Shown piece by piece: positions 1 through 64,000 of a stretch of DNA of 64,000 nt; position 1 is the first letter of the stretch, and each line of letters starts with the position of its first letter. The translations under genes were made by a program, and so were the position numbers. Source of the DNA: Mesorhizobium sp. J428 (GTDB taxonomy: Bacteria; Pseudomonadota; Alphaproteobacteria; Rhizobiales; Rhizobiaceae); the NCBI RefSeq assembly GCF_024699925.1, contig NZ_JAJOMX010000005.1, forward strand, positions 124,001 through 188,000, written 5' to 3'. The notes beneath the pieces are model-generated. The model did no database searches. It saw only the letters and a list, made by a program, of their open reading frames with translations, and was not told where the DNA came from.

Positions 1-22
1 GATCGAGAAGGACAGGAACTGA
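1..22 (+). CDS. 3' end of an upstream T4SS gene (partial)
   Basis: The window opens with an in-frame tail reading IEKDRN followed by TGA at 20-22, six bases before the virB8 start. In VirB-type operons the gene in this place is virB6 or virB7, but seven codons cannot tell which. The reading is inferred only from frame and position. Confidence 0.45.
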
Positions 23-28
23 GCAGGG

Positions 29-724
29 ATGGCCGACAAGTTCGAAACAGCGCTGTGCTCGTACTTCCAGCAAGGCGACATCTGGGAGCAGGAGATCATC
101 AAGCGGGCCAAGCGGTCGGCGCGTGTCGCGTGGTTCTTCTCGATCGTCTTTGCCGGGATCGCCGTTCTCAGTTTGCTGGCCGTGGTGCTGATGTTGCCGC
201 TGAAGAGTTTCGAGCCCTATGTCGTCACTGTCGACCAGACGACGGGCTACATCGAGGTCAAGTCGGGCCTGACACGGCCGGCGAATCTCACCGAACAGCA
301 GGCCATCACCCAGGCGAATGTGGTCCGCTACATCCGCGCTCGGGAAGGCTACGATCCATATGCGATCGAGGAGAATTTCGGGATCGCCGCTCTCCTGTCA
401 ACGGACGAGGCAGCGCGCGAGCTGCAGAGCCTCTACAGCGCCGCCAATGCGCAGAACCCGACCAAGGTCTACGGGCGTCTGAAGCGGGTCCTGGTCGACA
501 TCAAGTCGGTGACGTTCCCGAACGCCAGCACCGCGATCGTCCGCTTTTCGACCAACGAGCGCAGCGACACGGAGTCGATCGTTCGTCATTGGATCTCGGT
601 TGTCCGCTTCCGCTACACCGACATACCCATGCGCAACGAATGGCGCTTCGAGAACCCCCTCGGCTTCCAGGTCTACGCCTATCGTCGCGACCAGGAGACC
701 GTCACCCCGGGGGACGCGCGATGA
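29..724 (+). CDS. virB8: VirB8 inner-membrane T4SS assembly protein
   Basis: A 231-residue protein of normal VirB8 length. It has a short cytoplasmic N-terminus, one hydrophobic segment at about residues 33-55, and a periplasmic domain containing the family features YVVTVD, RYIRAREGYD, a YG motif and RWxF near the C-terminus. VirB8 nucleates the T4SS inner-membrane complex and contacts VirB9 and VirB10. The start ATG at 29 follows an AGCAGGG purine stretch. The stop overlaps the virB9 start as ATGA, indicating translational coupling. The downstream order virB9-virB10-virB11-virD4 supports the call. Confidence 0.93.
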   Translation: MADKFETALCSYFQQGDIWEQEIIKRAKRSARVAWFFSIVFAGIAVLSLLAVVLMLPLKSFEPYVVTVDQTTGYIEVKSGLTRPANLTEQQAITQANVVRYIRAREGYDPYAIEENFGIAALLSTDEAARELQSLYSAANAQNPTKVYGRLKRVLVDIKSVTFPNASTAIVRFSTNERSDTESIVRHWISVVRFRYTDIPMRNEWRFENPLGFQVYAYRRDQETVTPGDAR

Positions 725-1530
725 GGGGCCGCGCCTTTGCCGTCGCCTTCTTGCTTGTGGCGTCCTGGCCAGGTCACGCGGCCCAGACCCCGAAGGGCGG
801 CTCGCTCGATGCGCGTGTGACCAGCGTCACCTATCAGGAAAACAACGTCGTCCAGGTGTTCGCCACCTACGGCATCTCGACGATGATCATCTTCGACGAG
901 GAGGAAAAATTCGAGACGATCTCGCTCGGCGACACCGAAAGCTGGCAGGTCGTGCCGGCCGAGAAGGGTAACATCCTCTTCGTCAAGCCGATCGCCAAGG
1001 ACGTCGTGACGAACATGAACGTCGTGACGACCAAGCGCATCTACTATCTCGAGCTTCATGATTTCGCGCCCGAGGCCGCCCGCAAGGTTTTTGGAATCCG
1101 CTTCCATTATCCGGAGAAGAACCTCAATGCCGCCTTGCGTAAGGAGGCGGAGCAGCGCGCCGCCTGGCCGAACATTTCCGGGATCGACAAGGCCAACGTC
1201 AATATCGACTATTCGTTCTCCGGTGACGCGCGGCTGAAGCCGCTGATGGTCTTCGACGACGGCAACAAGACCTTCTTCAAGTTCGACGGCCAAGTGCCTG
1301 CGATCTTCGCCGTCAACTCGGATTTCTCCGAGACGCTGAGGAACTTCCGCAGGGAAGGGGACTACATTGTCGTCGACGGCACAGCGACCCAGTTCACCCT
1401 TCGCGAAGGCAATCAATGGGTCTGCATCTTCAATTTGAGGAAGCCCGATTTCGGGGCACCGGACCCTGCCATTCTAGGACCGGTCGAGGATGACAAGGCA
1501 AAGCGTCGGCGCCGGAGCGGCAACGGATGA
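721..1530 (+). CDS. virB9: VirB9 outer-membrane core-complex protein
   Basis: A 269-residue protein starting at the ATG that overlaps the virB8 stop. The same frame stays open upstream, but that part is a shadow of virB8. Residues 1-21 form a signal peptide ending near GHAAQ. The rest matches VirB9/CagX: an N-terminal beta domain (YQENNVVQVFATYG), the block NILFVKP with NVVTTKRIYYLEL, and a C-terminal domain with NIDYSFSGD, PLMVFDDGNKTFFKF and a closing WVCIFN. VirB9 forms the outer-membrane ring of the T4SS core with VirB7 and VirB10. Its stop overlaps the virB10 start (ATGA at 1527). Confidence 0.93.
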   Translation: MRGRAFAVAFLLVASWPGHAAQTPKGGSLDARVTSVTYQENNVVQVFATYGISTMIIFDEEEKFETISLGDTESWQVVPAEKGNILFVKPIAKDVVTNMNVVTTKRIYYLELHDFAPEAARKVFGIRFHYPEKNLNAALRKEAEQRAAWPNISGIDKANVNIDYSFSGDARLKPLMVFDDGNKTFFKFDGQVPAIFAVNSDFSETLRNFRREGDYIVVDGTATQFTLREGNQWVCIFNLRKPDFGAPDPAILGPVEDDKAKRRRRSGNG

Positions 1531-2748
1531 AACGCTCGCCCGAACTTGAAACCCTGGCCGACAACGACGATCCCGCCGTCGCCGACACCTCCGTCCGTCG
1601 CAAGCAGCTGGCCGGCGGCGCCATACTGATCCTGCTCGGCCTCGTGGCGGCATACATGATCCTCGCCAACCGGCAGCCGCCGGTGCGCGACATGCTCGAC
1701 GGGGACGAGGAATTCACCACGACGACGTTCCGGCCGCCCTCCTTCGTGCGCGAGGGCGAACCGGCGCCTGAGCCGCCGCCGCCGGATGTGGTCCAGATAC
1801 CGCCTCCACCCCCACCCCCGCCTCCAGCAGAAGAGGTCGATACCACCGAGTTCGAGGTGCCGCCTCCGCCCGTGCCCGGTGCAGCCCCGCCGCCCCCCCG
1901 ATGCCGTCGAGGCCGCTTCGGAAGAGTTTCCGGAAAGGCTCCGGTCGAAACTGATCGTGCTCGATAATCCCGCTTCGAGCGGGCCCGGCACTCTGACCGG
2001 AGGGGAGGGGGAGGGGCTCTCCGTCGCGGGTGAGGATCGCAGCAGCAAGTTTCTGGCGGCTGCGACCAGCCTTTCCGATCGCAGCGCCAAAGCCAGGAGG
2101 ATCGCGCGGATCGATGCCCTGGTCCCGGAGGGTACGCTCATCCCGGGTATTCTGGAGACGGCAATCGTCAGCGATCTGCCGGGGCAGGTGAGGGCGATCG
2201 TCTCCCAGGACGTCTATTCCTTCGATGGACGGCGTGTGCTGATCCCCACCGGAACGCGCCTCATCGGTGAATACCAGTCGGAGATCATGCGCGGCCAAAC
2301 GCGGATCTTCGTCGTGTGGAGCCGTATGCTGCGCGATGACGGCGTGACAGTCCGGTTGAACTCGATCGGCGCCGACAGTCTGGGCCGGTCCGGACTGACG
2401 GGCCGAGTCGACAAGAAATTCCGCGAGCGCTTTGGCGCCGCCATTTTGCTCTCGGTCGTTGGCGCCGGCGCCAGCTACCTGACGGGTTATGGCAGCCAGA
2501 CCGCATCCGGCGACAGCGACGATGCGCAGCGCGCGGAAGAGCTGGCCAGGGAAACACTCGCGCAAACCTTCTCGGACATGGCCAACCAGGCGCTCGGCGA
2601 CTCTCTGCGCATCCCGCCCACGATCAGCGTGAGCCAGGGTGAGCGCATCTTCGTTTTCGTTCGGCAGGACCTCGACTTCTCCGCACTCTATGAAGACCCG
2701 GTCGACGAAGCGTTGAAGGAAATACGCCGTGAACGTGGCCTCAACTGA
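1527..2748 (+). pseudogene. virB10: VirB10 T4SS core protein, frameshifted in its proline-rich linker
   Basis: The first frame (from ATG 1527) gives the cytoplasmic tail, a membrane segment at about residues 30-47 (GGAILILLGLVAAYMIL) and a long Pro-rich linker. It then runs out of the VirB10 frame at a run of seven C at 1893-1899. The VirB10 reading resumes one base later with DAVEAASEEF and continues through the beta-barrel domain (LVPEGTLIPGILETAI, GTRLIGEYQS, the antenna region near GAAILLSVVGAGASY) to TGA at 2748. One C fewer would restore a protein of about 406 residues. VirB10 couples inner-membrane energy to the outer-membrane pore. As written the gene cannot give full-length protein without recoding. 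A sequencing miscount in the homopolymer is equally possible, because the rest of both frames looks well conserved. Confidence 0.85.
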
Positions 2749-3757
2749 TCCCGCGTCCAGCAGGCACTATTTCCTTTATCGGGCGCTCGCTCCGCTGAAG
2801 GCGTTCCTGACCGATGCGGAGGTGGTCGAGATCTCGGTCAATCGGCCCGGGCAGGTCTATGTCGAACGTCTCGGCTCGGCCCACATGGAGTTCCAAGAAG
2901 TTCCGGAGCTCACCACGGCCGAGATCGTCAACATCGGCGAGCGCGTGGCGGCGAGCACCAACCAGTTCGTCAGCCCCGCCAATCCGATCCTCAGCGCAGC
3001 GCTTCCCACGGGCGAGCGCATCCAGGTCGTTCTGCCGCCCGCGGCGCCGGATGGCGGCACGCTGTCGATCCGCAAACAGGTCATCAGCAACTTCACACTC
3101 GAAGACTACCGCGACCAGGGATCGCTCGACCAGGTGACGGTTGCCGTCGGTGGCCTGAGCGAGACCGACCAGGCCCTGGTCGAGCAGCTCTCGGCCAGGG
3201 ACATCTACGGCTTTATCCGGACAGCGATCGTCAACCGGGTGTCGATCCTGATCAGCGGCGGCACCTCGAGCGGCAAGACGACCTTCCTGAACGCATGTCT
3301 CAAGTCGGTCGACCCGCATGAGCGGATCATCACGCTGGAAGACACACGCGAGCTGTTCCCGCCTCAGAAGAACGCTGTCCATCTGCTCGCATCGCGCGGC
3401 GATCAGGGAACGGCGAGCGTGACGATCCAGTCCTTGCTCGAGGCCTCGCTGCGCATGCGGCCGGATCGCCTCTTCGTCGGCGAGGTGAGGGGATCGGAGG
3501 CCTTCGCCTTCCTGCGCGCCATCAACACGGGTCATCCAGGATCCATGTCGACGGTTCATGCCGACACGCCGCTCGGCGCCTATGAGCAGCTCGCCATGAT
3601 GGTCATGCAGTCGGGCCTGTCGGCCGCCTACCCGAAGGCCGATCTCATCTCCTACATCCAGAGCGTCATTCCGATCGTCATCCAGTTGCGCAGGGAAGGG
3701 GGCCGACGTGGCGTCTCCGAGATATTCTTCGCGCGCGAACGGATGGATGTGACATGA
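2729..3757 (+). CDS. virB11: VirB11 hexameric traffic ATPase
   Basis: A 342-residue protein of standard VirB11 length, starting at GTG 2729 inside the last codons of virB10. It has an N-terminal domain (VVEISVNRPGQVYVE), a Walker A motif GGTSSGKTT at about residues 176-184, an Asp box (IITLEDTRELF), a Walker B region (RPDRLFVGEVRG) and a His box (NTGHPGSMSTVHAD). VirB11 sits at the cytoplasmic face of the T4SS and drives pilus biogenesis and DNA translocation. The stop overlaps the virD4 start as ATGA. Confidence 0.95.
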   Translation: MNVASTDPASSRHYFLYRALAPLKAFLTDAEVVEISVNRPGQVYVERLGSAHMEFQEVPELTTAEIVNIGERVAASTNQFVSPANPILSAALPTGERIQVVLPPAAPDGGTLSIRKQVISNFTLEDYRDQGSLDQVTVAVGGLSETDQALVEQLSARDIYGFIRTAIVNRVSILISGGTSSGKTTFLNACLKSVDPHERIITLEDTRELFPPQKNAVHLLASRGDQGTASVTIQSLLEASLRMRPDRLFVGEVRGSEAFAFLRAINTGHPGSMSTVHADTPLGAYEQLAMMVMQSGLSAAYPKADLISYIQSVIPIVIQLRREGGRRGVSEIFFARERMDVT

Positions 3758-5793
3758 CCGGCTCGCTTCGCGTCTTCTATCTCGGCTTCTGTCTGGCCAT
3801 CGCCTTGGCGGCCTGGCTGCTGGCCTATGGTCTCGCGCTGCAACTCGTCTATGGCGACGGACGGATCCTGCAGGCGACCATCACAACAAATCCGTTCGCG
3901 CCGTTCCAGCAGCTCGTCGCCTATGGCGATAGCTCCGTCCTGCGCGTCGTCGCGCTCGGCGCACTCTTGCCTGCGTGCCTTGTCGCCGGCGCTGTCGCCT
4001 ATGCCGGTCTGCGCCCCAATTCGAGCCCCCTCGGCGACGCCCGCTTCCAGACAGCGATGTCGCTGCGACGCGACGGATGGTTCCGAAGGAGAGGCAAGAT
4101 ACTTGGTCGTTTCGGACGGCAGATACTTCGCGTCGACGACGACCGCCATCACCTGATCATCGGACCGACGCGCTCGGGGAAGGGCGCTTGCTACGTCGTG
4201 CCGAATGCGCTCACCCACGAAGGCTCGATGATCGTCACCGACCTCAAGGGCGAGATATTCCGCAGCACGGCCGGCTATCGCAAATCGAAGGGTAACCAGG
4301 TCTTCCTGTTCGCGCCGGGATCGGAGAGGACGCATCGCTACAACCCGCTCGACTTCATCCGGCCCGATCGCGGCGACCGAACCACCGACATCCAGAACAT
4401 GGCTGCGATCCTCGTCCCGGAGGTAACGGAATCCGAGAACTCGATCTGGCAGGCCACGGCCCAGCAGGTCATGGCCGGCGCGATCAGCTACATCAATGAG
4501 AGCGTCTTCTACGAGGGACATCGCAACCTCGGCGAGGTCACGGCCTTCTTCAACAGCGGGGCTAGTCTGCAGGCGCTGATGATCCTCATCAAGGAGCGCG
4601 AACCCTATCTGTCCCGCTTCACGGTGGAGAGTTTCAACGCCTACATCGCCCTGTCCGAGCGCGCTGCAGCGTCGGCGCTGCTCGATATCCAAAAGGCGCT
4701 CAGGCCGTTCCGCAATGAGCGCGTCGTCGCCGCAACGTCGGTCACGGACATGGATCTACGCGCCCTTAAGCATCGGCCGGTGTCGATCTATCTTGCCCCC
4801 AACGTCACCGACATCACGCTGCTGCGGCCGCTGCTCGCGCTCTTCGTGCAACAGACGCTTGATATACTCATGCTCGAGAATACCGAGCGATCCGTGCCGG
4901 TCTACTTCCTGCTCGACGAATTCCGGCAGTTAAAAAAAATGAACGAGATCACGACGAAGCTGCCCTACGTGGCGGGCTACAACATCAAGATGGCTTTCGT
5001 GATCCAGGACCTGAAGAACCTCGATGAGATGTATGGCGAGACGTCCCGCCATTCCCTCATGGGCAATTGCGGCTACCAGCTGGTGTTCGGCGCCAATGAC
5101 CAGGTCACCGCGGAGGCAATCTCCAAGGGCCTTGGCAAGCGCACGGTCCGCTACAAGACCGAATCCCGCACGATCGAGCTGATGGGCCTGCATCGTCGGA
5201 CCAAGGTTGAGCAGTTGCGCGAACGCGACCTGATGATGCCGCAGGAAGTCCGCCAGATGCCGGCGAGCAAGATGGTCATCCTGGCCGAGGGCCAGAACCC
5301 GGTCTTCGCCGACAAGCTGCGGTTCTTCAGGACTTCGCCGTTCAAGACGATGGAGTGGTTCTCCAGGGCAAACCCGCTGCATGTGCCTGCGATCGAGTTC
5401 CTGCCGCAGCGGCCAGTGCCGGCAACAGTCGGGTCCTATGCTGGCCAGGATGCGGATGCCTTGAAATCGGAGGGGCAGGGCGCCCCACCGGAAGAGAAGG
5501 CTAAGCGTCCCGCTCGGAAATCACCGGCCGCACCAAAGCCCGAGGCCGTCGGCGGCAGGGGCCAAAGAACTGTGGTCGCGACCGCGACGACACCGCCGCG
5601 AGCTGGGGCTTCTGCGAGGCCCGCGCGCGGCGCACTCGATGCGCGTTTCGCCACAGCCGCCCGAAAACTGAAATCTCTCGCCAAGGCGCCGGCCAGGTCC
5701 GGGAGCCAGCGCGGAAAGACAGGCAGTTGGGCACGGGTGTTCGACGAGACAGTTCCAGACGAATTGGAAATCGCTGAGGCCGACGCGGGCTGA
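3754..5793 (+). CDS. virD4: VirD4/TraG type IV coupling protein
   Basis: A 679-residue T4CP. Two N-terminal membrane segments (about residues 8-33 and 63-86) precede a cytoplasmic ATPase with Walker A GPTRSGKG at about 137-144 and Walker B VYFLLDEFRQL near 383-393. VirD4-family features TDLKGE, NPLDFIRP and the IQDLKNLDEMYG block are present. The last 130 residues are Pro/Ala/Lys rich, low complexity and probably disordered. The protein recruits the relaxase-DNA complex to the secretion channel. It is the last gene of the overlapping virB8-virD4 operon seen here; a partner relaxase lies at 14241-16928. Confidence 0.95.
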   Translation: MTGSLRVFYLGFCLAIALAAWLLAYGLALQLVYGDGRILQATITTNPFAPFQQLVAYGDSSVLRVVALGALLPACLVAGAVAYAGLRPNSSPLGDARFQTAMSLRRDGWFRRRGKILGRFGRQILRVDDDRHHLIIGPTRSGKGACYVVPNALTHEGSMIVTDLKGEIFRSTAGYRKSKGNQVFLFAPGSERTHRYNPLDFIRPDRGDRTTDIQNMAAILVPEVTESENSIWQATAQQVMAGAISYINESVFYEGHRNLGEVTAFFNSGASLQALMILIKEREPYLSRFTVESFNAYIALSERAAASALLDIQKALRPFRNERVVAATSVTDMDLRALKHRPVSIYLAPNVTDITLLRPLLALFVQQTLDILMLENTERSVPVYFLLDEFRQLKKMNEITTKLPYVAGYNIKMAFVIQDLKNLDEMYGETSRHSLMGNCGYQLVFGANDQVTAEAISKGLGKRTVRYKTESRTIELMGLHRRTKVEQLRERDLMMPQEVRQMPASKMVILAEGQNPVFADKLRFFRTSPFKTMEWFSRANPLHVPAIEFLPQRPVPATVGSYAGQDADALKSEGQGAPPEEKAKRPARKSPAAPKPEAVGGRGQRTVVATATTPPRAGASARPARGALDARFATAARKLKSLAKAPARSGSQRGKTGSWARVFDETVPDELEIAEADAG

Positions 5794-6096
5794 CATTGAG
5801 TCCGCCATTTGAAAGACAGGCGCCAGCGCGTGGAACCGCATCGCGGTCACGACCGTGGTGCGCGCTCGGTTTGCAACCAGATCCCAACAGGCCGGAAAAC
5901 GGCGTGCCGCAGCGTTGCTCTGGGATGCTCGAACATCAGTCGCGATACCGTTCGAAGCTGCTGCCGACGAAAGCCCTGAAGATCGACAGGGATCATGGTG
6001 GCGGGTTGTGAGCAACAGGGCTGTTGCGCGCGTTTGACTGGCTTGAAGGTCGCGAAATGAAGTATTCGTCTAGGGGATTGGGCGAGTCGGGCGACT
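5794..6096. other. Intergenic gap without a supported gene
   Basis: About 300 bases between virD4 and the defence-like operon. The short open frames here lack family signatures and sensible ribosome sites. The region presumably holds the promoter of the following two-gene operon, but I could not place convincing -35/-10 boxes. Confidence 0.5.
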
Positions 6097-9000
6097 TTGG
6101 AGATGAAGAACTCAAAACGAAGCCAAAGCAGGACGTCACTTGACGATCGGTTTCACTTCGTCGGTGACGCGGTCGCCGCCGGCGACCAGGCTGCGCTCCG
6201 ATCCGCGATCTTTGAGGTCGAGGACCGCGCCTCCGGAGGTGAATTTCTGTTGAAGCTTTGGCGCAAATCGGATGCGCAGGTCGATGATCACCTCCGGCAA
6301 TTGTGGCTGCACGAGATGCGCCAGGTACAACGCATCATGGCGTATGCGGGTGCCCGTGATGTCATCGTGGAGGTGCTTGAATTCGTCGAGGACGACGAGC
6401 ATTTCGGGGTGCTCCTCGAGAAGGACGGACATCCCCTGAGCGAGCGCATCCGACGTGTCTCCAGCCAACACTGGCTTCGCAATCTGGGTGCAACGAGATC
6501 GCGGGTGCTCTTCTGGCGCAACATCAAGCGTGTCGTCGCGGCGCTCGGGATCATCCATGCGCAAGGGCTCGTGCATGGTCGCCTGACCGCGGATGTCATC
6601 ATGACTGAGGGATCCGATGAGCCGGATTTTCAGGTCGGCGGCTTCGAGTGGAGCCTGCGGGTCAGCGGGGACGCGGTCGGTCAGGTGCCGGCATCGGTGA
6701 TGCCGCGGAAGAGTGCCGAAACGGCGCGACACTATTCGTTCGCGGAAGACTGGCGCGCTTTGGGCTTCCTGGCCGCGAACTGCCTCGACGCCGAGGTTCT
6801 GCCTTCCGGCAATGTCGCACCCCGCGCGGGAGCGCCGTCATCGATCGTGCTGCAGCCACCGGAGCAGATCTTTCTGAAGCGGCTGGTCGCGCCTGGGCGC
6901 ATGGACCAACTCGACGCAGATTCGCTCGGCCGCGCCCTGGACGACGTCATCACCAATATCGGTGTCGTCGCAGCTGCCCACTCAGGCAGTTTCATCTTGA
7001 TGTTCGATCTTCAATCGAAACTCGGCGATGCCGTCTACCGAGCGAGTGAAGGCGCCATTGCGACCGACGAGTTTCGCAAGCAGTTGGACTGGGTGCGGGC
7101 CGACCTGGATGGCGGGGCAACGCTCCTGGTGCCGCGCGAATTCGACCCGGCGAATGGCCGGCTGAAGCTTGTGACAGACAGCATGACCTATCGCCTGAGA
7201 CCGTCGCGCGGGGAGGGAAGCGCAGCGGTTTGGGACATTGCAATCTGCCAGGAGGTTGAGCCTCGCGCTGCATCGTTCAGTGTCGGCGACACGGTTGAAC
7301 ATGCGATCGATCAGGAGGTTCTTGTAGCCACCGGCATACGGAACGCGCAGGACACGCGGGCACGACTTGGGCCGGACGTGCTCGACTGGAGCGCCTTTGC
7401 TGCTTCCCCGCAAAGCCGATCCCCTGGGATGGGCGACACCAATGCAGTGAAGAAAGCACTTCTGTTGATTCAGATCATTGAGGCGGTTGCAAAGGCGCTT
7501 GAGGTCTATCCGGTCGAGGTGCTCGACACAGGACAACAGGACGGCCGGAAATATGTTGTCTTGCGTGCCGAGCCGAACAACGATCGCGATCGGCTCGCCA
7601 AACGCATTGGAATGGTCGAATCGGCCAACGCGCTTGTCCGGCTTTTCGAGGAGGAGCACCAGGAAGCCGAAGCGAAATGGCGACTGAGCCAGGCCGCGAG
7701 CCTTGGGGCGACGCGCGCTGCCGATGTCGTCGCGAGCTTCATCGATCTCGTCGACCATCGTGGTCGCCGGGGTTACCGGTTCGAGATCGACGAGGAGTTG
7801 CCGGGGGAGCGACCCCTCTTCCTGCGCACGGAACGTGACGCCGGGACCGAACAGGTCATCGCCCGCCGGCTTCGCAACATCAAGGCGATTGATACGCGCG
7901 TCGATCTCGCTGCAATGCTTGTCGATCCCTGGCAGATTCGGCGCTCGAGCCGGGAAACACTAAGCGATGATGATCGGCGCGATGCGGCGTTCGTCGATCT
8001 CGACAAGCCTAAGCAGGAAGCTCTGGTCGGACTTTGGTCGACATTGCCGTCATTCTTCGTCGTCGGCCCGCCCGGCGTCGGTAAGACGAAGCTCGCCACG
8101 GAAGTAGTCCGCCGGCGGTTCAAAGGCGATCCGTCAACACGTATGCTGGTGTCCGCCCAAGGGCACGATGCACTCGACAACCTCCAGACGAAAATCAAGG
8201 AAACATTCGCCAAGGCCGGAATGAACGACGTCCTCCTTGTGCGCTCCACAACGCCGGAGGAGCGGCCCACGAGCGATGAGGAAATCCATCGTGCCGGAGC
8301 GGATTTCATAGGGAGGCTTGCGAGCAGCGCGCTGGCGAAGGACGCACCCCCGCAGATCAAGTCCCGCATAGTTGCATTGAATGATGCCGCAGAGCGGTTG
8401 AACGTCGCCAGAGACGGTGTCGATCGAGAACTGCGAGCCGGCCTCGGCGCCATTTCCCACCTCGTGCTCGACGCCGCGAACATCGTCATCTCGACCGCCA
8501 ATTCGTCGGATGTGGAACGCCTGGTCGAGGCTCGGGAACAGTTCGATTGGGTCATCATCGAAGAAGCGGCAAAGGCATTGGGACCAGAGTTGCTCGGTCC
8601 GCTGATGCTTTCGGGCCGGCGGTTGATGATTGGCGATCACAATCAGCTTCCGCCTCAGGATGCAGAGCGGCTCGCAAAGATACTGGGGGACCATAGTCTG
8701 GTGAGCGAGGCCTTGGCACTTGCCGAGCAGATGATCGGGCCGCTCTTGAAGGACGATGAGCTGGACGACCTTGATTTTGACGAGGCAAGGAACCTGGTCG
8801 ACACATGCGATATGGCTTTGCGCCTGCTCGAGCCGTTCCGCACCTTTGTCGAGGAAGACGAACGGCGGAACCGAGTCCAAGCCGGCCACAGGCCGATCGC
8901 TGCGACGCTGACGGAACAGCGCAGAATGGACCCTGCGATCGCCGAGGTCGTGTCGAAGGCATTCTACAAGGGGACGCTCCGGACCGAGGCGCGACGGGCG

Positions 9001-9675
9001 CGCGCAGCTGTAGAGGAAGCGCCGCCATTCGTTCATTTGGGCGGTGTGCCCGTGTCGCCGATCGTCGTGGTCGATTTTCCGCACGTAAGTTCGACCGGCA
9101 AATCCGACGCACTGGAAAGGTCACGCCCGCGTTGGCACAATCCGTCCGAGGTTGCCGCGGTGATCGATGTGCTGCGCCAGGTCAGAGCGCGGGAGGGATC
9201 CGAACAGCCAAGCCTCGCAATACTGACGCCCTACAAGGTTCAAGCCAAGAAGCTTCACGAACGCCTCAACGCGCTTCGGCGACAGGAGCTGAAGCACCTC
9301 GACGACTTCAAGGCCATCCGCAGCAATGGCGATTTCATCGGCACGGTGGACTCGTTTCAGGGCGGGGAAGCCGACCTCGTGATCCTGTCCCTCGTCAGGA
9401 ACAATGCGATGGCGGGCGGGCGCGCCCTTGGATTCCTTCGAGATTCGCGACGGATGAACGTCGCGCTCAGTCGCGCGAAGTCGCAGCTGATCCTGGTCGG
9501 CAGCCTGGATTTCCTTCGTGAAACCGTCCGGGGTGTAAATCCTGACAACGAGACACACGACCTCTCGTTTCTCACCGAGGTCGTTGCCGCAATCACCGCG
9601 CTTCGCGACATAACGCGTAATGGCCTCCCTCTGGCCAGTTTCCTGAAGCCCGATGCGCTGAGACCGCGCGGATGA
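6097..9675 (+). CDS. mkoA: Kinase-like/SF1 helicase protein, MkoA-like (type I Mokosh architecture)
   Basis: A protein of about 1190 residues. Residues 15-300 resemble a Ser/Thr kinase: an FLLKLWRK strand with a candidate ATP lysine near 53, and LVHGRLTADVIM where a kinase has HRD...N. GGFEWS replaces DFG, so catalysis is doubtful. The C-terminal half is a UPF1/DNA2-type superfamily 1 helicase (COG1112-like): Walker A GPPGVGKTK near 657, motif II VIIEEAAKA near 819, motif III GDHNQLPPQ near 847, motif V TVDSFQGGEADLVILS near 1083 and motif VI NVALSRAKSQLILVGS near 1120. The stop overlaps a PLD nuclease gene (ATGA). A kinase-helicase gene next to a PLD gene matches type I Mokosh, a known antiphage system. 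Start is TTG 6097 or, equally likely, ATG 6103. The function is inferred from architecture. Confidence 0.78.
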   Translation: MEMKNSKRSQSRTSLDDRFHFVGDAVAAGDQAALRSAIFEVEDRASGGEFLLKLWRKSDAQVDDHLRQLWLHEMRQVQRIMAYAGARDVIVEVLEFVEDDEHFGVLLEKDGHPLSERIRRVSSQHWLRNLGATRSRVLFWRNIKRVVAALGIIHAQGLVHGRLTADVIMTEGSDEPDFQVGGFEWSLRVSGDAVGQVPASVMPRKSAETARHYSFAEDWRALGFLAANCLDAEVLPSGNVAPRAGAPSSIVLQPPEQIFLKRLVAPGRMDQLDADSLGRALDDVITNIGVVAAAHSGSFILMFDLQSKLGDAVYRASEGAIATDEFRKQLDWVRADLDGGATLLVPREFDPANGRLKLVTDSMTYRLRPSRGEGSAAVWDIAICQEVEPRAASFSVGDTVEHAIDQEVLVATGIRNAQDTRARLGPDVLDWSAFAASPQSRSPGMGDTNAVKKALLLIQIIEAVAKALEVYPVEVLDTGQQDGRKYVVLRAEPNNDRDRLAKRIGMVESANALVRLFEEEHQEAEAKWRLSQAASLGATRAADVVASFIDLVDHRGRRGYRFEIDEELPGERPLFLRTERDAGTEQVIARRLRNIKAIDTRVDLAAMLVDPWQIRRSSRETLSDDDRRDAAFVDLDKPKQEALVGLWSTLPSFFVVGPPGVGKTKLATEVVRRRFKGDPSTRMLVSAQGHDALDNLQTKIKETFAKAGMNDVLLVRSTTPEERPTSDEEIHRAGADFIGRLASSALAKDAPPQIKSRIVALNDAAERLNVARDGVDRELRAGLGAISHLVLDAANIVISTANSSDVERLVEAREQFDWVIIEEAAKALGPELLGPLMLSGRRLMIGDHNQLPPQDAERLAKILGDHSLVSEALALAEQMIGPLLKDDELDDLDFDEARNLVDTCDMALRLLEPFRTFVEEDERRNRVQAGHRPIAATLTEQRRMDPAIAEVVSKAFYKGTLRTEARRARAAVEEAPPFVHLGGVPVSPIVVVDFPHVSSTGKSDALERSRPRWHNPSEVAAVIDVLRQVRAREGSEQPSLAILTPYKVQAKKLHERLNALRRQELKHLDDFKAIRSNGDFIGTVDSFQGGEADLVILSLVRNNAMAGGRALGFLRDSRRMNVALSRAKSQLILVGSLDFLRETVRGVNPDNETHDLSFLTEVVAAITALRDITRNGLPLASFLKPDALRPRG

Positions 9676-11445
9676 GCGTCGTCATTGCCATTCCTGTGTT
9701 CCGCATTGCCTGCAAGGTCGGTCTCGATCGGGGGCGGGCGTGGAGCGTGGTCGACGAGCTCCTGCTCTGGGCGGTGTGGAAAGAACCGAAGTCGATTGCA
9801 GCATTGGCCGCTGGCGCGAACCTCCCGCACCAGCTTGTGGTTGCGTCGATTGCACGGTTGATGCGCTTCCGGCTTGTAGAAGTGGTGCTGACCGACGAGG
9901 GCGTGACCTTCAAAGCCAGCGCCTTCGGGTTCGAGGCCGTCAACAGTGTCAACCCGTTGCCGTTCTTTCCGACACGGGTTTCGCGCCGGGTCAGCTTCGT
10001 CATCGAATGGGCAACGGGAGATTTTTTTCCGACCCGCCAGATCCGCCTCGTGACGCAGGCCAAACTTGAGGAATTGCGCAGCATCGGCACCGAGGTACGG
10101 GTCATTACCGTGGATGGTGGTGGCCCGTCGATGTCGCACGAGGCCAATCTCAATCGTCTGTCGGATATCGCCACACGCGGCCTGGACGAGCAGGTCGCAT
10201 TGGTCGATGGGCGGACAGCTACGATGCGGGACGACGAATTCATGCTTCTTCGGGTGATCGACGGGTCAGCGCAGGGCGTCCCGCAGCATGCCGGGACGGC
10301 GCTGCGGGCTCTCGTGGATGAGGCCGCCCACTTGCCGGCCGGGACGACCGATTTCCAGGTCACCTACGCGGGGCCGAGGGAAACCCGGGACAATGAACCG
10401 GTTGTCCATGATTGCCGCTTTGACCCTGCCGACATCATAATCGGCGGTTCAGCGCAGCGTGATTGCCTCGAGCAGCTGTTGGGTCGGGCACATCGAAGGG
10501 TCATCATCCATTCGACATTCCTGGATGCAGCCCGTTTCTCGCAGTTGAAGCCCCTCATCCAAGCCGCATGCGCTCGCGGGGTTACCTTTGATCTGCTTTG
10601 GGGGGCGGAGAAGGACGAAGAAACGGCGGCAAGAAACGGAGCTGCAGCGTCCTCGATCGCCCAGATCGTGAGGGAGGATCGCGACATGAGAGGGCGGTTT
10701 CGCATTCACATGCGCACCACCGGCTCTCACGCCAAGGTGATCCTCGTCGACACCCCTAGCGATGGCTGGGTTGCCGGCATTGGATCGTGCAACTGGCTCT
10801 CCTCACCCTTTCAGTCAGTCGAGCTTTCGGTCCTTCTGCGCGACCAGCATCTCGTGGCCGATGTCGCGTCAGCTCTTCAGCGTCTGACCGGACGCCGCGG
10901 TCTGGCGGACTCGATCGCAACCGAGATGGCGATCACCGCCCGCGACATGCGGCGTTCGCCGAAAGTGGGCGGCAACGCACGGGTGTCGATTGTCGTGGGC
11001 GACGCTCATGACGGGATACTGCGCACCGCCAGCGGAACGGCCGAGCACAGGTTCGTTATCGGAAGCAATCGGCTCGGATCCACCGCCAGACCCGGCGCGC
11101 TGCTGCAGGGGGAGGTCGCGGCCCGCCGGGACGGGTTGCGATCTGTCGTTTTACACTCAGCCCTCCGGCCCCCTCAAGAACAGACATGCCCAGGCGCTAG
11201 AGGAGGAAGCACGGGCTGACGGCGTCGTCCTAGTGAAAACTAAAAAGATCCCACTGCATGGGAAATTTGCCCTGTGGGATAATGACGATCTCGTCGTGAC
11301 CAGCTTGAACTGGGCGTCGGCCTCGGCCGACCCTGATTTTCCCTGGGGAGAAATTGGGGTCCATATCAATGCGCCGAACATCGCGTCGCATTCGCTTGCC
11401 CGGCTCGAAGCCATCTTCCCGATGTTGAACAGCTCGTCGGTCTGA
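9672..11445 (+). pseudogene. mkoB: PLD-family nuclease, MkoB-like, frameshifted before the second HKD motif
   Basis: The first frame, ATG 9672 to TGA 11219, gives 515 residues. It has an N-terminal winged-helix-like region (residues about 25-90), then a phospholipase D fold with first HKD motif HAKVILVD followed by GSCNW. The last 24 residues of this frame are not PLD-like. From about 11150 the next frame continues with FYTQPSGPLKNRHAQAL and the second HKD motif HGKFALWDNDD...TSLNWASAS, ending at 11445. Dropping one T from the run at 11149-11152 joins the two into about 590 residues. PLD nucleases need both HKD motifs, so the gene as written would be inactive. It is coupled to the helicase gene by an ATGA overlap and is the predicted effector nuclease. 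A sequencing error in the T run is the main alternative. Confidence 0.78.
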
Positions 11446-11516
11446 CGTGAGCCGAGAAAGGCTCTCAGCAGGCCGGATGGCGCGGCGGCGACACAATACG
11501 TGCAAATGGCGTTGTT

Positions 11517-12011
11517 CTAACGAGACTTCGCACCAAGCTCGTAGCCGCCAACCTCTTCGGTCAGCTGGCTGAGACGATCCAATGCCGTCGAACGCTTGGC
11601 GTCACGGCCTTCTTTGAATGCCATGACGTCCAGGACCCTAAGGCGCCGATGGCTGCCGACCTTTACAGCCGGCAGTTCACCGGCGTCGACCAACCGGACA
11701 AGATATTGGCGAGAGACGTTCAGGAATTCCGCCGCATCCTGCGTGGACAGCATGGCTTCCTCGGGTAGGACCGCAACTGGCGTTCCGTCGGCGAGCAGCT
11801 CCGCTGCGCGATAAACGACGTCGGTCAGGGCGTTCGGGAGCGTCAGCCGTTCACCTTTCGAATTGACCAGTTCAACCGTCTCCCGCCTGCTTCTCGACCC
11901 GGCCGAGATGAGCGATACCACACGAGCAGCCGCCGTTCGTTCGACGGCCGCAACGGCTTTCGAGATTTGAGGAGGCCTTTTGCCTGACTGTGTGCGGTGT
12001 GACGAAGCCAT
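11517..12011 (-). CDS. Excisionase-family helix-turn-helix protein, possible antitoxin
   Basis: The central part reads LSTQDAAEFLNVSRQYLVRLVDAGELPAVKVGSH (split: LSTQDAAEFLNVSRQYL, then VRLVDAGELPAVKV), the MerR/excisionase-type DNA-binding fold. It is followed by LRVLDVMAFKEGRDAKRSTALD and a tail ending GGYEL. Proteins of this type are commonly encoded directly before a PIN-domain toxin and act as its antitoxin and autorepressor. Here the PIN gene (13007-13558) is 1 kb away on the other strand. I chose ATG 12011 (164 residues) because homologous length is usually 150-170. A GTG at 12125 behind an AGGAG is an alternative start. Confidence 0.68.
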   Translation of the reverse strand: MASSHRTQSGKRPPQISKAVAAVERTAAARVVSLISAGSRSRRETVELVNSKGERLTLPNALTDVVYRAAELLADGTPVAVLPEEAMLSTQDAAEFLNVSRQYLVRLVDAGELPAVKVGSHRRLRVLDVMAFKEGRDAKRSTALDRLSQLTEEVGGYELGAKSR

Positions 12012-12346
12012 GTCGGCTATATGGCCCATAAACGCTACAAACGCAACCACCGCCCTCTCCGCGTCGGCATTGGAGCACATCGGAGCACCGATAAGCACGG
12101 GCAGCACAGTAGCACGCGCGAGCACTTATCGGCGGCTCCTAAGCCTCAGAAACTCTTACCATTTTCCGTTGAGGTGTGACGCATCCATGTCAATGCAAGG
12201 AGCTTACTGACTCATCCAGGCCACGAAGGCGTTTCAAACTTGACTGTTTCAAGCGCTCTTGAAATCCTCATGACTCTATTAAGTCATTGCTTTTGCACGA
12301 TATTTGCCACATATATGCAGGCAACGAGCGATTCTCATGCGAGGCA

Positions 12347-12988
12347 ATGATGGCGACGATAAAAGGGAAGGCGATAAAATCCAAGGACGTCGAGCTGCGC
12401 GATACGTTCTGGCCCGAAGCCGCAGAGCAGATCTGGGATCGCGGGCGCTACGACGGCTACGCGACCGTTCCGAAGACGATGCCACTCCTGATGCGAGCGC
12501 TGGATGAGCTTTCGAAAGGCAAGCCTCTCGGCCCGACCTATTTCGCGCTCTGGTGCGCCACATGGGACAACGGCTTCGTGCGGCTCGGCCGGTCGCCCGA
12601 CCTCGCCTACGCCTCCGGATTTACGGGTCCGCGCGGCGTTCGGGGCTGGCAGGAACGATTGAAGATCCTCGAAGCCTTTGGCTTCGTCAAACTCCGTTCG
12701 GCAGGCGGTCAGAAATTCGGCCTGGCGCTCCTTCCCAATCCCAACATCGTGCTGCTGCGCCTGTGGGATCGCAAGAACCGCCACCAGAAGGGGCCGCTCG
12801 AACCCGCCGGTTTGGCCGGGCTCCAGGATGCGACGATGGCAGCCTTTCTCGAACGTGCGATCGACGTGAGCGCAAACGATGTTACCCGCGAGCATGCCCG
12901 CCTCAACAAGGCGTTGCGCGACGAAAGCGAGCAGGCTGAGGCAGGCAGTGCGAAACCTCGGAGCAAGCCCAAGCGGCCGGGAAAATAA
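12347..12988 (+). CDS. Conserved hypothetical protein, accessory plasmid gene
   Basis: Unrecognised protein of 213 residues. ATG 12347 is preferred over the first in-frame start at 12287 because a GCGAGG stretch precedes it. The body is soluble, with no membrane segment. It contains TMPLLMRALDELSKGKPLGPTY, GFTGPRGVRGWQERLKILE and GFVKLRSAGGQKFGLALLP, a pattern that could be a winged-helix domain, and ends in a Lys/Arg/Pro-rich tail (KPRSKPKRPGK). It lies 18 bases before the PIN gene in the same direction, so the two are probably co-transcribed. The AT-richer divergent gap at 12126-12346 would hold promoters for it and for the excisionase-like gene. Confidence 0.6.
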   Translation: MMATIKGKAIKSKDVELRDTFWPEAAEQIWDRGRYDGYATVPKTMPLLMRALDELSKGKPLGPTYFALWCATWDNGFVRLGRSPDLAYASGFTGPRGVRGWQERLKILEAFGFVKLRSAGGQKFGLALLPNPNIVLLRLWDRKNRHQKGPLEPAGLAGLQDATMAAFLERAIDVSANDVTREHARLNKALRDESEQAEAGSAKPRSKPKRPGK

Positions 12989-13006
12989 CTGGACCATGGA
13001 AAACCA

Positions 13007-13558
13007 ATGCTGATCGCCATCCTTGACGCCGACGTCCTTTTCCCCATGCTGTTGCGGGACACGCTGCTGCGCGCAGCAGCGGCCGGCTGCTTTCGCCTTC
13101 AATGGTCCACCGAAATCCTTGACGAGGTCGTGCGCAATCTGGTTCGCGACTACGGCATGGACGCAGAGAAGGCGTCGGCACTGCGCGACCTGATGGAGGA
13201 TGCTTACCCCGAGGCGAACGTTGAGGGATGGCAAGAGCTCGAAGCGGCCATGCGCAATCATCCCAAGGATCGGCACGTGGTGGCCGCGGCGGTTGCCGCC
13301 GGCGCGGATGTTATCGTGACGTCCAATGTAAGGGACTTCCAAATCCTCCCGCCCGGAATCGCTGCGATGAGGCCGGACGATTTTCTGGTCAAGCTGATCG
13401 AGACGTCCCCGGCAGAATTGAGGACAGCACTCCTTCGGCAGGCGGCCGGATACAGGCGGCCGGCCATGACCCTCGGCGAAGTGATAGAGGCTCTGAGGAG
13501 CGTCGCGCCACAGTTTGTCGCCAAAGCACTGGCAGAATTCGCCGGCCGAATCCGCTGA
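13007..13558 (+). CDS. PIN-domain protein, probable toxin ribonuclease
   Basis: 183 residues. The N-terminus AILDADVLFP carries the first acidic residue of the PIN active site. WSTEILDEVVRNLV gives the acidic middle helix, HPKDRHVVAAAVAAGADVIVTSNVRDF gives the D...ADVIVTSNxxDF signature (split: HPKDRHVVAAAVAAG and ADVIVTSNVRDF), and the C-terminal helices follow. PIN proteins of this subgroup are usually Mg-dependent RNases in toxin-antitoxin pairs, with an excisionase-like antitoxin just upstream. Here the gene follows an unknown protein, and the likely antitoxin lies at 11517-12011 on the opposite strand. Role as toxin is an inference from family and context. Confidence 0.78.
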   Translation: MLIAILDADVLFPMLLRDTLLRAAAAGCFRLQWSTEILDEVVRNLVRDYGMDAEKASALRDLMEDAYPEANVEGWQELEAAMRNHPKDRHVVAAAVAAGADVIVTSNVRDFQILPPGIAAMRPDDFLVKLIETSPAELRTALLRQAAGYRRPAMTLGEVIEALRSVAPQFVAKALAEFAGRIR

Positions 13559-13792
13559 TCGGATCTCGTTTTGAGCCTCGGAGGTGACGCGCCCCCATCT
13601 TGACTCGACATGTGGCGCTCTCCAGCGGCACACGATTGCCGTCTTCCCGGCTATCCTGGCGACTGGTGATTTAACGTACGTACGATTATGCGAATGATAT
13701 CAATAAGTTAGTTCCATAACAAAACTTATGCGACTTTGCATTGAATTGTCTTGCAAGCTCAATCTTTGCTAGAAAGTCGAACGGGTTCTTTC

Positions 13793-13820
13793 GCAATGCA
13801 ATATGGAAATTGTGCATTGC
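13793..13820. promoter_or_regulatory. Inverted repeat GCAATGCA-N12-TGCATTGC
   Basis: An exact 8-bp inverted repeat at 13793-13800 and 13813-13820 in an AT-rich stretch just upstream of the small RNA candidate. It could be an operator or a short hairpin in the 5' part of the transcript. No binding protein can be assigned. Confidence 0.4.
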
Positions 13821-13839
13821 AATATCCCAAGCAAAAGGT

Positions 13840-13966
13840 ATGATGCCAAGTGTCGGCCATCTACTCCTCCCAGATGCGATGCCGACATTGAAAGGTGGCG
13901 CACCTCCTCCCGCGCCGCTTTCGAATCGAGCCCGCTGCCACCTCCTCCCGGCAGCGGGCTTTTTTC
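13840..13966 (+). ncRNA. alpha-r14/cuckoo-type small RNA with three anti-Shine-Dalgarno loops
   Basis: Three consecutive hairpins each expose a CTCCTCCC motif in the loop. Hairpin 1 pairs TGTCGGC with GCCGACA and CATCT with AGATG around 13864-13871. Hairpin 2 pairs GGCGC with GCGCC around 13903-13911. Hairpin 3 (13929-13960) pairs AGCCCGCTGCC with GGCAGCGGGCT around 13941-13949 and is followed by a T run, forming the terminator. Repeated CCUCCUCCC loops complementary to ribosome-binding sites are the hallmark of alphaproteobacterial alpha-r14 and CcsR/cuckoo sRNAs, which repress translation. There is no coding frame with a family signature. The 5' end is uncertain, and the strand is set by the terminator. 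Confidence 0.72.
13929..13965 (+). terminator. Rho-independent terminator of the small RNA
   Basis: An 11-bp perfect GC-rich stem (13929-13939 with 13950-13960) with a CTCCTCC loop, followed by six T at 13960-13965. Confidence 0.85.
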
Positions 13967-14003
13967 GTCGCGGTCCTGATTTGTTCCAGTCCCGGATCCG
14001 GGG

Positions 14004-14231
14004 CTACCCCACAAGCCCCAGGAACCAGTCCCTGATCGGAATGAGCCAGCCTTCGACGGTGCTGTAGGCCCTTGCAATCCAGCCTTCCAACATGCGCAGC
14101 TGCGGCCCGAAATAGATCAATGGACCGACGACGACGAATGCCAGCATCAGGTAGGCCGAGATGGAGTCGAGGCCTTGGTCATCCGAGCCTTCTGGCGGTG
14201 GAAGTGGATTGATGTCCCAATCGCGTTTCAT
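14004..14231 (-). CDS. Small membrane protein downstream of the relaxase gene
   Basis: 75 residues, starting ATG nine bases after the relaxase stop and so likely the last gene of the mobC-relaxase operon. It has a polar Pro-rich N-terminus, one clear membrane segment (AYLMLAFVVVGPLIYFG, about 26-42) and an amphipathic C-terminal part rich in Trp (GWIARAY, GWLIPIRDWFLG). No family is recognised. A role in transfer is suggested only by position. Confidence 0.6.
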   Translation of the reverse strand: MKRDWDINPLPPPEGSDDQGLDSISAYLMLAFVVVGPLIYFGPQLRMLEGWIARAYSTVEGWLIPIRDWFLGLVG

Positions 14232-14240
14232 CTGTTGCTC

Positions 14241-16928
14241 CTAGCGCTCCCGGTCATCGCGATCCCGTTCGCGCCGCTCCTCGATCTCGCGCTCCAGTTC
14301 CTGCAGACGTGGAACGTGCTGCTGCGGTGGATCGGACCGCGCGTCGACCGCTGTCCGCTCGGGACTGTCCCGAACGACCGTTGGCGGCACATGCTGTCCC
14401 TCTGGACCTGAGAGATTGGCCTCGCGTTCGCGCGCGATCTCGCCATGGGCAAGCGGAACGACACGGTCATCATCATGGTCAAGCTCGTGTGCTCGCTCGT
14501 CGTTGGACGACTCCGCGGTGGTCGAGGGATTGTGGTGCCTCGGCGCCGCCTGCCCTTGTTCAGCCTGAAACGCCTCAAGTTCGCTGCTTCGCCGGTTGAA
14601 GTTCTCCCATGCGGCTTTTGAATCTTCCCTGGTCCAGGAGCCGTCGGCGCGGCCCCAGCCCGCTGACCCGATCCCGTTCTCCGCATCCGTGACGGCGATC
14701 TCCATTTCGAGCGTTCTCAGCCCCTGCTCGTAGTGTGCAAGCAGCTTCGCATCGCCCTTTGCGATGTCCGGGATGGGTCTTCCCTCAAAACCGTCATTGT
14801 ATGAGGCGTCGCGCTCTTCTCGCATTTTCTCAAGCAGCTTGATCCGATCTGCGAGCTGCTCGTCATCCTGTGCGGCGTCGCGCACATGCGTGTTCTGATG
14901 TTCTACGGCGAGTTCCGCCGCCCGCCACAGGACAAGATTGAGGTTCTCGCGATAGGTCTCGACCGTTGCCTCGGAGTGGCTCCCGGTCCCGGCGCCGATC
15001 AACGTTGCACGCGAAGACCGGAGTTCGGCCAGAACTTCCTTTGCCGCTTCGGCCGACTGTCCGATCGGCGTCAGGTCCGCGCCAGCGTTGCGGCCGTGCA
15101 AATCATCCGGCGCATCGCGATACTCCTGCCGGGCGCCCTGAGGCTCGGCCGAGAGTTGCCGTTCGGTGAGATCCAGATACTCGCGACGAACATCCACCAC
15201 TTCACGTGCGGCGGCAGCGACCTCGTCGAACTCCTCGCGCTCAGCTGGGTCAAGGGTCTGCTCGACCGAAGCTAGAACCGCTTCCACGCGTTTTTCGTAG
15301 GCATCGAATTCCGGACGCGTCATCTCCCGCATCTGTCCATCCTCACCGTTCACGATCTGACTAAACGTTATCATATTGGCTGCATTTTTGACAGCTCCTT
15401 GCTTAAAATCCTCTAATACTAGGCTATTTTGGTTGATATCTGGAGCGACTTCGAGACGGGCTTTCTGCAGCACCGCAAAATTGCGTTCCGGGGCGCCCGG
15501 CTCCTCGCTCGCTAGATCGCTCCAGACCTGCGCTGCCGTCGCCGCGTACTGGCTGCTCCGGTCCGAAGTTGTCGGGCTCAACGCATTCGACCGCTTCGCC
15601 TGATATCGAGCCTGTGCCGCGGCGCTCGTCCCCTCATACTCGGTTCGGCCACGATAGCTGACGGGCCGCACCTGGTTGCGCGTGTAGGCCGGCGCGCTAG
15701 CGAACTCCCGCCGATCGGTCAGTTCCATGTCGATGCCCTGCTCGCGCGCCTTCTCGGCCATCAGCGAGCGCCATTCCCGGAACAACTGCGGACTGGTGAC
15801 GATCCGTTCGCCGGTTTCTGACCGCATGGTCACGATGGCATGGGCATGGATATGCGGACGCTTGCCGCCTTCCGCCATCTCCCTCGGATCGAGCGCCGGA
15901 TCGTGGACGGCGAACACATAGCGGTGTCCCGCAAACTGCTCGCCCAGGAATTCGCGGACCGCTCCCTCGAACGCGGACGCATCCGTGCCGGCCCGGGCCG
16001 AGACGATCAGGTGCAGGACGTCCCTGCCCTTGCGGCTGTGCAGTTCCTTGCGCCATTCCTTCTGCACGAGATCGCCGGCCTGCGTCGCATCACCGATCAG
16101 CCGGCCGCTATCGTCGCGGACCTCGCCGTCGGTTGACGCGATCAGTTCCCGAACCCGGGCGGTGCCCCATTCCACGCAATTGCCGTAGCCATGAAAACGG
16201 AACCGCGCCTCGACGTCCCGGCCGGCCTTTGTGTCGTCGTAGCGCTGCTGCACGATCTCCGCGGCTTTCCGATCGCCAGTCAGCCGCTCTCCACTCCGGT
16301 CGCGCAGAACGACGACGCCACTGACATAGAGTTCCCCATCGGATCGCTCGCGCGCCGCATAGACGAACCGACGATCGCCAAAACCCGATCGCAGGATCTC
16401 GCTCAGCTGATCGTTCTGGTCGACGCCTGAGGAGAGCGAAACCGCGTCTATCGAGGCATGGAAGACGCCGAGATCCCGGCTGGCGGCACGATTGTCGAAG
16501 AGATGCTCCCACTCCGCGCGCTGTTCGGCGAGCGCGTCCCGGCCAAGCACGCGCTCGCCGCGCTCGTTCTCAACGGCAAGTTCTCCGCTTCGCGACGTGT
16601 AGCTCATCATCGCGGCCGCGCGACCGCCGCCGCCATAGGAGGCGAGCTTCACCACCGCCGGCTGGCTCCCCCGCGCCAGCGCCGCGAAGCGCGTTCGCAT
16701 CGAGCGGCCGGCCGAGCCTGCGCCGCCACGCGACCACCGCGGTCGACTCCCGCCCAGCCGCCGCGCCCTGCCTAAGCCGCCAGACCCCTCCTCAGAAAGG
16801 CGCGCCACCCCTGCCCTTCGCGGCTCGTCCCAGTCGCTCTTTCCGACCTGGCCGAGTTGCATCTCATGCGTCAGCATGGCGCGTCGGCGCTCCCACTCCT
16901 GCTCGAAGGCGCCGGGAAGGATTTCCAT
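14241..16928 (-). CDS. VirD2-like (MOBP-type) relaxase
   Basis: 895 residues from the ATG that overlaps the mobC-like stop as TGATG. The N-terminal region (about 1-400) is the relaxase: a candidate nicking tyrosine in MMSYTSRSGELAV, a middle block LHLIVSARAGTDASAFEGAV, and the metal-binding three-histidine motif HIHAHAIVTM. The rest is a long charged helical extension rich in Glu and Arg, ending in repeated EREIEERRERDRDD-like sequence. Relaxases cut oriT at nic and stay bound to the 5' end for transfer through the T4SS. The neighbouring oriT (17340-17596), MobC-like protein and VirD4 form the matching machinery. The exact MOB subfamily is an inference from the motif layout and nic sequence. 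Confidence 0.88.
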   Translation of the reverse strand: MEILPGAFEQEWERRRAMLTHEMQLGQVGKSDWDEPRRAGVARLSEEGSGGLGRARRLGGSRPRWSRGGAGSAGRSMRTRFAALARGSQPAVVKLASYGGGGRAAAMMSYTSRSGELAVENERGERVLGRDALAEQRAEWEHLFDNRAASRDLGVFHASIDAVSLSSGVDQNDQLSEILRSGFGDRRFVYAARERSDGELYVSGVVVLRDRSGERLTGDRKAAEIVQQRYDDTKAGRDVEARFRFHGYGNCVEWGTARVRELIASTDGEVRDDSGRLIGDATQAGDLVQKEWRKELHSRKGRDVLHLIVSARAGTDASAFEGAVREFLGEQFAGHRYVFAVHDPALDPREMAEGGKRPHIHAHAIVTMRSETGERIVTSPQLFREWRSLMAEKAREQGIDMELTDRREFASAPAYTRNQVRPVSYRGRTEYEGTSAAAQARYQAKRSNALSPTTSDRSSQYAATAAQVWSDLASEEPGAPERNFAVLQKARLEVAPDINQNSLVLEDFKQGAVKNAANMITFSQIVNGEDGQMREMTRPEFDAYEKRVEAVLASVEQTLDPAEREEFDEVAAAAREVVDVRREYLDLTERQLSAEPQGARQEYRDAPDDLHGRNAGADLTPIGQSAEAAKEVLAELRSSRATLIGAGTGSHSEATVETYRENLNLVLWRAAELAVEHQNTHVRDAAQDDEQLADRIKLLEKMREERDASYNDGFEGRPIPDIAKGDAKLLAHYEQGLRTLEMEIAVTDAENGIGSAGWGRADGSWTREDSKAAWENFNRRSSELEAFQAEQGQAAPRHHNPSTTAESSNDERAHELDHDDDRVVPLAHGEIAREREANLSGPEGQHVPPTVVRDSPERTAVDARSDPPQQHVPRLQELEREIEERRERDRDDRER

Positions 16929-17335
16929 CAGGCCCCCTCCCCACGTCTGACCGCAGCACACCGCCTGGTCATTTCAGCCAGCTCCGCTGCGAGAGCCGTC
17001 GCCACCCCATGCGCGTCCTTGATGCTGCCGGCGACGGCTCCATCGGCCGGCACCCTGCCGGTGTTGATGGCGCGCGCGATCTGGTTGAGGTTGCTGCCGA
17101 TCGCACGCATGCCCTCGGCGAGCAGACCAAACACTGCACGATCTCCCTCCCCGAGGAACGGCCGCACGCCGGCGCCATCCATGGAGAGCGACCGCAGGAA
17201 GGCCGAGACGGTCATCCCGGCCGCGCTCGCTGCCGCCTCCAGGGCCTCGAACTCGGCCGGCGAGAAGCGTATATGCGCCACCCGGTCCTTGCGTTTCGAT
17301 GCTTCTGAACGGCTGCCGGCCATCGACACACGCAC
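16928..17335 (-). CDS. mobC: MobC-like relaxosome accessory protein
   Basis: 135 residues. An N-terminal ribbon-helix-helix-like segment (VAHIRFSPAEFEALEAAASAAG, MTVSAFLRSLS) precedes the MobC signature SNLNQIARAINTG near residue 85, then an Ala/Glu-rich helix. MobC-type proteins bind next to nic and help open the DNA for the relaxase. The gene reads away from the oriT region, and its stop overlaps the relaxase start. Position 17323 is an alternative Met start. There is no sign of damage. Confidence 0.87.
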   Translation of the reverse strand: MRVSMAGSRSEASKRKDRVAHIRFSPAEFEALEAAASAAGMTVSAFLRSLSMDGAGVRPFLGEGDRAVFGLLAEGMRAIGSNLNQIARAINTGRVPADGAVAGSIKDAHGVATALAAELAEMTRRCAAVRRGEGA

Positions 17336-17339
17336 CCTT

Positions 17340-17596
17340 GATCGTGGTGTTTGCGGCCGCAGGCCGCGGATCGAGGGCCTGTCCCTCGATCGTCAGGAAA
17401 AATGTATCACATTTTTCCGTATCCTGCCAACTCATAACACATGGATTTTTGCGACAATCTCCTTGAAGTGATGTTTTTCCATATCAATATGACTGTATTT
17501 TTCCATGTTCGTGTGCTTGCATGTCAATGTGAATCCACGTCCACACGGAAATGGATTCATGCGTCAGTAGAAACACATTTTTGTGGAGATTCCCCA
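17340..17596. other. oriT: oriT region with predicted nic site
   Basis: This non-coding gap between divergent transfer genes holds the sequence GTATCCTGCCAAC at 17419-17431. It matches the RP4/Ti-border nic consensus YATCCTG|Y, placing the cut between 17426 and 17427 on the plus strand. Directly upstream is a hairpin GGAAAAATGT-ATC-ACATTTTTCC (17397-17419), as expected for a relaxase-binding repeat. A second hairpin, GATCGAGGG with CCCTCGATC, lies near 17368-17391. The stretch to 17596 is AT-rich compared with its surroundings and carries repeated TTTTTCCAT-type motifs. The nic call is by consensus only. Confidence 0.75.
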
Positions 17597-18298
17597 ATGA
17601 CTGTCGTGATCGCAGCCATCAACGGCAAGGGAGGCGCGGGCAAGACCACCGCGCTGATGAACATCGCCGGCGAATATGCCCTGCGTGGCGGCAGAGTCGC
17701 CATGATCGACATGGACGCACGCAACAATCTGATGAAGTGGTGGATGGACTGCCAGGAGAAGGACGCCCAGCCCGGGGGGATCGAGGTCTACAGCCACAAG
17801 ACGGCGAGAGGACTGGAGCGGTGGATGGAGGAAAGCGCTGCCGGGTTCGATCACGTGCTGATCGACACTCCGGGTGAAGATACCTCGATCGTCGATCCTG
17901 TGATCGCAGCGGCCGACCTGGTGATCTCGCCGATCCAGCCGTCAAAACGCGAAGTGCTCGGAGCCATTGATAGCTTCGAAAACGTAGTGCGCGTCAATGA
18001 GGCGCTGGGCCGTCAATGCCGGCACGGCGTGCTGCGGACGCGCATCACCGTGACGGTCAGGCATACGGAACTCTACCGGAAAATCAGGCCGATCATCGAG
18101 GACAAGGTTGGGACTTACCTGTTCCGCACCGAGGTGTTTGAGCGGAATGTCTATAAGGACATCCATAACGGCATCGGGACGCTGCAGATGCAGGAGGTGA
18201 CGGAGGCGATCGCCAAGGCGCGCCGGGAGACGCAGGTGCTGGTGGAGGAAGTCGACGGATTGCTCACGGGCAGGATGCCAGCGTGGCGTGCGGCATGA
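17597..18298 (+). CDS. virC1: ParA-family ATPase, VirC1-like transfer accessory protein
   Basis: 233 residues from ATG 17597, preceded by GTGGAG. The deviant Walker A is INGKGGAGKTTALMN near the start. A second ATPase motif is in VAMIDMDARNN, with switch-like HVLIDTPGEDTS near residue 80. The KGGAGKTTALM motif and the neighbouring oriT and relaxase resemble Agrobacterium VirC1, which binds beside the T-DNA border and recruits relaxosomes to the pole. No ParB partner or centromere is seen next to it, which argues against a plasmid-partition role. The next gene overlaps (ATGA), as virC2 does in Ti plasmids. A plain ParA function cannot be excluded. Confidence 0.8.
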   Translation: MTVVIAAINGKGGAGKTTALMNIAGEYALRGGRVAMIDMDARNNLMKWWMDCQEKDAQPGGIEVYSHKTARGLERWMEESAAGFDHVLIDTPGEDTSIVDPVIAAADLVISPIQPSKREVLGAIDSFENVVRVNEALGRQCRHGVLRTRITVTVRHTELYRKIRPIIEDKVGTYLFRTEVFERNVYKDIHNGIGTLQMQEVTEAIAKARRETQVLVEEVDGLLTGRMPAWRAA

Positions 18299-18651
18299 CC
18301 GGCAAAGCGACCCTGTCGTTCGATGAATTTGCCACCGCGCCGCGCAGGCAGCGGGCGGCGGCACCGGAAGGACCGCCTGGAGGGAACGCCGGACAGCCCC
18401 GCCAACCTGCGCCGACAACGGATTCGGGAAGCAAAGAAAGTCCAGAAGACGGTATCGTACAGTCGGAGGCGAGCAAGGCGCTGCGCCAGATGAAGCGGGC
18501 GCGCATGAAAGGCGCGAGTCATTTCGTGAACGTCAATCTGGACCGGGAAACCAAGCGGCGGCTGAAGCTGGCCTCCTTCAACATGGACACGTCGATGCAG
18601 GCGATCATGGAAAAGGCCATTCGGCAGTATCTCGACACGAACGGCTATTGA
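18295..18651 (+). CDS. virC2: VirC2-like ribbon-helix-helix protein
   Basis: 118 residues, starting at the ATG that overlaps the ParA/VirC1-like stop. The first half is low complexity, Pro/Gly/Arg rich. The C-terminal 50 residues (SHFVNVNLDRETKRRLKLAS, NMDTSMQAIMEKAIRQYL) form a typical ribbon-helix-helix DNA-binding domain. VirC2 of Ti plasmids is also an RHH protein encoded after VirC1 and acts in relaxosome assembly. Assignment rests on this order and fold; sequence identity was not tested. Confidence 0.7.
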   Translation: MTGKATLSFDEFATAPRRQRAAAPEGPPGGNAGQPRQPAPTTDSGSKESPEDGIVQSEASKALRQMKRARMKGASHFVNVNLDRETKRRLKLASFNMDTSMQAIMEKAIRQYLDTNGY

Positions 18652-18826
18652 ATGGAAGGCGGTCGCGGCTAGACTAGATCAAAAGACGAGTTGAAGTCGA
18701 GTCCGAATCCCTGCTAGGAACACCATCGTTTTGGCTCTGATTTCTTGGGGCTTTGAGCCAATGTGGGGATTTTCCTCGTCTCTTTTGACAGGGTTGGGGC
18801 AACGGGATTCGGGTCGAGCCCAGCAG

Positions 18827-19330
18827 ATGGCGATCAAGGACGTACAGACTTACATCGACAGGCACGGCCTGGTCGAGACGAACGACTCAGAGGTCGACAA
18901 ACCGATTTATCGCAAGCCGGGATTTGGCGGCGTTCGCAGCCTTCTGGAGATGGAGGAGGAAATCAGCCGCTATCTGCGCGAGCGACGCGATGCGCAGAAC
19001 CTGAACCGCGAGCAGGTCGGCATGATGGTCGGGCTGCACCACGAAATTTACGCCCGCCACGAGCGGGCCGGAGCCAAGCTCAGGGTGACCCGGCTGCTTC
19101 ATCTGGCAGAGTTGCTTGACTTCTCGCCGATCGAGGCGATTTACGCGGCGGCTCCGCAGTTTTTTGGTGAGACCGAGCAGGAGGCAGAGGTCCGATTCAA
19201 GCTCGTGATGCGCATGCTCGACCTGCCGGCTGCGACAGCCCAGAACCTTCTTATGCTGGTCGAGGAACTGTCGCTAGACAGCGGCGCGGAGAACGCGGCC
19301 AAGCCACCGGACACGAAACGCCGAGGCTGA
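18827..19330 (+). CDS. XRE-family helix-turn-helix regulator
   Basis: 167 residues from ATG 18827 (an upstream TTG at 18731 keeps the frame open but has no ribosome site). The N-terminal 35 residues are charged. Residues about 45-110 form an HTH_XRE domain: ISRYLRERRDAQNLNREQVG, MMVGLHHEIYARHERAG and LLHLAELLDFSPIEAIYAA. The C-terminal helices (MRMLDLPAATAQNLLMLVEEL) may dimerise. It probably regulates nearby plasmid genes; the target is unknown. Confidence 0.72.
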   Translation: MAIKDVQTYIDRHGLVETNDSEVDKPIYRKPGFGGVRSLLEMEEEISRYLRERRDAQNLNREQVGMMVGLHHEIYARHERAGAKLRVTRLLHLAELLDFSPIEAIYAAAPQFFGETEQEAEVRFKLVMRMLDLPAATAQNLLMLVEELSLDSGAENAAKPPDTKRRG

Positions 19331-19452
19331 CTTGGATCCGCAAAAGAGGACCGGCGCTATCGACCGATAAGCGGGCATCGACACAGTGGGCCTGCCTCGT
19401 TGTGACAAACAGATAATCGAGGCGGCGACTTGCACCGCCTCGATCGCCGGCC

Positions 19453-20013
19453 TCATGGGTGACCGGCATCGGTCATTGCGAAAACCTCGTCTGGGTCCGC
19501 TCCGCTGCTTTCCCACCAGGCGGCCTCGGCTTCGGCCTCGTTGTAGTAGACGTTCTCGACGCTGAACCTCACGCCGCTGACGTCCTCGATTTCGGCGATG
19601 ATGCTTGCGAGACCGCAGAGCTTGTCGGCCGGAACCGGAACCGTGATCGGCACATCGGAGTCTCGGAGATGCCATTCACCGGTGCTGAAATTGAAGTATT
19701 CGTGGGTGAGATCGTCAACGAGATACTCGTCGAGAAGCGCAACCGGTTCGACCAGCCACGTTTCATAGTACGCCATCTGGTAATGGTGCAGGTCGTAAGA
19801 TGCATCCTCTTCGTCTTCGGTGCCGCGCGCTGCGACACGCGCCCGGTCAGCGGCGAGGATATTGCGTTGCGCGGCGATCATTTTCGCAAGCTTCGCGGCG
19901 AGCGAGTCGTGCACGCTGCGCGCCAGTTCGGTGTCGCAGCCGAGCCGGTTGGCGAGAACGAGGATGCGCAAGCCCGAGAGCTGCGCGACAAGCATGAGAG
20001 TGTTGTGTGCCAT
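19453..20013 (-). CDS. Conserved hypothetical plasmid protein, acidic
   Basis: 186 residues. ATG 20013 is chosen because AAGGAGG lies a few bases before it. The N-terminal 60 residues are helical (LVAQLSGLRILVLANRLG, VHDSLAAKLAKMIAAQ). The remainder is acidic and aromatic, with HYQMAYYETWLVEPVALLDEYL and AWWESSGADPDEVFAM at the end. No family, membrane segment or signal peptide is recognised. It sits among conserved alphaproteobacterial plasmid genes of unknown role. Confidence 0.6.
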   Translation of the reverse strand: MAHNTLMLVAQLSGLRILVLANRLGCDTELARSVHDSLAAKLAKMIAAQRNILAADRARVAARGTEDEEDASYDLHHYQMAYYETWLVEPVALLDEYLVDDLTHEYFNFSTGEWHLRDSDVPITVPVPADKLCGLASIIAEIEDVSGVRFSVENVYYNEAEAEAAWWESSGADPDEVFAMTDAGHP

Positions 20014-20540
20014 GTCATGGCCTCCTTCATCTTGATGACGGAGGCCCGGTGACGGGCAAGTCGAGCATCGGGTCAAGGATCGCGAAGCGACCGCCGGAGG
20101 CGGCAAGCGGAGGAACCGATTTTCCGTCGGCGCCCTCCTTCAGGGCGACGGCTGAAAATTGGAGGGGCCGCGCAGTCCTTGAGGCGATGGGAGCGGCCAG
20201 TAGACTGGGACGTCAGAGAGATCCGCATCCCCGTCAGGGGATGCGCCCATATCCGGCGACCAGCCGGCGGGGAGCGCGAGGGGTTGACCCTCGTGGCATC
20301 GGGGGCCGGTCGATCCGGTCCCCGATGCCCTGCGAGATGGGATCGTTACCGAAGGCGGAGACCGCTTCAGCGGGCTCCGTGAGCGGCGCGCGAGCGACGC
20401 GAGTAGAGCCCGGTCGGCCGCAGGCCGGCTCGCCCAAACATTGCACTTCCGGCCGATGCATCAGCAACCTGAATCGATGGAGACCGACCGATTCATAGAA
20501 TGCGTTGGACGGCGTTGATCCGGGAAGCAACGATCACGTC
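20014..20540. other. Non-coding gap, about 530 bases
   Basis: GC-rich sequence between the minus-strand hypothetical gene and the WGR gene. Open frames here show no family signature or consistent codon pattern. It presumably holds promoters for the two divergent genes; nothing more was seen. Confidence 0.45.
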
Positions 20541-20792
20541 ATGCAGGCCGAAGACGCGATCCATCTCCACCGCATCGATCCTGCGCGCAACATGGCGCGG
20601 TTCTATCGCATGTCGTCGACGCCGAGCCTGTTCGGCGACATATGCCTCGTGCGTGAATGGGGACGGATCGGCAGGCCCGGCCGTATCCGGGTCGACCTTT
20701 ACGAGACCCGGGAAGAAGCCATTGCCGCACGCGAGGCTCTATCGCGCCTGAGGCGGCGACGCGGCTATCGCGACCTGTCCAGAACGGAATGA
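20541..20792 (+). CDS. WGR-domain protein
   Basis: 83 residues. Nearly the whole protein is one WGR domain: ARNMARFYRM, SLFGDICLVREWGRIGRPG with the defining WGR triplet, then DLYETREEAIAAREALSRLRRRRGY. WGR domains occur in PARPs and in small bacterial proteins and bind nucleic acid in known cases. Here it stands alone, without a ligase or PARP partner. ATG 20541 was chosen over an upstream in-frame start at 20505 since the domain begins soon after it. A strong hairpin terminator follows at 20825-20860. Confidence 0.78.
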   Translation: MQAEDAIHLHRIDPARNMARFYRMSSTPSLFGDICLVREWGRIGRPGRIRVDLYETREEAIAAREALSRLRRRRGYRDLSRTE

Positions 20793-20824
20793 CGTTCGAG
20801 GGTGACGGCTAGCCCGGCACGAAA

Positions 20825-20860
20825 AGGGCCCGCGCCGGAACATCGTCCGGCGCGGGCCTT
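20825..20860. terminator. Bidirectional hairpin terminator
   Basis: A perfect 13-bp stem, GGCCCGCGCCGGA (20827-20839) with its complement at 20846-20858, flanked by A and T on the two sides. It lies between the converging WGR gene and the minus-strand gene ending at 20870. Confidence 0.8.
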
Positions 20861-20869
20861 ATGTGTCGG

Positions 20870-21196
20870 CTACTTGGATTGCAGGTGTCGCAGCAACGCA
20901 GCGAGCGGGCCGTCATGGGGAGGACGGTCGGCCTCGTCTGCGAAGTCGGCGCGGAGCTGCGCCACGACATCTTGGGGCAGCGGCATGAAGCTGTAGCCTC
21001 TGGACAGCGTCGCCGTCTGTAGAGCGTCGATCGTTTCGAACTCGCGATCGCTGTTGCCGAGCCACAGAGCGAGATCGTCGCCGGTCTCGTCGGGGAACGC
21101 CTGCAGGAAGAAAGTGCGCAGCGGCGGATCGTAGCCGATGACGGCTTGCGTGTCGGAGCGGCCGTCGCTGGTGACGGTGATGGTGTAGCGGCTCAT
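20870..21196 (-). CDS. Conserved hypothetical plasmid protein
   Basis: 108 residues starting ATG, preceded by AGGAGG on the minus strand (…AGGAGGCTTCC-ATG). It begins SRYTITVTSDGRSDTQAVIG and contains LQAFPDETGDDLALWLG and ALLRHLQSK at the end. It is small, acidic and soluble. It lies in the cluster with DUF736 and shares its orientation. No function is known to me. A hairpin at 21229-21254 separates it from DUF736. Confidence 0.62.
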   Translation of the reverse strand: MSRYTITVTSDGRSDTQAVIGYDPPLRTFFLQAFPDETGDDLALWLGNSDREFETIDALQTATLSRGYSFMPLPQDVVAQLRADFADEADRPPHDGPLAALLRHLQSK

Positions 21197-21228
21197 GGAA
21201 GCCTCCTGATCGTGTGTCGAACGAAAGA

Positions 21229-21254
21229 GAGCCGACCCCTTGCGGGGCCGGCTC
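21229..21254. terminator. Hairpin between two minus-strand genes
   Basis: GAGCCG-A-CCCC pairs with GGGG-C-CGGCTC across a TTGC loop with a single mismatch. No T run follows, so it may act as an attenuator or an mRNA end structure rather than a full terminator. Confidence 0.45.
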
Positions 21255-21262
21255 GCTGCGGT

Positions 21263-21586
21263 TCACTGCGGGTTGTTCCACAGGATCACCTTCTTGTTCT
21301 CGTCGCCGCCCGGTGCGGGAGCGAGGTTGCCAAAGATCACGCCGATCTCGGGGGCTTCGAGCTTGACCGAGAGGTATTCCTCGCCCGAACGCTGAGAGAT
21401 GCGGTTCCAGCCGGCTCCGATCTCGAAGCCCGTGCGCTTGTTGACGATGCGGTAGTCGGGAGCATCCTCGCGGGACTTGTTGGTATTCGGGATCAGGGTG
21501 ATCGGGGCGTTGACCCGCAGCGTGGCGAACACCCCTTCCATCGAGCCGTCGGCCTTGGCGGTGAGGTTTGCGATCGTGGTGGCCAT
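21263..21586 (-). CDS. DUF736 family protein
   Basis: 107 residues from ATG 21586, behind an AAGGAG. It matches DUF736 along its length: ATTIANLTAKADGSMEGVFATL, NAPITLIPNTNK, DYRIVNKRTGFEIGAGWNRI and SVKLEAPEIGVIFGNLAP (each a separate segment). DUF736 proteins are very common on alphaproteobacterial plasmids and integrative elements, usually near toprim and ParB-like genes as here. The biochemical role is unknown. Confidence 0.88.
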   Translation of the reverse strand: MATTIANLTAKADGSMEGVFATLRVNAPITLIPNTNKSREDAPDYRIVNKRTGFEIGAGWNRISQRSGEEYLSVKLEAPEIGVIFGNLAPAPGGDENKKVILWNNPQ

Positions 21587-22336
21587 GGGCATTTCTCCTT
21601 CGTTTGCATCGGGACCATTCCCGATGGCGCCGCTGGAGAGGGCCGACCTGCTGCGGTCACTCGGCACAAATTCTGGAAAATTCTATTTGCCGCAGACAGC
21701 GGGCCGCACTTTCAAAGGGCCCCGCTTGCGGGAAGGAAAGTGCCTGGCCCGCAAACAAAAGACCGAAATCGAATTTTCCTGAATTTTTGCCGAGCGTACC
21801 CCCAACGGGGGTTGACCGCAAAAGCAGGCGGTCCGCTACAAAGGCGACATAACCACGGGAATGCTCCGGATGTGAGCGAAGGTGACGAACCCCGGCCACC
21901 ATCGCAGATCCTGCCCGGCGCGGCGGCGGTGGGTATGCGTTTGCCGCCCTGCGGATCTGTCCCTTCGTCACCGTGCCGCTCCGACCGCCCGCGAGGTGAT
22001 CCCCAGCCCCAGCTTCCGTCACGCGCCGGGTTTCGCGGTCGCGGCAGGCTGGTGGTGCTCTGCTCCAACACCGGCGAGATGGCCCGCGATCAGGCACGAC
22101 AGCCGAGTTTGTTGGCCCTGATCCGCAACCGCCCTGCCCTTGGCGCAACAGACAGGCAGGACGTCACTGAGGGATTGCCCGTGGTCCGCGACGGCCGGTC
22201 TCGCGGGGGCCGGCTTCGATTGGAGCAAGTGAACGATCGCCGCAGCCGGCGCCATCGTCGGGGTTGGCCTTCGGCCGGGTCAAAGTGGGCGGCTGGCGCC
22301 GCCTGGTCGCAAGCCGGGTAAAGTGGTCCGCCACGA
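21587..22336. other. Non-coding gap, about 750 bases
   Basis: No frame on either strand carries a recognisable domain. The part near 21670-21790 is AT-richer (several AAATTC/GAATTTT stretches) and has short repeats of GCCCGCAAAC type, so it is the likely promoter region of the DUF736 gene. The rest is GC-rich with no visible structure. Confidence 0.45.
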
Positions 22337-22871
22337 TCAGGCTTCGAGAGCGAGACGCTCGTCCGCCGTCATGCGGGCTTCGACAGCGCCGCGCACGTCA
22401 GACCCGGCATTGCGCAGCATGGCGCTCCAGTCCGCCGTATTGTGGATGGTCGCCGCCCTGCCACGCAGGATATCGTAGACGACGCACGGCGATCCGATCA
22501 CGGCAAGGCGCATGACGTTGAGGCATGTGCCCGGCGAGGCGCCGTCCCAGATCATCAGGCCGAAATCGGCGCGCCGGGCCATCTCGCGGTCCTTCGCTGC
22601 ATGGAACGCAGATCCCTGAGCACCGTCGGCCGGCGGTATGCGATAGGCCGCCCAGTCGCCGAGATTGTTGCGAGGTTCCCTTCCGGCATGGAAGACGCCG
22701 ACATGTTCGTAGCCGTGCCCCGGCGAGCAGGCTCTGCACCTCGGCATCTGCGCCAGGTGCATCGCCGATCAGCACGCCGTGCTCGGCCGCCACGATCGCG
22801 CCGATGCGCGCGACGGCGGATTGCGGCAATTCGAATATGTCGCGTGACCCGCCTATGAATATCATCGCCAT
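22337..22871 (-). pseudogene. SLOG-like nucleotide-binding protein, frameshifted
   Basis: The first frame from ATG 22871 reads AMIFIGGSRDIFELPQ and GVLIGDAPGADAEVQSLLAG, a SLOG/Rossmann-type beginning like that of DUF2493. It then leaves the frame. The reading resumes one base over with HGYEHVGVFHAGREPRNN and RADFGLMIWDGASPGTCLNV, then YDILRGRAATIHNTADW to the stop at 22337. The shift falls in a run of four identical bases (C on the plus strand) at 22718-22721; three would keep the frame and give about 177 residues. It sits just downstream of the DUF2493 gene. Either the gene is dead or the run is miscounted. Confidence 0.7.
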
Positions 22872-23007
22872 GGTGACTCTCCTTTTTCCTGCAACCCCCG
22901 CCCCTCTGCCTCCTGCCTCTCCCTCTGGGCGCGCGCGACATGCTGCGCTGTGCCGGCTGTCGAGGAGCGACGCGCCGTGGTCGGCGCATCGCCAAGGAAA
23001 CCGGCGC

Positions 23008-23949
23008 TTACGCGCCGGCCTCCGTGAACCGCCACACCGGGATGCCGAGGCGGCGGGCCTTGTCAGCCAGGTTCTCGGTGATGCCCGAGCCGGGGAAGAC
23101 GATCAGCCCGTAGGGCATCACCGAAAGAAGCTGGTCGTTGCGCCGAAACGGGGCGGCCTTGGCGTGCCGGTTCCAGTCCGGCTTGAAGGCGATCTGCGTG
23201 ACCTTCCGGCTCTCGGCCCAGCAGGCGGCGATGCGCTCGGCTCCGCGCGGGCTGCCGCCGTGCAGCAGCACCATATCCGGGTGCTTCTCGCGGGCCTTGT
23301 CGAGCGCATCCCAGATCCGCTCGTGATCGTTGCAGTCGAGGCCGCCGGCAAAGGCGATCTTGGTGCCGGCCGGCACGAGCACCTCGGTCTCGGCGTGGCG
23401 GCGGGCGGCCAGGAAGTCGCGACTGTCGATGACCGCTGACGTCATCGCCTGATGGTTGACCTTGGAACCGGTGCGTGGCCGCCAGGCCGATCCCGTTTGC
23501 GCCTCGTAGAGGTCGGCGGCCTCGTCGCGCATGATTTCCAGCACGTTGCGGCGCTCGACATAGGTGATGCCCTCGGCCGTGAGCCGTTCCAGCTCGACGG
23601 ACTTCACCTCCGAGCCATCCTGCTCTTCCTGACTCGATCGCTGCGCTTCCTCGTTGCGGTCGAGGTTGCGGGCGACGCGCTCGGCGGCGCGGTGGAAGAG
23701 ATTGGCGAACGACCAGAGCAGGTCGTCGAGGTCGGGTTCGAGCCTGGTGTCGCCGAGCATGCCGGCGAAGGTCTCGACAATCCCGGCGAGACCGGCCCGG
23801 ATCACCTCATGGTCGGGCAGCGGCCGCGGGTCCGGCTCGTCCTGATGCGGACGGTGGCCGTACATCTGCAGCTCGAGGATGACGCGGTCGGTCGGCGAGG
23901 AGGCGTGGTAGGGCTCGTAGGCGTCGTCGAAGGGAAGCTCGTAGGTCAT
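23008..23949 (-). CDS. DUF2493 (SLOG-type) domain protein
   Basis: 313 residues from ATG 23949 (MTYELPFDDAYEPYH). The N-terminal 180 residues are acidic and helical. The C-terminal 120 residues carry DUF2493: KIAFAGGLDCNDHERIWDAL, MVLLHGGSPRGAERIAACWA, AFKPDWNRHAKAAPFRRND and GLIVFPGSGITENLADKAR. DUF2493 is a Rossmann-like SLOG relative that is widespread on alphaproteobacterial plasmids; its ligand is unknown. The frameshifted SLOG-like gene follows in the same direction. Confidence 0.87.
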   Translation of the reverse strand: MTYELPFDDAYEPYHASSPTDRVILELQMYGHRPHQDEPDPRPLPDHEVIRAGLAGIVETFAGMLGDTRLEPDLDDLLWSFANLFHRAAERVARNLDRNEEAQRSSQEEQDGSEVKSVELERLTAEGITYVERRNVLEIMRDEAADLYEAQTGSAWRPRTGSKVNHQAMTSAVIDSRDFLAARRHAETEVLVPAGTKIAFAGGLDCNDHERIWDALDKAREKHPDMVLLHGGSPRGAERIAACWAESRKVTQIAFKPDWNRHAKAAPFRRNDQLLSVMPYGLIVFPGSGITENLADKARRLGIPVWRFTEAGA

Positions 23950-24207
23950 GGCGGGTTTCCGTCGGTTGTGGCCGCGCCTGTCGCGGCCTGACAGCGCATC
24001 CCGGCCGCGCCCCGAGCGCGGCCGCACCGAAGGCCGAAGCGAGGCGGAGGACGGCGCAGCCGTTGCGGCCGTGACCGGGGGGTGGCAGGGATCGCCCCTC
24101 AGGCAGGCCGCGGGCGCGGCCTCTCCGGCGGACCGCCGCCATGCCTGCGAGACTTCCGATGATGCTGCCCTGCCCGCCTGCCGGCAGATGCCTATCGGTT
24201 GGGCCGC

Positions 24208-25266
24208 TCATCCGGACGGCAGGAAGCGACCGGCATCCTCCGGGATTAGCTGATTACCGAGCCATGCGGCGAGATGAGCAGGGCCGAGATGGCGCAGATC
24301 GTCGTTGAAGTCACCGAGCTGCGGCCGCAGCGACAGAGCGAGGATCCCGGCCTCGCCTGCGCGCTGGCTGAGACGTTCGATGCCGTGCCGGCCGGCGGCG
24401 TCGGCATCGGCCGCGATGTAAAGGCGACGGCAGCCAGGCGGGAAGGTGAGGCCGGCGAGGTGATTTGCCGAGGTGGCGGCGGCCACCGGCAGCGCCGGCA
24501 TCACCGTGCGCAGCGACGCCATCGTCTCAAAACCCTCGCCGGCGGCCATGACCGGAACGGGCTTGCCGGGATCGAGGCCGAGCCAGATGCCGTTGCCCAG
24601 GAGATGACCGAGCGAGCGGCGGGGGTCGGCAATCCGCGCCTTGCCAACCTTGCCGCTCGGATCGAGCCCAGAGGACAGATAAGTGCGCTGCAGGCCGCTG
24701 ATGCGTCCGTCCAGACTGGTAACGGCCGCGATCAATGCGGGCAGGGTCAGCGTCTTGGCCGTCACGAGATCGCGGTAATAGCAGCCGGGGTGAAAGCGCA
24801 GGGCGCGCTCACGCGCGGTCAAGAGAATGCCGCGGCCAGCGAGATAACGTTCGGCAAGCGAGCCGGCGATCGGCTGCGACATGGCGAACAGGCGACACGC
24901 CGCCTCGGGAGAGCCGCTTGCCGCGGCAGGCTGGTGCCGCGCACCAGGGTTCTGGGCCTGCGGTCGCGGCATGGCGAGGAAGCGCAGCGCTTCATCCACG
25001 ACATCGCGGAACTCGACGAGGCCGCAGCTTTCGCGGATGACATCGAGCAGATCGCCGTATTCGGACGTCGCCTCGTCCACCCACTTGCCAGCCGGGCCCT
25101 TGGCATTGGATTTCAGCCGCACATGCAGGGAGCGGCCGCGCGTGTTGCGGACATCACCGACGATCCAGTGATTGCCGGAGCGATGACCGTTGGAGAGGTA
25201 TTCGCGGCACACCGCCTCGGCATGTTCGCCGAGACGGCGTGCCAGCTCGGAGGCCGAGCCGTTCAT
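24208..25266 (-). CDS. Toprim-domain primase-like protein
   Basis: 352 residues from ATG 25266, preceded by GGAGG at good spacing. The N-terminal part (about 1-150) includes RSLHVRLKSNAKGPAGKWVD and EYGDLLDVIRESCG, as in the primase-associated DUF7146 type. The middle has RYLAGRGI and LRFHPGCYYRD. The C-terminal toprim domain shows the acidic motif VMAAGEGFETMAS and RLYIAADADAAGRHGIERL (GEGFE ... DADAAG). Such proteins are thought to act in plasmid DNA replication or repair. The gene follows the giant helicase gene with only 12 bases between, indicating one operon. Confidence 0.87.
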   Translation of the reverse strand: MNGSASELARRLGEHAEAVCREYLSNGHRSGNHWIVGDVRNTRGRSLHVRLKSNAKGPAGKWVDEATSEYGDLLDVIRESCGLVEFRDVVDEALRFLAMPRPQAQNPGARHQPAAASGSPEAACRLFAMSQPIAGSLAERYLAGRGILLTARERALRFHPGCYYRDLVTAKTLTLPALIAAVTSLDGRISGLQRTYLSSGLDPSGKVGKARIADPRRSLGHLLGNGIWLGLDPGKPVPVMAAGEGFETMASLRTVMPALPVAAATSANHLAGLTFPPGCRRLYIAADADAAGRHGIERLSQRAGEAGILALSLRPQLGDFNDDLRHLGPAHLAAWLGNQLIPEDAGRFLPSG

Positions 25267-25278
25267 GATCGCCTCCAA

Positions 25279-28200
25279 TCACGCTGCCGCCGTGCGGTCG
25301 GTGACCCCGACCAGCGTGTGGCGATCGAAAAGTGAGGCAAGGATGGCGGAGCCTTGCCCACCCGTTGGGATGAACAATCGCAGCTTCCAGGAGATGATTT
25401 CGGAGATCAGGCCGAGGGCCTTGAGACGCGGAATCATCGCGTCGGTGAAGCCGATCAATTCGACGCGATAGTCGCTCATGACGCGGCTGCGGCGCAGGAT
25501 CAGGCCATCGGCAAGCTGCAGTCCGATCCGTCCTTCGACTAGCCCGGTCCAGGCGTCCTCCAGTGCTAGCGTCGGCATGTTGTCTATACCGAGATTGCGC
25601 AACATGGTCGCCACCATCGTCGGCGCGATGTGGCGGCCGATGATGCGTTCGCCCGCGTCGGTCTGGATCCGGTAGACCTGGCAATCATGGTCAGGCAGAC
25701 GCCGCCAGATCGGCAGGAGGAGTCCCGTGACGATGTGGAATGTGCTGGTGGTGAACTCCGGGACGGCGGCGACCTCCGTCTGCCACAACTCGCAGAACAG
25801 CTTTCGGTCGGCCGGCTGCCAATGGGTTTCGGCAAGGGCGTCGAGGCCGAAGCGCAGCTCGTCGGTCGGCCGAAGCAAGCGCACGCGGTGTTCGACAGTG
25901 CCATCGTCGAGCATGAGGCTCGCGGTCGGAAGCTGGATCGCCGCGCGGCTCGATCGCGTGTTGACCAGCAGGACCGATTGCGGCTCCGCACGTGCGATAG
26001 CCAGTGCGTCGACCAGGCCGAGCGGGAGAATGCGGTCTTTGCGCGCGACGGTGAGCACGTGTGACTGCGCACCTGAGACCGGGTGGGTGTAGACGGTCCT
26101 GCGGTCGGTGACGACGATGCTTTCCGCCGTGATCGTCTCCAGCCCCTTGTCGTAGGCGCCGGCGGCAATGGCGCCCTCAACCTTCGCCGCCATCAACTGC
26201 TCGAACACTTCGAAGAGCAGATTCTGGGTTTCGATACGCAGGGCCAGCAGCCGGTTGAGCCAGGTCGTGATCGGCGGCAGCTCGTCGCGCAAACCGCCCT
26301 CGTCCGTGGTCAGCGACAGGCCGGTGACTGTCTCGAAACTCGTGAGCGAGCAGCCCTCGATCTTGCCGTGGTGCAGCAGCCAGTAGAACTGGCGTAGTGC
26401 GGCGCGGGCATAGGGGCTTTCCAGATTGTCCTCGGACCGGAACAGCCCTGCGCCGCCGGTCTGGCGCTGGCCGCGCGTAATCGCGCCCAACGTGTCGAGC
26501 CGTCGTGCGATGGTCGACAGGAAGCGCTTGCCCGCCTTCACATTGGCGGCCATCGGCCGGAACAGAGGCGACTGCGCCTGGTTGGTGCGATGGGTCCGTC
26601 CGAGACCCTGGATCGCATTGTCGGCGCGCCAGCCGGCTTCCAACAGATAGTGCTTGCGCAGCCTCTGGTTCCTGGCCCCAAGATCGGCGTGATAGGAGCG
26701 ACCAGTGCCGCCGGCGTCGGAAAAGATCAGCACGCTTTTGTCGTCATCCATGAAGCTCTGGGTCTCGGCGAGATTGGCCGAACCCGGACGGTTCTCGACG
26801 GCGAGCCGGTCGATGCCGTCGCGGCCGGTCTTCCTGACGGTACGGCGCGAGCGCCCGGTCACCTCGGCAACGGTGTCGGTGCCGAAATGATGGATGATCT
26901 GATCGAGCGCGCTGCCGACTGGCGGCAGCGAGGCCAGCCTTTCGATCATTTCGTCACGCCGGCGCACCGCCTCCCGGCACTGCACCGGATTGCCATCGGC
27001 GTCATGCACGGGCCGCGAATAAACATTGCCCTCGGCGTCCGAATATTCCTCGAACAGTTGCGTCGGGAACGAGTGCATCAAATACCCGCCGACGTATTCG
27101 CGTGGCGTCACATCGACATGGAGATCGGACCATTCCTCGGTCGGGATTTCCGCCAACCGCCGTTCCATCAGCGCCTCGCCAGTCGAGACGATCTGCACCA
27201 CCGCGGAATGGCCATCGGCCCGGTCCTTCTCGATCGCGCCGATCAGCGTCGGCGTCATCATCGAGGTGATGAGGTGATTGAAGAAGCGCTGCTTGGTGCT
27301 CTCGAAGGCCGAGCGCGCTGCGGCCTTGGCGTTGCGGTTCAGCGTGCCGGCATCGCTTGTGATGTTCGTTGCTTCGAGCGCCGCGGTCAGGTTGTTATGA
27401 ATGACCTGGAAGGCGTCCGCATAGGCATTGTAGATACGGATCTGCTCGTCGGTCAGTTCGTGCTCGAGCAGGTCGTATTCGACGCCGTCATAGGAGAGCG
27501 AGCGCGACGTGTAGAGCCCGAGCGACTTGAGGTCGCGCGCGAGCACTTCCATCGCCGCCACCCCGCCGTCCTCGATCGCCGCGACGAACTCGGCACGGTT
27601 GGCGAACGGAAAATCCTCGCTACCCCAGATGCCGAGGCGCTGCGCATAGGCAAGGTTCTCGACGGCGGTCGCCCCTGTTGCCGAGACATAGACGATGCGG
27701 GCGTCGGGCAGCGCATGCTGCAGGCGCAAGCCCGCCCTGCCTTGTTGTGAGGGAGCCACTTCACCGCGCTCGCTCTTGCCGCCGGCGGCATTGGCCATAG
27801 CGTGGGCTTCATCAAACACCACCACGCCACCGAAGTCCTTTCCGACCCAGTCGATGATCTGGGCGATGCGGGATTTCTTGCCGTCGCGCTCCTGCGAGCG
27901 GAGTGTGGCGTAGGTTGTGAACAGGATGCCTTCGGCAAGGCGGATCGGTGTGCCCTGCCGATAGCGCGAGAGAGGCTGGACGAGAAGGCGCTCCTGTCCG
28001 AGCGCTGCCCAGTCGCGCTGGGCGTCTTCCAGAAGCTTGTCCGATTTGGAAATCCAGATCGCGCGGCGACGGCCTTGCAGCCAGTTGTCGAGAATTATTC
28101 CGGCAACCTGTCGTCCCTTGCCGCAGCCGGTTCCATCGCCCAAAAACCATCCACGGCGGAAGCGGACGGCGTTCTCGGCGCCTTCGGGGGCGGCCGAGAC

Positions 28201-29736
28201 GACATCGCAGGTTTCGTCGACCGTCCACGTGCCGGAGAGGTGACCGGAATGCGCCTCACCGGCATAGATCACACTTTCGATCTGGGCGTCGGACAGCTTG
28301 CCCTCGTCGACGATCGCATCCGGCAGGAGGGGCCGGTAGGACGGCTTCGGCGGCGCGACCGCAGCCATGGCGGCTGACTGAACGAGGGCTGTCGGATGCG
28401 GTTTGGCGCGCGCGATGTGGATCGACTGGAGCGCGTAGGGCTCGTAGATCGTGTCAGTGAGCCGGCCGCCCTCCTCCGGCATCCAGTCGCGCAGTTCATA
28501 GGCAAGCGGATCGGCAGGCGTGGCGTCTGGCACGACCGGTCGGGTGGGCTTCGCCCGGGCAACCGGACGGGCCGGCCGGGTGGTCTTCGCAACGGACGCC
28601 GCAACTGCGACGGGTGCGGCTCCCGGCGCGGATCGCGCGGCCATCTGAATGGCGGCATGGCGCAGGATGTCGCTCGATAGGGCACCGATCGAGTCCGGAA
28701 AGCCGCCCGGTGCGCGGGGCGGAAGGGCGGATACCCACGACAGCAGCGTTTCAACGTCTAAGGCCTTGCCCGGCGACGCAACGAATCCGGACGGGTCTGC
28801 CGCGGGCACCTTGTCGATGATCGTCAGGCGGGTTTCGGCCGTGGTGCCATGGCGGGCATAAACACGGCCATCGATCGCGGCTGTGAAGATGATCCTGCCC
28901 TGCTGCTGGAGCCCCTCGAAGGCAGGCCGCCATTTGGGATTCTCCGGCGAGAGCCCGGTGCCGGTGATGGCGACAAGTCGCCCGCGGGCGCGCAGCCGGG
29001 CGAATGCGGAGGACAGGTGCCGCCATGCCGCATCGGCGACATGGCCGTCGACATAGGCTCCGACGGTAAAGGGCGGGTTCATAAGGACGACGGAGGGCTG
29101 CACCGCCGCATCGAGATGATCGTCGATATGGGCTGCGTCGTGCCGGGAAACGGGGGCACGCGGAAACAGCAGGCCGAGCAGATCGGCGCGCGTCGCGGCA
29201 AGCTCGTTGAGGGCGATCGAGGCTCGGGCGATCTCAGAATGGACGGCGAGAAGGCCTGTGCCGGCCGAGGGTTCGAGAACGATGTCCGAAGAGGAGATCG
29301 CGGCTGCGTGCGCGGTGACGAAGGAGAGCAGCAGGGGCGTCGACAGCTGCTGCATGGCCTGGCTCTCGTCCGAGCGGCGCGTGTGGGTGGGAACAAGTTC
29401 GGCGATACGCCTCATCATCCCCAGTGTCGCCTGCGGCGTGGCGGACCGAGACAGGATCGTCGGTCCGAAGCGGCGCAGAAACAGAACCTGGGCGGCTTCG
29501 AGCGCCTCATAGGCGTCTTTCCAGACCCAGAAACCTTGTGCGTCGGTGCCGCCGAAGCTGTCGGTCATGGCCGTGCGTAATGCCGCGGTGGTGATGGCTT
29601 TGCCCTGTTCGAGAAAGGGCAAGAGCGACACTGCCGCCCGGTGAAACGCCTGGGCGGTGTCGATGGCGTCGGATGCTGGTGCGGCAAGGGGAGCGGCCGT
29701 CCGGGCGACGGCCAATGGGCCCGAAACAATGTTCAT
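25279..29736 (-). CDS. Strawberry-notch-like SF2 helicase with N-terminal methyltransferase-like domain
   Basis: 1485 residues from ATG 29736, behind AAGGA. Residues about 130-330 look like an N6-type DNA methyltransferase fold: VLEPSAGTGLLAVH (motif I) and VVLMNPPFTVGAYVDG (NPPF motif IV). The middle is an SF2 helicase of strawberry-notch type: GWFLGDGTGCGKGRQVAGII as Walker A region, VVVFDEAHAMANAAGG as DEAH-like motif II, RIVYVSATGATAVEN as motif III. A conserved C-terminal half follows with GGTGRSYHADLGARNQ, GLGRTHRTNQAQSPLF. These large proteins are a fixture of alphaproteobacterial plasmids next to toprim genes. A role in plasmid DNA maintenance or anti-restriction is suspected, not shown. 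Confidence 0.87.
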   Translation of the reverse strand: MNIVSGPLAVARTAAPLAAPASDAIDTAQAFHRAAVSLLPFLEQGKAITTAALRTAMTDSFGGTDAQGFWVWKDAYEALEAAQVLFLRRFGPTILSRSATPQATLGMMRRIAELVPTHTRRSDESQAMQQLSTPLLLSFVTAHAAAISSSDIVLEPSAGTGLLAVHSEIARASIALNELAATRADLLGLLFPRAPVSRHDAAHIDDHLDAAVQPSVVLMNPPFTVGAYVDGHVADAAWRHLSSAFARLRARGRLVAITGTGLSPENPKWRPAFEGLQQQGRIIFTAAIDGRVYARHGTTAETRLTIIDKVPAADPSGFVASPGKALDVETLLSWVSALPPRAPGGFPDSIGALSSDILRHAAIQMAARSAPGAAPVAVAASVAKTTRPARPVARAKPTRPVVPDATPADPLAYELRDWMPEEGGRLTDTIYEPYALQSIHIARAKPHPTALVQSAAMAAVAPPKPSYRPLLPDAIVDEGKLSDAQIESVIYAGEAHSGHLSGTWTVDETCDVVSAAPEGAENAVRFRRGWFLGDGTGCGKGRQVAGIILDNWLQGRRRAIWISKSDKLLEDAQRDWAALGQERLLVQPLSRYRQGTPIRLAEGILFTTYATLRSQERDGKKSRIAQIIDWVGKDFGGVVVFDEAHAMANAAGGKSERGEVAPSQQGRAGLRLQHALPDARIVYVSATGATAVENLAYAQRLGIWGSEDFPFANRAEFVAAIEDGGVAAMEVLARDLKSLGLYTSRSLSYDGVEYDLLEHELTDEQIRIYNAYADAFQVIHNNLTAALEATNITSDAGTLNRNAKAAARSAFESTKQRFFNHLITSMMTPTLIGAIEKDRADGHSAVVQIVSTGEALMERRLAEIPTEEWSDLHVDVTPREYVGGYLMHSFPTQLFEEYSDAEGNVYSRPVHDADGNPVQCREAVRRRDEMIERLASLPPVGSALDQIIHHFGTDTVAEVTGRSRRTVRKTGRDGIDRLAVENRPGSANLAETQSFMDDDKSVLIFSDAGGTGRSYHADLGARNQRLRKHYLLEAGWRADNAIQGLGRTHRTNQAQSPLFRPMAANVKAGKRFLSTIARRLDTLGAITRGQRQTGGAGLFRSEDNLESPYARAALRQFYWLLHHGKIEGCSLTSFETVTGLSLTTDEGGLRDELPPITTWLNRLLALRIETQNLLFEVFEQLMAAKVEGAIAAGAYDKGLETITAESIVVTDRRTVYTHPVSGAQSHVLTVARKDRILPLGLVDALAIARAEPQSVLLVNTRSSRAAIQLPTASLMLDDGTVEHRVRLLRPTDELRFGLDALAETHWQPADRKLFCELWQTEVAAVPEFTTSTFHIVTGLLLPIWRRLPDHDCQVYRIQTDAGERIIGRHIAPTMVATMLRNLGIDNMPTLALEDAWTGLVEGRIGLQLADGLILRRSRVMSDYRVELIGFTDAMIPRLKALGLISEIISWKLRLFIPTGGQGSAILASLFDRHTLVGVTDRTAAA

Positions 29737-29994
29737 GGAGATGTCCTTCGCGAGAGAGAGTGTCTGCCCCGCCGGCACTCTCTGTGCCCCGGCCGGGCCG
29801 CGCTCCTTCCGGCCCCGCTCTTCCTCTTGCGACGAGAAGCGAGATGTGGCGAAAGGCTGTTCGATAGGAAAGCTGCAGACTACCGAGCGGCTCGAGGTCG
29901 CGGCTGCGGTGGGAATGGTGGACCGCTGTGCGTGACCGAAGTAGATGACGACTGGATCCCGCAGCTGGATCGATTCTCACAAGGGAACGCGTTT

Positions 29995-30402
29995 ATGAAA
30001 CGACCCACGCGACCTTTCGTCGTGGAAGTGAAGAAGAAGCGTGGCAGTCCGGCAAAACCGCGATCGATCTGGGGCGATCTGGATCTTTCGGCTTTAGCGG
30101 CAGACCCGTCGCCCGTTACCGCGTTGACCTCTGAGCCGGTCGGGAACGATCCCGATCCGGCCGTCGAGATTGACCGCGCGACCGGTACCGCCACCTCAAT
30201 CGATACTCAGTCGGAAGACGGTGATGCACATGCCGTTGCCGATGCAAACCTTGCCGAACCGCATCCGGCTGAGGTCGCGACGGAAGGCGCTGTCGACGAG
30301 CCTGCGCGGTCGCCTCGAAAACGTGTCGGAGGGCGCGACGAACCAACGTTGCCCCGTGGGCAGCGCTGGAAACGTCGACTGCCAAAAGCTCTTCGTCTGT
30401 GA
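29995..30402 (+). CDS. Conserved hypothetical plasmid protein
   Basis: 135 residues from ATG 29995, with AAGGGA upstream. It starts MKRPTRPFVVEVKKKRGSPA and has an IWGDLDLSAL motif, then an acidic low-complexity centre and a basic end (RGQRWKRRLPKALR). It is transcribed away from the helicase gene across a 258-base divergent promoter region (29737-29994). No known domain. The basic ends suggest nucleic-acid contact, which is a guess. Confidence 0.6.
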   Translation: MKRPTRPFVVEVKKKRGSPAKPRSIWGDLDLSALAADPSPVTALTSEPVGNDPDPAVEIDRATGTATSIDTQSEDGDAHAVADANLAEPHPAEVATEGAVDEPARSPRKRVGGRDEPTLPRGQRWKRRLPKALRL

Positions 30403-30587
30403 CATGGCGGTTTTCTCACCCACGGTAGTCTGTTGCGGAGCGCACAGCATGGCTGTGGGAGCGATTTTCGAGATCGGTGCCAGCGTCGGCCTTTTGCTGC
30501 TGTTCGAACCGGATATCGAACTCGGCCTGCCGGCGGGGAGCGATGGAGCACACGCCGGCGCTCGCCGACCTTTCGGCGTCGAGGTGC

Positions 30588-31019
30588 CTATGTGATTTGT
30601 ATGGTTCTGGACGGCTGGGTGTCGGCCGGTCGGATTCGGTCAACGACGAATACCTCGTCTGAATTCGCCTCGAACAGCATCAGGATATGGTCGCCGACGG
30701 TGACACAGTCGTTGATCCAGTGACGATCGGCATCGCGGTAATTTCGCCGCGCGATCGGGCGGACATAGAAGATGGTGAAATGCGATAGCGTTTCGCCATT
30801 CGGCGCGGCGTAGTGTTCCTTCACGTCGATCACGACGCCGCCGGTGCTGTAGAAGGTCGAGACCGTGTCGCCGGGCCTGACCAGATCGCCGACGGTTGGG
30901 CAGCCCGGCGGCGTGCGCCGGTAACGGCGGCGATCGGGAACACCTAGTCTGGCGGTATAGGTCGAGTGCGCCTCCCAGATGTGTTTGGCGGTCGGGGACT
31001 GCTTATGATGGCTCCGCAT
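30588..31019 (-). CDS. Conserved hypothetical plasmid protein
   Basis: 143 residues. It has a basic N-terminus (HHKQSPTAKHIWEAHSTYTA) and a compact beta-rich body: GDLVRPGDTVSTFYSTGG, VVIDVKEHYAAPN, FTIFYVRPIARRN, VTVGDHILMLFEANSDEVFV. The pattern suggests a small beta-barrel or SH3-like fold. The start overlaps the end of the DUF1419 gene by 17 bases, so both are in one operon. Function unknown. Confidence 0.62.
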   Translation of the reverse strand: MRSHHKQSPTAKHIWEAHSTYTARLGVPDRRRYRRTPPGCPTVGDLVRPGDTVSTFYSTGGVVIDVKEHYAAPNGETLSHFTIFYVRPIARRNYRDADRHWINDCVTVGDHILMLFEANSDEVFVVDRIRPADTQPSRTIQIT

Positions 31020-31632
31020 CGCTCGCCCCTCCCCTCCTCGACCGTGCGCGGACGTTCTGCATTCGGCTGTCTATCTCTTCGTCGGAGAGATCCTCCAGGA
31101 GCTTGAGGGTGGTGCCCTGCCCGACGGCGTGAACAAGGATGGTCCGCTTGCTGTGATGTTCGACGAGCCAGGCGTCCGGGTTTGCCTCGCCGGCGATGCC
31201 CCTGAAGTCGGCATTGGTGGCGGACCAGATCGCCTCGAGCTTTTCCTCGCGCGTCATGCTGTCGACGGCGCCCGTCTCGTGGGCGATGATGGCCGCGCGC
31301 ATGGTGTCCGGACTGCGTTTGTCGGAGAGGTCGCAGAAGCCGTGGAACCACCGTTCGCGACCGCGGATCCTCATCGCGCAAAACACGCTTGTGACATTGC
31401 CGGCCTTGAATTCGGACATGCCGAACATGCCCGTGCGCATGAAAAGCGGCGGCAGGAGAGCGAGCATGAAGTGGTATTGCTCGGCGGCAATCTCGAAATA
31501 TTCGCCCGTATAGGGCGTGCCGGAAATTGGATCGACACCAGGAGTGTCCTTATGCCGGTTGAAAAGCTGGAACATCTGCTCGCGCGTTGCGACGCCGTCG
31601 AACACCTTGCGGAACGGTGGGGGTGAGGTCAT
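31003..31632 (-). CDS. DUF1419 family protein
   Basis: 209 residues. The N-terminal block (FDGVATREQMFQLFNRHKDT, YTGEYFEIAAEQYHFMLALL, PPLFMRTGMFGMSEF) is the DUF1419 signature. The C-terminus is basic (RARSRRGGA). The start ATG follows GGAGAACCTCC on the minus strand. DUF1419 genes are typical of plasmids of Hyphomicrobiales and Rhodobacterales; no biochemical role is known to me. Confidence 0.83.
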   Translation of the reverse strand: MTSPPPFRKVFDGVATREQMFQLFNRHKDTPGVDPISGTPYTGEYFEIAAEQYHFMLALLPPLFMRTGMFGMSEFKAGNVTSVFCAMRIRGRERWFHGFCDLSDKRSPDTMRAAIIAHETGAVDSMTREEKLEAIWSATNADFRGIAGEANPDAWLVEHHSKRTILVHAVGQGTTLKLLEDLSDEEIDSRMQNVRARSRRGGASDAEPS

Positions 31633-31794
31633 GGAGGTTCTCCTGAGCGCAGGTCGACGCGTGCGGCGTGACCTGGAACGAAGGAGCCCGGCGCGATGGC
31701 CGGGCTCGGGATGAATGGGATGGTGATCGAGATGCGGATAGCGCGGATGACCGTGGGCGTTGACGGCGCCGGCTGTCGTCCTCGTCGGCCAGAT

Positions 31795-32187
31795 TCAGGC
31801 CGCGTACTGTCTGGCCGGAAGCGCACCGTCTCGGCCCACGCCGGTGATGGCGCGGACAGCCGCGGCGAGTGCCGGAATGTCGTCGAGCATGCCGAGTGCG
31901 ACGAAGTGGTTGGCCCCGCTGGTATAGTCCTTTCGGCCCTTGCAGGTCCGGATCAGGATGCCATGACCCGAGGACATTCCGAACTGCCCGACCTGAATAT
32001 ATGCCCGGTCATGGTGCAGGGTGATTTCGCCGGAGACGGCGATACCCGCTCTGTTCGAGCGAAGGTCAAAGCTGCCCGGCGGCAAGGCAAGTTCGGCGGC
32101 AAGCTTCTTCAGCCGCGAGCGGGCTACCGTGTGAAAACGTCTCTTCTGTTGCTCGTCGTAGGAGCAGCTTCTGTTCCAGTCGAACAT
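31795..32187 (-). CDS. Conserved hypothetical plasmid protein
   Basis: 130 residues from the second Met of the frame (MFDWNRSCSYDEQQKRRFHT); the first Met at 32199 adds four residues and is also possible. Features are a basic helical N-terminus (RFHTVARSRLKKLAAEL), a beta region (GIAVSGEITLHHDRAYIQVG) and IRTCKGRKDYTSGANHFV. Such proteins occur beside DUF1419 on related plasmids. Function unknown. Confidence 0.6.
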   Translation of the reverse strand: MFDWNRSCSYDEQQKRRFHTVARSRLKKLAAELALPPGSFDLRSNRAGIAVSGEITLHHDRAYIQVGQFGMSSGHGILIRTCKGRKDYTSGANHFVALGMLDDIPALAAAVRAITGVGRDGALPARQYAA

Positions 32188-32271
32188 GTCGATCTCCATA
32201 AAACGGAACAGGCCCGGCGATCGCTTGCGCGATGCCGGGCCTGCTCTCGGTTGCTCTATGCGGTGAAACGG

Positions 32272-32748
32272 TCAGGCGGCCGTGCGGCCCTCGACGACGT
32301 CGGCTCCGACCTCATCGGCTGTGACCTCTTCGAGATAGGCCCGACTGTACGGATTGGCGGCGAGCCAGCGTTCGGCCGCCTCGCGATCCCTGGCGAGATG
32401 CAGGAGTTCCGGGCTGTCGCCGAAGTCCTGTAGAACGCGGGCCGTGCCGATTTTGGGACGCTCGACGATCTCGAAGCGCAGGTCGCTCTCCACGGACCAG
32501 GTGCGCCGGACCGAAACGACGATGATGCCGCCCTGCCCGAAATCGCCTTCATGCAAGGTGAAGCAAGCCGGAGAGCTGTAGGTCGCCCGCGACTGCGGCG
32601 GCTCCTTCTTGACCAGTCGGCCGGTGCCGTTGCGCCTTTCCCAGTCGGCGACCTTCCTCGTGAACCGGGCTGGCGGTTTCGGGGTGCCGTCGAAGTAGCG
32701 GATGACGCTCCCCAACGGGGCGGAATCGTAGACGATATGTGCGGACAT
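32272..32748 (-). CDS. Conserved hypothetical plasmid protein
   Basis: 158 residues beginning MSAHIVYDSAPLGSVIRYFD. It contains PPARFTRKVADWERRNGTGR and a C-terminal part with SVESDLRFEIVERPKIGT and AERWLAANPYSRAYLEEV. It is soluble, with no recognised domain. It lies 73 bases downstream of the ParB-like gene in the same direction and probably shares its transcript. Confidence 0.6.
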   Translation of the reverse strand: MSAHIVYDSAPLGSVIRYFDGTPKPPARFTRKVADWERRNGTGRLVKKEPPQSRATYSSPACFTLHEGDFGQGGIIVVSVRRTWSVESDLRFEIVERPKIGTARVLQDFGDSPELLHLARDREAAERWLAANPYSRAYLEEVTADEVGADVVEGRTAA

Positions 32749-32821
32749 GCGGATCTCTCCATGTCGGAAAACAAATAGGGCCCGGGGGAGATGCCGGGCC
32801 CGGTGCGGAGCGGGAGGCCGA

Positions 32822-34972
32822 TTATTCGGCGGCCTGGAGGTGGTCGGGTTCCTCGCCGGGGACGGTCACCGGTTCATCGGAGGACATGCCGGTATCGTCG
32901 GCGAGGAAGGCCGGAAGCTCGGCGGCATCGCCGTCGACAGCCGTCTCGTCCGTCACATCGCCGGTGACGACTTCGACGGCTTCACTAACCGCGGCGTCGC
33001 CGCCAAGGCGCAGCGGCTCGGGCAGCCAGTTCGACCCCTCGAGAAGACGAGCGGCCTCACGTGCCATCAAGTCCTTCTTCATATGGTCGATCAGCTGCGC
33101 GGAGTCCTCGCCACGTGCTTCACGGACTGCCTGAACGATCCGGGCCTTGGTGACGCGGCCGAGATAGTTGTCCAATGTGGGCGACCAGCCAGCCTCGACC
33201 ATGTCGAAGCCGAGCGTGGCGGCCAGCTCATCGGCATGAGCAAGCGCGCCCGGCCGCTTGTTCCAGGGCTCGACCACGGCGTTGAGCGAGAGCGAAGCGC
33301 AGTGCGCGAACAGCGCCTCGCGGCTCGCCTCGTCGAGACCGAGCAAGAATTCCCACAGCTTGTCGCTGTCTGGCATATCCCTGTCCCAGGCCTCGTGCCG
33401 CTCGGCGATCTCCTTCGCCCAGGGAGTCTCGGCGAGACCCTGGACTTGGCCGAAGCTGTTGCTCACCATGCTGATCTCGAGGCAGCTGTCCTTGGCGAAC
33501 CGGTAGAACACCTGCAGCACGAGCGCGTGCAGGACCGTGACGAAGGCGATGTCGACGTCACTTGCCAATGCGTTGCGCAGCGCAAGCGTCTTCTGCGCGG
33601 TGAGATCGAAAACGAGCCGTTCGGGCAGCGGCTTGATGCCTTCGTCCTCGGGTTCCTCCGGCGTATCGGATCCGCCGTTCGTGTGCCGACCGTTGACGAC
33701 GACGCCAGCGCCGTCCTCGTCGGGCTGCGACACGTCGCGATCCTCGCTGTCAGCCTCCTCTTCGTAGTCGACTTCGGCGCGCGGCTCATCCTCGGGACGG
33801 ACAAAGCCGGCTTCAACCTGAAGCTGGCCATTGGCACCGAGGGTCAGAAACGCGCCGGCGATGGCCTTCTGCGCCGGATCGTAGACCTGGGGACGATCGC
33901 TGAACGCGTCGAGTTCGCCGCCGAGCTGATCGAGCTTGTCCTCGATGTCCTGGTCGGCGTCCTCCATCTCCGCATACTTCGCGTCGAGCGCATCATACTC
34001 GGCCTTCACCGCATCGTAGCGGGCGATCTCCTCGGCGCTCATCTCCGCCGGCTCGGCGTAGAGACGCCGCATGCCGGAGGTGTGGCCATAGGGAAAGCTG
34101 ATCGCCGCCTCGACCCACTTCCAGCCGTCGGCGCGAACGGCCTCCGCGGCGATCTTCAGCCTGTCGAAGACCAACTGCTCGAGGAGCGCTGCATCCTGGA
34201 ACCAGCCGCCACCATCCTGCTCGAACAGGTCACGCAGGATGACGCCGCCGGCAGCCTCGTAAGCTTCGGCGCCCACATAGACTGCGCGGCGATCGTCGGC
34301 ACGCACCGTGGTCTCCGTCAGCAGGCGCCTGATGTAATAGGGCTCCCGCATATTCGGGTTGTTGTTGATGCGCTCCCAGACCTGCTTCTGGCGGGCATGG
34401 TCGTGGGAGATCGAGAACGCCATGATCTGCTCGAGCCGGATCTCATCCCGTTCGTAGAGCTCGAGCAGCGTTGGCGAAACCGAGGCGAGCCTCAGCCGCT
34501 GCTTGACGGTCGCGGCCGACACAAAGAAGCGTGCGGCGATCTCCTCAACGTCGAGGCCCTGCTCTTTCAGCGCCTTGAACGCGCGAAACTGGTCGAGCGG
34601 ATGCAGGTTCTCGCGATGCACGTTTTCGGCAAGCGAATCCTCTTGGGCCGAGGTTGCTCCGCTACGGTTGACGATGCAGGGGATGGGCTCGTTCTTCGCC
34701 AGACGCTTCTGCTTGACGAGAATGCCCAACGCGAGATAGCGGCGGCCGCCCGCTGGCACTTCGAAGGAGCCGGTTTCCTCGCCGTCGCCGTCGAGCACGG
34801 GACGGACGTTCAGGCTCTGCAGGAGCTTGCGTCGACCAATGTCCTCGGCGAGCTGCTCGATGGTGAGGCCGTCCTTCACCCGGCGAACATTCTCCTGCGA
34901 CAGCACCAGCTTGTCGTAGGCGATGTTCTCCGAGGGGTTCATTGCGATCTTCTGAATGGCGCTCTTTGCCAT
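32822..34972 (-). CDS. ParB/Srx-type DNA-binding protein
   Basis: 716 residues from ATG 34972 (MAKSAIQKIAMNPSENI), which has GGAG at good spacing. Residues 15-120 are a ParB N-terminal domain with the GGRRYLALG motif and AENVHRENLHPLDQFRAFKA box II. A helix-turn-helix follows (IAARFFVSAATVKQRLRLAS). The remaining 450 residues are an acidic, partly coiled extension that is absent from chromosomal ParB. Long ParB-like proteins of this kind accompany the toprim/strawberry-notch cluster on alphaproteobacterial plasmids. No ParA partner or parS was seen beside it, so it may be a regulator or nuclease-like protein rather than a partition protein. Confidence 0.84.
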   Translation of the reverse strand: MAKSAIQKIAMNPSENIAYDKLVLSQENVRRVKDGLTIEQLAEDIGRRKLLQSLNVRPVLDGDGEETGSFEVPAGGRRYLALGILVKQKRLAKNEPIPCIVNRSGATSAQEDSLAENVHRENLHPLDQFRAFKALKEQGLDVEEIAARFFVSAATVKQRLRLASVSPTLLELYERDEIRLEQIMAFSISHDHARQKQVWERINNNPNMREPYYIRRLLTETTVRADDRRAVYVGAEAYEAAGGVILRDLFEQDGGGWFQDAALLEQLVFDRLKIAAEAVRADGWKWVEAAISFPYGHTSGMRRLYAEPAEMSAEEIARYDAVKAEYDALDAKYAEMEDADQDIEDKLDQLGGELDAFSDRPQVYDPAQKAIAGAFLTLGANGQLQVEAGFVRPEDEPRAEVDYEEEADSEDRDVSQPDEDGAGVVVNGRHTNGGSDTPEEPEDEGIKPLPERLVFDLTAQKTLALRNALASDVDIAFVTVLHALVLQVFYRFAKDSCLEISMVSNSFGQVQGLAETPWAKEIAERHEAWDRDMPDSDKLWEFLLGLDEASREALFAHCASLSLNAVVEPWNKRPGALAHADELAATLGFDMVEAGWSPTLDNYLGRVTKARIVQAVREARGEDSAQLIDHMKKDLMAREAARLLEGSNWLPEPLRLGGDAAVSEAVEVVTGDVTDETAVDGDAAELPAFLADDTGMSSDEPVTVPGEEPDHLQAAE

Positions 34973-35116
34973 GGTCAGGGTCTCCATGACGGGCGGTCCG
35001 GGGCCTCTCCCCGAACCTCCAAACCCATCGCAAAACCTCCCCTCCGCCCTCTGCCTCCCGGCCTCGCACGGACCTTGCCGGTCTGAGAGCCGGCGAGGCG
35101 CAAGGCCGATGGGAGG

Positions 35117-35759
35117 TCAATGAACGATGTCGAGAAGCTTTTTTGCCTTTTGCTCCATGTCGAGCCGCACATCCTGGTGGTGTTTGTCGCGCGCAACCTG
35201 GGTGATGCCCTGAACGAAATCGAAGATGGAGGCAGGCGGGTGGCCCTCTTCGGCGAGTACAGCGTCGATGATCTTCGTGGTCTCGGCCCTTGAGAATCCT
35301 CGCTTGCGCAGAAAGGTGGTCCGGTCATCATCGTCGCGCGCGACAATTTGTTCCCGCGCCGACTTGATCCCGTTGATGAATGGCATGGGCGAGGATTCAG
35401 CGAACCGGATCAGCGCCGGTTCGGCCTCGAGAGCGAAGCGAGACGCAGCGCACTTGGAATGCCGGATGGTGATTTCCTCAAAATCCTCGACCCCCCACAG
35501 ATTGCGATTCTGGCACACTGCGCGCAGGTAGAAGCTTGCGATGCCGAGGGTTCGCGCCCCGACTTCCGAGTTCCAGCAATAGAATCCCCTGAAGAAGAGA
35601 TCGGGATCACCATTGGGCAGCTGGCCTGCTTCGATCGGATTCAGATCGTCGACAAGGAAGATGAAAACATCGCGATCAGACGCATAGAGCGTCGTCGTAT
35701 CCTGCGAGACAGCGACATTGGGATTGTAGACGCCCGTGGACCAGTCGAGCACTCCGGGA
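35117..35759 (-). pseudogene. DUF932 gene, C-terminal fragment
   Basis: Reading inward from the element A junction the frame gives PGVLDWSTGVYNPN, DTTTLYASDRDVFIFLVDD, FRGFYCWNSEVGARTLGIAS, FYLRAVCQNRNLWGVEDFEE and a helical end to TGA at 35117. This is the second half of a DUF932 (phage/plasmid type) protein. The open frame continues upstream to 36298, but that part is antisense to a recombinase gene and not DUF932. The preceding residues are found at 42123-42283 and the N-terminus at 53458-53864. The left element-flanking repeat CCGGGA is at 35754-35759. Not expected to be functional. Confidence 0.88.
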
Positions 35760-35944
35760 TAGATCACGTCACGGAACTGTCCTGATAGTCTTGTATGAGA
35801 CGGTAGCGCAGGCGCCCTCAAGGGAGCATCAGCGTGCCTCCAGTCAGCATTGCGCCGGGAGATCCGCGCAGGGCGGAGGCGTAGCCGAAGCCCGGAGCGG
35901 ATTTCCCGGCGCGGCCTCGATCCAGACCCCTTTGGAGGCATGCC

Positions 35945-37090
35945 ATGGCAATGATCGTTCGTGCCGCGCCTGGCTATCCTCCAATCCCGGCCGAGTTTCC
36001 CCTCCTCCTTTCCAATCAGATGCAGATCATCGAACCCGCCTTCGCCTATCTGATTGAGCAGGCTGAGTTGCGGGCGCACTCGCTGGAAACGGTCCGAACC
36101 TATGGCGAGCATCTTTACGACTGGTTCGACACGCTCGAACAATCGGAGCTGTCCTGGGACACGGTCGATGAAGGCACCATCATGGCCTATCGAAACAGGA
36201 TGCTTGAGACGCCGAGCCCGTATACGGGAAGGCCGTATGCCCGCTCGACCATCAATGACCGGGTCCGGTCGGTCTGCCGCTTCTACGCCTGGGCGCATCG
36301 CCGCAAGATGATCGACGAACTCCCGTTCAGCTATCGGGACGCACCGCCGATCAGAGCCGCCTCAAAGGGCTTCCTTGCGCACGCGGCGGGCAAGCCTGCG
36401 CTGGGAAACATACTGACGGTCGCGGAATATGAAACCTTGCCTCGGCCGCTGCGCGTCCGCGATCTTCACCGGCTGCTGGCCGCCCTCGACATGCCCTATC
36501 GGCTGATCGCGGAGTGGGCGGTGACCAGTGGCATGCGACGGATGGAGCTATGTGCGCTCACGGTGGATCAGGTGCCGCGCAGCGACAGGCTGCACATGGA
36601 AGATCACCCGCTGGTGGGAATCCCGCTCACTGTCACGAAGGGCAGCCGAAGGCGCACGGTCTATCCGCCGCTGAGGCTCATCGACCGCACCAACTGGTAT
36701 ATCGGAGAAGATCGCGCGGGGCTCATAACGCGGCTGCGGCGACGAGATTCGAGTTACGCGCCGCCGAATACGCTGTTCCTCAACAGACGTGGCGCGCCAA
36801 TCACCAAAGCCCGGTTGTCGGCCGCGTTCGCGCGCGGCTTTGCCGCGGCGGGGTTGGACGGGTCTGCCCATTGGCTGCGACACACCTTCGCGACGGTCAT
36901 GCTGGTGCGGCTACAGGCGGAAGCGCAACGCAATCCCGACATCAATCCCCTCAAGGTCCTCCAGGTCCTGCTTGGTCATGCGTCGATCGAGACGACGGCG
37001 ATCTATCTGCGCTGTGTCGAATTGCATGGAGACGAGATCGCCGAAACGATCGAGTATCTCTACGGACGCGTGATCGACGATGCGTACTGA
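35945..37090 (+). CDS. Tyrosine recombinase, first of the trio (TnpA-like)
   Basis: 381 residues. The N-terminal SAM-like core-binding domain (SLETVRTYGEHLYDWFDTLE) precedes the catalytic domain: Arg I in SGMRRMELCAL, box II HWLRHTFATVM, and LLGHASIETTAIYL with the nucleophile Tyr. All four signature residues are visible. Length is close to Tn554 TnpA. The gene starts 185 bases inside the left end of element A and its stop overlaps the next recombinase start by 11 bases. It probably catalyses strand exchange at the element ends together with the two following recombinases. Confidence 0.9.
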   Translation: MAMIVRAAPGYPPIPAEFPLLLSNQMQIIEPAFAYLIEQAELRAHSLETVRTYGEHLYDWFDTLEQSELSWDTVDEGTIMAYRNRMLETPSPYTGRPYARSTINDRVRSVCRFYAWAHRRKMIDELPFSYRDAPPIRAASKGFLAHAAGKPALGNILTVAEYETLPRPLRVRDLHRLLAALDMPYRLIAEWAVTSGMRRMELCALTVDQVPRSDRLHMEDHPLVGIPLTVTKGSRRRTVYPPLRLIDRTNWYIGEDRAGLITRLRRRDSSYAPPNTLFLNRRGAPITKARLSAAFARGFAAAGLDGSAHWLRHTFATVMLVRLQAEAQRNPDINPLKVLQVLLGHASIETTAIYLRCVELHGDEIAETIEYLYGRVIDDAY

Positions 37091-38846
37091 CCGCCGTCGC
37101 ATCGACCGTCGGCTATCGGATGAGGCCCAACCCACGGTCTCGATTGAAGGTGGGTCGGTCATGCTGTTCCGGGATGCGTGGGGCGAGCCGGTGCAGCGGT
37201 TCGACCTCGGGCAACTCAATCTCCCGGCCGAGCTTGTTGCTCCCTATGCCGAGGCGTTCCGGGGACATCATGCGGCGTCGTCACCCGCCACGCGTCACCA
37301 GTGCTGGAACGCACTGAAGTTCTTTGCCCGCTTTCTCGCCGATAGCGGCAGTGTTCAGGCACCGGCTGATTTGACGACCGAATTGTTCGGCCGATACATC
37401 TTATGGCTGGACGCCTTGTCTTCCCGAACCGGCAAACCCTGTGCTCCGGGTCTGCGTCACAATCGCTATCAGCCGGTCAAGCTTCTGACCGAGTGGATGG
37501 CGAGACGACGGCCGGATCTGCTGCCGGCACGCCCATCCTTCCCCTTCAATCCGTTTCCCGGCAGGCATGCGCCGAAGGAAGGCGGCCGGCTGTCCGGCTC
37601 GCAGCTCAAGGCTATCCTGCGGTCCTGCTATGAAGAGATCGACGATGCCTGGGCACTCTTTGAGGAAGGACAGCGACTGCTTGCGGCTCCGGCAAGGAGC
37701 GACGATCCGGACGGCTTTGAAGCAATGTTGCGGGAATTCCATCGCCTCGGGCACGGCGTGATGCCATCGCGTCGTGCCTTGCCAGATCGGCTCGGTCGAA
37801 GGTTATACCTTCATGGTGGACACGACAGGTTCGAACGCCATCTTCACGTAACGCCAGACTGCCTGGCCTCCTTCTTCATCGCCATTGCGATCCAGACGGC
37901 GGGAAACGCCGAGGCGCTCCGGCTTATCGACCGCGATTGCATCGAGCCTCATCCGCTGATCGAACATCGGACGATGATCGACTGGCAGAAGGGCCGCGCC
38001 GGACACCTGTTCAAACGCGCGCAGCGCCGATCCTTCGATCGCCGGCGGCGCTATGCGGCACCCAATCTCATCGACAAGGTGCTGAAAATGACCGCGTCAC
38101 TGGCGGGGCGCGCACCTGCGAGTGAAAAGGATCGGCTGTTCCTGATGCGCAGGCCGGGCCGGGACGTCGGCGTCATCCAGCGCACGACCCTCGAAGGCGC
38201 CATGGCTCGATTCATCGAGCGGGCAAACCGGCGTATCTATGCATGGAATGCCGAACATCCCGACCAATTGCGAACGGCGTTGCCGCGCTTCCACACGAGG
38301 ATGTTCCGGGGCAGCGTCGCCATCGAGCACTATCGAGCATCGGGCGGCGACGTGCGCGCGGCGCAGAGCGTGCTCAATCATGCCAGCCCGGAACTCACCG
38401 ATCGCTATATCAGGGGAGATCAAAGCCGCGCGCTCCAGCATGGAACCATCGCCAGGTTGCAGACTATGATGATGTCCTGGATCCTTGAACCTCCCGGTGA
38501 AGCCAGGCAATGTTCGTCACCGTCGGCCCTTGCCGCGGAGATGTTCGGCCATCGCTGTACCGATCCGACGGCAGGTGGCGAAAAGCTCTGTCCTCACTTC
38601 GGCGGCTGCCTGTCCTGTCCGGGCCTGGTGGTGCCGATCGATGCAACGCATCTGGCGCGCATCCTTCTGGCGATAGAACAACTGGAGAAGGCCCGCACAC
38701 GCCTCGACCGGCAAAGGTGGGCACTGATCTACAAGCCCAGCCACGATCTTCTGGTCGAGAGTATTTTGCCGGACTTCCCTGTCGAACTCCACGGCGAAGC
38801 GCGCGCGCTGATGGCCTCGCTGCCCGCCTTGCCGACACTGGAGTGA
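37080..38846 (+). CDS. Tyrosine recombinase-like protein, second of the trio (TnpB-like)
   Basis: 588 residues, overlapping the previous gene. It has a core-binding domain (HAASSPATRHQCWNALKFFARF) and a C-terminal recombinase fold with FHTRMFRGSVA and VLNHASPELTDRYI (Tyr). Where Arg I is expected it reads TAGNAEALRLID, so the first catalytic Arg seems to be replaced by Asn. A Cys-rich tail (GGEKLCPHFGGCLSCPGLV) may bind zinc. The partner role may be structural. Its counterpart in element B also lacks this Arg. Confidence 0.82.
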   Translation: MRTDRRRIDRRLSDEAQPTVSIEGGSVMLFRDAWGEPVQRFDLGQLNLPAELVAPYAEAFRGHHAASSPATRHQCWNALKFFARFLADSGSVQAPADLTTELFGRYILWLDALSSRTGKPCAPGLRHNRYQPVKLLTEWMARRRPDLLPARPSFPFNPFPGRHAPKEGGRLSGSQLKAILRSCYEEIDDAWALFEEGQRLLAAPARSDDPDGFEAMLREFHRLGHGVMPSRRALPDRLGRRLYLHGGHDRFERHLHVTPDCLASFFIAIAIQTAGNAEALRLIDRDCIEPHPLIEHRTMIDWQKGRAGHLFKRAQRRSFDRRRRYAAPNLIDKVLKMTASLAGRAPASEKDRLFLMRRPGRDVGVIQRTTLEGAMARFIERANRRIYAWNAEHPDQLRTALPRFHTRMFRGSVAIEHYRASGGDVRAAQSVLNHASPELTDRYIRGDQSRALQHGTIARLQTMMMSWILEPPGEARQCSSPSALAAEMFGHRCTDPTAGGEKLCPHFGGCLSCPGLVVPIDATHLARILLAIEQLEKARTRLDRQRWALIYKPSHDLLVESILPDFPVELHGEARALMASLPALPTLE

Positions 38847-38850
38847 AACT

Positions 38851-40713
38851 ATGGCGCTGGCTGCACCGAGCAAACGAAATGCTCCCGCACTGCCTCAGGC
38901 AATCTCCTCGACCTCGACCTGGAATGACGACATATGGCGCTTCGATCTTACCCGACCCGGTGTAACCGACACTAGCCGGACGATCGACTGGACGTTCGAG
39001 CTTCTCGATGGCAGCCGGTTCACCGACCCGACATGGACGGTGTTGCGCGAGACCGTCAAATGCTTCCTGTGGTCGCTCAGAACAGACCCGCCGACAGGCA
39101 AGCGAAGGCTCGGACCCAGTTCCCTCATCTCGATCTTCCACCAGATGCGTGTTCTGGTCTGCTGGATGGTCAGCGAAGACTATGACCGATTCAATCAGCT
39201 TGATGCCTATGCTGCGGCCCGATTCATGACCACGCTGACGGAACGACCGGGACGAAAAGGCGAAGCGCTGTCGCTTGGAACCCGAGCCGGGTATCTGTCG
39301 ACGCTGGCGCGCCTCCATTCTCAACGTGAGAAACTGGTCGACGGCGTTCCCGATGATCTTCGCAGATTCCTGGATGAATACGGCCCCCGACTTCCCCGCC
39401 TCGATCGACAGGGGCGAGGCTTCCCCTATACGCCAGATGCGGTTGCAACGGCGCTGATCGGCGGCGCCCTCCGGCTCATCGGCGCGCCAGCCGACGATGT
39501 GATCGCGCTCCGCGATCGGGCCGCGGTTGCTTATGCCTACCGGCTTGATGGCAGGCCGACGCCGGCGAGAGAAGCGGAGGCTCGTCGAATGCTCGATGAC
39601 TTCTCCTTCTCGACCTTGCCGAACGAGGACAGCCCATGGCACGCGCCAGTCGTGCAGTTGAAAGACATCCATAAGCTGATCGATCGCATCTACGATGCCT
39701 GCTTTGTGGTGATCGCCTGGCTCGTCGGAGCGCGCGTCTCGGAAATCCTCGGGCTCGAGGCCGGATGCATCGAGCGACATGTCGGCCCGGATGGCCAGGA
39801 GGTCACCTATCTGCATGGACGGATTTACAAGATGGCGACGGGCGACGGTGGCCAGCCTCATCGTTGGATCGCATCCAAACCCGTGGTCCGTGTCGTCGAC
39901 GTACTGGAGCGGTTGTCGGCACCCATCCGCAAGAAGCTTGGGACACGCAATTTGTGGATGCTGACGCGGGATCCAGCGCTGCTGCGACAGCCGATCGGCA
40001 TCCCACACAGTGGAGCCTTCGGCGGCCGGCTGAACAGCAGCTTCCGAACAATGCTCGACCTTCCTCTTCATCAAGGAAGACCTTGGCACCTGAACGCGCA
40101 TCAGGGACGGAAGACGTTCGCGCGCTTCATCGGCAAGCGCGACAGGACAGGCCTTCATGCCTTCCAGGAGCATCTCGGACACGTGAGCCGGGTGATGACC
40201 GATACCGCCTATGTGGGCACAGACTTCGAGCTCGCCGAATTGATCAACGACGAAATCCTGAGGGAAACACGGGCAGCGCTCGAGGACCTTCTGACGGCGT
40301 CAAATCTGTCGGGCCATGCCGGGCGCATGATCGCGTCACGGTCGCCGTTCCGGGGCCGCACACACGATGGCGATCTCGGCGAATATATAGACTTCGTCCT
40401 GAAAGACAGCGGAATGGTGCTTGGCGTCTGCGACTGGGGTTACTGCCTCTATCGTCGTGAGCATTCAGCTTGCCAGGGCGATGACCACGGACCGAATGCA
40501 GTGTTCCGCACACAGAGCGCATGCGCCCGCTGCGCCAATTTTGCGGTCAGCGAGCGCCATAGAGCGGTTTGGGAGGATCGGAAGGTGCGCAATGCTCAGT
40601 TGCTTGAGCATCCTGCCCTCGATCGTGAAAGCCGTAAGCTCGCTCAAGAGCGCATCCTCGAATGCGATCGAATCCTCCGGGGGCTGGATGGGGAGAGCGG
40701 GGGTGTCCGGTGA
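38851..40713 (+). CDS. Tyrosine recombinase, third of the trio
   Basis: 620 residues, starting four bases after the second recombinase. The catalytic domain has Arg I (VGARVSEILGLEA), box II HQGRKTFARF, and HLGHVSRVMTDTAYVG with the Tyr. The C-terminal 90 residues are Cys-rich (CDWGYCLYRREHSACQGDD, then ACARCANFAV), a probable zinc-binding region found in large recombinases of this group. The stop overlaps the GTG start of the small downstream gene. Confidence 0.86.
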   Translation: MALAAPSKRNAPALPQAISSTSTWNDDIWRFDLTRPGVTDTSRTIDWTFELLDGSRFTDPTWTVLRETVKCFLWSLRTDPPTGKRRLGPSSLISIFHQMRVLVCWMVSEDYDRFNQLDAYAAARFMTTLTERPGRKGEALSLGTRAGYLSTLARLHSQREKLVDGVPDDLRRFLDEYGPRLPRLDRQGRGFPYTPDAVATALIGGALRLIGAPADDVIALRDRAAVAYAYRLDGRPTPAREAEARRMLDDFSFSTLPNEDSPWHAPVVQLKDIHKLIDRIYDACFVVIAWLVGARVSEILGLEAGCIERHVGPDGQEVTYLHGRIYKMATGDGGQPHRWIASKPVVRVVDVLERLSAPIRKKLGTRNLWMLTRDPALLRQPIGIPHSGAFGGRLNSSFRTMLDLPLHQGRPWHLNAHQGRKTFARFIGKRDRTGLHAFQEHLGHVSRVMTDTAYVGTDFELAELINDEILRETRAALEDLLTASNLSGHAGRMIASRSPFRGRTHDGDLGEYIDFVLKDSGMVLGVCDWGYCLYRREHSACQGDDHGPNAVFRTQSACARCANFAVSERHRAVWEDRKVRNAQLLEHPALDRESRKLAQERILECDRILRGLDGESGGVR

Positions 40714-41164
40714 AAAAACGGGCATCACGCCCCAGCAAAAGCGCCGTTATGCTACTGCCCAGCGCCTGCGCGCGGCGCTTGCTCGGTTGTTGTTGGCGCA
40801 GGAGCGAGGCGCGAAGCTGTCGGTCGCCGCACTTGCGCGTGAAGCGGGCGTCGGGCGCAATGCAATCTACGTCAATCATCGCGACGTCGTTGCGGAGTTG
40901 CTGCAGGCGGCTTCGCATCGGATCGACGCTGCAGTGGCATCGAAAGAAGCGCCGGAAACCGATTGGCGCGCCGTCGCTACCGAGTTGAGGGAGCAGGTTC
41001 GCGGTCTGGCAACCGAGAATGCGATGTTGCTTCGGCGCGCGCAGGACGCCGAACAGGCAACTGCGCGCGCCGAAAAAAGAGCCGCGAAGCTCGATGCGGA
41101 ATTGCGGGCGCTGCGGTCTCCCGTGCATCTGCACGGGACGGAGCCGAACACCCGCAACCGTTGA
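40703..41164 (+). CDS. DUF6262/TnpC-like accessory transposition protein
   Basis: 153 residues from GTG 40703, overlapping the third recombinase. It has an N-terminal HTH (QQKRRYATAQRLRAALARLL, KLSVAALAREAGVGRNAIYV) and a C-terminal coiled coil (LATENAMLLRRAQDAEQATA, EKRAAKLDAELRAL). This matches the small HTH/coiled-coil protein that follows the recombinases in Tn554-type elements and influences orientation or efficiency of transposition. Its stop touches the stop of the convergent ardC gene. Confidence 0.75.
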   Translation: MSGEKTGITPQQKRRYATAQRLRAALARLLLAQERGAKLSVAALAREAGVGRNAIYVNHRDVVAELLQAASHRIDAAVASKEAPETDWRAVATELREQVRGLATENAMLLRRAQDAEQATARAEKRAAKLDAELRALRSPVHLHGTEPNTRNR

Positions 41165-42059
41165 TCAAGCGGCCTGTTCATGCCGAGCGGATTGCTGCGC
41201 GTGCATCCAATCGGCGGCTTGTTGCGCCTTGCTCGCGGCCGTGAAGATGGCGCGGGAATCGTCCTTCAACACCTTGATCCACGAGGCAACATAGGCCGCA
41301 TGATCGGGACGCGGATGGTGGGCGATCCCGAGATCGGCAAGGACAAACCCGCTGAGAATCTCGACGCAGCATTCCTCCGCGGCATAGGCAGCGGAGCCAA
41401 ACCGGCCCGAGAGATCGCGATCAAGCCGCTTCTTCGACCCCGAGGCGTGCCCGCATTCATGCAGCAAGACGCCATAGAACGACGCGGCATCGCGGAAGGA
41501 GGCGAAGTCCGGCATGAACACCGTGTCCGAAGACGGAAGATAGTAAGCTTCCGATCCGCCGAACACGGTCTTGATGTCGAGGTTGGCGATGAACGCCTCT
41601 GCGTGCGCGAGACGCTCGTTCTCCGGCAGCGTGTCCGTCGGCGGGCGCTCGTATCCGTCCACCTGAGCGACATTGAACACCGAAAATGCCCGGGCGAACA
41701 TCCGGCGGCGGCCACCTTCATCATCGTCGTCATCGTCATCAGCCGGCTCGGAGGAAGCGATCTGCTTCCACAGCACCACAGTGGTCGAATGCTCTCCCTT
41801 GCGCACCTGCGCGCCGGCGTCCTGCCATTGGCGGTAGGTCCCCCATAGACCGTCGCCGTAACCTGCGGCCATGGCTGCGACCCAAAGCGCCACCGTATTG
41901 ATGCCGCGGTAACGCTTGCCAGACGAAATATTGGTTGGCCGTGCAGCGCTCGTACCGTCGTGGAACCACGGCGGGTGCCACTCGCCTGCACCTCCCTCGA
42001 TTGCCGCGATGATCTCCGCCGTGACGCGGGTATACATCTGCCCGATCTTGAGCCGCCAT
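41165..42059 (-). pseudogene. ardC: ArdC-like antirestriction protein, probable frameshift at the N-terminus
   Basis: The frame from ATG 42037 gives 290 residues. An N-terminal ssDNA-binding domain (YTRVTAEIIAAIEGGAGEWH, GKRYRGINTVALWVAA, TYRQWQDAGAQVRKGE) is followed by a zincin metallopeptidase domain with HECGHASGSKKRL. ArdC proteins protect incoming plasmid DNA from restriction. ATG 42037 has no ribosome site. A GAGGG-preceded ATG at 42059 starts MAAQDRADVY in the neighbouring frame, and one missing base near 42035 would join the two. So either the protein is made from the weaker start or the gene is damaged. A second copy lies at 46192-47124. Confidence 0.8.
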
Positions 42060-42122
42060 GATCAGGCCCTCGCTGCGCAGGAGGTGTCAGCACTCAAGAA
42101 TACAGTTGCAAAATGACCTAAG

Positions 42123-42283
42123 CCGGGAACTTTCCAGCGCGTGTCGCCGGTGCCGTTGCCTGCGATCTTCTGAACGGCCTCCACCAGTTCGTGGTCGAAA
42201 ATCCGCCCATAGTCAGGACCTGTCACCGCGCGCAACTCCACGCGGCCGTTTTCGATCTCCAGCGTCTTGACCTGTTCGGCGCG
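42123..42283 (-). pseudogene. DUF932 gene, middle fragment between two transposons
   Basis: On the minus strand this 160-base stretch reads RAEQVKTLEIENGRVELRAV, TGPDYGRIFDHELVEAVQKI, AGNGTGDTRWKVPG without a stop. It is bounded by the GGCGCG repeat of element B (42278-42283) and the CCGGGA repeat of element A (42123-42128). KVPG continues into VLDWST of the C-terminal fragment, and the N-terminal fragment ends ...GLTSHRA. It is an island of the original plasmid backbone, 6 kb and 11 kb from its other parts. Confidence 0.88.
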
Positions 42284-42408
42284 TTATCTGAACAGTCAAG
42301 CTGTCTCAGTCGGATTTTGCGGCGTCGTTTGCCTGAAAACCGCAGGGTCCGATCGATCTCGGCCCCGTGAGACAGATTCGTGTAGCGCGCAGAGGTCCTG
42401 ACGGCTGC

Positions 42409-44670
42409 TCAGCCGGCGCAGCAAGACAGCTTGGCGACGTCCTTGCTAAAGGACAGGGCCGCGAGCTTGAGGCCCTCGACCGTGGTGAGGTACGGAAAGA
42501 TCGTATCGGCGAGGTCATCGACGGTGAGGCCCTGCCGGATCGCCAAAGCGGCGGTCTGGATGCTGTCGGCGCCTTCGGGTGCGAGAATGTGCGCGCCGAG
42601 TAGCCGACCGCCGGCGGCATCGGCCACGAGTTTGATGAGGCCGCGGGTGTCGCGGGCGGCGAGCGCACGCGGCACCTGGTCGAGCCCGATCGTCGAGACG
42701 CGAACGGCATGGCCAGCCGTCCGCGCCGCGGCCTCGGTTAGTCCGACGCTCGCAACCTGCGGGTCGGTGAACACGACGGCGGGCATGGCGCTGTTGTCGT
42801 AGCGTAGGCTGTCGCCGTTGAGGGCGTTCCTGGCGGCGAGCTTGGCGCCATAGGCGGCCATGTAGACGAACTGGTCGCGGCCGGTGACGTCGCCGGCGGC
42901 ATAGACGCCGGCTTTGGTCGTGCGCATGCGGTCATCGACGATGACGCCGCCTTTTGGCGAGAGGGCGACGCCATGCTCGGCGAGCCCGAGGCCTTCGATG
43001 TTGGGCGCGCGCCCGGTGGTGATCAGCACCTGATCGACTTCGATGGCCATGTCCTGACCGTCGCGCCCAGCCGTCAGCGAAACTCCGCCCTCGGTCTTGC
43101 GGATCGCACGATAGGCGATGCCAGGGACGACAGTGATCCCTTCCTCCTCGAAATACTTGGTCAGCGCCGCGCCGATCTCGGGCTCGGCGTCGGGGAGCAG
43201 ACGGGACCGACAGACGAGCGTCACCTTGACGCCGGCACGGGCAAACATCTGGGCGAGTTCCGCCCCGATATAGCCGCCGCCGATCACGAGCAGCGAGCGC
43301 GGCAGCGCCTCGAGGTCGAGCGCGGTCGTGCTGGTCAAATACGGCACGGTGTCGATGCCGGGAATGGCCGGGACCGCTGGTCGTGCGCCGGTTGCGATGA
43401 TGATCTTGCCGGCGGGAAGGTGTGTGCCGTTCACTGCGACACCGCCGTCAACGAGGCGCGCCGGACCGTCGCGATACGCGATGCCGTTGTAGGCGGGGAG
43501 CAGGTCAACATACTTGGCCTGGCGCAGCTCGGAAACCAGCGCGTCCTTCTGGCGGACGGTTCCGCGCCAGTCGATCAGTTCGGCCTCCGCCGTGATTCCG
43601 GCAAAGCGGGTTGCAGCCCGGGCGTTGTGTAGCGTCTCGGCGGCGCGGATCAGGGCCTTTGACGGCACGCAGCCGATATTGACGCAGGTGCCGCCGATGG
43701 TGCCGCTGCCGATGAGCGCCACCTGTGCGCCCTGGTCGGCGGCCGTGATCGCCGCCGAGAACCCGGCCGAGCCGGCGCCAATCACGACGAGGTCGTAGGC
43801 ACCCCCATTGCCACGGTTCTTGCGGACGGGGCGGTCCGTCACTGCCGTGCTTCCCAATGTCGGCTCAACCGGCGGGCGTGGCGCTGTATCGAGGCCGGCG
43901 AGGCTCGGCCCGAACAGAGCGCAGCCGGCCTCCAGACCTTCCTCGATCGACAGCCGAAATCCCGGGGAGTCTGCAGGATGCTCCTGACGCCACGCGGCAA
44001 GATGATCGTCCGAGCAGAAGAACGAGGTTGCCGTGCACAGAGAACTCGCCGCGCACCCGTCTTCGTAGAGGACGCTGAGCCACATGACGGCCGTCACCGG
44101 TTCGACCTGCGCTACGACACGGCCGCGATCTCGTGTGGTGATCCGGATCGGCGCACCGCAATGGCGGCAGCGCGAGGCGATCGCAATGTCGCGACCGGTC
44201 ATGGCGCCGATGCCGAGCGCGTCGACCGCGCACATGGCATTGAGAACGCGCCCGTCCAGCGTGACCTGATGACCCGTGTCCTGGTCAGTGAAGGGATAAG
44301 CGCCGACGATCCGCTCGCCGTCGAGCACGACGAGGTCGCGGCGGCGAAGTTCTTCGAGCTGCGGCCAAATGGCCGTCTCGCTCACCCCGGCGCGCTCGGC
44401 AAGAGCGCTGGGGAGTGGAGCTCGGCCGTGTTCCGCATAGAACTGCAGTAATGCCACCCGAACGGCGTCGACGGCCGCATCATAGCCGCTCCAGCGATTG
44501 AGCACATGATCGGAGCCGGCCATGGCCGCAAGGGCATCTCTGACCGCGGGCGATATGACCACCGACCAGTCGGGAAACGTCACACCCGGCCGCACCTCAT
44601 AGTTCGGCAAGGTCACCGATGCGGATACCGCAATCTTGTTCCGAGAAGAGGACGCACAGCAATCGTTCAT
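42409..44670 (-). CDS. merBA: MerB-MerA fusion: organomercurial lyase plus mercuric reductase
   Basis: 753 residues from ATG 44670, with AGGGAAG upstream; no stop or gap between domains. Residues 1-225 are MerB: a winged-helix N-terminus, catalytic Cys and Asp in MCAVDALGI (C147, D150) and the third-site Cys in SSLCTATSFFCS. A 40-residue linker follows. Residues about 290-753 are MerA: FAD motif VVIGAGSAGFSAA, redox pair GGTCVNIGCVPSK, NADPH motif VIGGGYIGAELAQ, and the C-terminal Cys pair in KLSCCAG. It would cleave R-Hg and reduce the released Hg(II) to Hg(0) in the cytoplasm. The usual N-terminal HMA domain of MerA is absent, with MerB in its place. It is the last gene of the merT-merP-merF-merBA operon. 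Confidence 0.92.
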   Translation of the reverse strand: MNDCCASSSRNKIAVSASVTLPNYEVRPGVTFPDWSVVISPAVRDALAAMAGSDHVLNRWSGYDAAVDAVRVALLQFYAEHGRAPLPSALAERAGVSETAIWPQLEELRRRDLVVLDGERIVGAYPFTDQDTGHQVTLDGRVLNAMCAVDALGIGAMTGRDIAIASRCRHCGAPIRITTRDRGRVVAQVEPVTAVMWLSVLYEDGCAASSLCTATSFFCSDDHLAAWRQEHPADSPGFRLSIEEGLEAGCALFGPSLAGLDTAPRPPVEPTLGSTAVTDRPVRKNRGNGGAYDLVVIGAGSAGFSAAITAADQGAQVALIGSGTIGGTCVNIGCVPSKALIRAAETLHNARAATRFAGITAEAELIDWRGTVRQKDALVSELRQAKYVDLLPAYNGIAYRDGPARLVDGGVAVNGTHLPAGKIIIATGARPAVPAIPGIDTVPYLTSTTALDLEALPRSLLVIGGGYIGAELAQMFARAGVKVTLVCRSRLLPDAEPEIGAALTKYFEEEGITVVPGIAYRAIRKTEGGVSLTAGRDGQDMAIEVDQVLITTGRAPNIEGLGLAEHGVALSPKGGVIVDDRMRTTKAGVYAAGDVTGRDQFVYMAAYGAKLAARNALNGDSLRYDNSAMPAVVFTDPQVASVGLTEAAARTAGHAVRVSTIGLDQVPRALAARDTRGLIKLVADAAGGRLLGAHILAPEGADSIQTAALAIRQGLTVDDLADTIFPYLTTVEGLKLAALSFSKDVAKLSCCAG

Positions 44671-44674
44671 GGCT

Positions 44675-44914
44675 TCAGACTTCCCTGTGGTTCTTGCTCT
44701 CGCTGCTGGCCGCATCGGCGCGGCGGCGGTAGAGGCCCCACGCTATGAGTCCCAGGCTGACGGCGAGCAGCGAAAACGCCACTATATCCGCGCCGCCCAG
44801 CCATGCGCCCAGACCGACAAGCGGCAGAAGGACGGCCAGAATGGGCGTCGCGCAGCAGATCGCGGCGATTATGGCGCCCGCCGCGCCGGTGCGGACCAGG
44901 GCGCGGTCGTTCAT
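44675..44914 (-). CDS. merF: MerF mercury transport protein
   Basis: 79 residues from ATG 44914. Two membrane segments (TGAAGAIIAAICCATPILAV, then IVAFSLLAVSLGLIAWGLY). The vicinal Cys pair ICCATPI lies in the first segment and is the family signature. MerF moves Hg(II) from periplasm to cytoplasm. The gene ends four bases before merBA and starts just after merP. Confidence 0.87.
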   Translation of the reverse strand: MNDRALVRTGAAGAIIAAICCATPILAVLLPLVGLGAWLGGADIVAFSLLAVSLGLIAWGLYRRRADAASSESKNHREV

Positions 44915-44915
44915 C

Positions 44916-45209
44916 TCAGCTGCCCTGTTGTCGAGGGTGTGCGGGATAGCCGGCATTGGCGCTGGCAGCCGCGATGGCGTCGGAGTTCGTCTTCGTGTCT
45001 TCGAAGGTGACGGTCGCGGTCTTGGCTTCGAAGGAGACGACCACATCCGAGACCCCGGGGACCGCCGCCATCGAGGTCTTCACGATGTAGGGGCAGGAAG
45101 CGCAGGTCATGTTGTCGACGGCGAAAGTGACCGTGCGGTCGGCGGCGAAGGCGGCCGAAGCCGTCATGATGGCGCCGATCAGGGTGAGCGTGCTCAAAAG
45201 CTTGTTCAT
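44916..45209 (-). CDS. merP: MerP periplasmic mercury-binding protein
   Basis: 97 residues from ATG 45209, after AGGAG. A signal peptide (KLLSTLTLIGAIMTASAAFA) precedes an HMA domain with metal motif MTCASCPYIV and the fold end FEDTKTNSDAI. MerP binds Hg(II) in the periplasm and passes it to MerT or MerF. The frame stays open upstream to 45308, but that part overlaps merT and lacks a ribosome site. Confidence 0.92.
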   Translation of the reverse strand: MNKLLSTLTLIGAIMTASAAFAADRTVTFAVDNMTCASCPYIVKTSMAAVPGVSDVVVSFEAKTATVTFEDTKTNSDAIAAASANAGYPAHPRQQGS

Positions 45210-45235
45210 CAGGCAGGTCTCCTCTTGGTCTGGTA

Positions 45236-45661
45236 TCAGGGGGCAAGCAGCAGCGGGGCGACGTAGTCGAAGGCAAAGGCGGCTGCGACGAGCACCGTTG
45301 CGCTCCACAGTGCAATCTGAACGAGACCGCTGGGGATCGGGCGTGCGCAGGCGGCGTCATCGGCGCAGGCTTGCCGCGGCTTCCAATAGACGAGGTAGTA
45401 GCCGTAGCCGAGGACGCCTACCGTCCCCGTGACGAAGAATGGCTTGTATGGCGCGAGCGCCGTCAGGTTGCCGATCCAGGCGCCGCCGATGCCGAGACTG
45501 AATAGGATGAGCGGGATGATGCAGCAGGACGAGGCGGCAAGCGCACCGAGAACACCGCCGACGGCAACCAGGCGCTGCCGCCCGGCTTCGCCACGCTGTG
45601 CCGCCGCCAGGTTCTCTGCAGTCGGCGCAATCTCCGCCGTTCCGTGTCGAAATACACTCAT
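45236..45661 (-). CDS. merT: MerT mercury transport protein
   Basis: 141 residues. Three membrane segments. The first contains the Hg-binding pair SSCCIIPLILF; a cytoplasmic loop has further Cys residues (RQACADDAACARPI). MerT takes Hg(II) from MerP into the cytoplasm for reduction. It is the first gene after the mer promoter and is divergent from merR. Confidence 0.92.
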   Translation of the reverse strand: MSVFRHGTAEIAPTAENLAAAQRGEAGRQRLVAVGGVLGALAASSCCIIPLILFSLGIGGAWIGNLTALAPYKPFFVTGTVGVLGYGYYLVYWKPRQACADDAACARPIPSGLVQIALWSATVLVAAAFAFDYVAPLLLAP

Positions 45662-45702
45662 GTCGGGCCTCGCCTTCCTTGCCGAATTCCTATCTGCGCG
45701 CT

Positions 45703-45733
45703 AATGTGCGGTCTGTAGCAACTACAGGGTCAA
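45703..45733 (-). promoter_or_regulatory. MerR-controlled mer promoter and operator
   Basis: On the minus strand a -35 box TTGACC (45728-45733) is followed by a 19-base spacer and a weak -10 near CACATT (45703-45708). The spacer holds the perfect dyad CTGTAG-TTG-CTACAG (45713-45727). A long 19-base spacer with a central dyad is the hallmark of MerR-activated promoters, which MerR-Hg(II) untwists. It lies in the 85-base gap between merT and merR. Confidence 0.88.
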
Positions 45734-45746
45734 GAGGGAGTTTGCG

Positions 45747-46175
45747 ATGCGCGATCACACCGGCGTGAAGGGCCTGCAGCGGGCCGAGCTCGCGCGGCGG
45801 ACGGGCAGCAATCTGGAGACCGTGCGCTATTACGAGAAGGTCGGGCTCTTGCCCGAGCCGCCACGCACGATGGCGGGCTATCGGAGCTACGACACCGCGC
45901 ACGAGCGGCGGCTCCGCTTCGTCTTGCGGGCGCGCGAGCTCGGCTTCTCGCTCGATGAGATCCGTGAGCTGCTGCGTCTCGTCGACGAGCGCGACCGGCC
46001 TTGCGCCGAGGCAAGCACTATCGCCGCGACGCATCTCGACGACGTGCGGGCGAAGATCGCCGATCTGAAGCGCATGGAAAGAGTGCTGAAGGACGTGGTC
46101 GCGCAATGCGCCGGCGGCACGCGGCCGGAATGCCCGCTGATCGAGACGCTGTTCCAGGAATCGGCTGTCAACTGA
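45747..46175 (+). CDS. merR: MerR mercury-responsive regulator
   Basis: 142 residues. N-terminal MerR-type winged HTH (RAELARRTGSNLETVRYYEK, GLLPEPPRT), a long dimer helix, and three Hg-binding cysteines in the expected places (RPCAEAS, AQCAGG, ECPLIE). It represses and, with Hg(II), activates the divergent mer operon through the dyad at 45713-45727. Ribosome site AGAGGGAG precedes ATG 45747. Confidence 0.93.
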   Translation: MRDHTGVKGLQRAELARRTGSNLETVRYYEKVGLLPEPPRTMAGYRSYDTAHERRLRFVLRARELGFSLDEIRELLRLVDERDRPCAEASTIAATHLDDVRAKIADLKRMERVLKDVVAQCAGGTRPECPLIETLFQESAVN

Positions 46176-46191
46176 TCGAGTTGAAGGGCGC

Positions 46192-47124
46192 CTATGCGGC
46201 GCCCCTGACATCGTGCTCACGAGTCTCGGCCTGCTGGTCGTGCATCCAGTCGGCGATCTGCTGTGCCTTGCTGGCAGCGGTGAAGATGGCGCGCTTGTCG
46301 GAGCGCAGCACCTCGAGCCATGAGGCGATGTAGCGGGCGTGGTCGGGCCGCGGCTCGACGCTGAGATTGAGATCGGCGCAGATCATGGCGCTCAGGAGCT
46401 CGACCGTGCATTCCTCCATGGCGTAAGCGGCCGAGCCGAACCGTCCGGAAAGATCGCGGTCGAGGCGGTGCCTGGCGCCCGAGGCGTGCCCACATTCGTG
46501 AAGCAGCACGGCGTAGTAGGCGACGGCGTCGCGGAAGCAGGCGAAGTCGGGCATCTGCACATGGTCCCTGGAGGGGATGTAACAGGCCTGCGATCCGCCG
46601 TGGTGGATGTCGATGCCGAGAGCGGCGCAGAAGCGTTCGGCATGCGCGATCCGTTCGGCCTCGGGCAGCACCGGCATCTCGGGCGGCGTGTAACCGTCGA
46701 CCTGCGCGCAGTTGAAGACCGTATAGCCGCGGGCGAACATGCGCTGGGCGGGCTCGTCGCGATCCTCGTCGCCGTCCTCAGCGTCTGCCTCACTGTTGCG
46801 ACCGGAGATCTTCCAGAACACGACCAGGTGGCCGCGCTCGCCCTTGCGAACCTGAGCGCCGAGCGCCTGCCATTGGCGGTAGGTGGCCCAGATGCCAACG
46901 GAATAGCCCGCCGCTTGCGCCGCGGCCCAGAGCGCGATGACGTTGATGCCGCGATAGGCCTTGCGCGAGGCGAGGTTGACGGGCGTGGTGATGGCCGATC
47001 CGTCATGATGCCAGGGCATCCGGTACTCGCCGGCGCCGGCCTCTATGGCGGCGATGATCTGGCTGGTGACGCGCTCGTAGACATCGTTGCCAGTCCGGGC
47101 TTGGCTGCTGCGATTGGTGGTCAT
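46192..47124 (-). CDS. ardC: ArdC-like antirestriction protein
   Basis: 310 residues from ATG 47124, behind a strong AGGAGG. It has the N-terminal ssDNA-binding domain (VYERVTSQIIAAIEAGAGEY, KAYRGINVIALWAAAQAAG) and the C-terminal zincin metallopeptidase with HECGHASGARHRLDRD. The acidic loop between the domains is variable. It is homologous along its length to the element A copy but clearly diverged, so the two were not made by a recent duplication. ArdC-type proteins guard transferred DNA against restriction. The ribosome-site region is part of a large palindrome (47126-47293). Confidence 0.9.
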   Translation of the reverse strand: MTTNRSSQARTGNDVYERVTSQIIAAIEAGAGEYRMPWHHDGSAITTPVNLASRKAYRGINVIALWAAAQAAGYSVGIWATYRQWQALGAQVRKGERGHLVVFWKISGRNSEADAEDGDEDRDEPAQRMFARGYTVFNCAQVDGYTPPEMPVLPEAERIAHAERFCAALGIDIHHGGSQACYIPSRDHVQMPDFACFRDAVAYYAVLLHECGHASGARHRLDRDLSGRFGSAAYAMEECTVELLSAMICADLNLSVEPRPDHARYIASWLEVLRSDKRAIFTAASKAQQIADWMHDQQAETREHDVRGAA

Positions 47125-47125
47125 G

Positions 47126-47293
47126 GGTGCCTCCTGTGCTCGCCCTCTCCGTCGAGGGCGAGGCGGCAGGGGCAGACGCGGCGAGCCGGCCCGTCACACC
47201 CTGTTCTCGGTGCTGGTGCGGAACAGGGTTGATGGGCCGGCAGCGTCTGCCACAACCCGAGCCCTGCCTCGACGGGCGAGCACAGGAGGCACC
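47126..47293. repeat. 168-bp imperfect palindrome upstream of ardC
   Basis: Outer arms: GGTGCCTCCTGTGCTCGCCC (47126-47145) has an exact inverted copy at 47274-47293. Further inward, GTCGAGG, CAGACG and GCCGGCCC recur in inverted order with gaps. The centre pairs ACCCTGTTC (47198-47206) with GAACAGGGT (47221-47229). The outer arm contains the AGGAGG ribosome site of ardC, so the inverted copy looks like a duplicated and flipped ardC leader. It may form a cruciform. Confidence 0.85.
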
Positions 47294-47342
47294 GGCCATG
47301 ATCGGCGGAGCGCGGACCGACCGGTGCGTGGATACGCGGCTC

Positions 47343-47784
47343 TCAGCCGGCGCCGTCTTGGGGCGAGCGCCGCAACGGAATGACCCTCGTGTTGCCGGAT
47401 CGGGCCAGTTCCTCCCGCAGGCCCTCGATCACGGCATCACGCTCGGCGACCTGCAACGTCAGCACCTGGATACGCTGCGCGAGCGTGCGGGCGAGCGCCC
47501 GCAGCTCGGCCATCTCGGCCCCGCGCACGGCGCGCAGTTCCGCTTCGAGTGCGCGGATGCGTCCCTTGAGCACCAGGGGCGACGATTGCCGGCGGCGCGC
47601 TTCGGCGGTACGGAACTCGGCGAGCACATCGACCGCGCGGTTCGCCGTCGCCCGGCTGACGCCGGCCTCGCGCGCCAGGTTTGAGACTGTCAGCGCGCCG
47701 TCGGGTACGCTCGGGGCGGCCGTCGAGCAGCCGCGCCATGGCCGCCCTCAGCGCGGCTTCGCTCTTCGGCCCGAGCGCGGTCAT
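47343..47784 (-). pseudogene. DUF6262/TnpC-like gene, frameshifted
   Basis: The first frame starts ATG 47784, overlapping the recombinase stop, with TALGPKSEAALRAAMARLLD. Near 47710 the reading moves one base over and continues VPDGALTVSNLAREAGVSRA, TANRAVDVLAEFRTAEARRR and a coiled coil (IRALEAELRAVRG) to 47343. Joined it gives about 147 residues, an HTH plus coiled coil like the intact copy at 40703-41164. Decayed or mis-sequenced. Confidence 0.75.
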
Positions 47785-49942
47785 GCATCACCGTCCATGA
47801 GCGGTGCGATCAGCCGGCGCTTGCGCTCGTTGTCCGCAAGGATCGCCGTGCGCTGCAGCGGCGACAGGCGCCGGTCGGCCAGAAGCGCTTCGCCCTCGGC
47901 GATCGAAGCCTGCCACGGCTCGCGGTGCCGGTCGGTCAGGCAGGCGTTCGGGCAGCGGTCGGGGCTGCATCGCGACAGGGCTGGCGCCGTTTGCTCGGCA
48001 TCCGGTGCATCTTTGAGGCAGAGCGCGGTCGCCGCATCGAACAGGCAGTCGTTGAGGAAGCCGACATGCAGGGTCCGGCCGAGATGGGCGAGCATGGTGC
48101 GCAGCCGCTTGCGGTCCGTGATCCGGCCCGGAAGATCGCCAAGCTCGTGCTGGACGCGGGCGAACTCGCGGAGCAGTCGGTGAGCGCCTGGCCCCGCCGG
48201 GCCTTCACGGCGAAGACAGGCCTCGTAATGGGCGACAATATCGTCGAGTTGGCCGAGCGCACGCTCGCGCTCGATCGCCAGGCGGAAATCGGCCGGCGCC
48301 GATCCGGCATAGCCCTCGAACATGGCGACCGAGGCATGCTTGTACTGGATCTTGCCCGCGACCGTGCCGAACGGCCGGTTGGCGATTACCAGGCGATGGT
48401 GCGGCGCAGTTGCCGTGTCGTGAACTTCCATGGCTCGTCGCCGACGCGCGGGATCGCCGGTCCCCCTTCCGAGCGTCCATCGAGGCCGTCGCGGAACAGG
48501 TTGAGCGTCGGCGTCGCACCCATCCCGAGATGATCGTTGCTCCAGGGCCAGTCCTTCAGCGCCACCCACAGCGACGACAATCCCTTCTCCTTGCGATTGC
48601 GCGCCGAGAGTACCTCCATGACCGCGACGGCGCGGGCGACCGGCTCGATCGTGATCCAGTCGGCCTGAGCGCCTCGTGCCCCATGGCGCTTGTAGACGGT
48701 GCTGCGCACCCGGTAGCGCTCGACCAGGCCGTCGGCGCTGCGCATCACCGACACGCAACCCGGCTGCATCGCCTGCACCTCGCTGTCGCGCATGCCGGTG
48801 AGGTAGGCGCAGACGAGATAGCAGGCACCCTGCAGCATCCGTTCCTCGCGGGCGAGGCTGAGGGCGTCGAAGCGCTCGCGCCATGGCAAGCCGGTGTCCG
48901 GATCGGTCGAGATCGGCGTGTCGAGGCCGCCCACCTCGGTGCCGAGCTCGGCTGCCGCCTGCTCGATCAGCCGCGCCGTCGGTTCGGACTGGCTGATGCG
49001 GCCGCTCTCTCGCGCACCGGCGTGAAGCCGCATCAGGTGAAGATTGTAGGGCGGGGTCTGTTCGCCGGTGAGCGGGTCGATGCGGCGGGCGACGTTGGGC
49101 GCGTGCTCCCAGATCGGTACGCCTCGGCCCATGGCCCGGCGCACGTCGAGCCACTTCGCCACGCGGGCGCGATAGGTGCTGGCGACGGCTCGTCCGGTCC
49201 GCTCGTCCCGCGCCATCACCTTTGCGCAGCGGGCTTCGAGAGCGTCCAGTTCTGCCCGCGCGGCGAGGATATCGGACGCATAGACTTCGACATATCTGAG
49301 CGCCCAGCGCAGCATGGCGCCGATGACCGGCTCGGGAATCCGCGGCGTGGCGTTCTCGGCGGGCGCCGGCGGCCGGCCCGCAACGCGGTGCGCCGCACGT
49401 CCACGCCACGGCAGGAAACCTATGCCGCCGCCGGTTAGCCATGGCGCCAGGTGATGCAGGTCGATCGGCACCTCGACATACTTCACCGTCTCGTGCGGCG
49501 TCCGCCGCCCGCCGTCGCGGGCATGCACCAGGTAGGCGTCGAGCAGCGCCTGATCGATCCGGCTGAGATCGACGGCGCCAGTCCGCGCGCGGAGGAACGC
49601 GGCGAAATGCTGGACGTAGCGCAGCAGCCGGATCGCCGAGGTCGCGCCGCAGGGCGCCCGGTATCCCGGCACATGAATGCGCAGCCGGGCGATCACATAC
49701 TCCTTCGCCAACCGTCGCGTGACGGGATCGGCGATGCCGGCGAAGTTCAGCCGGTAGTTGCTGTAGCGGGCGTTGACCCGGAAGATGGCGGCGCCCAAAT
49801 CCCAGAGATCGTCCCCGAAGCGGGGAAGCTCACTGCGGTCGACATCGTCCCTGACCGCGACACCGGCAAGCACGGGCTCGCCGTCGCCATAAATGGCCGA
49901 CGGCAACGACGTCCGCGGCGAGAGCGTGATGGAACCCGGCAT
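47781..49942 (-). pseudogene. Tyrosine recombinase, third of the element B set, frameshifted
   Basis: The first frame, ATG 49942 to 48386, gives 518 residues with core-binding domain and Arg I (TGMRDSEVQAM), stopping just after RQLRRTIAW. The next frame continues IANRPFGTVAGKIQ and YKHASVAMFEGYAGS with the Tyr, then a Cys-bearing C-terminus to 47781. A single missing base near 48385 explains the break (TGG-TA-ATC for TGG-TAC-ATC). The frame carrying the end is also open far upstream, but that part is antisense noise. Loss of the Tyr from the main frame would inactivate it. Confidence 0.8.
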
Positions 49943-51785
49943 TATGGCGCTGCCGCTTCGGGCGGCAGGTAGATGAGCGCCGGGTCCGACGCCGCAATCT
50001 GGCGAGCCTCCTCAATCTCCGCGTCGGCAAACCGGGACAGAATCTGATCGGCAATGCGTCCGTGAACGCGGCCGAACTTGGCGATCCAGTCGCCTTCGCT
50101 GAGCGCCTGCCGTTGTGCCCGGATGAAGTTGAGGAATGCGAGAAGCGCGGGCAGCTTGCGGGCGGTAATCACCGCATTGCTGCATTCGAGACACCCCCAG
50201 AAGGGCGACGGACAGGCTTCCCCTTCTAGCCCGAACGGGCTCTTGTAGAAGCCGGCGCAACTGGCGAGCCAGACATCCTGCTCGCCGCCGAGCAGCGCGC
50301 CGATCGCGGCGGTACCGGCAACGGGAAGACTGGTTGCCTGCTCGGGATCGGCCAGGACGGCACCCTCCTCTTCCGAGGACAGGACGCACGGCCGCAACGC
50401 GGCATCGAGCGCGATCGCACATGGCGTCGGCCACGGTCGCCTCATGCAGGTGGCGAAGCGCGGGGATATCGGCGTAGTGATCGGCCGCGACTGCGACGCT
50501 GTGGCCAACGGCGAAGCGGTCAAGCTGGCCACCGGTGCGCCGATGCCCATGCCGCCTTGTGCGTCTTGCGCAGGCGCGTCAGGTTGAGGCGAAGGGGCCG
50601 GCCCTGTTCATCGAGGATGCCGCTTCGGCCGATCCATGAAGCCACGGGCTCCTTCATGCTGATAGGACGCGGGGTCAATCGGCCCCAGGCGCAGTGGACC
50701 CAGAGCGTGTCGGCGCCAAGCCGGCTTCTCGCCGGACCGGTCCATTGCAGCACCTTGCGGATCAAACCGCCCGGCGTCGAGGAGCCGCCGTCGCGCCCGC
50801 GCAGCCGCTTCCACTCGGCGCCGCGCGCCCGCCGCTTGCAATACTCAACCTCGACATAGCCGCCGGACGGGTTCTTCAGGCAGTCCGCCCGCAGGCTCTT
50901 GATCGCTTCGATCTCCAGGCCGGTGTCGAGCGAAATGAGGACGATGAGCGGCACGAGGTCGGCAGCGATCAGATGCCGGCGGCCGTGCAGATCGTGGATC
51001 AGGCGATCGTTCGGCAGGCCGCTTTCACGGCGCAGCGTGTAGAGGCACTTGAAGAGAGCATGCCGGTGCCCGATGACGCCTTCCGCGTCGATCACCGCCA
51101 TCACCTGTTCATGCGCCCTCGCCAGAACGCGGCCCCGATCGGCATCCTCGACGGTCGGGATGCGATCGGCCTCGGCGAAGCGGCGGATGATAGCAGCGAG
51201 ATCGGCGCGTGCCGCGGTCCGCAATGCCGTGGCGATGTCGTCGCCATAGGCATCGCGCGGCCGGGCGCGCACACCCGGCCGGTCGCTCGTATACATCAGC
51301 CGTCGCGAGGCATCGGGTGGCAGAAGGCCGGGCTCCGCCGCCTCGGCGAGGCGGAGCAGGTTGAGCACCTTGCTCATTCGATGCAGCCGGTGATTGGGAT
51401 GCAGGCCGCTCTCCTCCATCCATGCGTCGAAGCCGTCGATCAAGGCAGCGCTCACGTCAGAGAGCCGTGCGACGTGCATTCCGGCGGAATCGAGATAGCG
51501 CCAGAACGTCTTGAGCGCATTGGCATAGGCATAGGCCGTCGAGATCGAGCCGGCCGGACCGCCGACCTGGCAGGCGCGCCAGAGCGCGCCGGCAAACGTC
51601 CGGGCCAGTGCCTTGCGGCCAGCGAGCATCGTCAGGTCGATCGCCCTGCTGCGGTCTGCCAGCGTGACAGTGAAGCGGAGCGACGCGATCGCAGCGGCGG
51701 CCTCGCGCTCGGGATCGGGCAGCGCCTCGGGAAAGAGGGCACGGCGGCCCGGCCGTCGTGCTGGAGCAGTCGTCGCGGCCATCAT
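49942..51785 (-). pseudogene. Tyrosine recombinase-like, second of the element B set, two frameshifts
   Basis: It begins at ATG 51785, overlapping the first recombinase (ATGA). 421 residues run to near 50540, ending after LRLNLTRLRKTHKAAW. A short stretch in another frame reads GGQLDRFAVGHSVAVAADHY and ADIPALRHLHEATVADA. From near 50420 a third frame reads ALDAALRPCVLSSEEEGAVL and a Cys-containing end to 49942. Two single-base shifts are therefore needed. Arg I is replaced (DTGLEIEAIKSL), as in the element A homologue. Joined length is about 610. Confidence 0.78.
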
Positions 51786-53191
51786 GCTGCATCACCAGCC
51801 GTATCGTCCGCCCAGCGGTCCACGGCCGCCTCGACCAGCTCCTGCGCCTCATTGAGACTGTCGAGATAGATGTAGGTGCTGGTGATGCTTGCGTGCCCCA
51901 GGAGGTGCTGGAGCTTCTGCAAGGGGTCGCCGAGCATCCGGCGATAGGCCGCGCCGTGCCGGTCGTGCGGATCGAACACGGTTCCGATCTGCTCGCGGAT
52001 CAGCATGGAGAGCATGTTGACGGCGAAGGTGTGCCGCAGAGTGTGCGGCGTCACCTCGACCTCGATACCGAAGCGGCGGCAGCGGACGCAGGCGCGCCGA
52101 AAAGCGGCTTCCCAGGTTGCGGAGGGCACAGGCCGGCCGGCTTCCGTCAGCCAGAGCAAGCCGTGCTGCGCTCGGCCAGGCGCGCCGATCAGCACGCGGC
52201 GGCGCTCACCCGGCGTCAGGCGGTCGAGCCGGACCTTCTTGCCCGCCGGATCTCTTGCCTTCCCATCCTCCGGTACCAACCACAGCGGATCGGACACCTG
52301 GGGTTCGGACCGGGCAGTGGAGATCGCGCGCTCAAGATCGACATAGTCGGCCATGAGCGCCAGCACCCGGCGGGGAACGCGGATGCGCCGCGGCCGCCCG
52401 CCCTTGGCGATCGGACCAGGAAGGTCGAAGGGAATCGAGCGTGATGCGGGCTCCGGAAGCTCGGCCAGAAGCAGGCTGCCGGCTTCGGTCAGCCGCAGGC
52501 CGGTCGTGACCAGAAGCTCGGCAAACAGCGCATTGCGCTCGCCGTTGCGGCCGCGCCACGTCCGATCTTCGGAGCCGTCGGGAAGCCGGCCCCGCAGCCC
52601 CACCTCGCGGAACAGCAGGTAGCGGCCGAGATCGATATAGCGGGTGTCGTGGCGGCGCGCGGCGCGCTCGCGGGCGCGGTTGGCCGCCACGGCGAGCACG
52701 GCGCGGCTGCCGGCGGTCCGACGAAGGGTGACGCCATAGCTGAAAGGCGAGGCAGAGATGATCCCTTCCTCGACGGCCCAGCGATAGAGCTTGTCGAGCG
52801 CGGCGATGCTTCGGTTCCAGCTCGCCGCTGAAATGCGGAACGCCGCGTCCGACAGGCGACGTGCCCGGTGAAAGGCCAGGACATCATGGCGGTCGGCCTG
52901 CCAGACCGTCTTGCCACCGCGTCGCTCGCTGAGAAAGCGCGCCCAGACGAGAATGTCGCGGGCATAGGAACGCCACGTGTTCGGCGACCGCGCGCCCATG
53001 CCCGGACAGGCGCGGAAGAACCGGTTGAGATTGAGATCGTAGCTGCCGTCATCCATCAGGATGAACGGCATGCCGTCGATCAGCCCAGCGCGCTCGACCA
53101 CGTCGAGCGCGCCGGGTGCGAGGCTCACTGCAAGGTCATCAAGGAAAAGCGGACGCGAAATAGCGTCAAGATTGGTAAAATACAAATGCAC
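51782..53191 (-). CDS. Tyrosine recombinase, first of the element B set
   Basis: 469 residues, intact. Core-binding domain (SPNTWRSYARDILVWARFLS), catalytic Arg I (TTGLRLTEAGSLLL), box II HTLRHTFAVNML, and LLGHASITSTYIYL with the Tyr. It is longer than its element A counterpart and differs widely, so the two elements are distant relatives. It starts about 265 bases from the right end of element B. It is the only undamaged recombination gene of this element. Confidence 0.88.
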   Translation of the reverse strand: MHLYFTNLDAISRPLFLDDLAVSLAPGALDVVERAGLIDGMPFILMDDGSYDLNLNRFFRACPGMGARSPNTWRSYARDILVWARFLSERRGGKTVWQADRHDVLAFHRARRLSDAAFRISAASWNRSIAALDKLYRWAVEEGIISASPFSYGVTLRRTAGSRAVLAVAANRARERAARRHDTRYIDLGRYLLFREVGLRGRLPDGSEDRTWRGRNGERNALFAELLVTTGLRLTEAGSLLLAELPEPASRSIPFDLPGPIAKGGRPRRIRVPRRVLALMADYVDLERAISTARSEPQVSDPLWLVPEDGKARDPAGKKVRLDRLTPGERRRVLIGAPGRAQHGLLWLTEAGRPVPSATWEAAFRRACVRCRRFGIEVEVTPHTLRHTFAVNMLSMLIREQIGTVFDPHDRHGAAYRRMLGDPLQKLQHLLGHASITSTYIYLDSLNEAQELVEAAVDRWADDTAGDAA

Positions 53192-53194
53192 GCA

Positions 53195-53457
53195 CGATAC
53201 CTAAGCGGAGCGCCTTCGGCGCAAGTTATTGTCTTATGTGCGAGGGGTTCCCCTCGCGCTCTCCCGCTCGCCGCGTGGCAGGGGTGCAGGACTAAGCCTG
53301 CACCCCATGAACAAGCTTGTGGAGCCGCCGCCGCGTAAAGCGTTGTCCTCGCTTCGCTGCGGGAACGCTTGACCCGGACGTCTGACGAGCTTCACCGGAA
53401 CCGTCGGTGAGGCGCTTCCATGCCTGATTCTGAGACAGGATTACAGAGTCAGGATAA
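53195..53457. other. Right terminal region of element B with hairpins
   Basis: Non-coding. It contains two perfect hairpins: GCGAGGGG-TT-CCCCTCGC near 53241 and GGGGTGCAGG...CCTGCACCCC near 53280-53306. It ends in the terminal repeat at about 53430-53457. The hairpins could be recombinase-binding structures or terminators. Confidence 0.55.
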
Positions 53458-53864
53458 GGCGCGGTGTGAGGTCAGGCCGCATGCTGAAGGTTGATGCCGG
53501 CCAGCGCGGCAGGGAGCTGCCGCAGGTAGTTCGCGGGCGCCCCGACCAGGCTGGCGAGCTGGCCGAAGCTCCAGTGCGTGGGAGCGACCGGCGCGTGCGC
53601 GTCGGGCAGCATCAACGTCAGGCGTTCGGGATTGTCGCGGCTCGCTGCGACGCGGATGTTTTCGCTTTCGACGATGCGGGTCTTGCAGCGTTTTGATCGC
53701 CTGGCCACCGAATTGTGGAGGTCGGTGAGCGAGAGATAGCGCTCGTCGGCCGGACGATTGAACCATTCAGACGAAACGCGCCCGATACGCTCGCCTTTAC
53801 TGATGTCGACCTTGTAGCCGTTGGGCGCCATGCGCGTCGGCGCGTGAATTTGCATAAGGGTCAT
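53458..53864 (-). pseudogene. DUF932 gene, N-terminal fragment
   Basis: From ATG 53864 (after GAGGAG) it reads MTLMQIHAPTRMAPNGYKVD, then YLSLTDLHNSVARRSKRCKT and NYLRQLPAALAGINLQ. Then the frame closes as HAA-stop at 53472. One frame over, the natural continuation GLTSHRA runs to the GGCGCG repeat at 53458-53463, so a small indel near 53480 occurred as well as the insertion. The sequence continues in the fragment at 42123-42283. The promoter side (53865-54151) is divergent with the DUF1173 gene. Confidence 0.87.
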
Positions 53865-54151
53865 TGCTGTTCTCCTCGACGGGCGCCGGGAGCCTCTCTC
53901 CTGGCCTCGACCCGCCGCCACGTCACAGCCTCCCCTCTGCCTCTGCCTGCCCCAACCGCGGAGGAGAAGCGCCAGCGCCGCGGCCGGCTACAAGAAAGCA
54001 AAAGTAGACCGCAGGTCGGGCTTCAATCGAGCCGCAACTCATCGGGACAAGCGGTCGAATTCAGAGCGGCCGGATTGGGGTTGGGGCGAACGCGCTGGCT
54101 TCTGCGCCCACTCTTCTGCGGTCGAGGAGGACTTGCTCAGGATGGCAATCC

Positions 54152-55399
54152 ATGACCCAATGGAAGGCAGGGGATGCGGCGGCGTCCAGGGCGATGGAGG
54201 CGATGCGACGTTTCAAGCTTGATGACCAAACGATAGAAGAGACCGCGCCTGCTTTGCAGAAAGTGCTGGCGGATGCCTACCGGCGACGAGTTCAGCCTCT
54301 CTGCCTGTGTCAGGAGTCAGGCCTTGCGATGTATATCGCCAACGTGGGCGACCAATACATCGTCAAGCGCATGCCGTTGTCGGGGTGTGGACATGATCCA
54401 GCCTGCCCGTCCTACGAACCGCCTGATGAGCTCTCCGGCCTCGGCGCCCTGATCGGTAGCGCGATCCAGATCGACTCCGAAACCGGGCTATCGGCACTCA
54501 AGGTAGGCTTCAGCCTGACAAAGTTGGGTGCGCGCGCTGCTCCGGTTCCCGGCGTGGAGGGTTCAGACGGTGTGGTTGGCGAGGCGAAGAAGCTGTCGCT
54601 CCGAAGTCTGCTTCACTACCTCTGGCACGAGGCCGAGTTGACGGCCTGGACGGCGCGATGGGCCGGAAAGCGCCATTGGTGGAACGTTCGCTGGCACCTG
54701 ATCGAGGCAGCCCGCCAGATGACGGTGAAGGGCGGAATATTGAGCGACGTTCTGTTCGTACCGGAATCGTTTCGTTCGGCAGACAAGGTTGCCATCGAGC
54801 AACGGCGCGTAGACGCGCTTGCGCCCGCACTTCCTCCCAGGACCGGGCCGAGGAAATTGATGATCCTCGTCGGCGAGGTCAAGGATATAGCGCCGGCTCG
54901 CAATGGCTTCCGACTAGTTATCAAGCATCTTCCGGACTTTCCATTGCTGCTGGAAGAAACATTGAATCGTCGGCTTCAGGTTCGTTTCGAGAATGAAATA
55001 GCGCTCTGGAGCGCGAACCAGGATTCTCACTTGATCGCGATCGCTACCTTCGGCCTCACGCTTGCCGGGCTCGCGGTTGTCGAGGAAATGGCGGTGATGG
55101 TCGTGTCGGAGAACTGGATTCCATACGACTCCATCCATGAGAAGCGGCTTGTCGATGCGCTGGCACGGGTAGGCGATAGAAGTGTGAAGGGCTTCCGCTA
55201 TAATCTGGCAATGGACAAGCCAACCGCGGCGGCGATGCTGCAGTTGCAGCCAAAGCCGGTTGGGCTCTACATCGTTCCACCATCGGCGGACAGCGCCTAC
55301 GACGAGGCGCTCAACGAGCTTGTTGCATCTCGACCTGAAATCGATGCGTGGATCTGGCGCACGGCTGATGGCGCGATGCCGCCGCTCCCTTGCCGGTAG
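54152..55399 (+). CDS. DUF1173 family protein
   Basis: 415 residues, ATG after AGGATGG. The N-terminal region has Cys residues in PLCLCQESGLAMYI and SGCGHDPACPSYEPP, perhaps a metal site. The middle reads LRSLLHYLWHEAELTAWTAR, HWWNVRWHLIEAARQM. The C-terminal half is alpha/beta. This is the DUF1173 layout, found on alphaproteobacterial plasmids near T4SS or DUF932 genes. Function unknown. Confidence 0.75.
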   Translation: MTQWKAGDAAASRAMEAMRRFKLDDQTIEETAPALQKVLADAYRRRVQPLCLCQESGLAMYIANVGDQYIVKRMPLSGCGHDPACPSYEPPDELSGLGALIGSAIQIDSETGLSALKVGFSLTKLGARAAPVPGVEGSDGVVGEAKKLSLRSLLHYLWHEAELTAWTARWAGKRHWWNVRWHLIEAARQMTVKGGILSDVLFVPESFRSADKVAIEQRRVDALAPALPPRTGPRKLMILVGEVKDIAPARNGFRLVIKHLPDFPLLLEETLNRRLQVRFENEIALWSANQDSHLIAIATFGLTLAGLAVVEEMAVMVVSENWIPYDSIHEKRLVDALARVGDRSVKGFRYNLAMDKPTAAAMLQLQPKPVGLYIVPPSADSAYDEALNELVASRPEIDAWIWRTADGAMPPLPCR

Positions 55400-55526
55400 T
55401 ATCGGGCACGATCGTTTTGCGGCGCGCGAGTGAAGCTACCTTACCATGCGCTAGGATGGCGCACCCAAATGTGGTGGTCACGGCAAGTTGGCTATGCATC
55501 CGATCGCATTCGTGCGAAGGTTCAGA

Positions 55527-55874
55527 ATGATGCGGATGTCCTCCTCGGCCCGGCTGCTTGCGATCCTCGCCATGATTGGCCTGTTCTTCGCGCCAGTAGC
55601 GCCGTCGGTCGCATCGTCCGCGATGGCGATGCCGATGACGGCCGAAATGCCCGACGGCATGCCGTGCTGCCCTGATGATCAGCCTGCGACCCCGGACTGC
55701 GCGAAGGATTGCCCGTTCGCCGTGGTCTGCACCGCCGTGTTCGTTAGTGCGTCGACGCCGGAGCACCATCTGCTTGCTCTGCGCATCCTGATGCGGGACC
55801 GCTTTACCTCGCGCGGCGATGTCGTGCTTGCGTCCCTGATTGGCGAACCCCCGCCCCGACCTCCTCGAATCTGA
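55527..55874 (+). CDS. Small exported Met/Cys-rich protein upstream of the copper operon
   Basis: 115 residues from ATG 55527 (AAGG upstream). A signal-like hydrophobic stretch (SSARLLAILAMIGLFFAPVA) is followed by a Met- and Cys-rich patch, MAMPMTAEMPDGMPCCPDDQ, and DCAKDCPFAVVC. This pattern fits a periplasmic metal-binding role. It lies 122 bases upstream of the next gene in the island and probably belongs to the same transcript. No named family was recognised with confidence. Confidence 0.6.
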   Translation: MMRMSSSARLLAILAMIGLFFAPVAPSVASSAMAMPMTAEMPDGMPCCPDDQPATPDCAKDCPFAVVCTAVFVSASTPEHHLLALRILMRDRFTSRGDVVLASLIGEPPPRPPRI

Positions 55875-55996
55875 CTGTCAGCGGCGTTTCGGGCGCCGAA
55901 ACCCGGCGGGCGAACCCCTCGGGTCGGACCGCTTGGCCTCGGCTAAGCGAGAAGCCGTGCGCGAGCGCGGTCCAATGACAGTCGGAACCATTGACC

Positions 55997-56398
55997 ATGA
56001 GAGCGAAACCTTGCCTTCGCGCCGCCCCGCTGGCGCTCCTATCTGCCATCGCCGTCTCCACGGCCACACTGGCCGGTCCCGAAGACTACGAATTCCAGCT
56101 TGTCGAAAGCGAGATCAAGCAAGGTGAAGGCGCGACCGTGACGGTCCGGCTGATTGACAAGCGGACCGGCAATCCGGTTGTCGATGCCGTCGTGTTCGCA
56201 ACCCGAATGGACATGCAGCCCGACGGAATGGAGGCGATGACAACGCCGGTAGAGGCGATGCCGTCCGAAGATCCGGGCGCCTATCGCTTCCAGGCCAACC
56301 TCATCATGGCCGGCGGCTGGCGTTTCTCGATCGCGGCCAAGGTTCAGGGTGAGGAGGAGACCGTTGAGAGTCGGCTGGTTTTCGAGGCTGTCGAATGA
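55997..56398 (+). CDS. FixH/YtkA-like periplasmic protein
   Basis: 133 residues from ATG 55997. Signal peptide (LRAAPLALLSAIAVSTATLA) and an immunoglobulin-like beta domain of YtkA/FixH type: VRLIDKRTGNPVVDAVVFAT, Met-rich RMDMQPDGMEAMTTP, GAYRFQANLIMAGGWRFSIA. Such proteins are often encoded before cation RND pumps and are thought to handle copper. The stop overlaps the next start (ATGA), so it is co-translated with the adaptor. Confidence 0.78.
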   Translation: MRAKPCLRAAPLALLSAIAVSTATLAGPEDYEFQLVESEIKQGEGATVTVRLIDKRTGNPVVDAVVFATRMDMQPDGMEAMTTPVEAMPSEDPGAYRFQANLIMAGGWRFSIAAKVQGEEETVESRLVFEAVE

Positions 56399-57837
56399 GC
56401 AGGCTCGGCACCTTTCTGGCCTTCGCCGGTCTGGCGGCGGGGGTAGGCGCGGCCGGATACTGGGCCGGACAGCGCGATCTATCCGTCCCGGCGGTCGTAC
56501 GGGACGTGCAGGCAATGGCGATGCGGGCGCTTGGCGGCGAGGCGGAGCCTATGACCTCCGCAGGCTCAGGGGCAGTCCTCTATTACCGCCATCCGGACGG
56601 TGATCCGGTCTATTCGGCGACGCCAAAGCAAACCGACGACGGCCGCGATTTCATTGCGGTGCTCGCCGGCGAGGATGTGAGCTTCGACGAGCCGGGCAAG
56701 GCCGACATGACGGTTGTCGAAGCGAACTCCGGCGAACGAGAGGTCCTCTACTACCGCAACCCTATGGGTCTACCCGACACATCGCCGACGCCGAAGAAGG
56801 ACTCGATGGGGATGGACTACATCCCTGTCTACGACGGCGAGGACGACGACGGCGCCACCGTCACGGTCTCGGCCGGCAAGCAGCAACGGACCGGCGTCAA
56901 GACGGTCCTCGCCACGAAAGGCACCATTGTCAGGCCGGTCCGGGTTCCGGGAACCGTGACGCTCGACGAGCGCCGCGTCAGCGTCGTGTCCATCCGAACG
57001 GAGGCCTTCCTCGAAGAGGTGGCCGACATCACAACCGGGCAGATGATCGAGCAGGGAGAGCCGCTGGTGCGCTTCTACGCCAAGGAGATCGCCGCGGCCG
57101 GCGCGCTTTACGCGGCCGATCTGAAGAGCGGGGCCGGCAAGGGCGCCGCCGGGGGCAGCCTGCAAAGGCTGGAAAACCTCGGGGTTCCAGCCGAAGCCAT
57201 CGCCGAAATCGAGAAGACGAGGAAGGTTCCCATCTCGGTCACCCTGATGGCGCCGCGCGGCGGGGTCGTTCTCGAGCGCATGGCGATCGACGGCATGATG
57301 GCCGAAGCCGGAGAAACGCTGTTCCGAATCGCCGACATATCGACCGTCTGGGTGATGGCGGACGTGCCGGAATATGAGCTGGGTTCCGTGCGCACCGGCG
57401 ATAGAGCGACCATCAGCATCCGAAGCCTCCCGGGACAGGTGTTCCAGGGCGAGGTCGGCCTTATCCACCCTGAAATCCAGAGTCAGACCCGTACCGCCAG
57501 CCTGCGCATCGAACTGCCCAATGCGGATGGGCTGCTGCTCGCCAACATGTATGCCGATGTGGAGATCGCGACCGGCGGCGGCAGGCCTGTCGTGACGGTG
57601 CCGGACAGCGCGGTCATCGACACGGGCGACCGCCAGGTGGTGATCCTCGACAAGGGCGAAGGCAGCTTCGAACCGCGCCCTGTGAAGATCGGCGGGCGCG
57701 GCGAAGGTATGGTCGAGATCATGGACGGCGTCGCCGAGGGCGAGCGCGTCGTCGTCTCGGCCAACTTCCTGATCGACGCCGAGAGCAATCTCAAGGCGGC
57801 GCTTTCCGCGCTGACCCCGGCGGAAGAACAGCCATGA
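56395..57837 (+). CDS. cusB: CusB-like RND periplasmic adaptor with two heavy-metal-binding domains
   Basis: 480 residues. One N-terminal membrane anchor (about 2-22). Two heavy-metal-binding repeats follow: LYYRHPDGDPVYSATPKQ near 60 and LYYRNPMGLPDTSPTPKKD with MGMDYIPVYDG near 115-145. Then the membrane-fusion-protein core: barrel-sandwich, short hairpin, beta-barrel (STVWVMADVPEYELG) and membrane-proximal domain (GDRQVVILDKGEG). It links the CusA-like pump to an outer-membrane channel and passes metal ions. No cusC/tolC-like gene is in the window. It overlaps cusA by ATGA. Confidence 0.88.
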   Translation: MSRLGTFLAFAGLAAGVGAAGYWAGQRDLSVPAVVRDVQAMAMRALGGEAEPMTSAGSGAVLYYRHPDGDPVYSATPKQTDDGRDFIAVLAGEDVSFDEPGKADMTVVEANSGEREVLYYRNPMGLPDTSPTPKKDSMGMDYIPVYDGEDDDGATVTVSAGKQQRTGVKTVLATKGTIVRPVRVPGTVTLDERRVSVVSIRTEAFLEEVADITTGQMIEQGEPLVRFYAKEIAAAGALYAADLKSGAGKGAAGGSLQRLENLGVPAEAIAEIEKTRKVPISVTLMAPRGGVVLERMAIDGMMAEAGETLFRIADISTVWVMADVPEYELGSVRTGDRATISIRSLPGQVFQGEVGLIHPEIQSQTRTASLRIELPNADGLLLANMYADVEIATGGGRPVVTVPDSAVIDTGDRQVVILDKGEGSFEPRPVKIGGRGEGMVEIMDGVAEGERVVVSANFLIDAESNLKAALSALTPAEEQP

Positions 57838-60800
57838 TCGCGCGTCTCATCGCCTGGTCGGCGCGGAACCTTGTCCTTGTCTTCTTCGCCGCCGCTCTGG
57901 CGACGGCAGCGGGCGTCTACGCGGTCAAGACGTTGCCGCTCGACGCCATTCCCGACTTGTCGGACGTGCAGGTCATCGTCTTCACCGACTATCCGGGCCA
58001 GGCGCCACAGGTGGTCGAGGATCAGGTCACCTATCCGCTGACGACAGCGATGCTGACGGTGCCGCGATCCAAAGTCGTGCGCGGTTTCTCGTTCTTTGGC
58101 GTGTCTTTCGTCTATGTGATTTTCGAGGACGGCGTCGATCCTTACTGGGCGCGCAGCCGCGTGCTCGAATATCTGAACGCCGCCGCGAGCCGCCTTCCGG
58201 CTGGCGTCGCGCCGGCGCTCGGCCCGGACGCGACCGGCGTCGGCTGGGTCTATCAATATGCCGTCGTCGCCAAGGAACTGTCGCTGGCCGAACTGCGGTC
58301 GCTGCAGGACTGGGTGGTGCGCTTCGCGGTTTCGAAGGCCGAGGGCGTTTCTGAGGTCGCGAGCGTCGGCGGCTTCGTCAAGCAGTATTCGATCGTCGTC
58401 GATCCAGCGCGCATGCGCGCGCAAGGGGTGACGCTGTCGGAGATCGGCGAGGCGGTGCGCGACAGCAACATGGACACCGGGGGGCGCACCGTCGAAATCT
58501 CCGAATTCGAGTTCATGGTGCGCGGCCGCGGCTATCTGAAGAGCATCGCCGATATCGAAAGCATCGCGCTCAAAACCGTCGGCGGCGTGCCCCTTAGGCT
58601 CGGGGACGTGGCCAAGGTCGAGATCGTGCCCGACGAACGGCGCGGCATCGCCGAGCTGAACGGCGAGGGAGAGGTCGCCAGCGGCATCGTGCTGCAGCGC
58701 GTCGGTTCGAACGCGCTGACCGTCATCGACAATGCCAAGTCGCAACTCGCAGACATCGAAAAGAGCCTGCCTGGCGGCGCGGAAATCATCACCGTATACG
58801 ACCGCTCGGAACTGATCGGCGCGGCGATCGAAACCCTCAAGATCACGCTGATCGAGGAGAGCGTCATCGTCGCGCTCGTCACGATCGTCTTCCTGCTGCA
58901 TGTCAGGAGCGCGCTGGTCGCCATCATCATGCTCCCCGTCGGGATCCTGATGGCGTTCGCCGCGATGAAGCTCCTCGGCCTTGGCTCCAACATTATGAGC
59001 CTCGGCGGCATAGCGATTGCCATCGGCGCGATGATCGACGCGGCGATCGTGATGATCGAGAACGCGCACAAACATCTGGAGCGTGCGCCGCCGGACAAAC
59101 CCCGGACCGAAGTGCTGATCGAGGCGGCGAGCGAGGTCGGCCCGGCGCTATTCTTCAGCCTGCTGATCATCACCGTCTCGTTCCTGCCGATCTTCACTTT
59201 GGAAAGCCAGGAAGGGCGGCTGTTCGGGCCGCTGGCCTTCACCAAGACGTTTGCCATGGCTGCGGCCGCGCTGCTGTCGGTGACGCTGGTTCCGGCGCTG
59301 ATGGTGGTGTTCGTGCGTGGCAGGATCGTGCCGGAGCACAGGAACCCGCTCAACCGCCTGCTGATCGCGATCTATCGACCAGTTATCAAGGGCGTGCTCC
59401 GGGCGAAGACGCTTACCATCCTGCTTGCCGTCGTTGCCCTTGCGGTGACGGTCTGGCCGGCGCGGCAGCTCGGCTCCGAGTTCATGCCGGCTCTCGACGA
59501 AGGCACGCTGATGTATATGCCCACCACTCTTCCCGGGCTTTCCGTCACCAAGGCGGCGGAATTAATGCAGATGCAGGACCGCATCATCAAGTCGTTCCCC
59601 GAAGTCGAGAGCGTGTTCGGCAAGGCCGGCCGTGCGCAGACCGCGACCGACCCGGCGCCGACCGAAATGTTCGAGACAATCATCAACCTAAAACCAAATG
59701 GGGAGTGGCGCGACGGCGTCACCTCCGAAAGCCTGAAGGCCGAGATGGACGCGGCGCTGCAATTTCCGGGCGTGTCCAATGCCTGGACAATGCCGATCCG
59801 CGCCCGCATCGACATGCTGTCGACCGGCATTCGGACTCCGGTGGGCGTCAAGGTCTACGGCATGGATCTCGACCAGATGGAAAAAGTCGCACGCCAGGTC
59901 GAGGCGGTGCTCCGAAACGTCCCAGGGACGTCGAGCGCCTATGCCGAGCGGGTCGTCGGCGGCTACTTTCTGGACATCGTGCCGGACCGTGTGTCGCTCG
60001 GCCGCTACGGGCTGTCGGTCGGCGACGTACAGGACGTGATCTCGATGGCACTGGGCGCCGAGGTGATCACCACGACGGTCGAGGGCCGTGAGCGCTACGG
60101 CGTCGCCATCCGCTACCCGCGCGCGCTTCGGAGCGACCCGCAGGCAATCGCGCGCGAGGTGCAGGTGGCACTCCCCGGCGGCGGCTCAGTTCCACTGGGC
60201 GAGGTCGCCAAAATCGAACTGACGCGCGGCGCGACCTCTATCCGAACTGAGAACGGCCAACTGGCCGTCTACATCTTCGTCGATATCGCCGGGCGAGATC
60301 TCGGGGGTTATGTGGCCGATGCGCAGTCTGCGGTCGCGGCGGGCGTTGCGCTCCCGGCCGGCTATTCGCTCGGCTGGAGCGGCCAGTTCGAATATCTGGA
60401 GCGCGCCCAGGCGCGGCTGAAAATCGTGGTGCCGCTGACGCTCGCGCTAATTTTCCTGCTGCTGTTCCTGAACTTCCGCCGACTGACGGAGACGCTGATC
60501 GTCATGCTGTCTCTGCCCTTCGCGCTGGTCGGCGGCATATGGCTGATGTGGTGGCTCGGCTTCAACACTTCGGTTGCGGTCGCCGTCGGCTTCATCGCGC
60601 TCGCCGGCGTTGCGGCCGAAACGGGCGTCATCATGCTGATCTATCTCGATCATGCGCTTGTTGAAGCCCAAGGAAAGTGCGCCGCCCAGGGCCGCGCATT
60701 CGCGCGAGCTGACCTAGATGACGCGATCAGGGTGGGCGCGGTGGAGCGCGTCCGGCCAAAGATGATGACAGTGGTCGCCATCATGGCGGGGCTTTTGCCC

Positions 60801-61004
60801 ATCCTGTGGAGCACTGGGGCCGGCTCGGAAATCATGCAGCGCATTGCCGTGCCGATGATCGGCGGCATGATCTCATCGACCATCCTGACCCTAGTGGTGA
60901 TCCCGGCGGTTTACGGCATCGTGAAGGGTCGGGGCCTGCCGAGGCGAGCCGCGGCTGAGAGCTCATCGGCGCCGGTGAACCCTCTGAAGTCCGCCGCGGA
61001 ATAG
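57834..61004 (+). CDS. cusA: CusA-like heavy-metal-efflux RND transporter
   Basis: 1056 residues, full length for the HME-RND family. First membrane helix at the N-terminus (NLVLVFFAAALATAAGVYAV), then LDAIPDLSDVQVIVFTDYPG, a family hallmark. The proton-relay helix reads GIAIAIGAMIDAAIVMIENA. Periplasmic loops carry Met residues (EFMPALDEGTLMYMPTTLPG). A second set of helices (about 870-1030) closes the pump. It expels Cu(I)/Ag(I), or possibly another divalent cation, by proton antiport; the exact metal is inferred from the copper genes around it. A terminator hairpin follows at 61150-61181. Confidence 0.92.
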   Translation: MIARLIAWSARNLVLVFFAAALATAAGVYAVKTLPLDAIPDLSDVQVIVFTDYPGQAPQVVEDQVTYPLTTAMLTVPRSKVVRGFSFFGVSFVYVIFEDGVDPYWARSRVLEYLNAAASRLPAGVAPALGPDATGVGWVYQYAVVAKELSLAELRSLQDWVVRFAVSKAEGVSEVASVGGFVKQYSIVVDPARMRAQGVTLSEIGEAVRDSNMDTGGRTVEISEFEFMVRGRGYLKSIADIESIALKTVGGVPLRLGDVAKVEIVPDERRGIAELNGEGEVASGIVLQRVGSNALTVIDNAKSQLADIEKSLPGGAEIITVYDRSELIGAAIETLKITLIEESVIVALVTIVFLLHVRSALVAIIMLPVGILMAFAAMKLLGLGSNIMSLGGIAIAIGAMIDAAIVMIENAHKHLERAPPDKPRTEVLIEAASEVGPALFFSLLIITVSFLPIFTLESQEGRLFGPLAFTKTFAMAAAALLSVTLVPALMVVFVRGRIVPEHRNPLNRLLIAIYRPVIKGVLRAKTLTILLAVVALAVTVWPARQLGSEFMPALDEGTLMYMPTTLPGLSVTKAAELMQMQDRIIKSFPEVESVFGKAGRAQTATDPAPTEMFETIINLKPNGEWRDGVTSESLKAEMDAALQFPGVSNAWTMPIRARIDMLSTGIRTPVGVKVYGMDLDQMEKVARQVEAVLRNVPGTSSAYAERVVGGYFLDIVPDRVSLGRYGLSVGDVQDVISMALGAEVITTTVEGRERYGVAIRYPRALRSDPQAIAREVQVALPGGGSVPLGEVAKIELTRGATSIRTENGQLAVYIFVDIAGRDLGGYVADAQSAVAAGVALPAGYSLGWSGQFEYLERAQARLKIVVPLTLALIFLLLFLNFRRLTETLIVMLSLPFALVGGIWLMWWLGFNTSVAVAVGFIALAGVAAETGVIMLIYLDHALVEAQGKCAAQGRAFARADLDDAIRVGAVERVRPKMMTVVAIMAGLLPILWSTGAGSEIMQRIAVPMIGGMISSTILTLVVIPAVYGIVKGRGLPRRAAAESSSAPVNPLKSAAE

Positions 61005-61149
61005 AAGGAAAGAAAATGATGATTGGATGAGCTGATGTCAGGTGAAATGTGTGTCGAAACGGGATCGGCGGCCTGATCGTCCTGGCGATTGCCGGTCTCG
61101 TGATCGCCGCCTTGGTGAAGTTTGTTTCTTCCTCGGATGAAATCTTGGT
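61005..61149 (+). other. Gap with a short hydrophobic coding remnant
   Basis: Between cusA and the hairpin, the plus-strand frame from ATG 61049 encodes a membrane-like stretch (GGLIVLAIAGLVIAALVKFV) and then runs into the terminator and antisense of the next gene. It may be the start of a lost small membrane protein. Weak evidence only. Confidence 0.3.
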
Positions 61150-61181
61150 CGTAGGCGCGAGGCATCGACGTCGCGCCTACG
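61150..61181. terminator. Bidirectional hairpin terminator between cusA and the copper-storage gene
   Basis: Perfect 11-bp stem CGTAGGCGCGA (61150-61160) with TCGCGCCTACG (61171-61181) between convergent genes. Flanking A/T bases are few, so termination strength is uncertain. Confidence 0.75.
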
Positions 61182-61193
61182 AACAATCGGCTA

Positions 61194-61526
61194 TTAAGCC
61201 GCCATCTTTCGACAGCTCTCCGCGCAGCGGCGGCAGGTATCGACGCAGTCCTGCATGTCGCCAATACGCTCGCAGTCATCCGCGCACTCGTTGCAGATTT
61301 CCGCGCATTCGCCGCAAATATGCTTGTGGTGCTCGGAGCCGATGAGCATGAAATGCGCCGAGGTTCGGCAGATTTCGGCGCAGGCCATCATCAGCGTGAA
61401 GTGCTGTTTTTCGGTGTGTTCTCCGCCCATTTCCAAGCAATGGCCCATCGCTGTAGACAGGCACATCGAATAGCAGCGCAGGCACTCGTCGATACAGTTT
61501 TTCATCTCGGGGCTGAGGTGATGCAT
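61194..61526 (-). CDS. csp: Four-helix-bundle copper-binding (Csp-like) protein
   Basis: 110 residues with 14 Cys spaced along helices: CIDECLRCYSMCLSTAMGHC, ACAEICRTSAHF, HICGECAEICNECADDCERI, DCVDTCRRCAESC. This CxxxC/CxxCxxxC pattern lines the core of copper-storage proteins that hold many Cu(I) ions. No signal peptide is seen, so it should be cytosolic (Csp3 type). It lies within the copper island and is read opposite to cusBA, towards it. Confidence 0.87.
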   Translation of the reverse strand: MHHLSPEMKNCIDECLRCYSMCLSTAMGHCLEMGGEHTEKQHFTLMMACAEICRTSAHFMLIGSEHHKHICGECAEICNECADDCERIGDMQDCVDTCRRCAESCRKMAA

Positions 61527-61576
61527 ATCATGGATCCTTGTGTGATCGGGGAGCGCCTGTGGCGCCCCCTACGACC

Positions 61577-62023
61577 TCATTTGACGTTAGCTTCGAGCCA
61601 TTTTTTAAAATCAGCGATCTCCTTGGTCTGGTCGTCGATGATTTTCTGCGCGGCCTGTTTCGCTTCGTCGTTGTCGCCGTATTTCAGCTCGACGCTGGCC
61701 ATGTCAATGGCACCTTGATGGTGCGCGATCATCGTGCAGACGAATGCGACATCTGGATCCTTGGCCATGATCCCCCGCATCATCGCCGGTTGCATTCTTA
61801 TCATTCCGGCCATGAAGGCTTTGTGCGCCTCGTCCATGCCAGACATGTCCATTCCCGACCTATCCGTCATCGGCATCTTCTGGTCTGCGGCCTCACCGCA
61901 CTGTGCGGGCAGCGTGACTGGGGCCATTTCCATTGGTTTGTTGGAAGATTCCTGCCCTACCGCAAACGACGCGGTCCCCGTGAGCATCAACGTTGCGAGA
62001 ATGAGCTTCGACGTTTTCATCAT
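61577..62023 (-). CDS. DUF305 exported protein
   Basis: 148 residues. Signal peptide (KLILATLMLTGTASFAVG), then a DUF305 four-helix fold with the HHQGAIDMA motif and Met/His-rich loops (MPMTDRSGMDMSGMDEAH, MIRMQPAMMRGIMAKD). DUF305 proteins often accompany copper-resistance genes and may bind metal in the periplasm. ATG 62023 follows AGGAGA. It is probably co-transcribed with the Csp gene 50 bases downstream. Confidence 0.85.
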   Translation of the reverse strand: MMKTSKLILATLMLTGTASFAVGQESSNKPMEMAPVTLPAQCGEAADQKMPMTDRSGMDMSGMDEAHKAFMAGMIRMQPAMMRGIMAKDPDVAFVCTMIAHHQGAIDMASVELKYGDNDEAKQAAQKIIDDQTKEIADFKKWLEANVK

Positions 62024-62089
62024 ATTTCTCCTGGTTTCAGAATACGACTACGGGCTTTGGAGCCCACCTGGGATTCGATAGCAGCTTCG

Positions 62090-62257
62090 TTAATGATTTC
62101 GGAGGCCGCTCAAGTCAAACCGCTGCACCGAATCCCCGTCAGGATGGTCAAGCTCTGCGGCGGACGTCGTTGTCAAAAAGATCGCGGTCAGTGCGACTAT
62201 CGCAAGCGAAGCCAAGCTGACGAGCCTGACGAACTGGAAAGATTCTGCGCAAGACAT
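62090..62257 (-). CDS. Possible small exported protein
   Basis: 55 residues if started at ATG 62257: a hydrophobic N-terminus (FVRLVSLASLAIVALTAIFL) with a cleavage-like TSAAE and a short polar tail. The ribosome site is poor (GGAG directly against the ATG). The frame is also open further upstream. It may be a real short secreted peptide of the copper island or chance; I lean slightly towards real because of the signal-like segment. Confidence 0.35.
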   Translation of the reverse strand: MSCAESFQFVRLVSLASLAIVALTAIFLTTTSAAELDHPDGDSVQRFDLSGLRNH

Positions 62258-62424
62258 CTCCAATAACCACCGCGTCCGGGCTTTGTTCCGGGACCCTATC
62301 CGACTTTCTTGGGCGGTATCGCCCAAGACAAATGAGCATGTTTGCTCGCGAGGAACCTCCAGCCTGCTTGACAGGCTACGACCTGAGGCGGCGTCCAGCT
62401 TTAAAGTGGAGGTGAAAATTCCGC

Positions 62425-62456
62425 TTGACCTTCCGGTAGCTGGAAGGCGCAACAAT
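62425..62456 (+). promoter_or_regulatory. CueR-type promoter/operator of copA
   Basis: TTGACC (-35, 62425-62430), a 19-20 base spacer holding the dyad CCTTCC...GGAAGG, and a -10 near AACAAT (62451-62456). The ACCTTCC-N-GGAAGG arrangement with a long spacer is the CueR operator form seen at copA genes. It lies 26 bases upstream of the copA start. The regulator gene itself is outside the window. Confidence 0.85.
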
Positions 62457-62482
62457 ACGCCGATCAAATCGGAGGTCGCGCC

Positions 62483-64000
62483 ATGAGCACCCATTCACCT
62501 GACAATCACTCGCACGCAACGGGGGACGCGTGTTGCTCGACGCATGCCAAGCTGGCCAAAGGCGAGGTCATACGCGATCCCGTATGCGGCATGACTGTCG
62601 ACCCAGCCGCAGGCAAGCCCCGCACCGAGTATGATGGTCACACCTACCATTTTTGCAGCGCGTCGTGCCGGGACAAGTTCGTCAAGGCGCCGCAGGAGTT
62701 CATCACGGCGATCGATCCGGTCTGCGGCATGAGCGTTGAGCGCGCGACTGCCGCCAACTTCACGCGGCATGAGGGCAAGGGCTTCTATTTCTGCTCGTCG
62801 GGATGCAAGGGCAAGTTCGAGGCGGAACCGCCGAAGTATCTCGGCGACCGGCCTGCGCCGGAGCGGATGCCGAAGGGCACGCAATACACCTGTCCGATGC
62901 ATCCGGAGATCGTCCGCGACAAGCCAGGCTCCTGCCCGATCTGCGGCATGGCGCTGGAGCCCATGGGTGTTCCGACCGGCGACGAGGGCCCCAATCCCGA
63001 ACTCATCGATTTCACTCGGCGGCTGTGGGTCAGCGGCTTGCTCTCGGTCCCGCTGCTTTTCATCACGATGGGACCTATGCTCGGCCTGCCCGTCCGCGAC
63101 TGGCTGGGTGCGCAGATCTCGACCTGGCTGGAATTGGTGCTGGCTACCCCTGTGGTGCTCTGGGCCGCCATTCCCTTCTTCCATCGCGGCTGGGAGTCCG
63201 TCGTCAATCGTAGCCCGAACATGTGGACCCTGATCTCGATCGGTGTCGGAGTCGCCTATCTCTACAGCGTCGTTGCGACACTGTTTCCGGATCTCTTCCC
63301 GCACCAATTCCGTGGCCATGGTGGCTCGGTGCCGGTCTATTTCGAGGCGGCCGCGGTGATCGTGGCGCTCGTCTTCCTGGGACAGGTGCTTGAACTGCGC
63401 GCCCGGGAGCGCACCGGGTCGGCGATCCGCGCGCTGCTCGACCTCGCGCCAAAGACTGCGCGGCGGATAGGAGCGGACGGATCGGAAAAAGACGTACCTC
63501 TCGACGAGGTCAAGTCAGGCGACAGCCTGCGCGTCCGCCCTGGCGACAGTGTCCCCGTTGACGGAATTGTGCTGGAAGGCAGGACCTCGATCGACGAAAG
63601 CATGATCACGGGGGAGCCTCTTCCAGTTGAGAAGACCGAAGGCGACAGCGTCACCGGCGGCACGCTCAACCGCAACGGAACGCTGGTCATTCGCGCCGAG
63701 AAAGTCGGCGCCGAGACCATGCTGTCACGGATCGTCGAGATGGTCGCCAAGGCCCAGCGCTCACGCGCACCGATCCAGGGGCTCGCCGACCGTGTATCGT
63801 TCTACTTCGTGCCGACCGTCGTGCTCGTGGCGATCCTGGCCTTCGTCGTCTGGGCGGTCTTCGGTCCAGAGCCGTCGATGATCTTCGCCATCGTCTCGGC
63901 GGTCTCCGTGCTCATCATCGCCTGCCCGTGTGCTCTCGGCCTGGCGACGCCGATGTCGATTATGACGGCGACGGGTCGCGGAGCACAGGCAGGTGTGCTG
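62483..64000 (+). CDS. copA: P1B-type copper-exporting ATPase, N-terminal part (runs off the window)
   Basis: 506 codons are visible from ATG 62483 (GGAGG upstream). The N-terminus is His-rich (HSPDNHSH), with two YHS-type metal domains ([10 protein letters not shown]...YHFCSASC and [10 protein letters not shown]...YFCSSGC) and a heavy-metal-binding repeat ([10 protein letters not shown]...[10 protein letters not shown]). Membrane helices, the actuator motif TGEPLPVEK and the metal-site motif [10 protein letters not shown] follow. The phosphorylation DKTG motif lies beyond 64000. It pumps Cu(I) out of the cytoplasm. Control by a CueR-type regulator is implied by the promoter. Confidence 0.93.

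Follow-up and report, generated by a model that had tools for sequence, protein, structure and literature searches.

Two probable site-specific recombinase elements at separate codons of a split DUF932-labelled plasmid gene in Mesorhizobium sp. J428

The window analysed here, a stretch of 64,000 nucleotides from Mesorhizobium sp. J428, holds a DUF932-labelled gene in three pieces, separated by inserts of 11.2 and 6.4 kb and lying between a ParB-like gene and a DUF1173 gene. The pieces were placed by blastn and tblastn with the intact DUF932 gene of Aminobacter plasmid pMDW2 (L001:5616-6812, 398 aa) as reference, and the inserts by their ends and spacers:

54152..55399, + strand: DUF1173 gene on the other flank of DUF932, as in pMDW2 (Pfam; synteny)
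53464..53864, - strand: DUF932 gene piece 1, N-terminal part (also by translation); frame lost close to the 3' end in the window's reading
53458..53463: 6-bp spacer GGCGCG, recombinase side of the 11.2-kb element
42284..53457, - strand: 11.2-kb element, 11,174 bp, TTATC-type ends
42278..42283: 6-bp spacer GGCGCG, far side of the 11.2-kb element
42122..42283, - strand: DUF932 gene piece 2, middle part, including both spacers
42122..42127: 6-bp spacer GCCGGG, far side of the 6.4-kb element
35759..42121, + strand: 6.4-kb element, 6,363 bp, TTAGGT-type ends
35753..35758: 6-bp spacer TCCGGG, recombinase side of the 6.4-kb element
35117..35752, - strand: DUF932 gene piece 3, C-terminal part up to the stop
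32822..34987, - strand: ParB-like neighbour gene (NCBIfam, under curated cut-offs)

Nucleotides 1-405, 400-561 and 556-1197 of the intact gene align to window positions 53864-53458, 42283-42122 and 35758-35117 respectively, with a 6-nt overlap at each of the two joins. A preliminary description had proposed one gene in three ordered pieces, and the intact homologue does align through all of them, although its 398 aa fall short of the roughly 410 codons given there for the restored gene. The same description had all pieces in frame; the order stands, but piece 1 as read in the window has 2 gap columns against the reference and a stop at 53474-53472. The contig is circular and untrimmed, its end repeating the locus (C5:1-14000 against window 47372-61413, 97.4% identity, many indels), and because this second reading lacks the 2 extra nucleotides they may be a sequencing error. 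Judged by the conserved element ends, the spacers of the 11.2-kb insert are GGCGCG on both sides, as described before, and the CCGGGA repeat reported for the 6.4-kb insert is the same repeat displaced by one base, its copies TCCGGG and GCCGGG agreeing at 5 of 6 positions.

The DUF932 label depends on RefSeq naming: Pfam PF06067 scores only 18-19 bits against the intact homologues (3/3), under its cut-off of 23; phrog_1362, of unknown function, matches at 2e-46. A DUF932 profile search of the host's own genome gave zero matches at E 0.001 because the family is divergent. A relative of the gene does lie on host contig C4, in a single open frame, and could soften the loss of the split copy.

Both inserts carry an operon for three tyrosine-recombinase-fold proteins (A, B and C) and a small fourth protein (D), together with passenger genes for ArdC and, in the larger one, mercury resistance:

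35945..37090, + strand: 6.4-kb element, recombinase A (tyrosine recombinase), full catalytic set (Pfam; residues)
37080..38846, + strand: 6.4-kb element, recombinase-like B, without the first catalytic arginine
38851..40713, + strand: 6.4-kb element, recombinase C, full catalytic set (AlphaFold model nearest Cre)
40421..41164, + strand: 6.4-kb element, open frame holding gene D, start not fixed
41165..42037, - strand: 6.4-kb element, ArdC gene, 84 bp inside the far end and reading inward (Pfam)
51782..53191, - strand: 11.2-kb element, recombinase A (tyrosine recombinase; Pfam PF00589/PF02899)
49942..51785, - strand: 11.2-kb element, recombinase-like B (tblastn with the 613-aa Bosea protein), not in a single frame in the window
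47781..49942, - strand: 11.2-kb element, recombinase C (tblastn with the 697-aa Bosea protein), two frames in the window
47346..47714, - strand: 11.2-kb element, matched part of small gene D (tblastn with a 146-aa Bosea protein)
46192..47124, - strand: 11.2-kb element, ArdC antirestriction gene (Pfam ArdcN and MPTase-PolyVal)
42409..44715, - strand: 11.2-kb element, merBA fusion (alkylmercury lyase / mercuric reductase), cargo (Pfam; named alike in the Bosea record)

Copies of the 11.2-kb element, 84% identical, are present in plasmids of Bosea sp. AS-1, in another gene. The contig's second reading over the B/C region of this element is full of indels. The gene D frame of the 6.4-kb element has a weak TetR_N-like match, below cut-off. 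The recombinases of the two inserts correspond one to one, in line with the earlier view that one plasmid gene holds two elements of the same general type; since their A proteins are just 25% identical, we take them to be separate insertions.

We then examined 33 related elements chosen by hand, 20 TTAGGT-type and 13 TTATC-type. Related ends with 6-bp spacers were found in 17/20 and 10/13 respectively, giving 27 elements of 5.6-12.6 kb; the two spacers of an element differ in 15 of these (9/17 and 6/10), and two plasmids of one strain (L003/L004) hold element copies with different spacers. ArdC or DUF736 is carried by at least 15 of the 33. The target gene was identified in 27: ParB-like in seven, DUF932, ArdC and DUF736 in five each, DUF6915 in four and DUF2274 beside trbI in one, a tally biased toward the block around DUF932, as target genes were partly recognised from loci gathered there, and including same-strain plasmid pairs that are not independent (L003/L004, L089/L110, L095/L119, L112/L113). 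A search for targets came up empty for L090 and L125, as did one for ends in L115, L116, L124 and L126. From plasmid to plasmid the same codons are hit again, some within conserved motifs such as the HExxH of ArdC: all seven ParB-like insertions share one codon, the DUF736 insertions with both ends share the spacer AACGGC (4/4) and those in DUF6915 the spacer CATGC[CG] (4/4). The hosts are alphaproteobacterial plasmids nearly throughout, with one betaproteobacterial. The DUF2274 case, assigned by Pfam, lies on the 5.3-Mb contig of the J428 genome itself, directly after a gene that we take to be trbI. Membership of the targets in plasmid leading regions did not emerge from the data: no oriT was located, and ArdC, DUF932 and DUF736 have 0 occurrences in the main text of PMC11541004.

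These targets bear on the suggestion, made in the preliminary description, of a preferred target and perhaps a safe landing site. Preference is borne out by a third DUF932 site, where Mesorhizobium 113-3-3 and Novosphingobium PP1Y carry an insertion, and by the 6.4-kb site, probably struck separately in Mesorhizobium sp. NZP2077. Safety of the site is not supported: insertion breaks a gene that in 293 of 317 plasmid records is present at a single place with 80% or more of its length, and DUF932 is one target of several, since relatives also land in ArdC, ParB-like, DUF736 and DUF6915 genes.

Each of the A, B and C proteins has its best match in the corresponding protein of two gammaproteobacterial plasmid operons, one from Pseudoalteromonas and one from P. 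veronii (L129), the latter of GInt-type layout and homologous in A, B and C. Both of these operons resemble, by layout, GInts and the strand-biased circularizing integrative elements (SEs). The match of B to the Pseudoalteromonas protein is at 20% identity and D has no match there, that operon being SE-like by layout only; the D proteins of the alphaproteobacterial elements match neither gammaproteobacterial operon. The first catalytic arginine is absent from B in 18/18 aligned proteins and present in C in 18/18, and a separate residue check found the second gene without it and the third with it in 15/15, a pattern that the two gammaproteobacterial operons share. One catalytic histidine of C is replaced by Y in L116 and by R in the TTATC-type element of Bosea. 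Surveys with the two A proteins at E 1e-60, each covering 297 genomes from the order, recovered 1 genome (that of J428 itself) and 4 (J428 included), a yield too small for statistics.

Four published systems invite comparison, which is made here with the available portions of their reports. GInts have at one end a four-gene operon, in which three genes encode proteins of the tyrosine-recombinase fold and the last a small protein, with cargo opposite, and they form a circular intermediate that requires all four genes (Bardaji et al. 2017, PMC5385486); they are site-specific, include Alphaproteobacteria, share the target ssb even between distant members, and are inferred to exchange strands with a 6-nt stagger (PMC5385486). 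The 6.4-kb element has such an operon at one end, as does the 11.2-kb element, although its B and C genes each fall into several frames in the window. GInts differ in that the first arginine is missing from GinC, the third gene, and not from the second as here; in imperfect flanking repeats of 10-17 nt against our 6-bp spacers, identical or imperfect, only spacers having been compared; and in targets (ssb and the genes for an ABC transporter and a ribonucleotide reductase; PMC5385486), where ours are DUF932, ArdC, DUF736, ParB-like and DUF6915 genes, in elements of the lengths (n=27) and ArdC or DUF736 content given above. SEs have the gene order intA (catalytic), tfp (not catalytic), intB (catalytic) and srap, the small fourth having a TetR-like hint, imperfect inverted ends, and 6-bp spacers that may differ between the ends as footprint and fingerprint, and they form strand-biased circles that leave no empty site (PMC10214605). 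The gene order, the ends and the 6-bp spacers have their counterparts here, including the weak TetR_N-like match and the unlike spacers of 15/27 elements. However, SE-specific proteins are reported only from Gammaproteobacteria (PMC10214605), and our elements sit on alphaproteobacterial plasmids and one betaproteobacterial plasmid. The rulB integron-like elements (ILEs) of Pseudomonas share a hot spot in a plasmid gene, three recombinases with a tetR homologue and, in one element, mer genes next to a target-gene homologue as cargo, but their target is rulB and their repeat 3 bp (PMC4542609). Tn552-II, a Tn554-like element of Staphylococcus, is also site-specific, brings an att spacer and carries a gene like its target; it has three transposition genes (tnpABC) and a 7-bp spacer, in place of four genes and 6 bp (PMC12486829).

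Taken together, we consider it likely (probability about 0.85) that two site-specific elements of the SE/GInt/ILE kind entered a divergent DUF932 plasmid gene in separate events, each at a fixed codon, and that they represent two lineages whose recombinases recognise short stretches of a small number of widespread plasmid genes. Directly visible are the element borders, spacers, operon, catalytic residues and same-codon insertions across plasmids. By analogy with known SEs and GInts, a circular intermediate would unite both element ends around 6 bp and exchange strands with the target at a 6-bp stagger, one end would keep the target's 6 bp and the other the 6 bp brought in, and the element would reach new hosts with a conjugative plasmid. 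Landing of relatives at the same codons of few conserved plasmid genes may, in our reading, be an adaptation for riding conjugative plasmids. In the available parts of PMC10214605 and PMC5385486, SEs are gammaproteobacterial and few target genes are given for GInts; here two lineages, nearly all alphaproteobacterial, have a common small set of plasmid-gene targets with codon-level repetition, which ties a little-studied transposition mechanism to plasmids, explains how such genes come to be split, and offers many natural attB/attL/attR sets for studying target choice by these recombinases.

The 6.4-kb site is also occupied in NZP2077, whose independent complete plasmid (pMSNZP2077A) has only this insert, at the same nucleotide position, and aligns gap-free across the site of the 11.2-kb insert. 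The element is more alike between the two (88.7%) than are the flanks (79-82%), with third codon positions 77-81% identical in element genes and 53-64% in flanking genes, which indicates two insertions at one position, though gene rates may differ, which leaves one shared event some probability. We therefore judge it unlikely that one old insertion was inherited with the backbone, which would make the shared site history and not specificity, even though the ParB-like neighbour lies on the same side in both plasmids. Less probable still is a pile-up of weakly selective transposons in a dead or dispensable gene, the roughly 155-bp spacing being coincidence under relaxed selection: two inserts, a frame break and the second DUF932 relative on C4 would fit it, but not the return of insertions to the very same codons from one plasmid to another, in part within conserved motifs, nor the wholeness of the gene in most records. 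An assembly misjoin can be all but dismissed; the contig does have an untrimmed overlap and many indels, yet the two readings agree on where the 11.2-kb element joins piece 1, and NZP2077 has the 6.4-kb insertion at the same position.

Site-specific landing in shared plasmid genes could also serve a more elaborate strategy, in which an element breaks a useful plasmid gene while bringing a homologue without the landing sequence, so that function is kept and the element is spared self-insertion; if true, such elements would move from plasmid to plasmid by disrupting a gene common to them and supplying a substitute for it. There is precedent in the available text on the ILE of strain FH4, which carries a RulB-like ORF (PMC4542609), and on tgl of Tn552-II, for which a 'rescue' role has been proposed (PMC12486829). 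Here, a DUF736 gene is held in 5/5 DUF736 insertions (damaged in L087) and ArdC in 5/5 ArdC insertions (itself split in L005a). Against this, no DUF932 gene is carried by the DUF932 insertions at the three loci searched (the window, L002 and L006), and the seven ParB-targeting elements have, by annotation only, no ParB gene inside other than the split target. Comparing nine pairs of carried and broken genes, seven of them by sliding windows, gave a mixed outcome: in L005b the dissimilarity of the landing window is reached by just 12 of 294 windows, and four DUF736 pairs have a one-codon indel at the landing site (4/4) but 48-58 of 93-94 windows at or below its similarity, so that it is not less similar than average, while L118 (201/299 windows by the same count) and L005a (98/193) give no signal. 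On balance we find this strategy doubtful. The HEGLH variant is not unique: among the best 120 of 3,377 ArdC homologues it occurs in 28, and may be an old subfamily state. The landing-site variant of carried ArdC is possibly of the same nature; in the Bosea pairs the carried protein has EECTVE and the target EEL(I/V)AE, and other element-borne ArdC proteins have EECCVE, EECTVE or EEIIAD at that place.

The split DUF932 gene was aligned at the nucleotide level to an intact 398-aa gene of the Aminobacter sp. MDW-2 plasmid pMDW2 (L001:5616-6812), with 79-82% identity over the three pieces. The name DUF932 is that of RefSeq, because the Pfam DUF932 model scores just under its cut-off for this family. 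In the order of the gene, and with A, B and C denoting the three tyrosine-recombinase-fold proteins of the element operon and D a small fourth protein, the features are:

53864-53458, minus strand: DUF932 piece 1, reference nt 1-405
42284-53457: 11.2-kb element with A, B, C, D, ArdC and mer genes including a merBA fusion
42283-42122, minus strand: DUF932 piece 2, reference nt 400-561
35759-42121: 6.4-kb element with A, B, C, small D and an ArdC gene pointing inward from the far end
35758-35117, minus strand: DUF932 piece 3, reference nt 556-1197

The mer neighbours in the 11.2-kb element were assigned by position in a Bosea copy. Successive pieces overlap by 6 nt in the alignment, and these overlaps are the direct repeats of the preliminary description. 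Its claim that the pieces are in frame holds for pieces 2 and 3, which align without gaps, and fails for piece 1 as read in the window, where the alignment to the homologue needs two gap columns and a stop codon occurs at 53474-53472. The undivided gene of pMDW2 is flanked by DUF1173 and, a few small genes off, by a ParB-like gene, as are the pieces in the window. HlyD-type and AcrB/CusA-type efflux genes, likely for metal efflux, adjoin the split gene at 56395-61004, and a 1,499-aa protein with strawberry-notch helicase domains is encoded at 25279-29778 on the strand of the DUF932 and ParB-like genes.

The frame break in piece 1 has to be read together with the state of the contig (C5, 203,180 bp). 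Window 47372-61413 recurs, at 97.4% identity and with numerous indels, as C5:1-14000, and a further 17.8 kb, C5:14001-31788, match C5:185414-203180 at 99.7%, the repeated ends being C5:1-31788 and C5:171372-203180 (L123, L138, L139). The contig is probably an untrimmed circular plasmid with indel errors, which, since its ends repeat each other, would be about 171 kb. The two extra nucleotides of piece 1 are absent from the second reading of the locus at the other contig end. Given the indel errors in the overlapping ends, frame breaks in window 47372-64000 should be treated with caution, and those seen here, including the ones in genes B and C within the 11.2-kb element, may be sequencing errors. 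Elsewhere in the genome, a DUF932 relative on contig C4 (86%) is a single open frame; another, on the 5.3-Mb contig, is read in three overlapping pieces and is therefore probably frame-broken.

We took in 33 elements, 20 of the TTAGGT type, to which the 6.4-kb element belongs, and 13 of the TTATC type of the 11.2-kb element. Two are in the window, six in five plasmid records (L002-L006) retrieved by similarity to the region, four in the strain's own and three other genomes, and 21 in 21 further records hand-picked from the A-protein matches listed (45 of 209; 45 of 216 plasmid records), a choice that omitted Agrobacterium, near-duplicates and many other records. Further recombinase operons in some of these loci were left outside the 33. 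For L113 and the second element of L005 the far end was the script's second choice, adopted since the split test supports it, and for L087 the junction is on the recombinase side only.

Target genes of the elements, called from homologues split across the element or from junction flanks; the same-strain pairs L003/L004, L089/L110, L095/L119 and L112/L113 are non-independent
DUF932, n=5: window twice, L002, L006, L121
ArdC, n=5: L003, L004, L005 twice, L118
DUF736, n=5: L087-L089, L091, L110
ParB-like, n=7: L092, L093, L111-L114, L117
DUF6915, n=4: L119 and L120 from the split test, L095 and L096 chiefly from junction flanks that are nearly identical
DUF2274, n=1: L122

Among the 33, no target gene was found for L090 and L125, both with ends located, and neither ends nor target for L115, L116, L124 and L126. 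In the picks made by recombinase only, a target was identified for 18 of 21, every one DUF932, ArdC, DUF736, ParB-like or DUF6915. The L122 element (G000:C1:2308000-2327500, element at 7725-19201) is a relative of the 11.2-kb element that splits DUF2274 on the strain's 5.3-Mb contig. It may sit within a chromosomal conjugation operon, as the gene directly before the split DUF2274 is one we take to be trbI.

Within target families the landing point recurs. All seven ParB-like insertions lie just before codons for (H/N)-P-x-D; the spacer, the 6 bp outside the element end, is AACGGC in all four DUF736 insertions with both ends and CATGC[CG] in 4/4 DUF6915 insertions. CGGCCA followed by TAAT is common to two DUF932 insertions, one in Mesorhizobium 113-3-3 and one in Novosphingobium PP1Y; the PP1Y record is circular, and the C-terminal part of its DUF932 gene begins at base 2. 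Two ArdC insertions land at the HE of HExxH and the two Bosea ones within EEL(I/V)AE. In Mesorhizobium L-2-11 (MesoLjLa4, L005 4004-16795) elements are nested: one is inserted in an ArdC gene, and the ArdC that it carries is interrupted within HExxH by another. At 16795, next to where one more ArdC begins, an additional end-like sequence has the same CTCGTG spacer, a hint of a third element outside these two.

The window and NZP2077 have an insertion at the same position, DUF932 nt 556-561. Identity between them is 88.7% over the element, 79.2% over the ParB-like flank, 78.9% over C-terminal DUF932 and 82.1% over the 156-nt middle part; at third positions it is 81.3% for A, 80.8% for B and 76.8% for ArdC in the element, and 63.5% for ParB-like and 53.1% for DUF932 in the flanks. 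On these sequence comparisons, two insertions at one position are the best fit. Copies of the 11.2-kb element at 84% identity occur on two plasmids of Bosea sp. AS-1, in ArdC genes and with spacers that differ, so this lineage, too, is mobile between plasmids and between genes.

The element ends read TTAGGT or a close variant in the first type and TTATC in the second, and 6-bp spacers lie outside them in both types. Among TTAGGT-type sequences, the tyrosine-recombinase catalytic set is complete in A and C (16 A, 15 C sequences) and B lacks the first catalytic arginine (15 B sequences); the histidine of C is replaced by Y in L116, and by R in the Bosea element of the TTATC type. The structure model of C best matches Cre, with a mean pLDDT of 72 that falls below 50 over much of 427-566, including part of the catalytic region. 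For both types A, B and C best match A, B and C of same-layout operons on a Pseudoalteromonas and a Pseudomonas veronii plasmid, operons selected by layout and called neither SE (strand-biased circularizing integrative element) nor GInt in the tables. By analogy with SEs and GInts (PMC10214605, PMC5385486), the two ends of an element would be joined across 6 bp in a circular form, which would then recombine at a 6-bp target. In 15 of the 27 elements for which both ends are located, all seven in ParB-like genes among them, the two spacers differ from each other, in agreement with the ‘brought-in’ spacer of SEs. No relaxase or transfer gene is among the genes identified in the two window elements, and we infer that the elements rely on the plasmid for transfer. 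Known hot spots for such elements include rulB (PMC4542609) and ssb (PMC5385486). No description of the genes found here as targets turned up in a literature search on DUF932/ArdC/DUF736/ParB, GInt, plasmid insertion sites, tyrosine recombinases and rhizobia, judged by listings and with subscription papers mostly outside its coverage.

The cargo family is the target family in 10 of 27 elements, which suggests that the broken gene is replaced by the carried one. ArdC is found as cargo in the two window elements, L002-L006, L118 and L121, DUF736 in the DUF736-targeting elements, and a pRiA4b ORF-3 family gene in L092 and L111-L113. Tests for a recoded landing site in the carried gene gave mixed results. 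In L087 (Bradyrhizobium SK17, 17787-18049) the start of the carried DUF736 is fused to the 3' part of a target-like DUF736, as if by deletion between the two homologues, and a second recombinase operon follows. In Sphingomonas sp. FARSPH p03 (L114, 22912-23149), aph(3')-Ia lies beside IS26, by PLSDB prediction, several kb outside the element.
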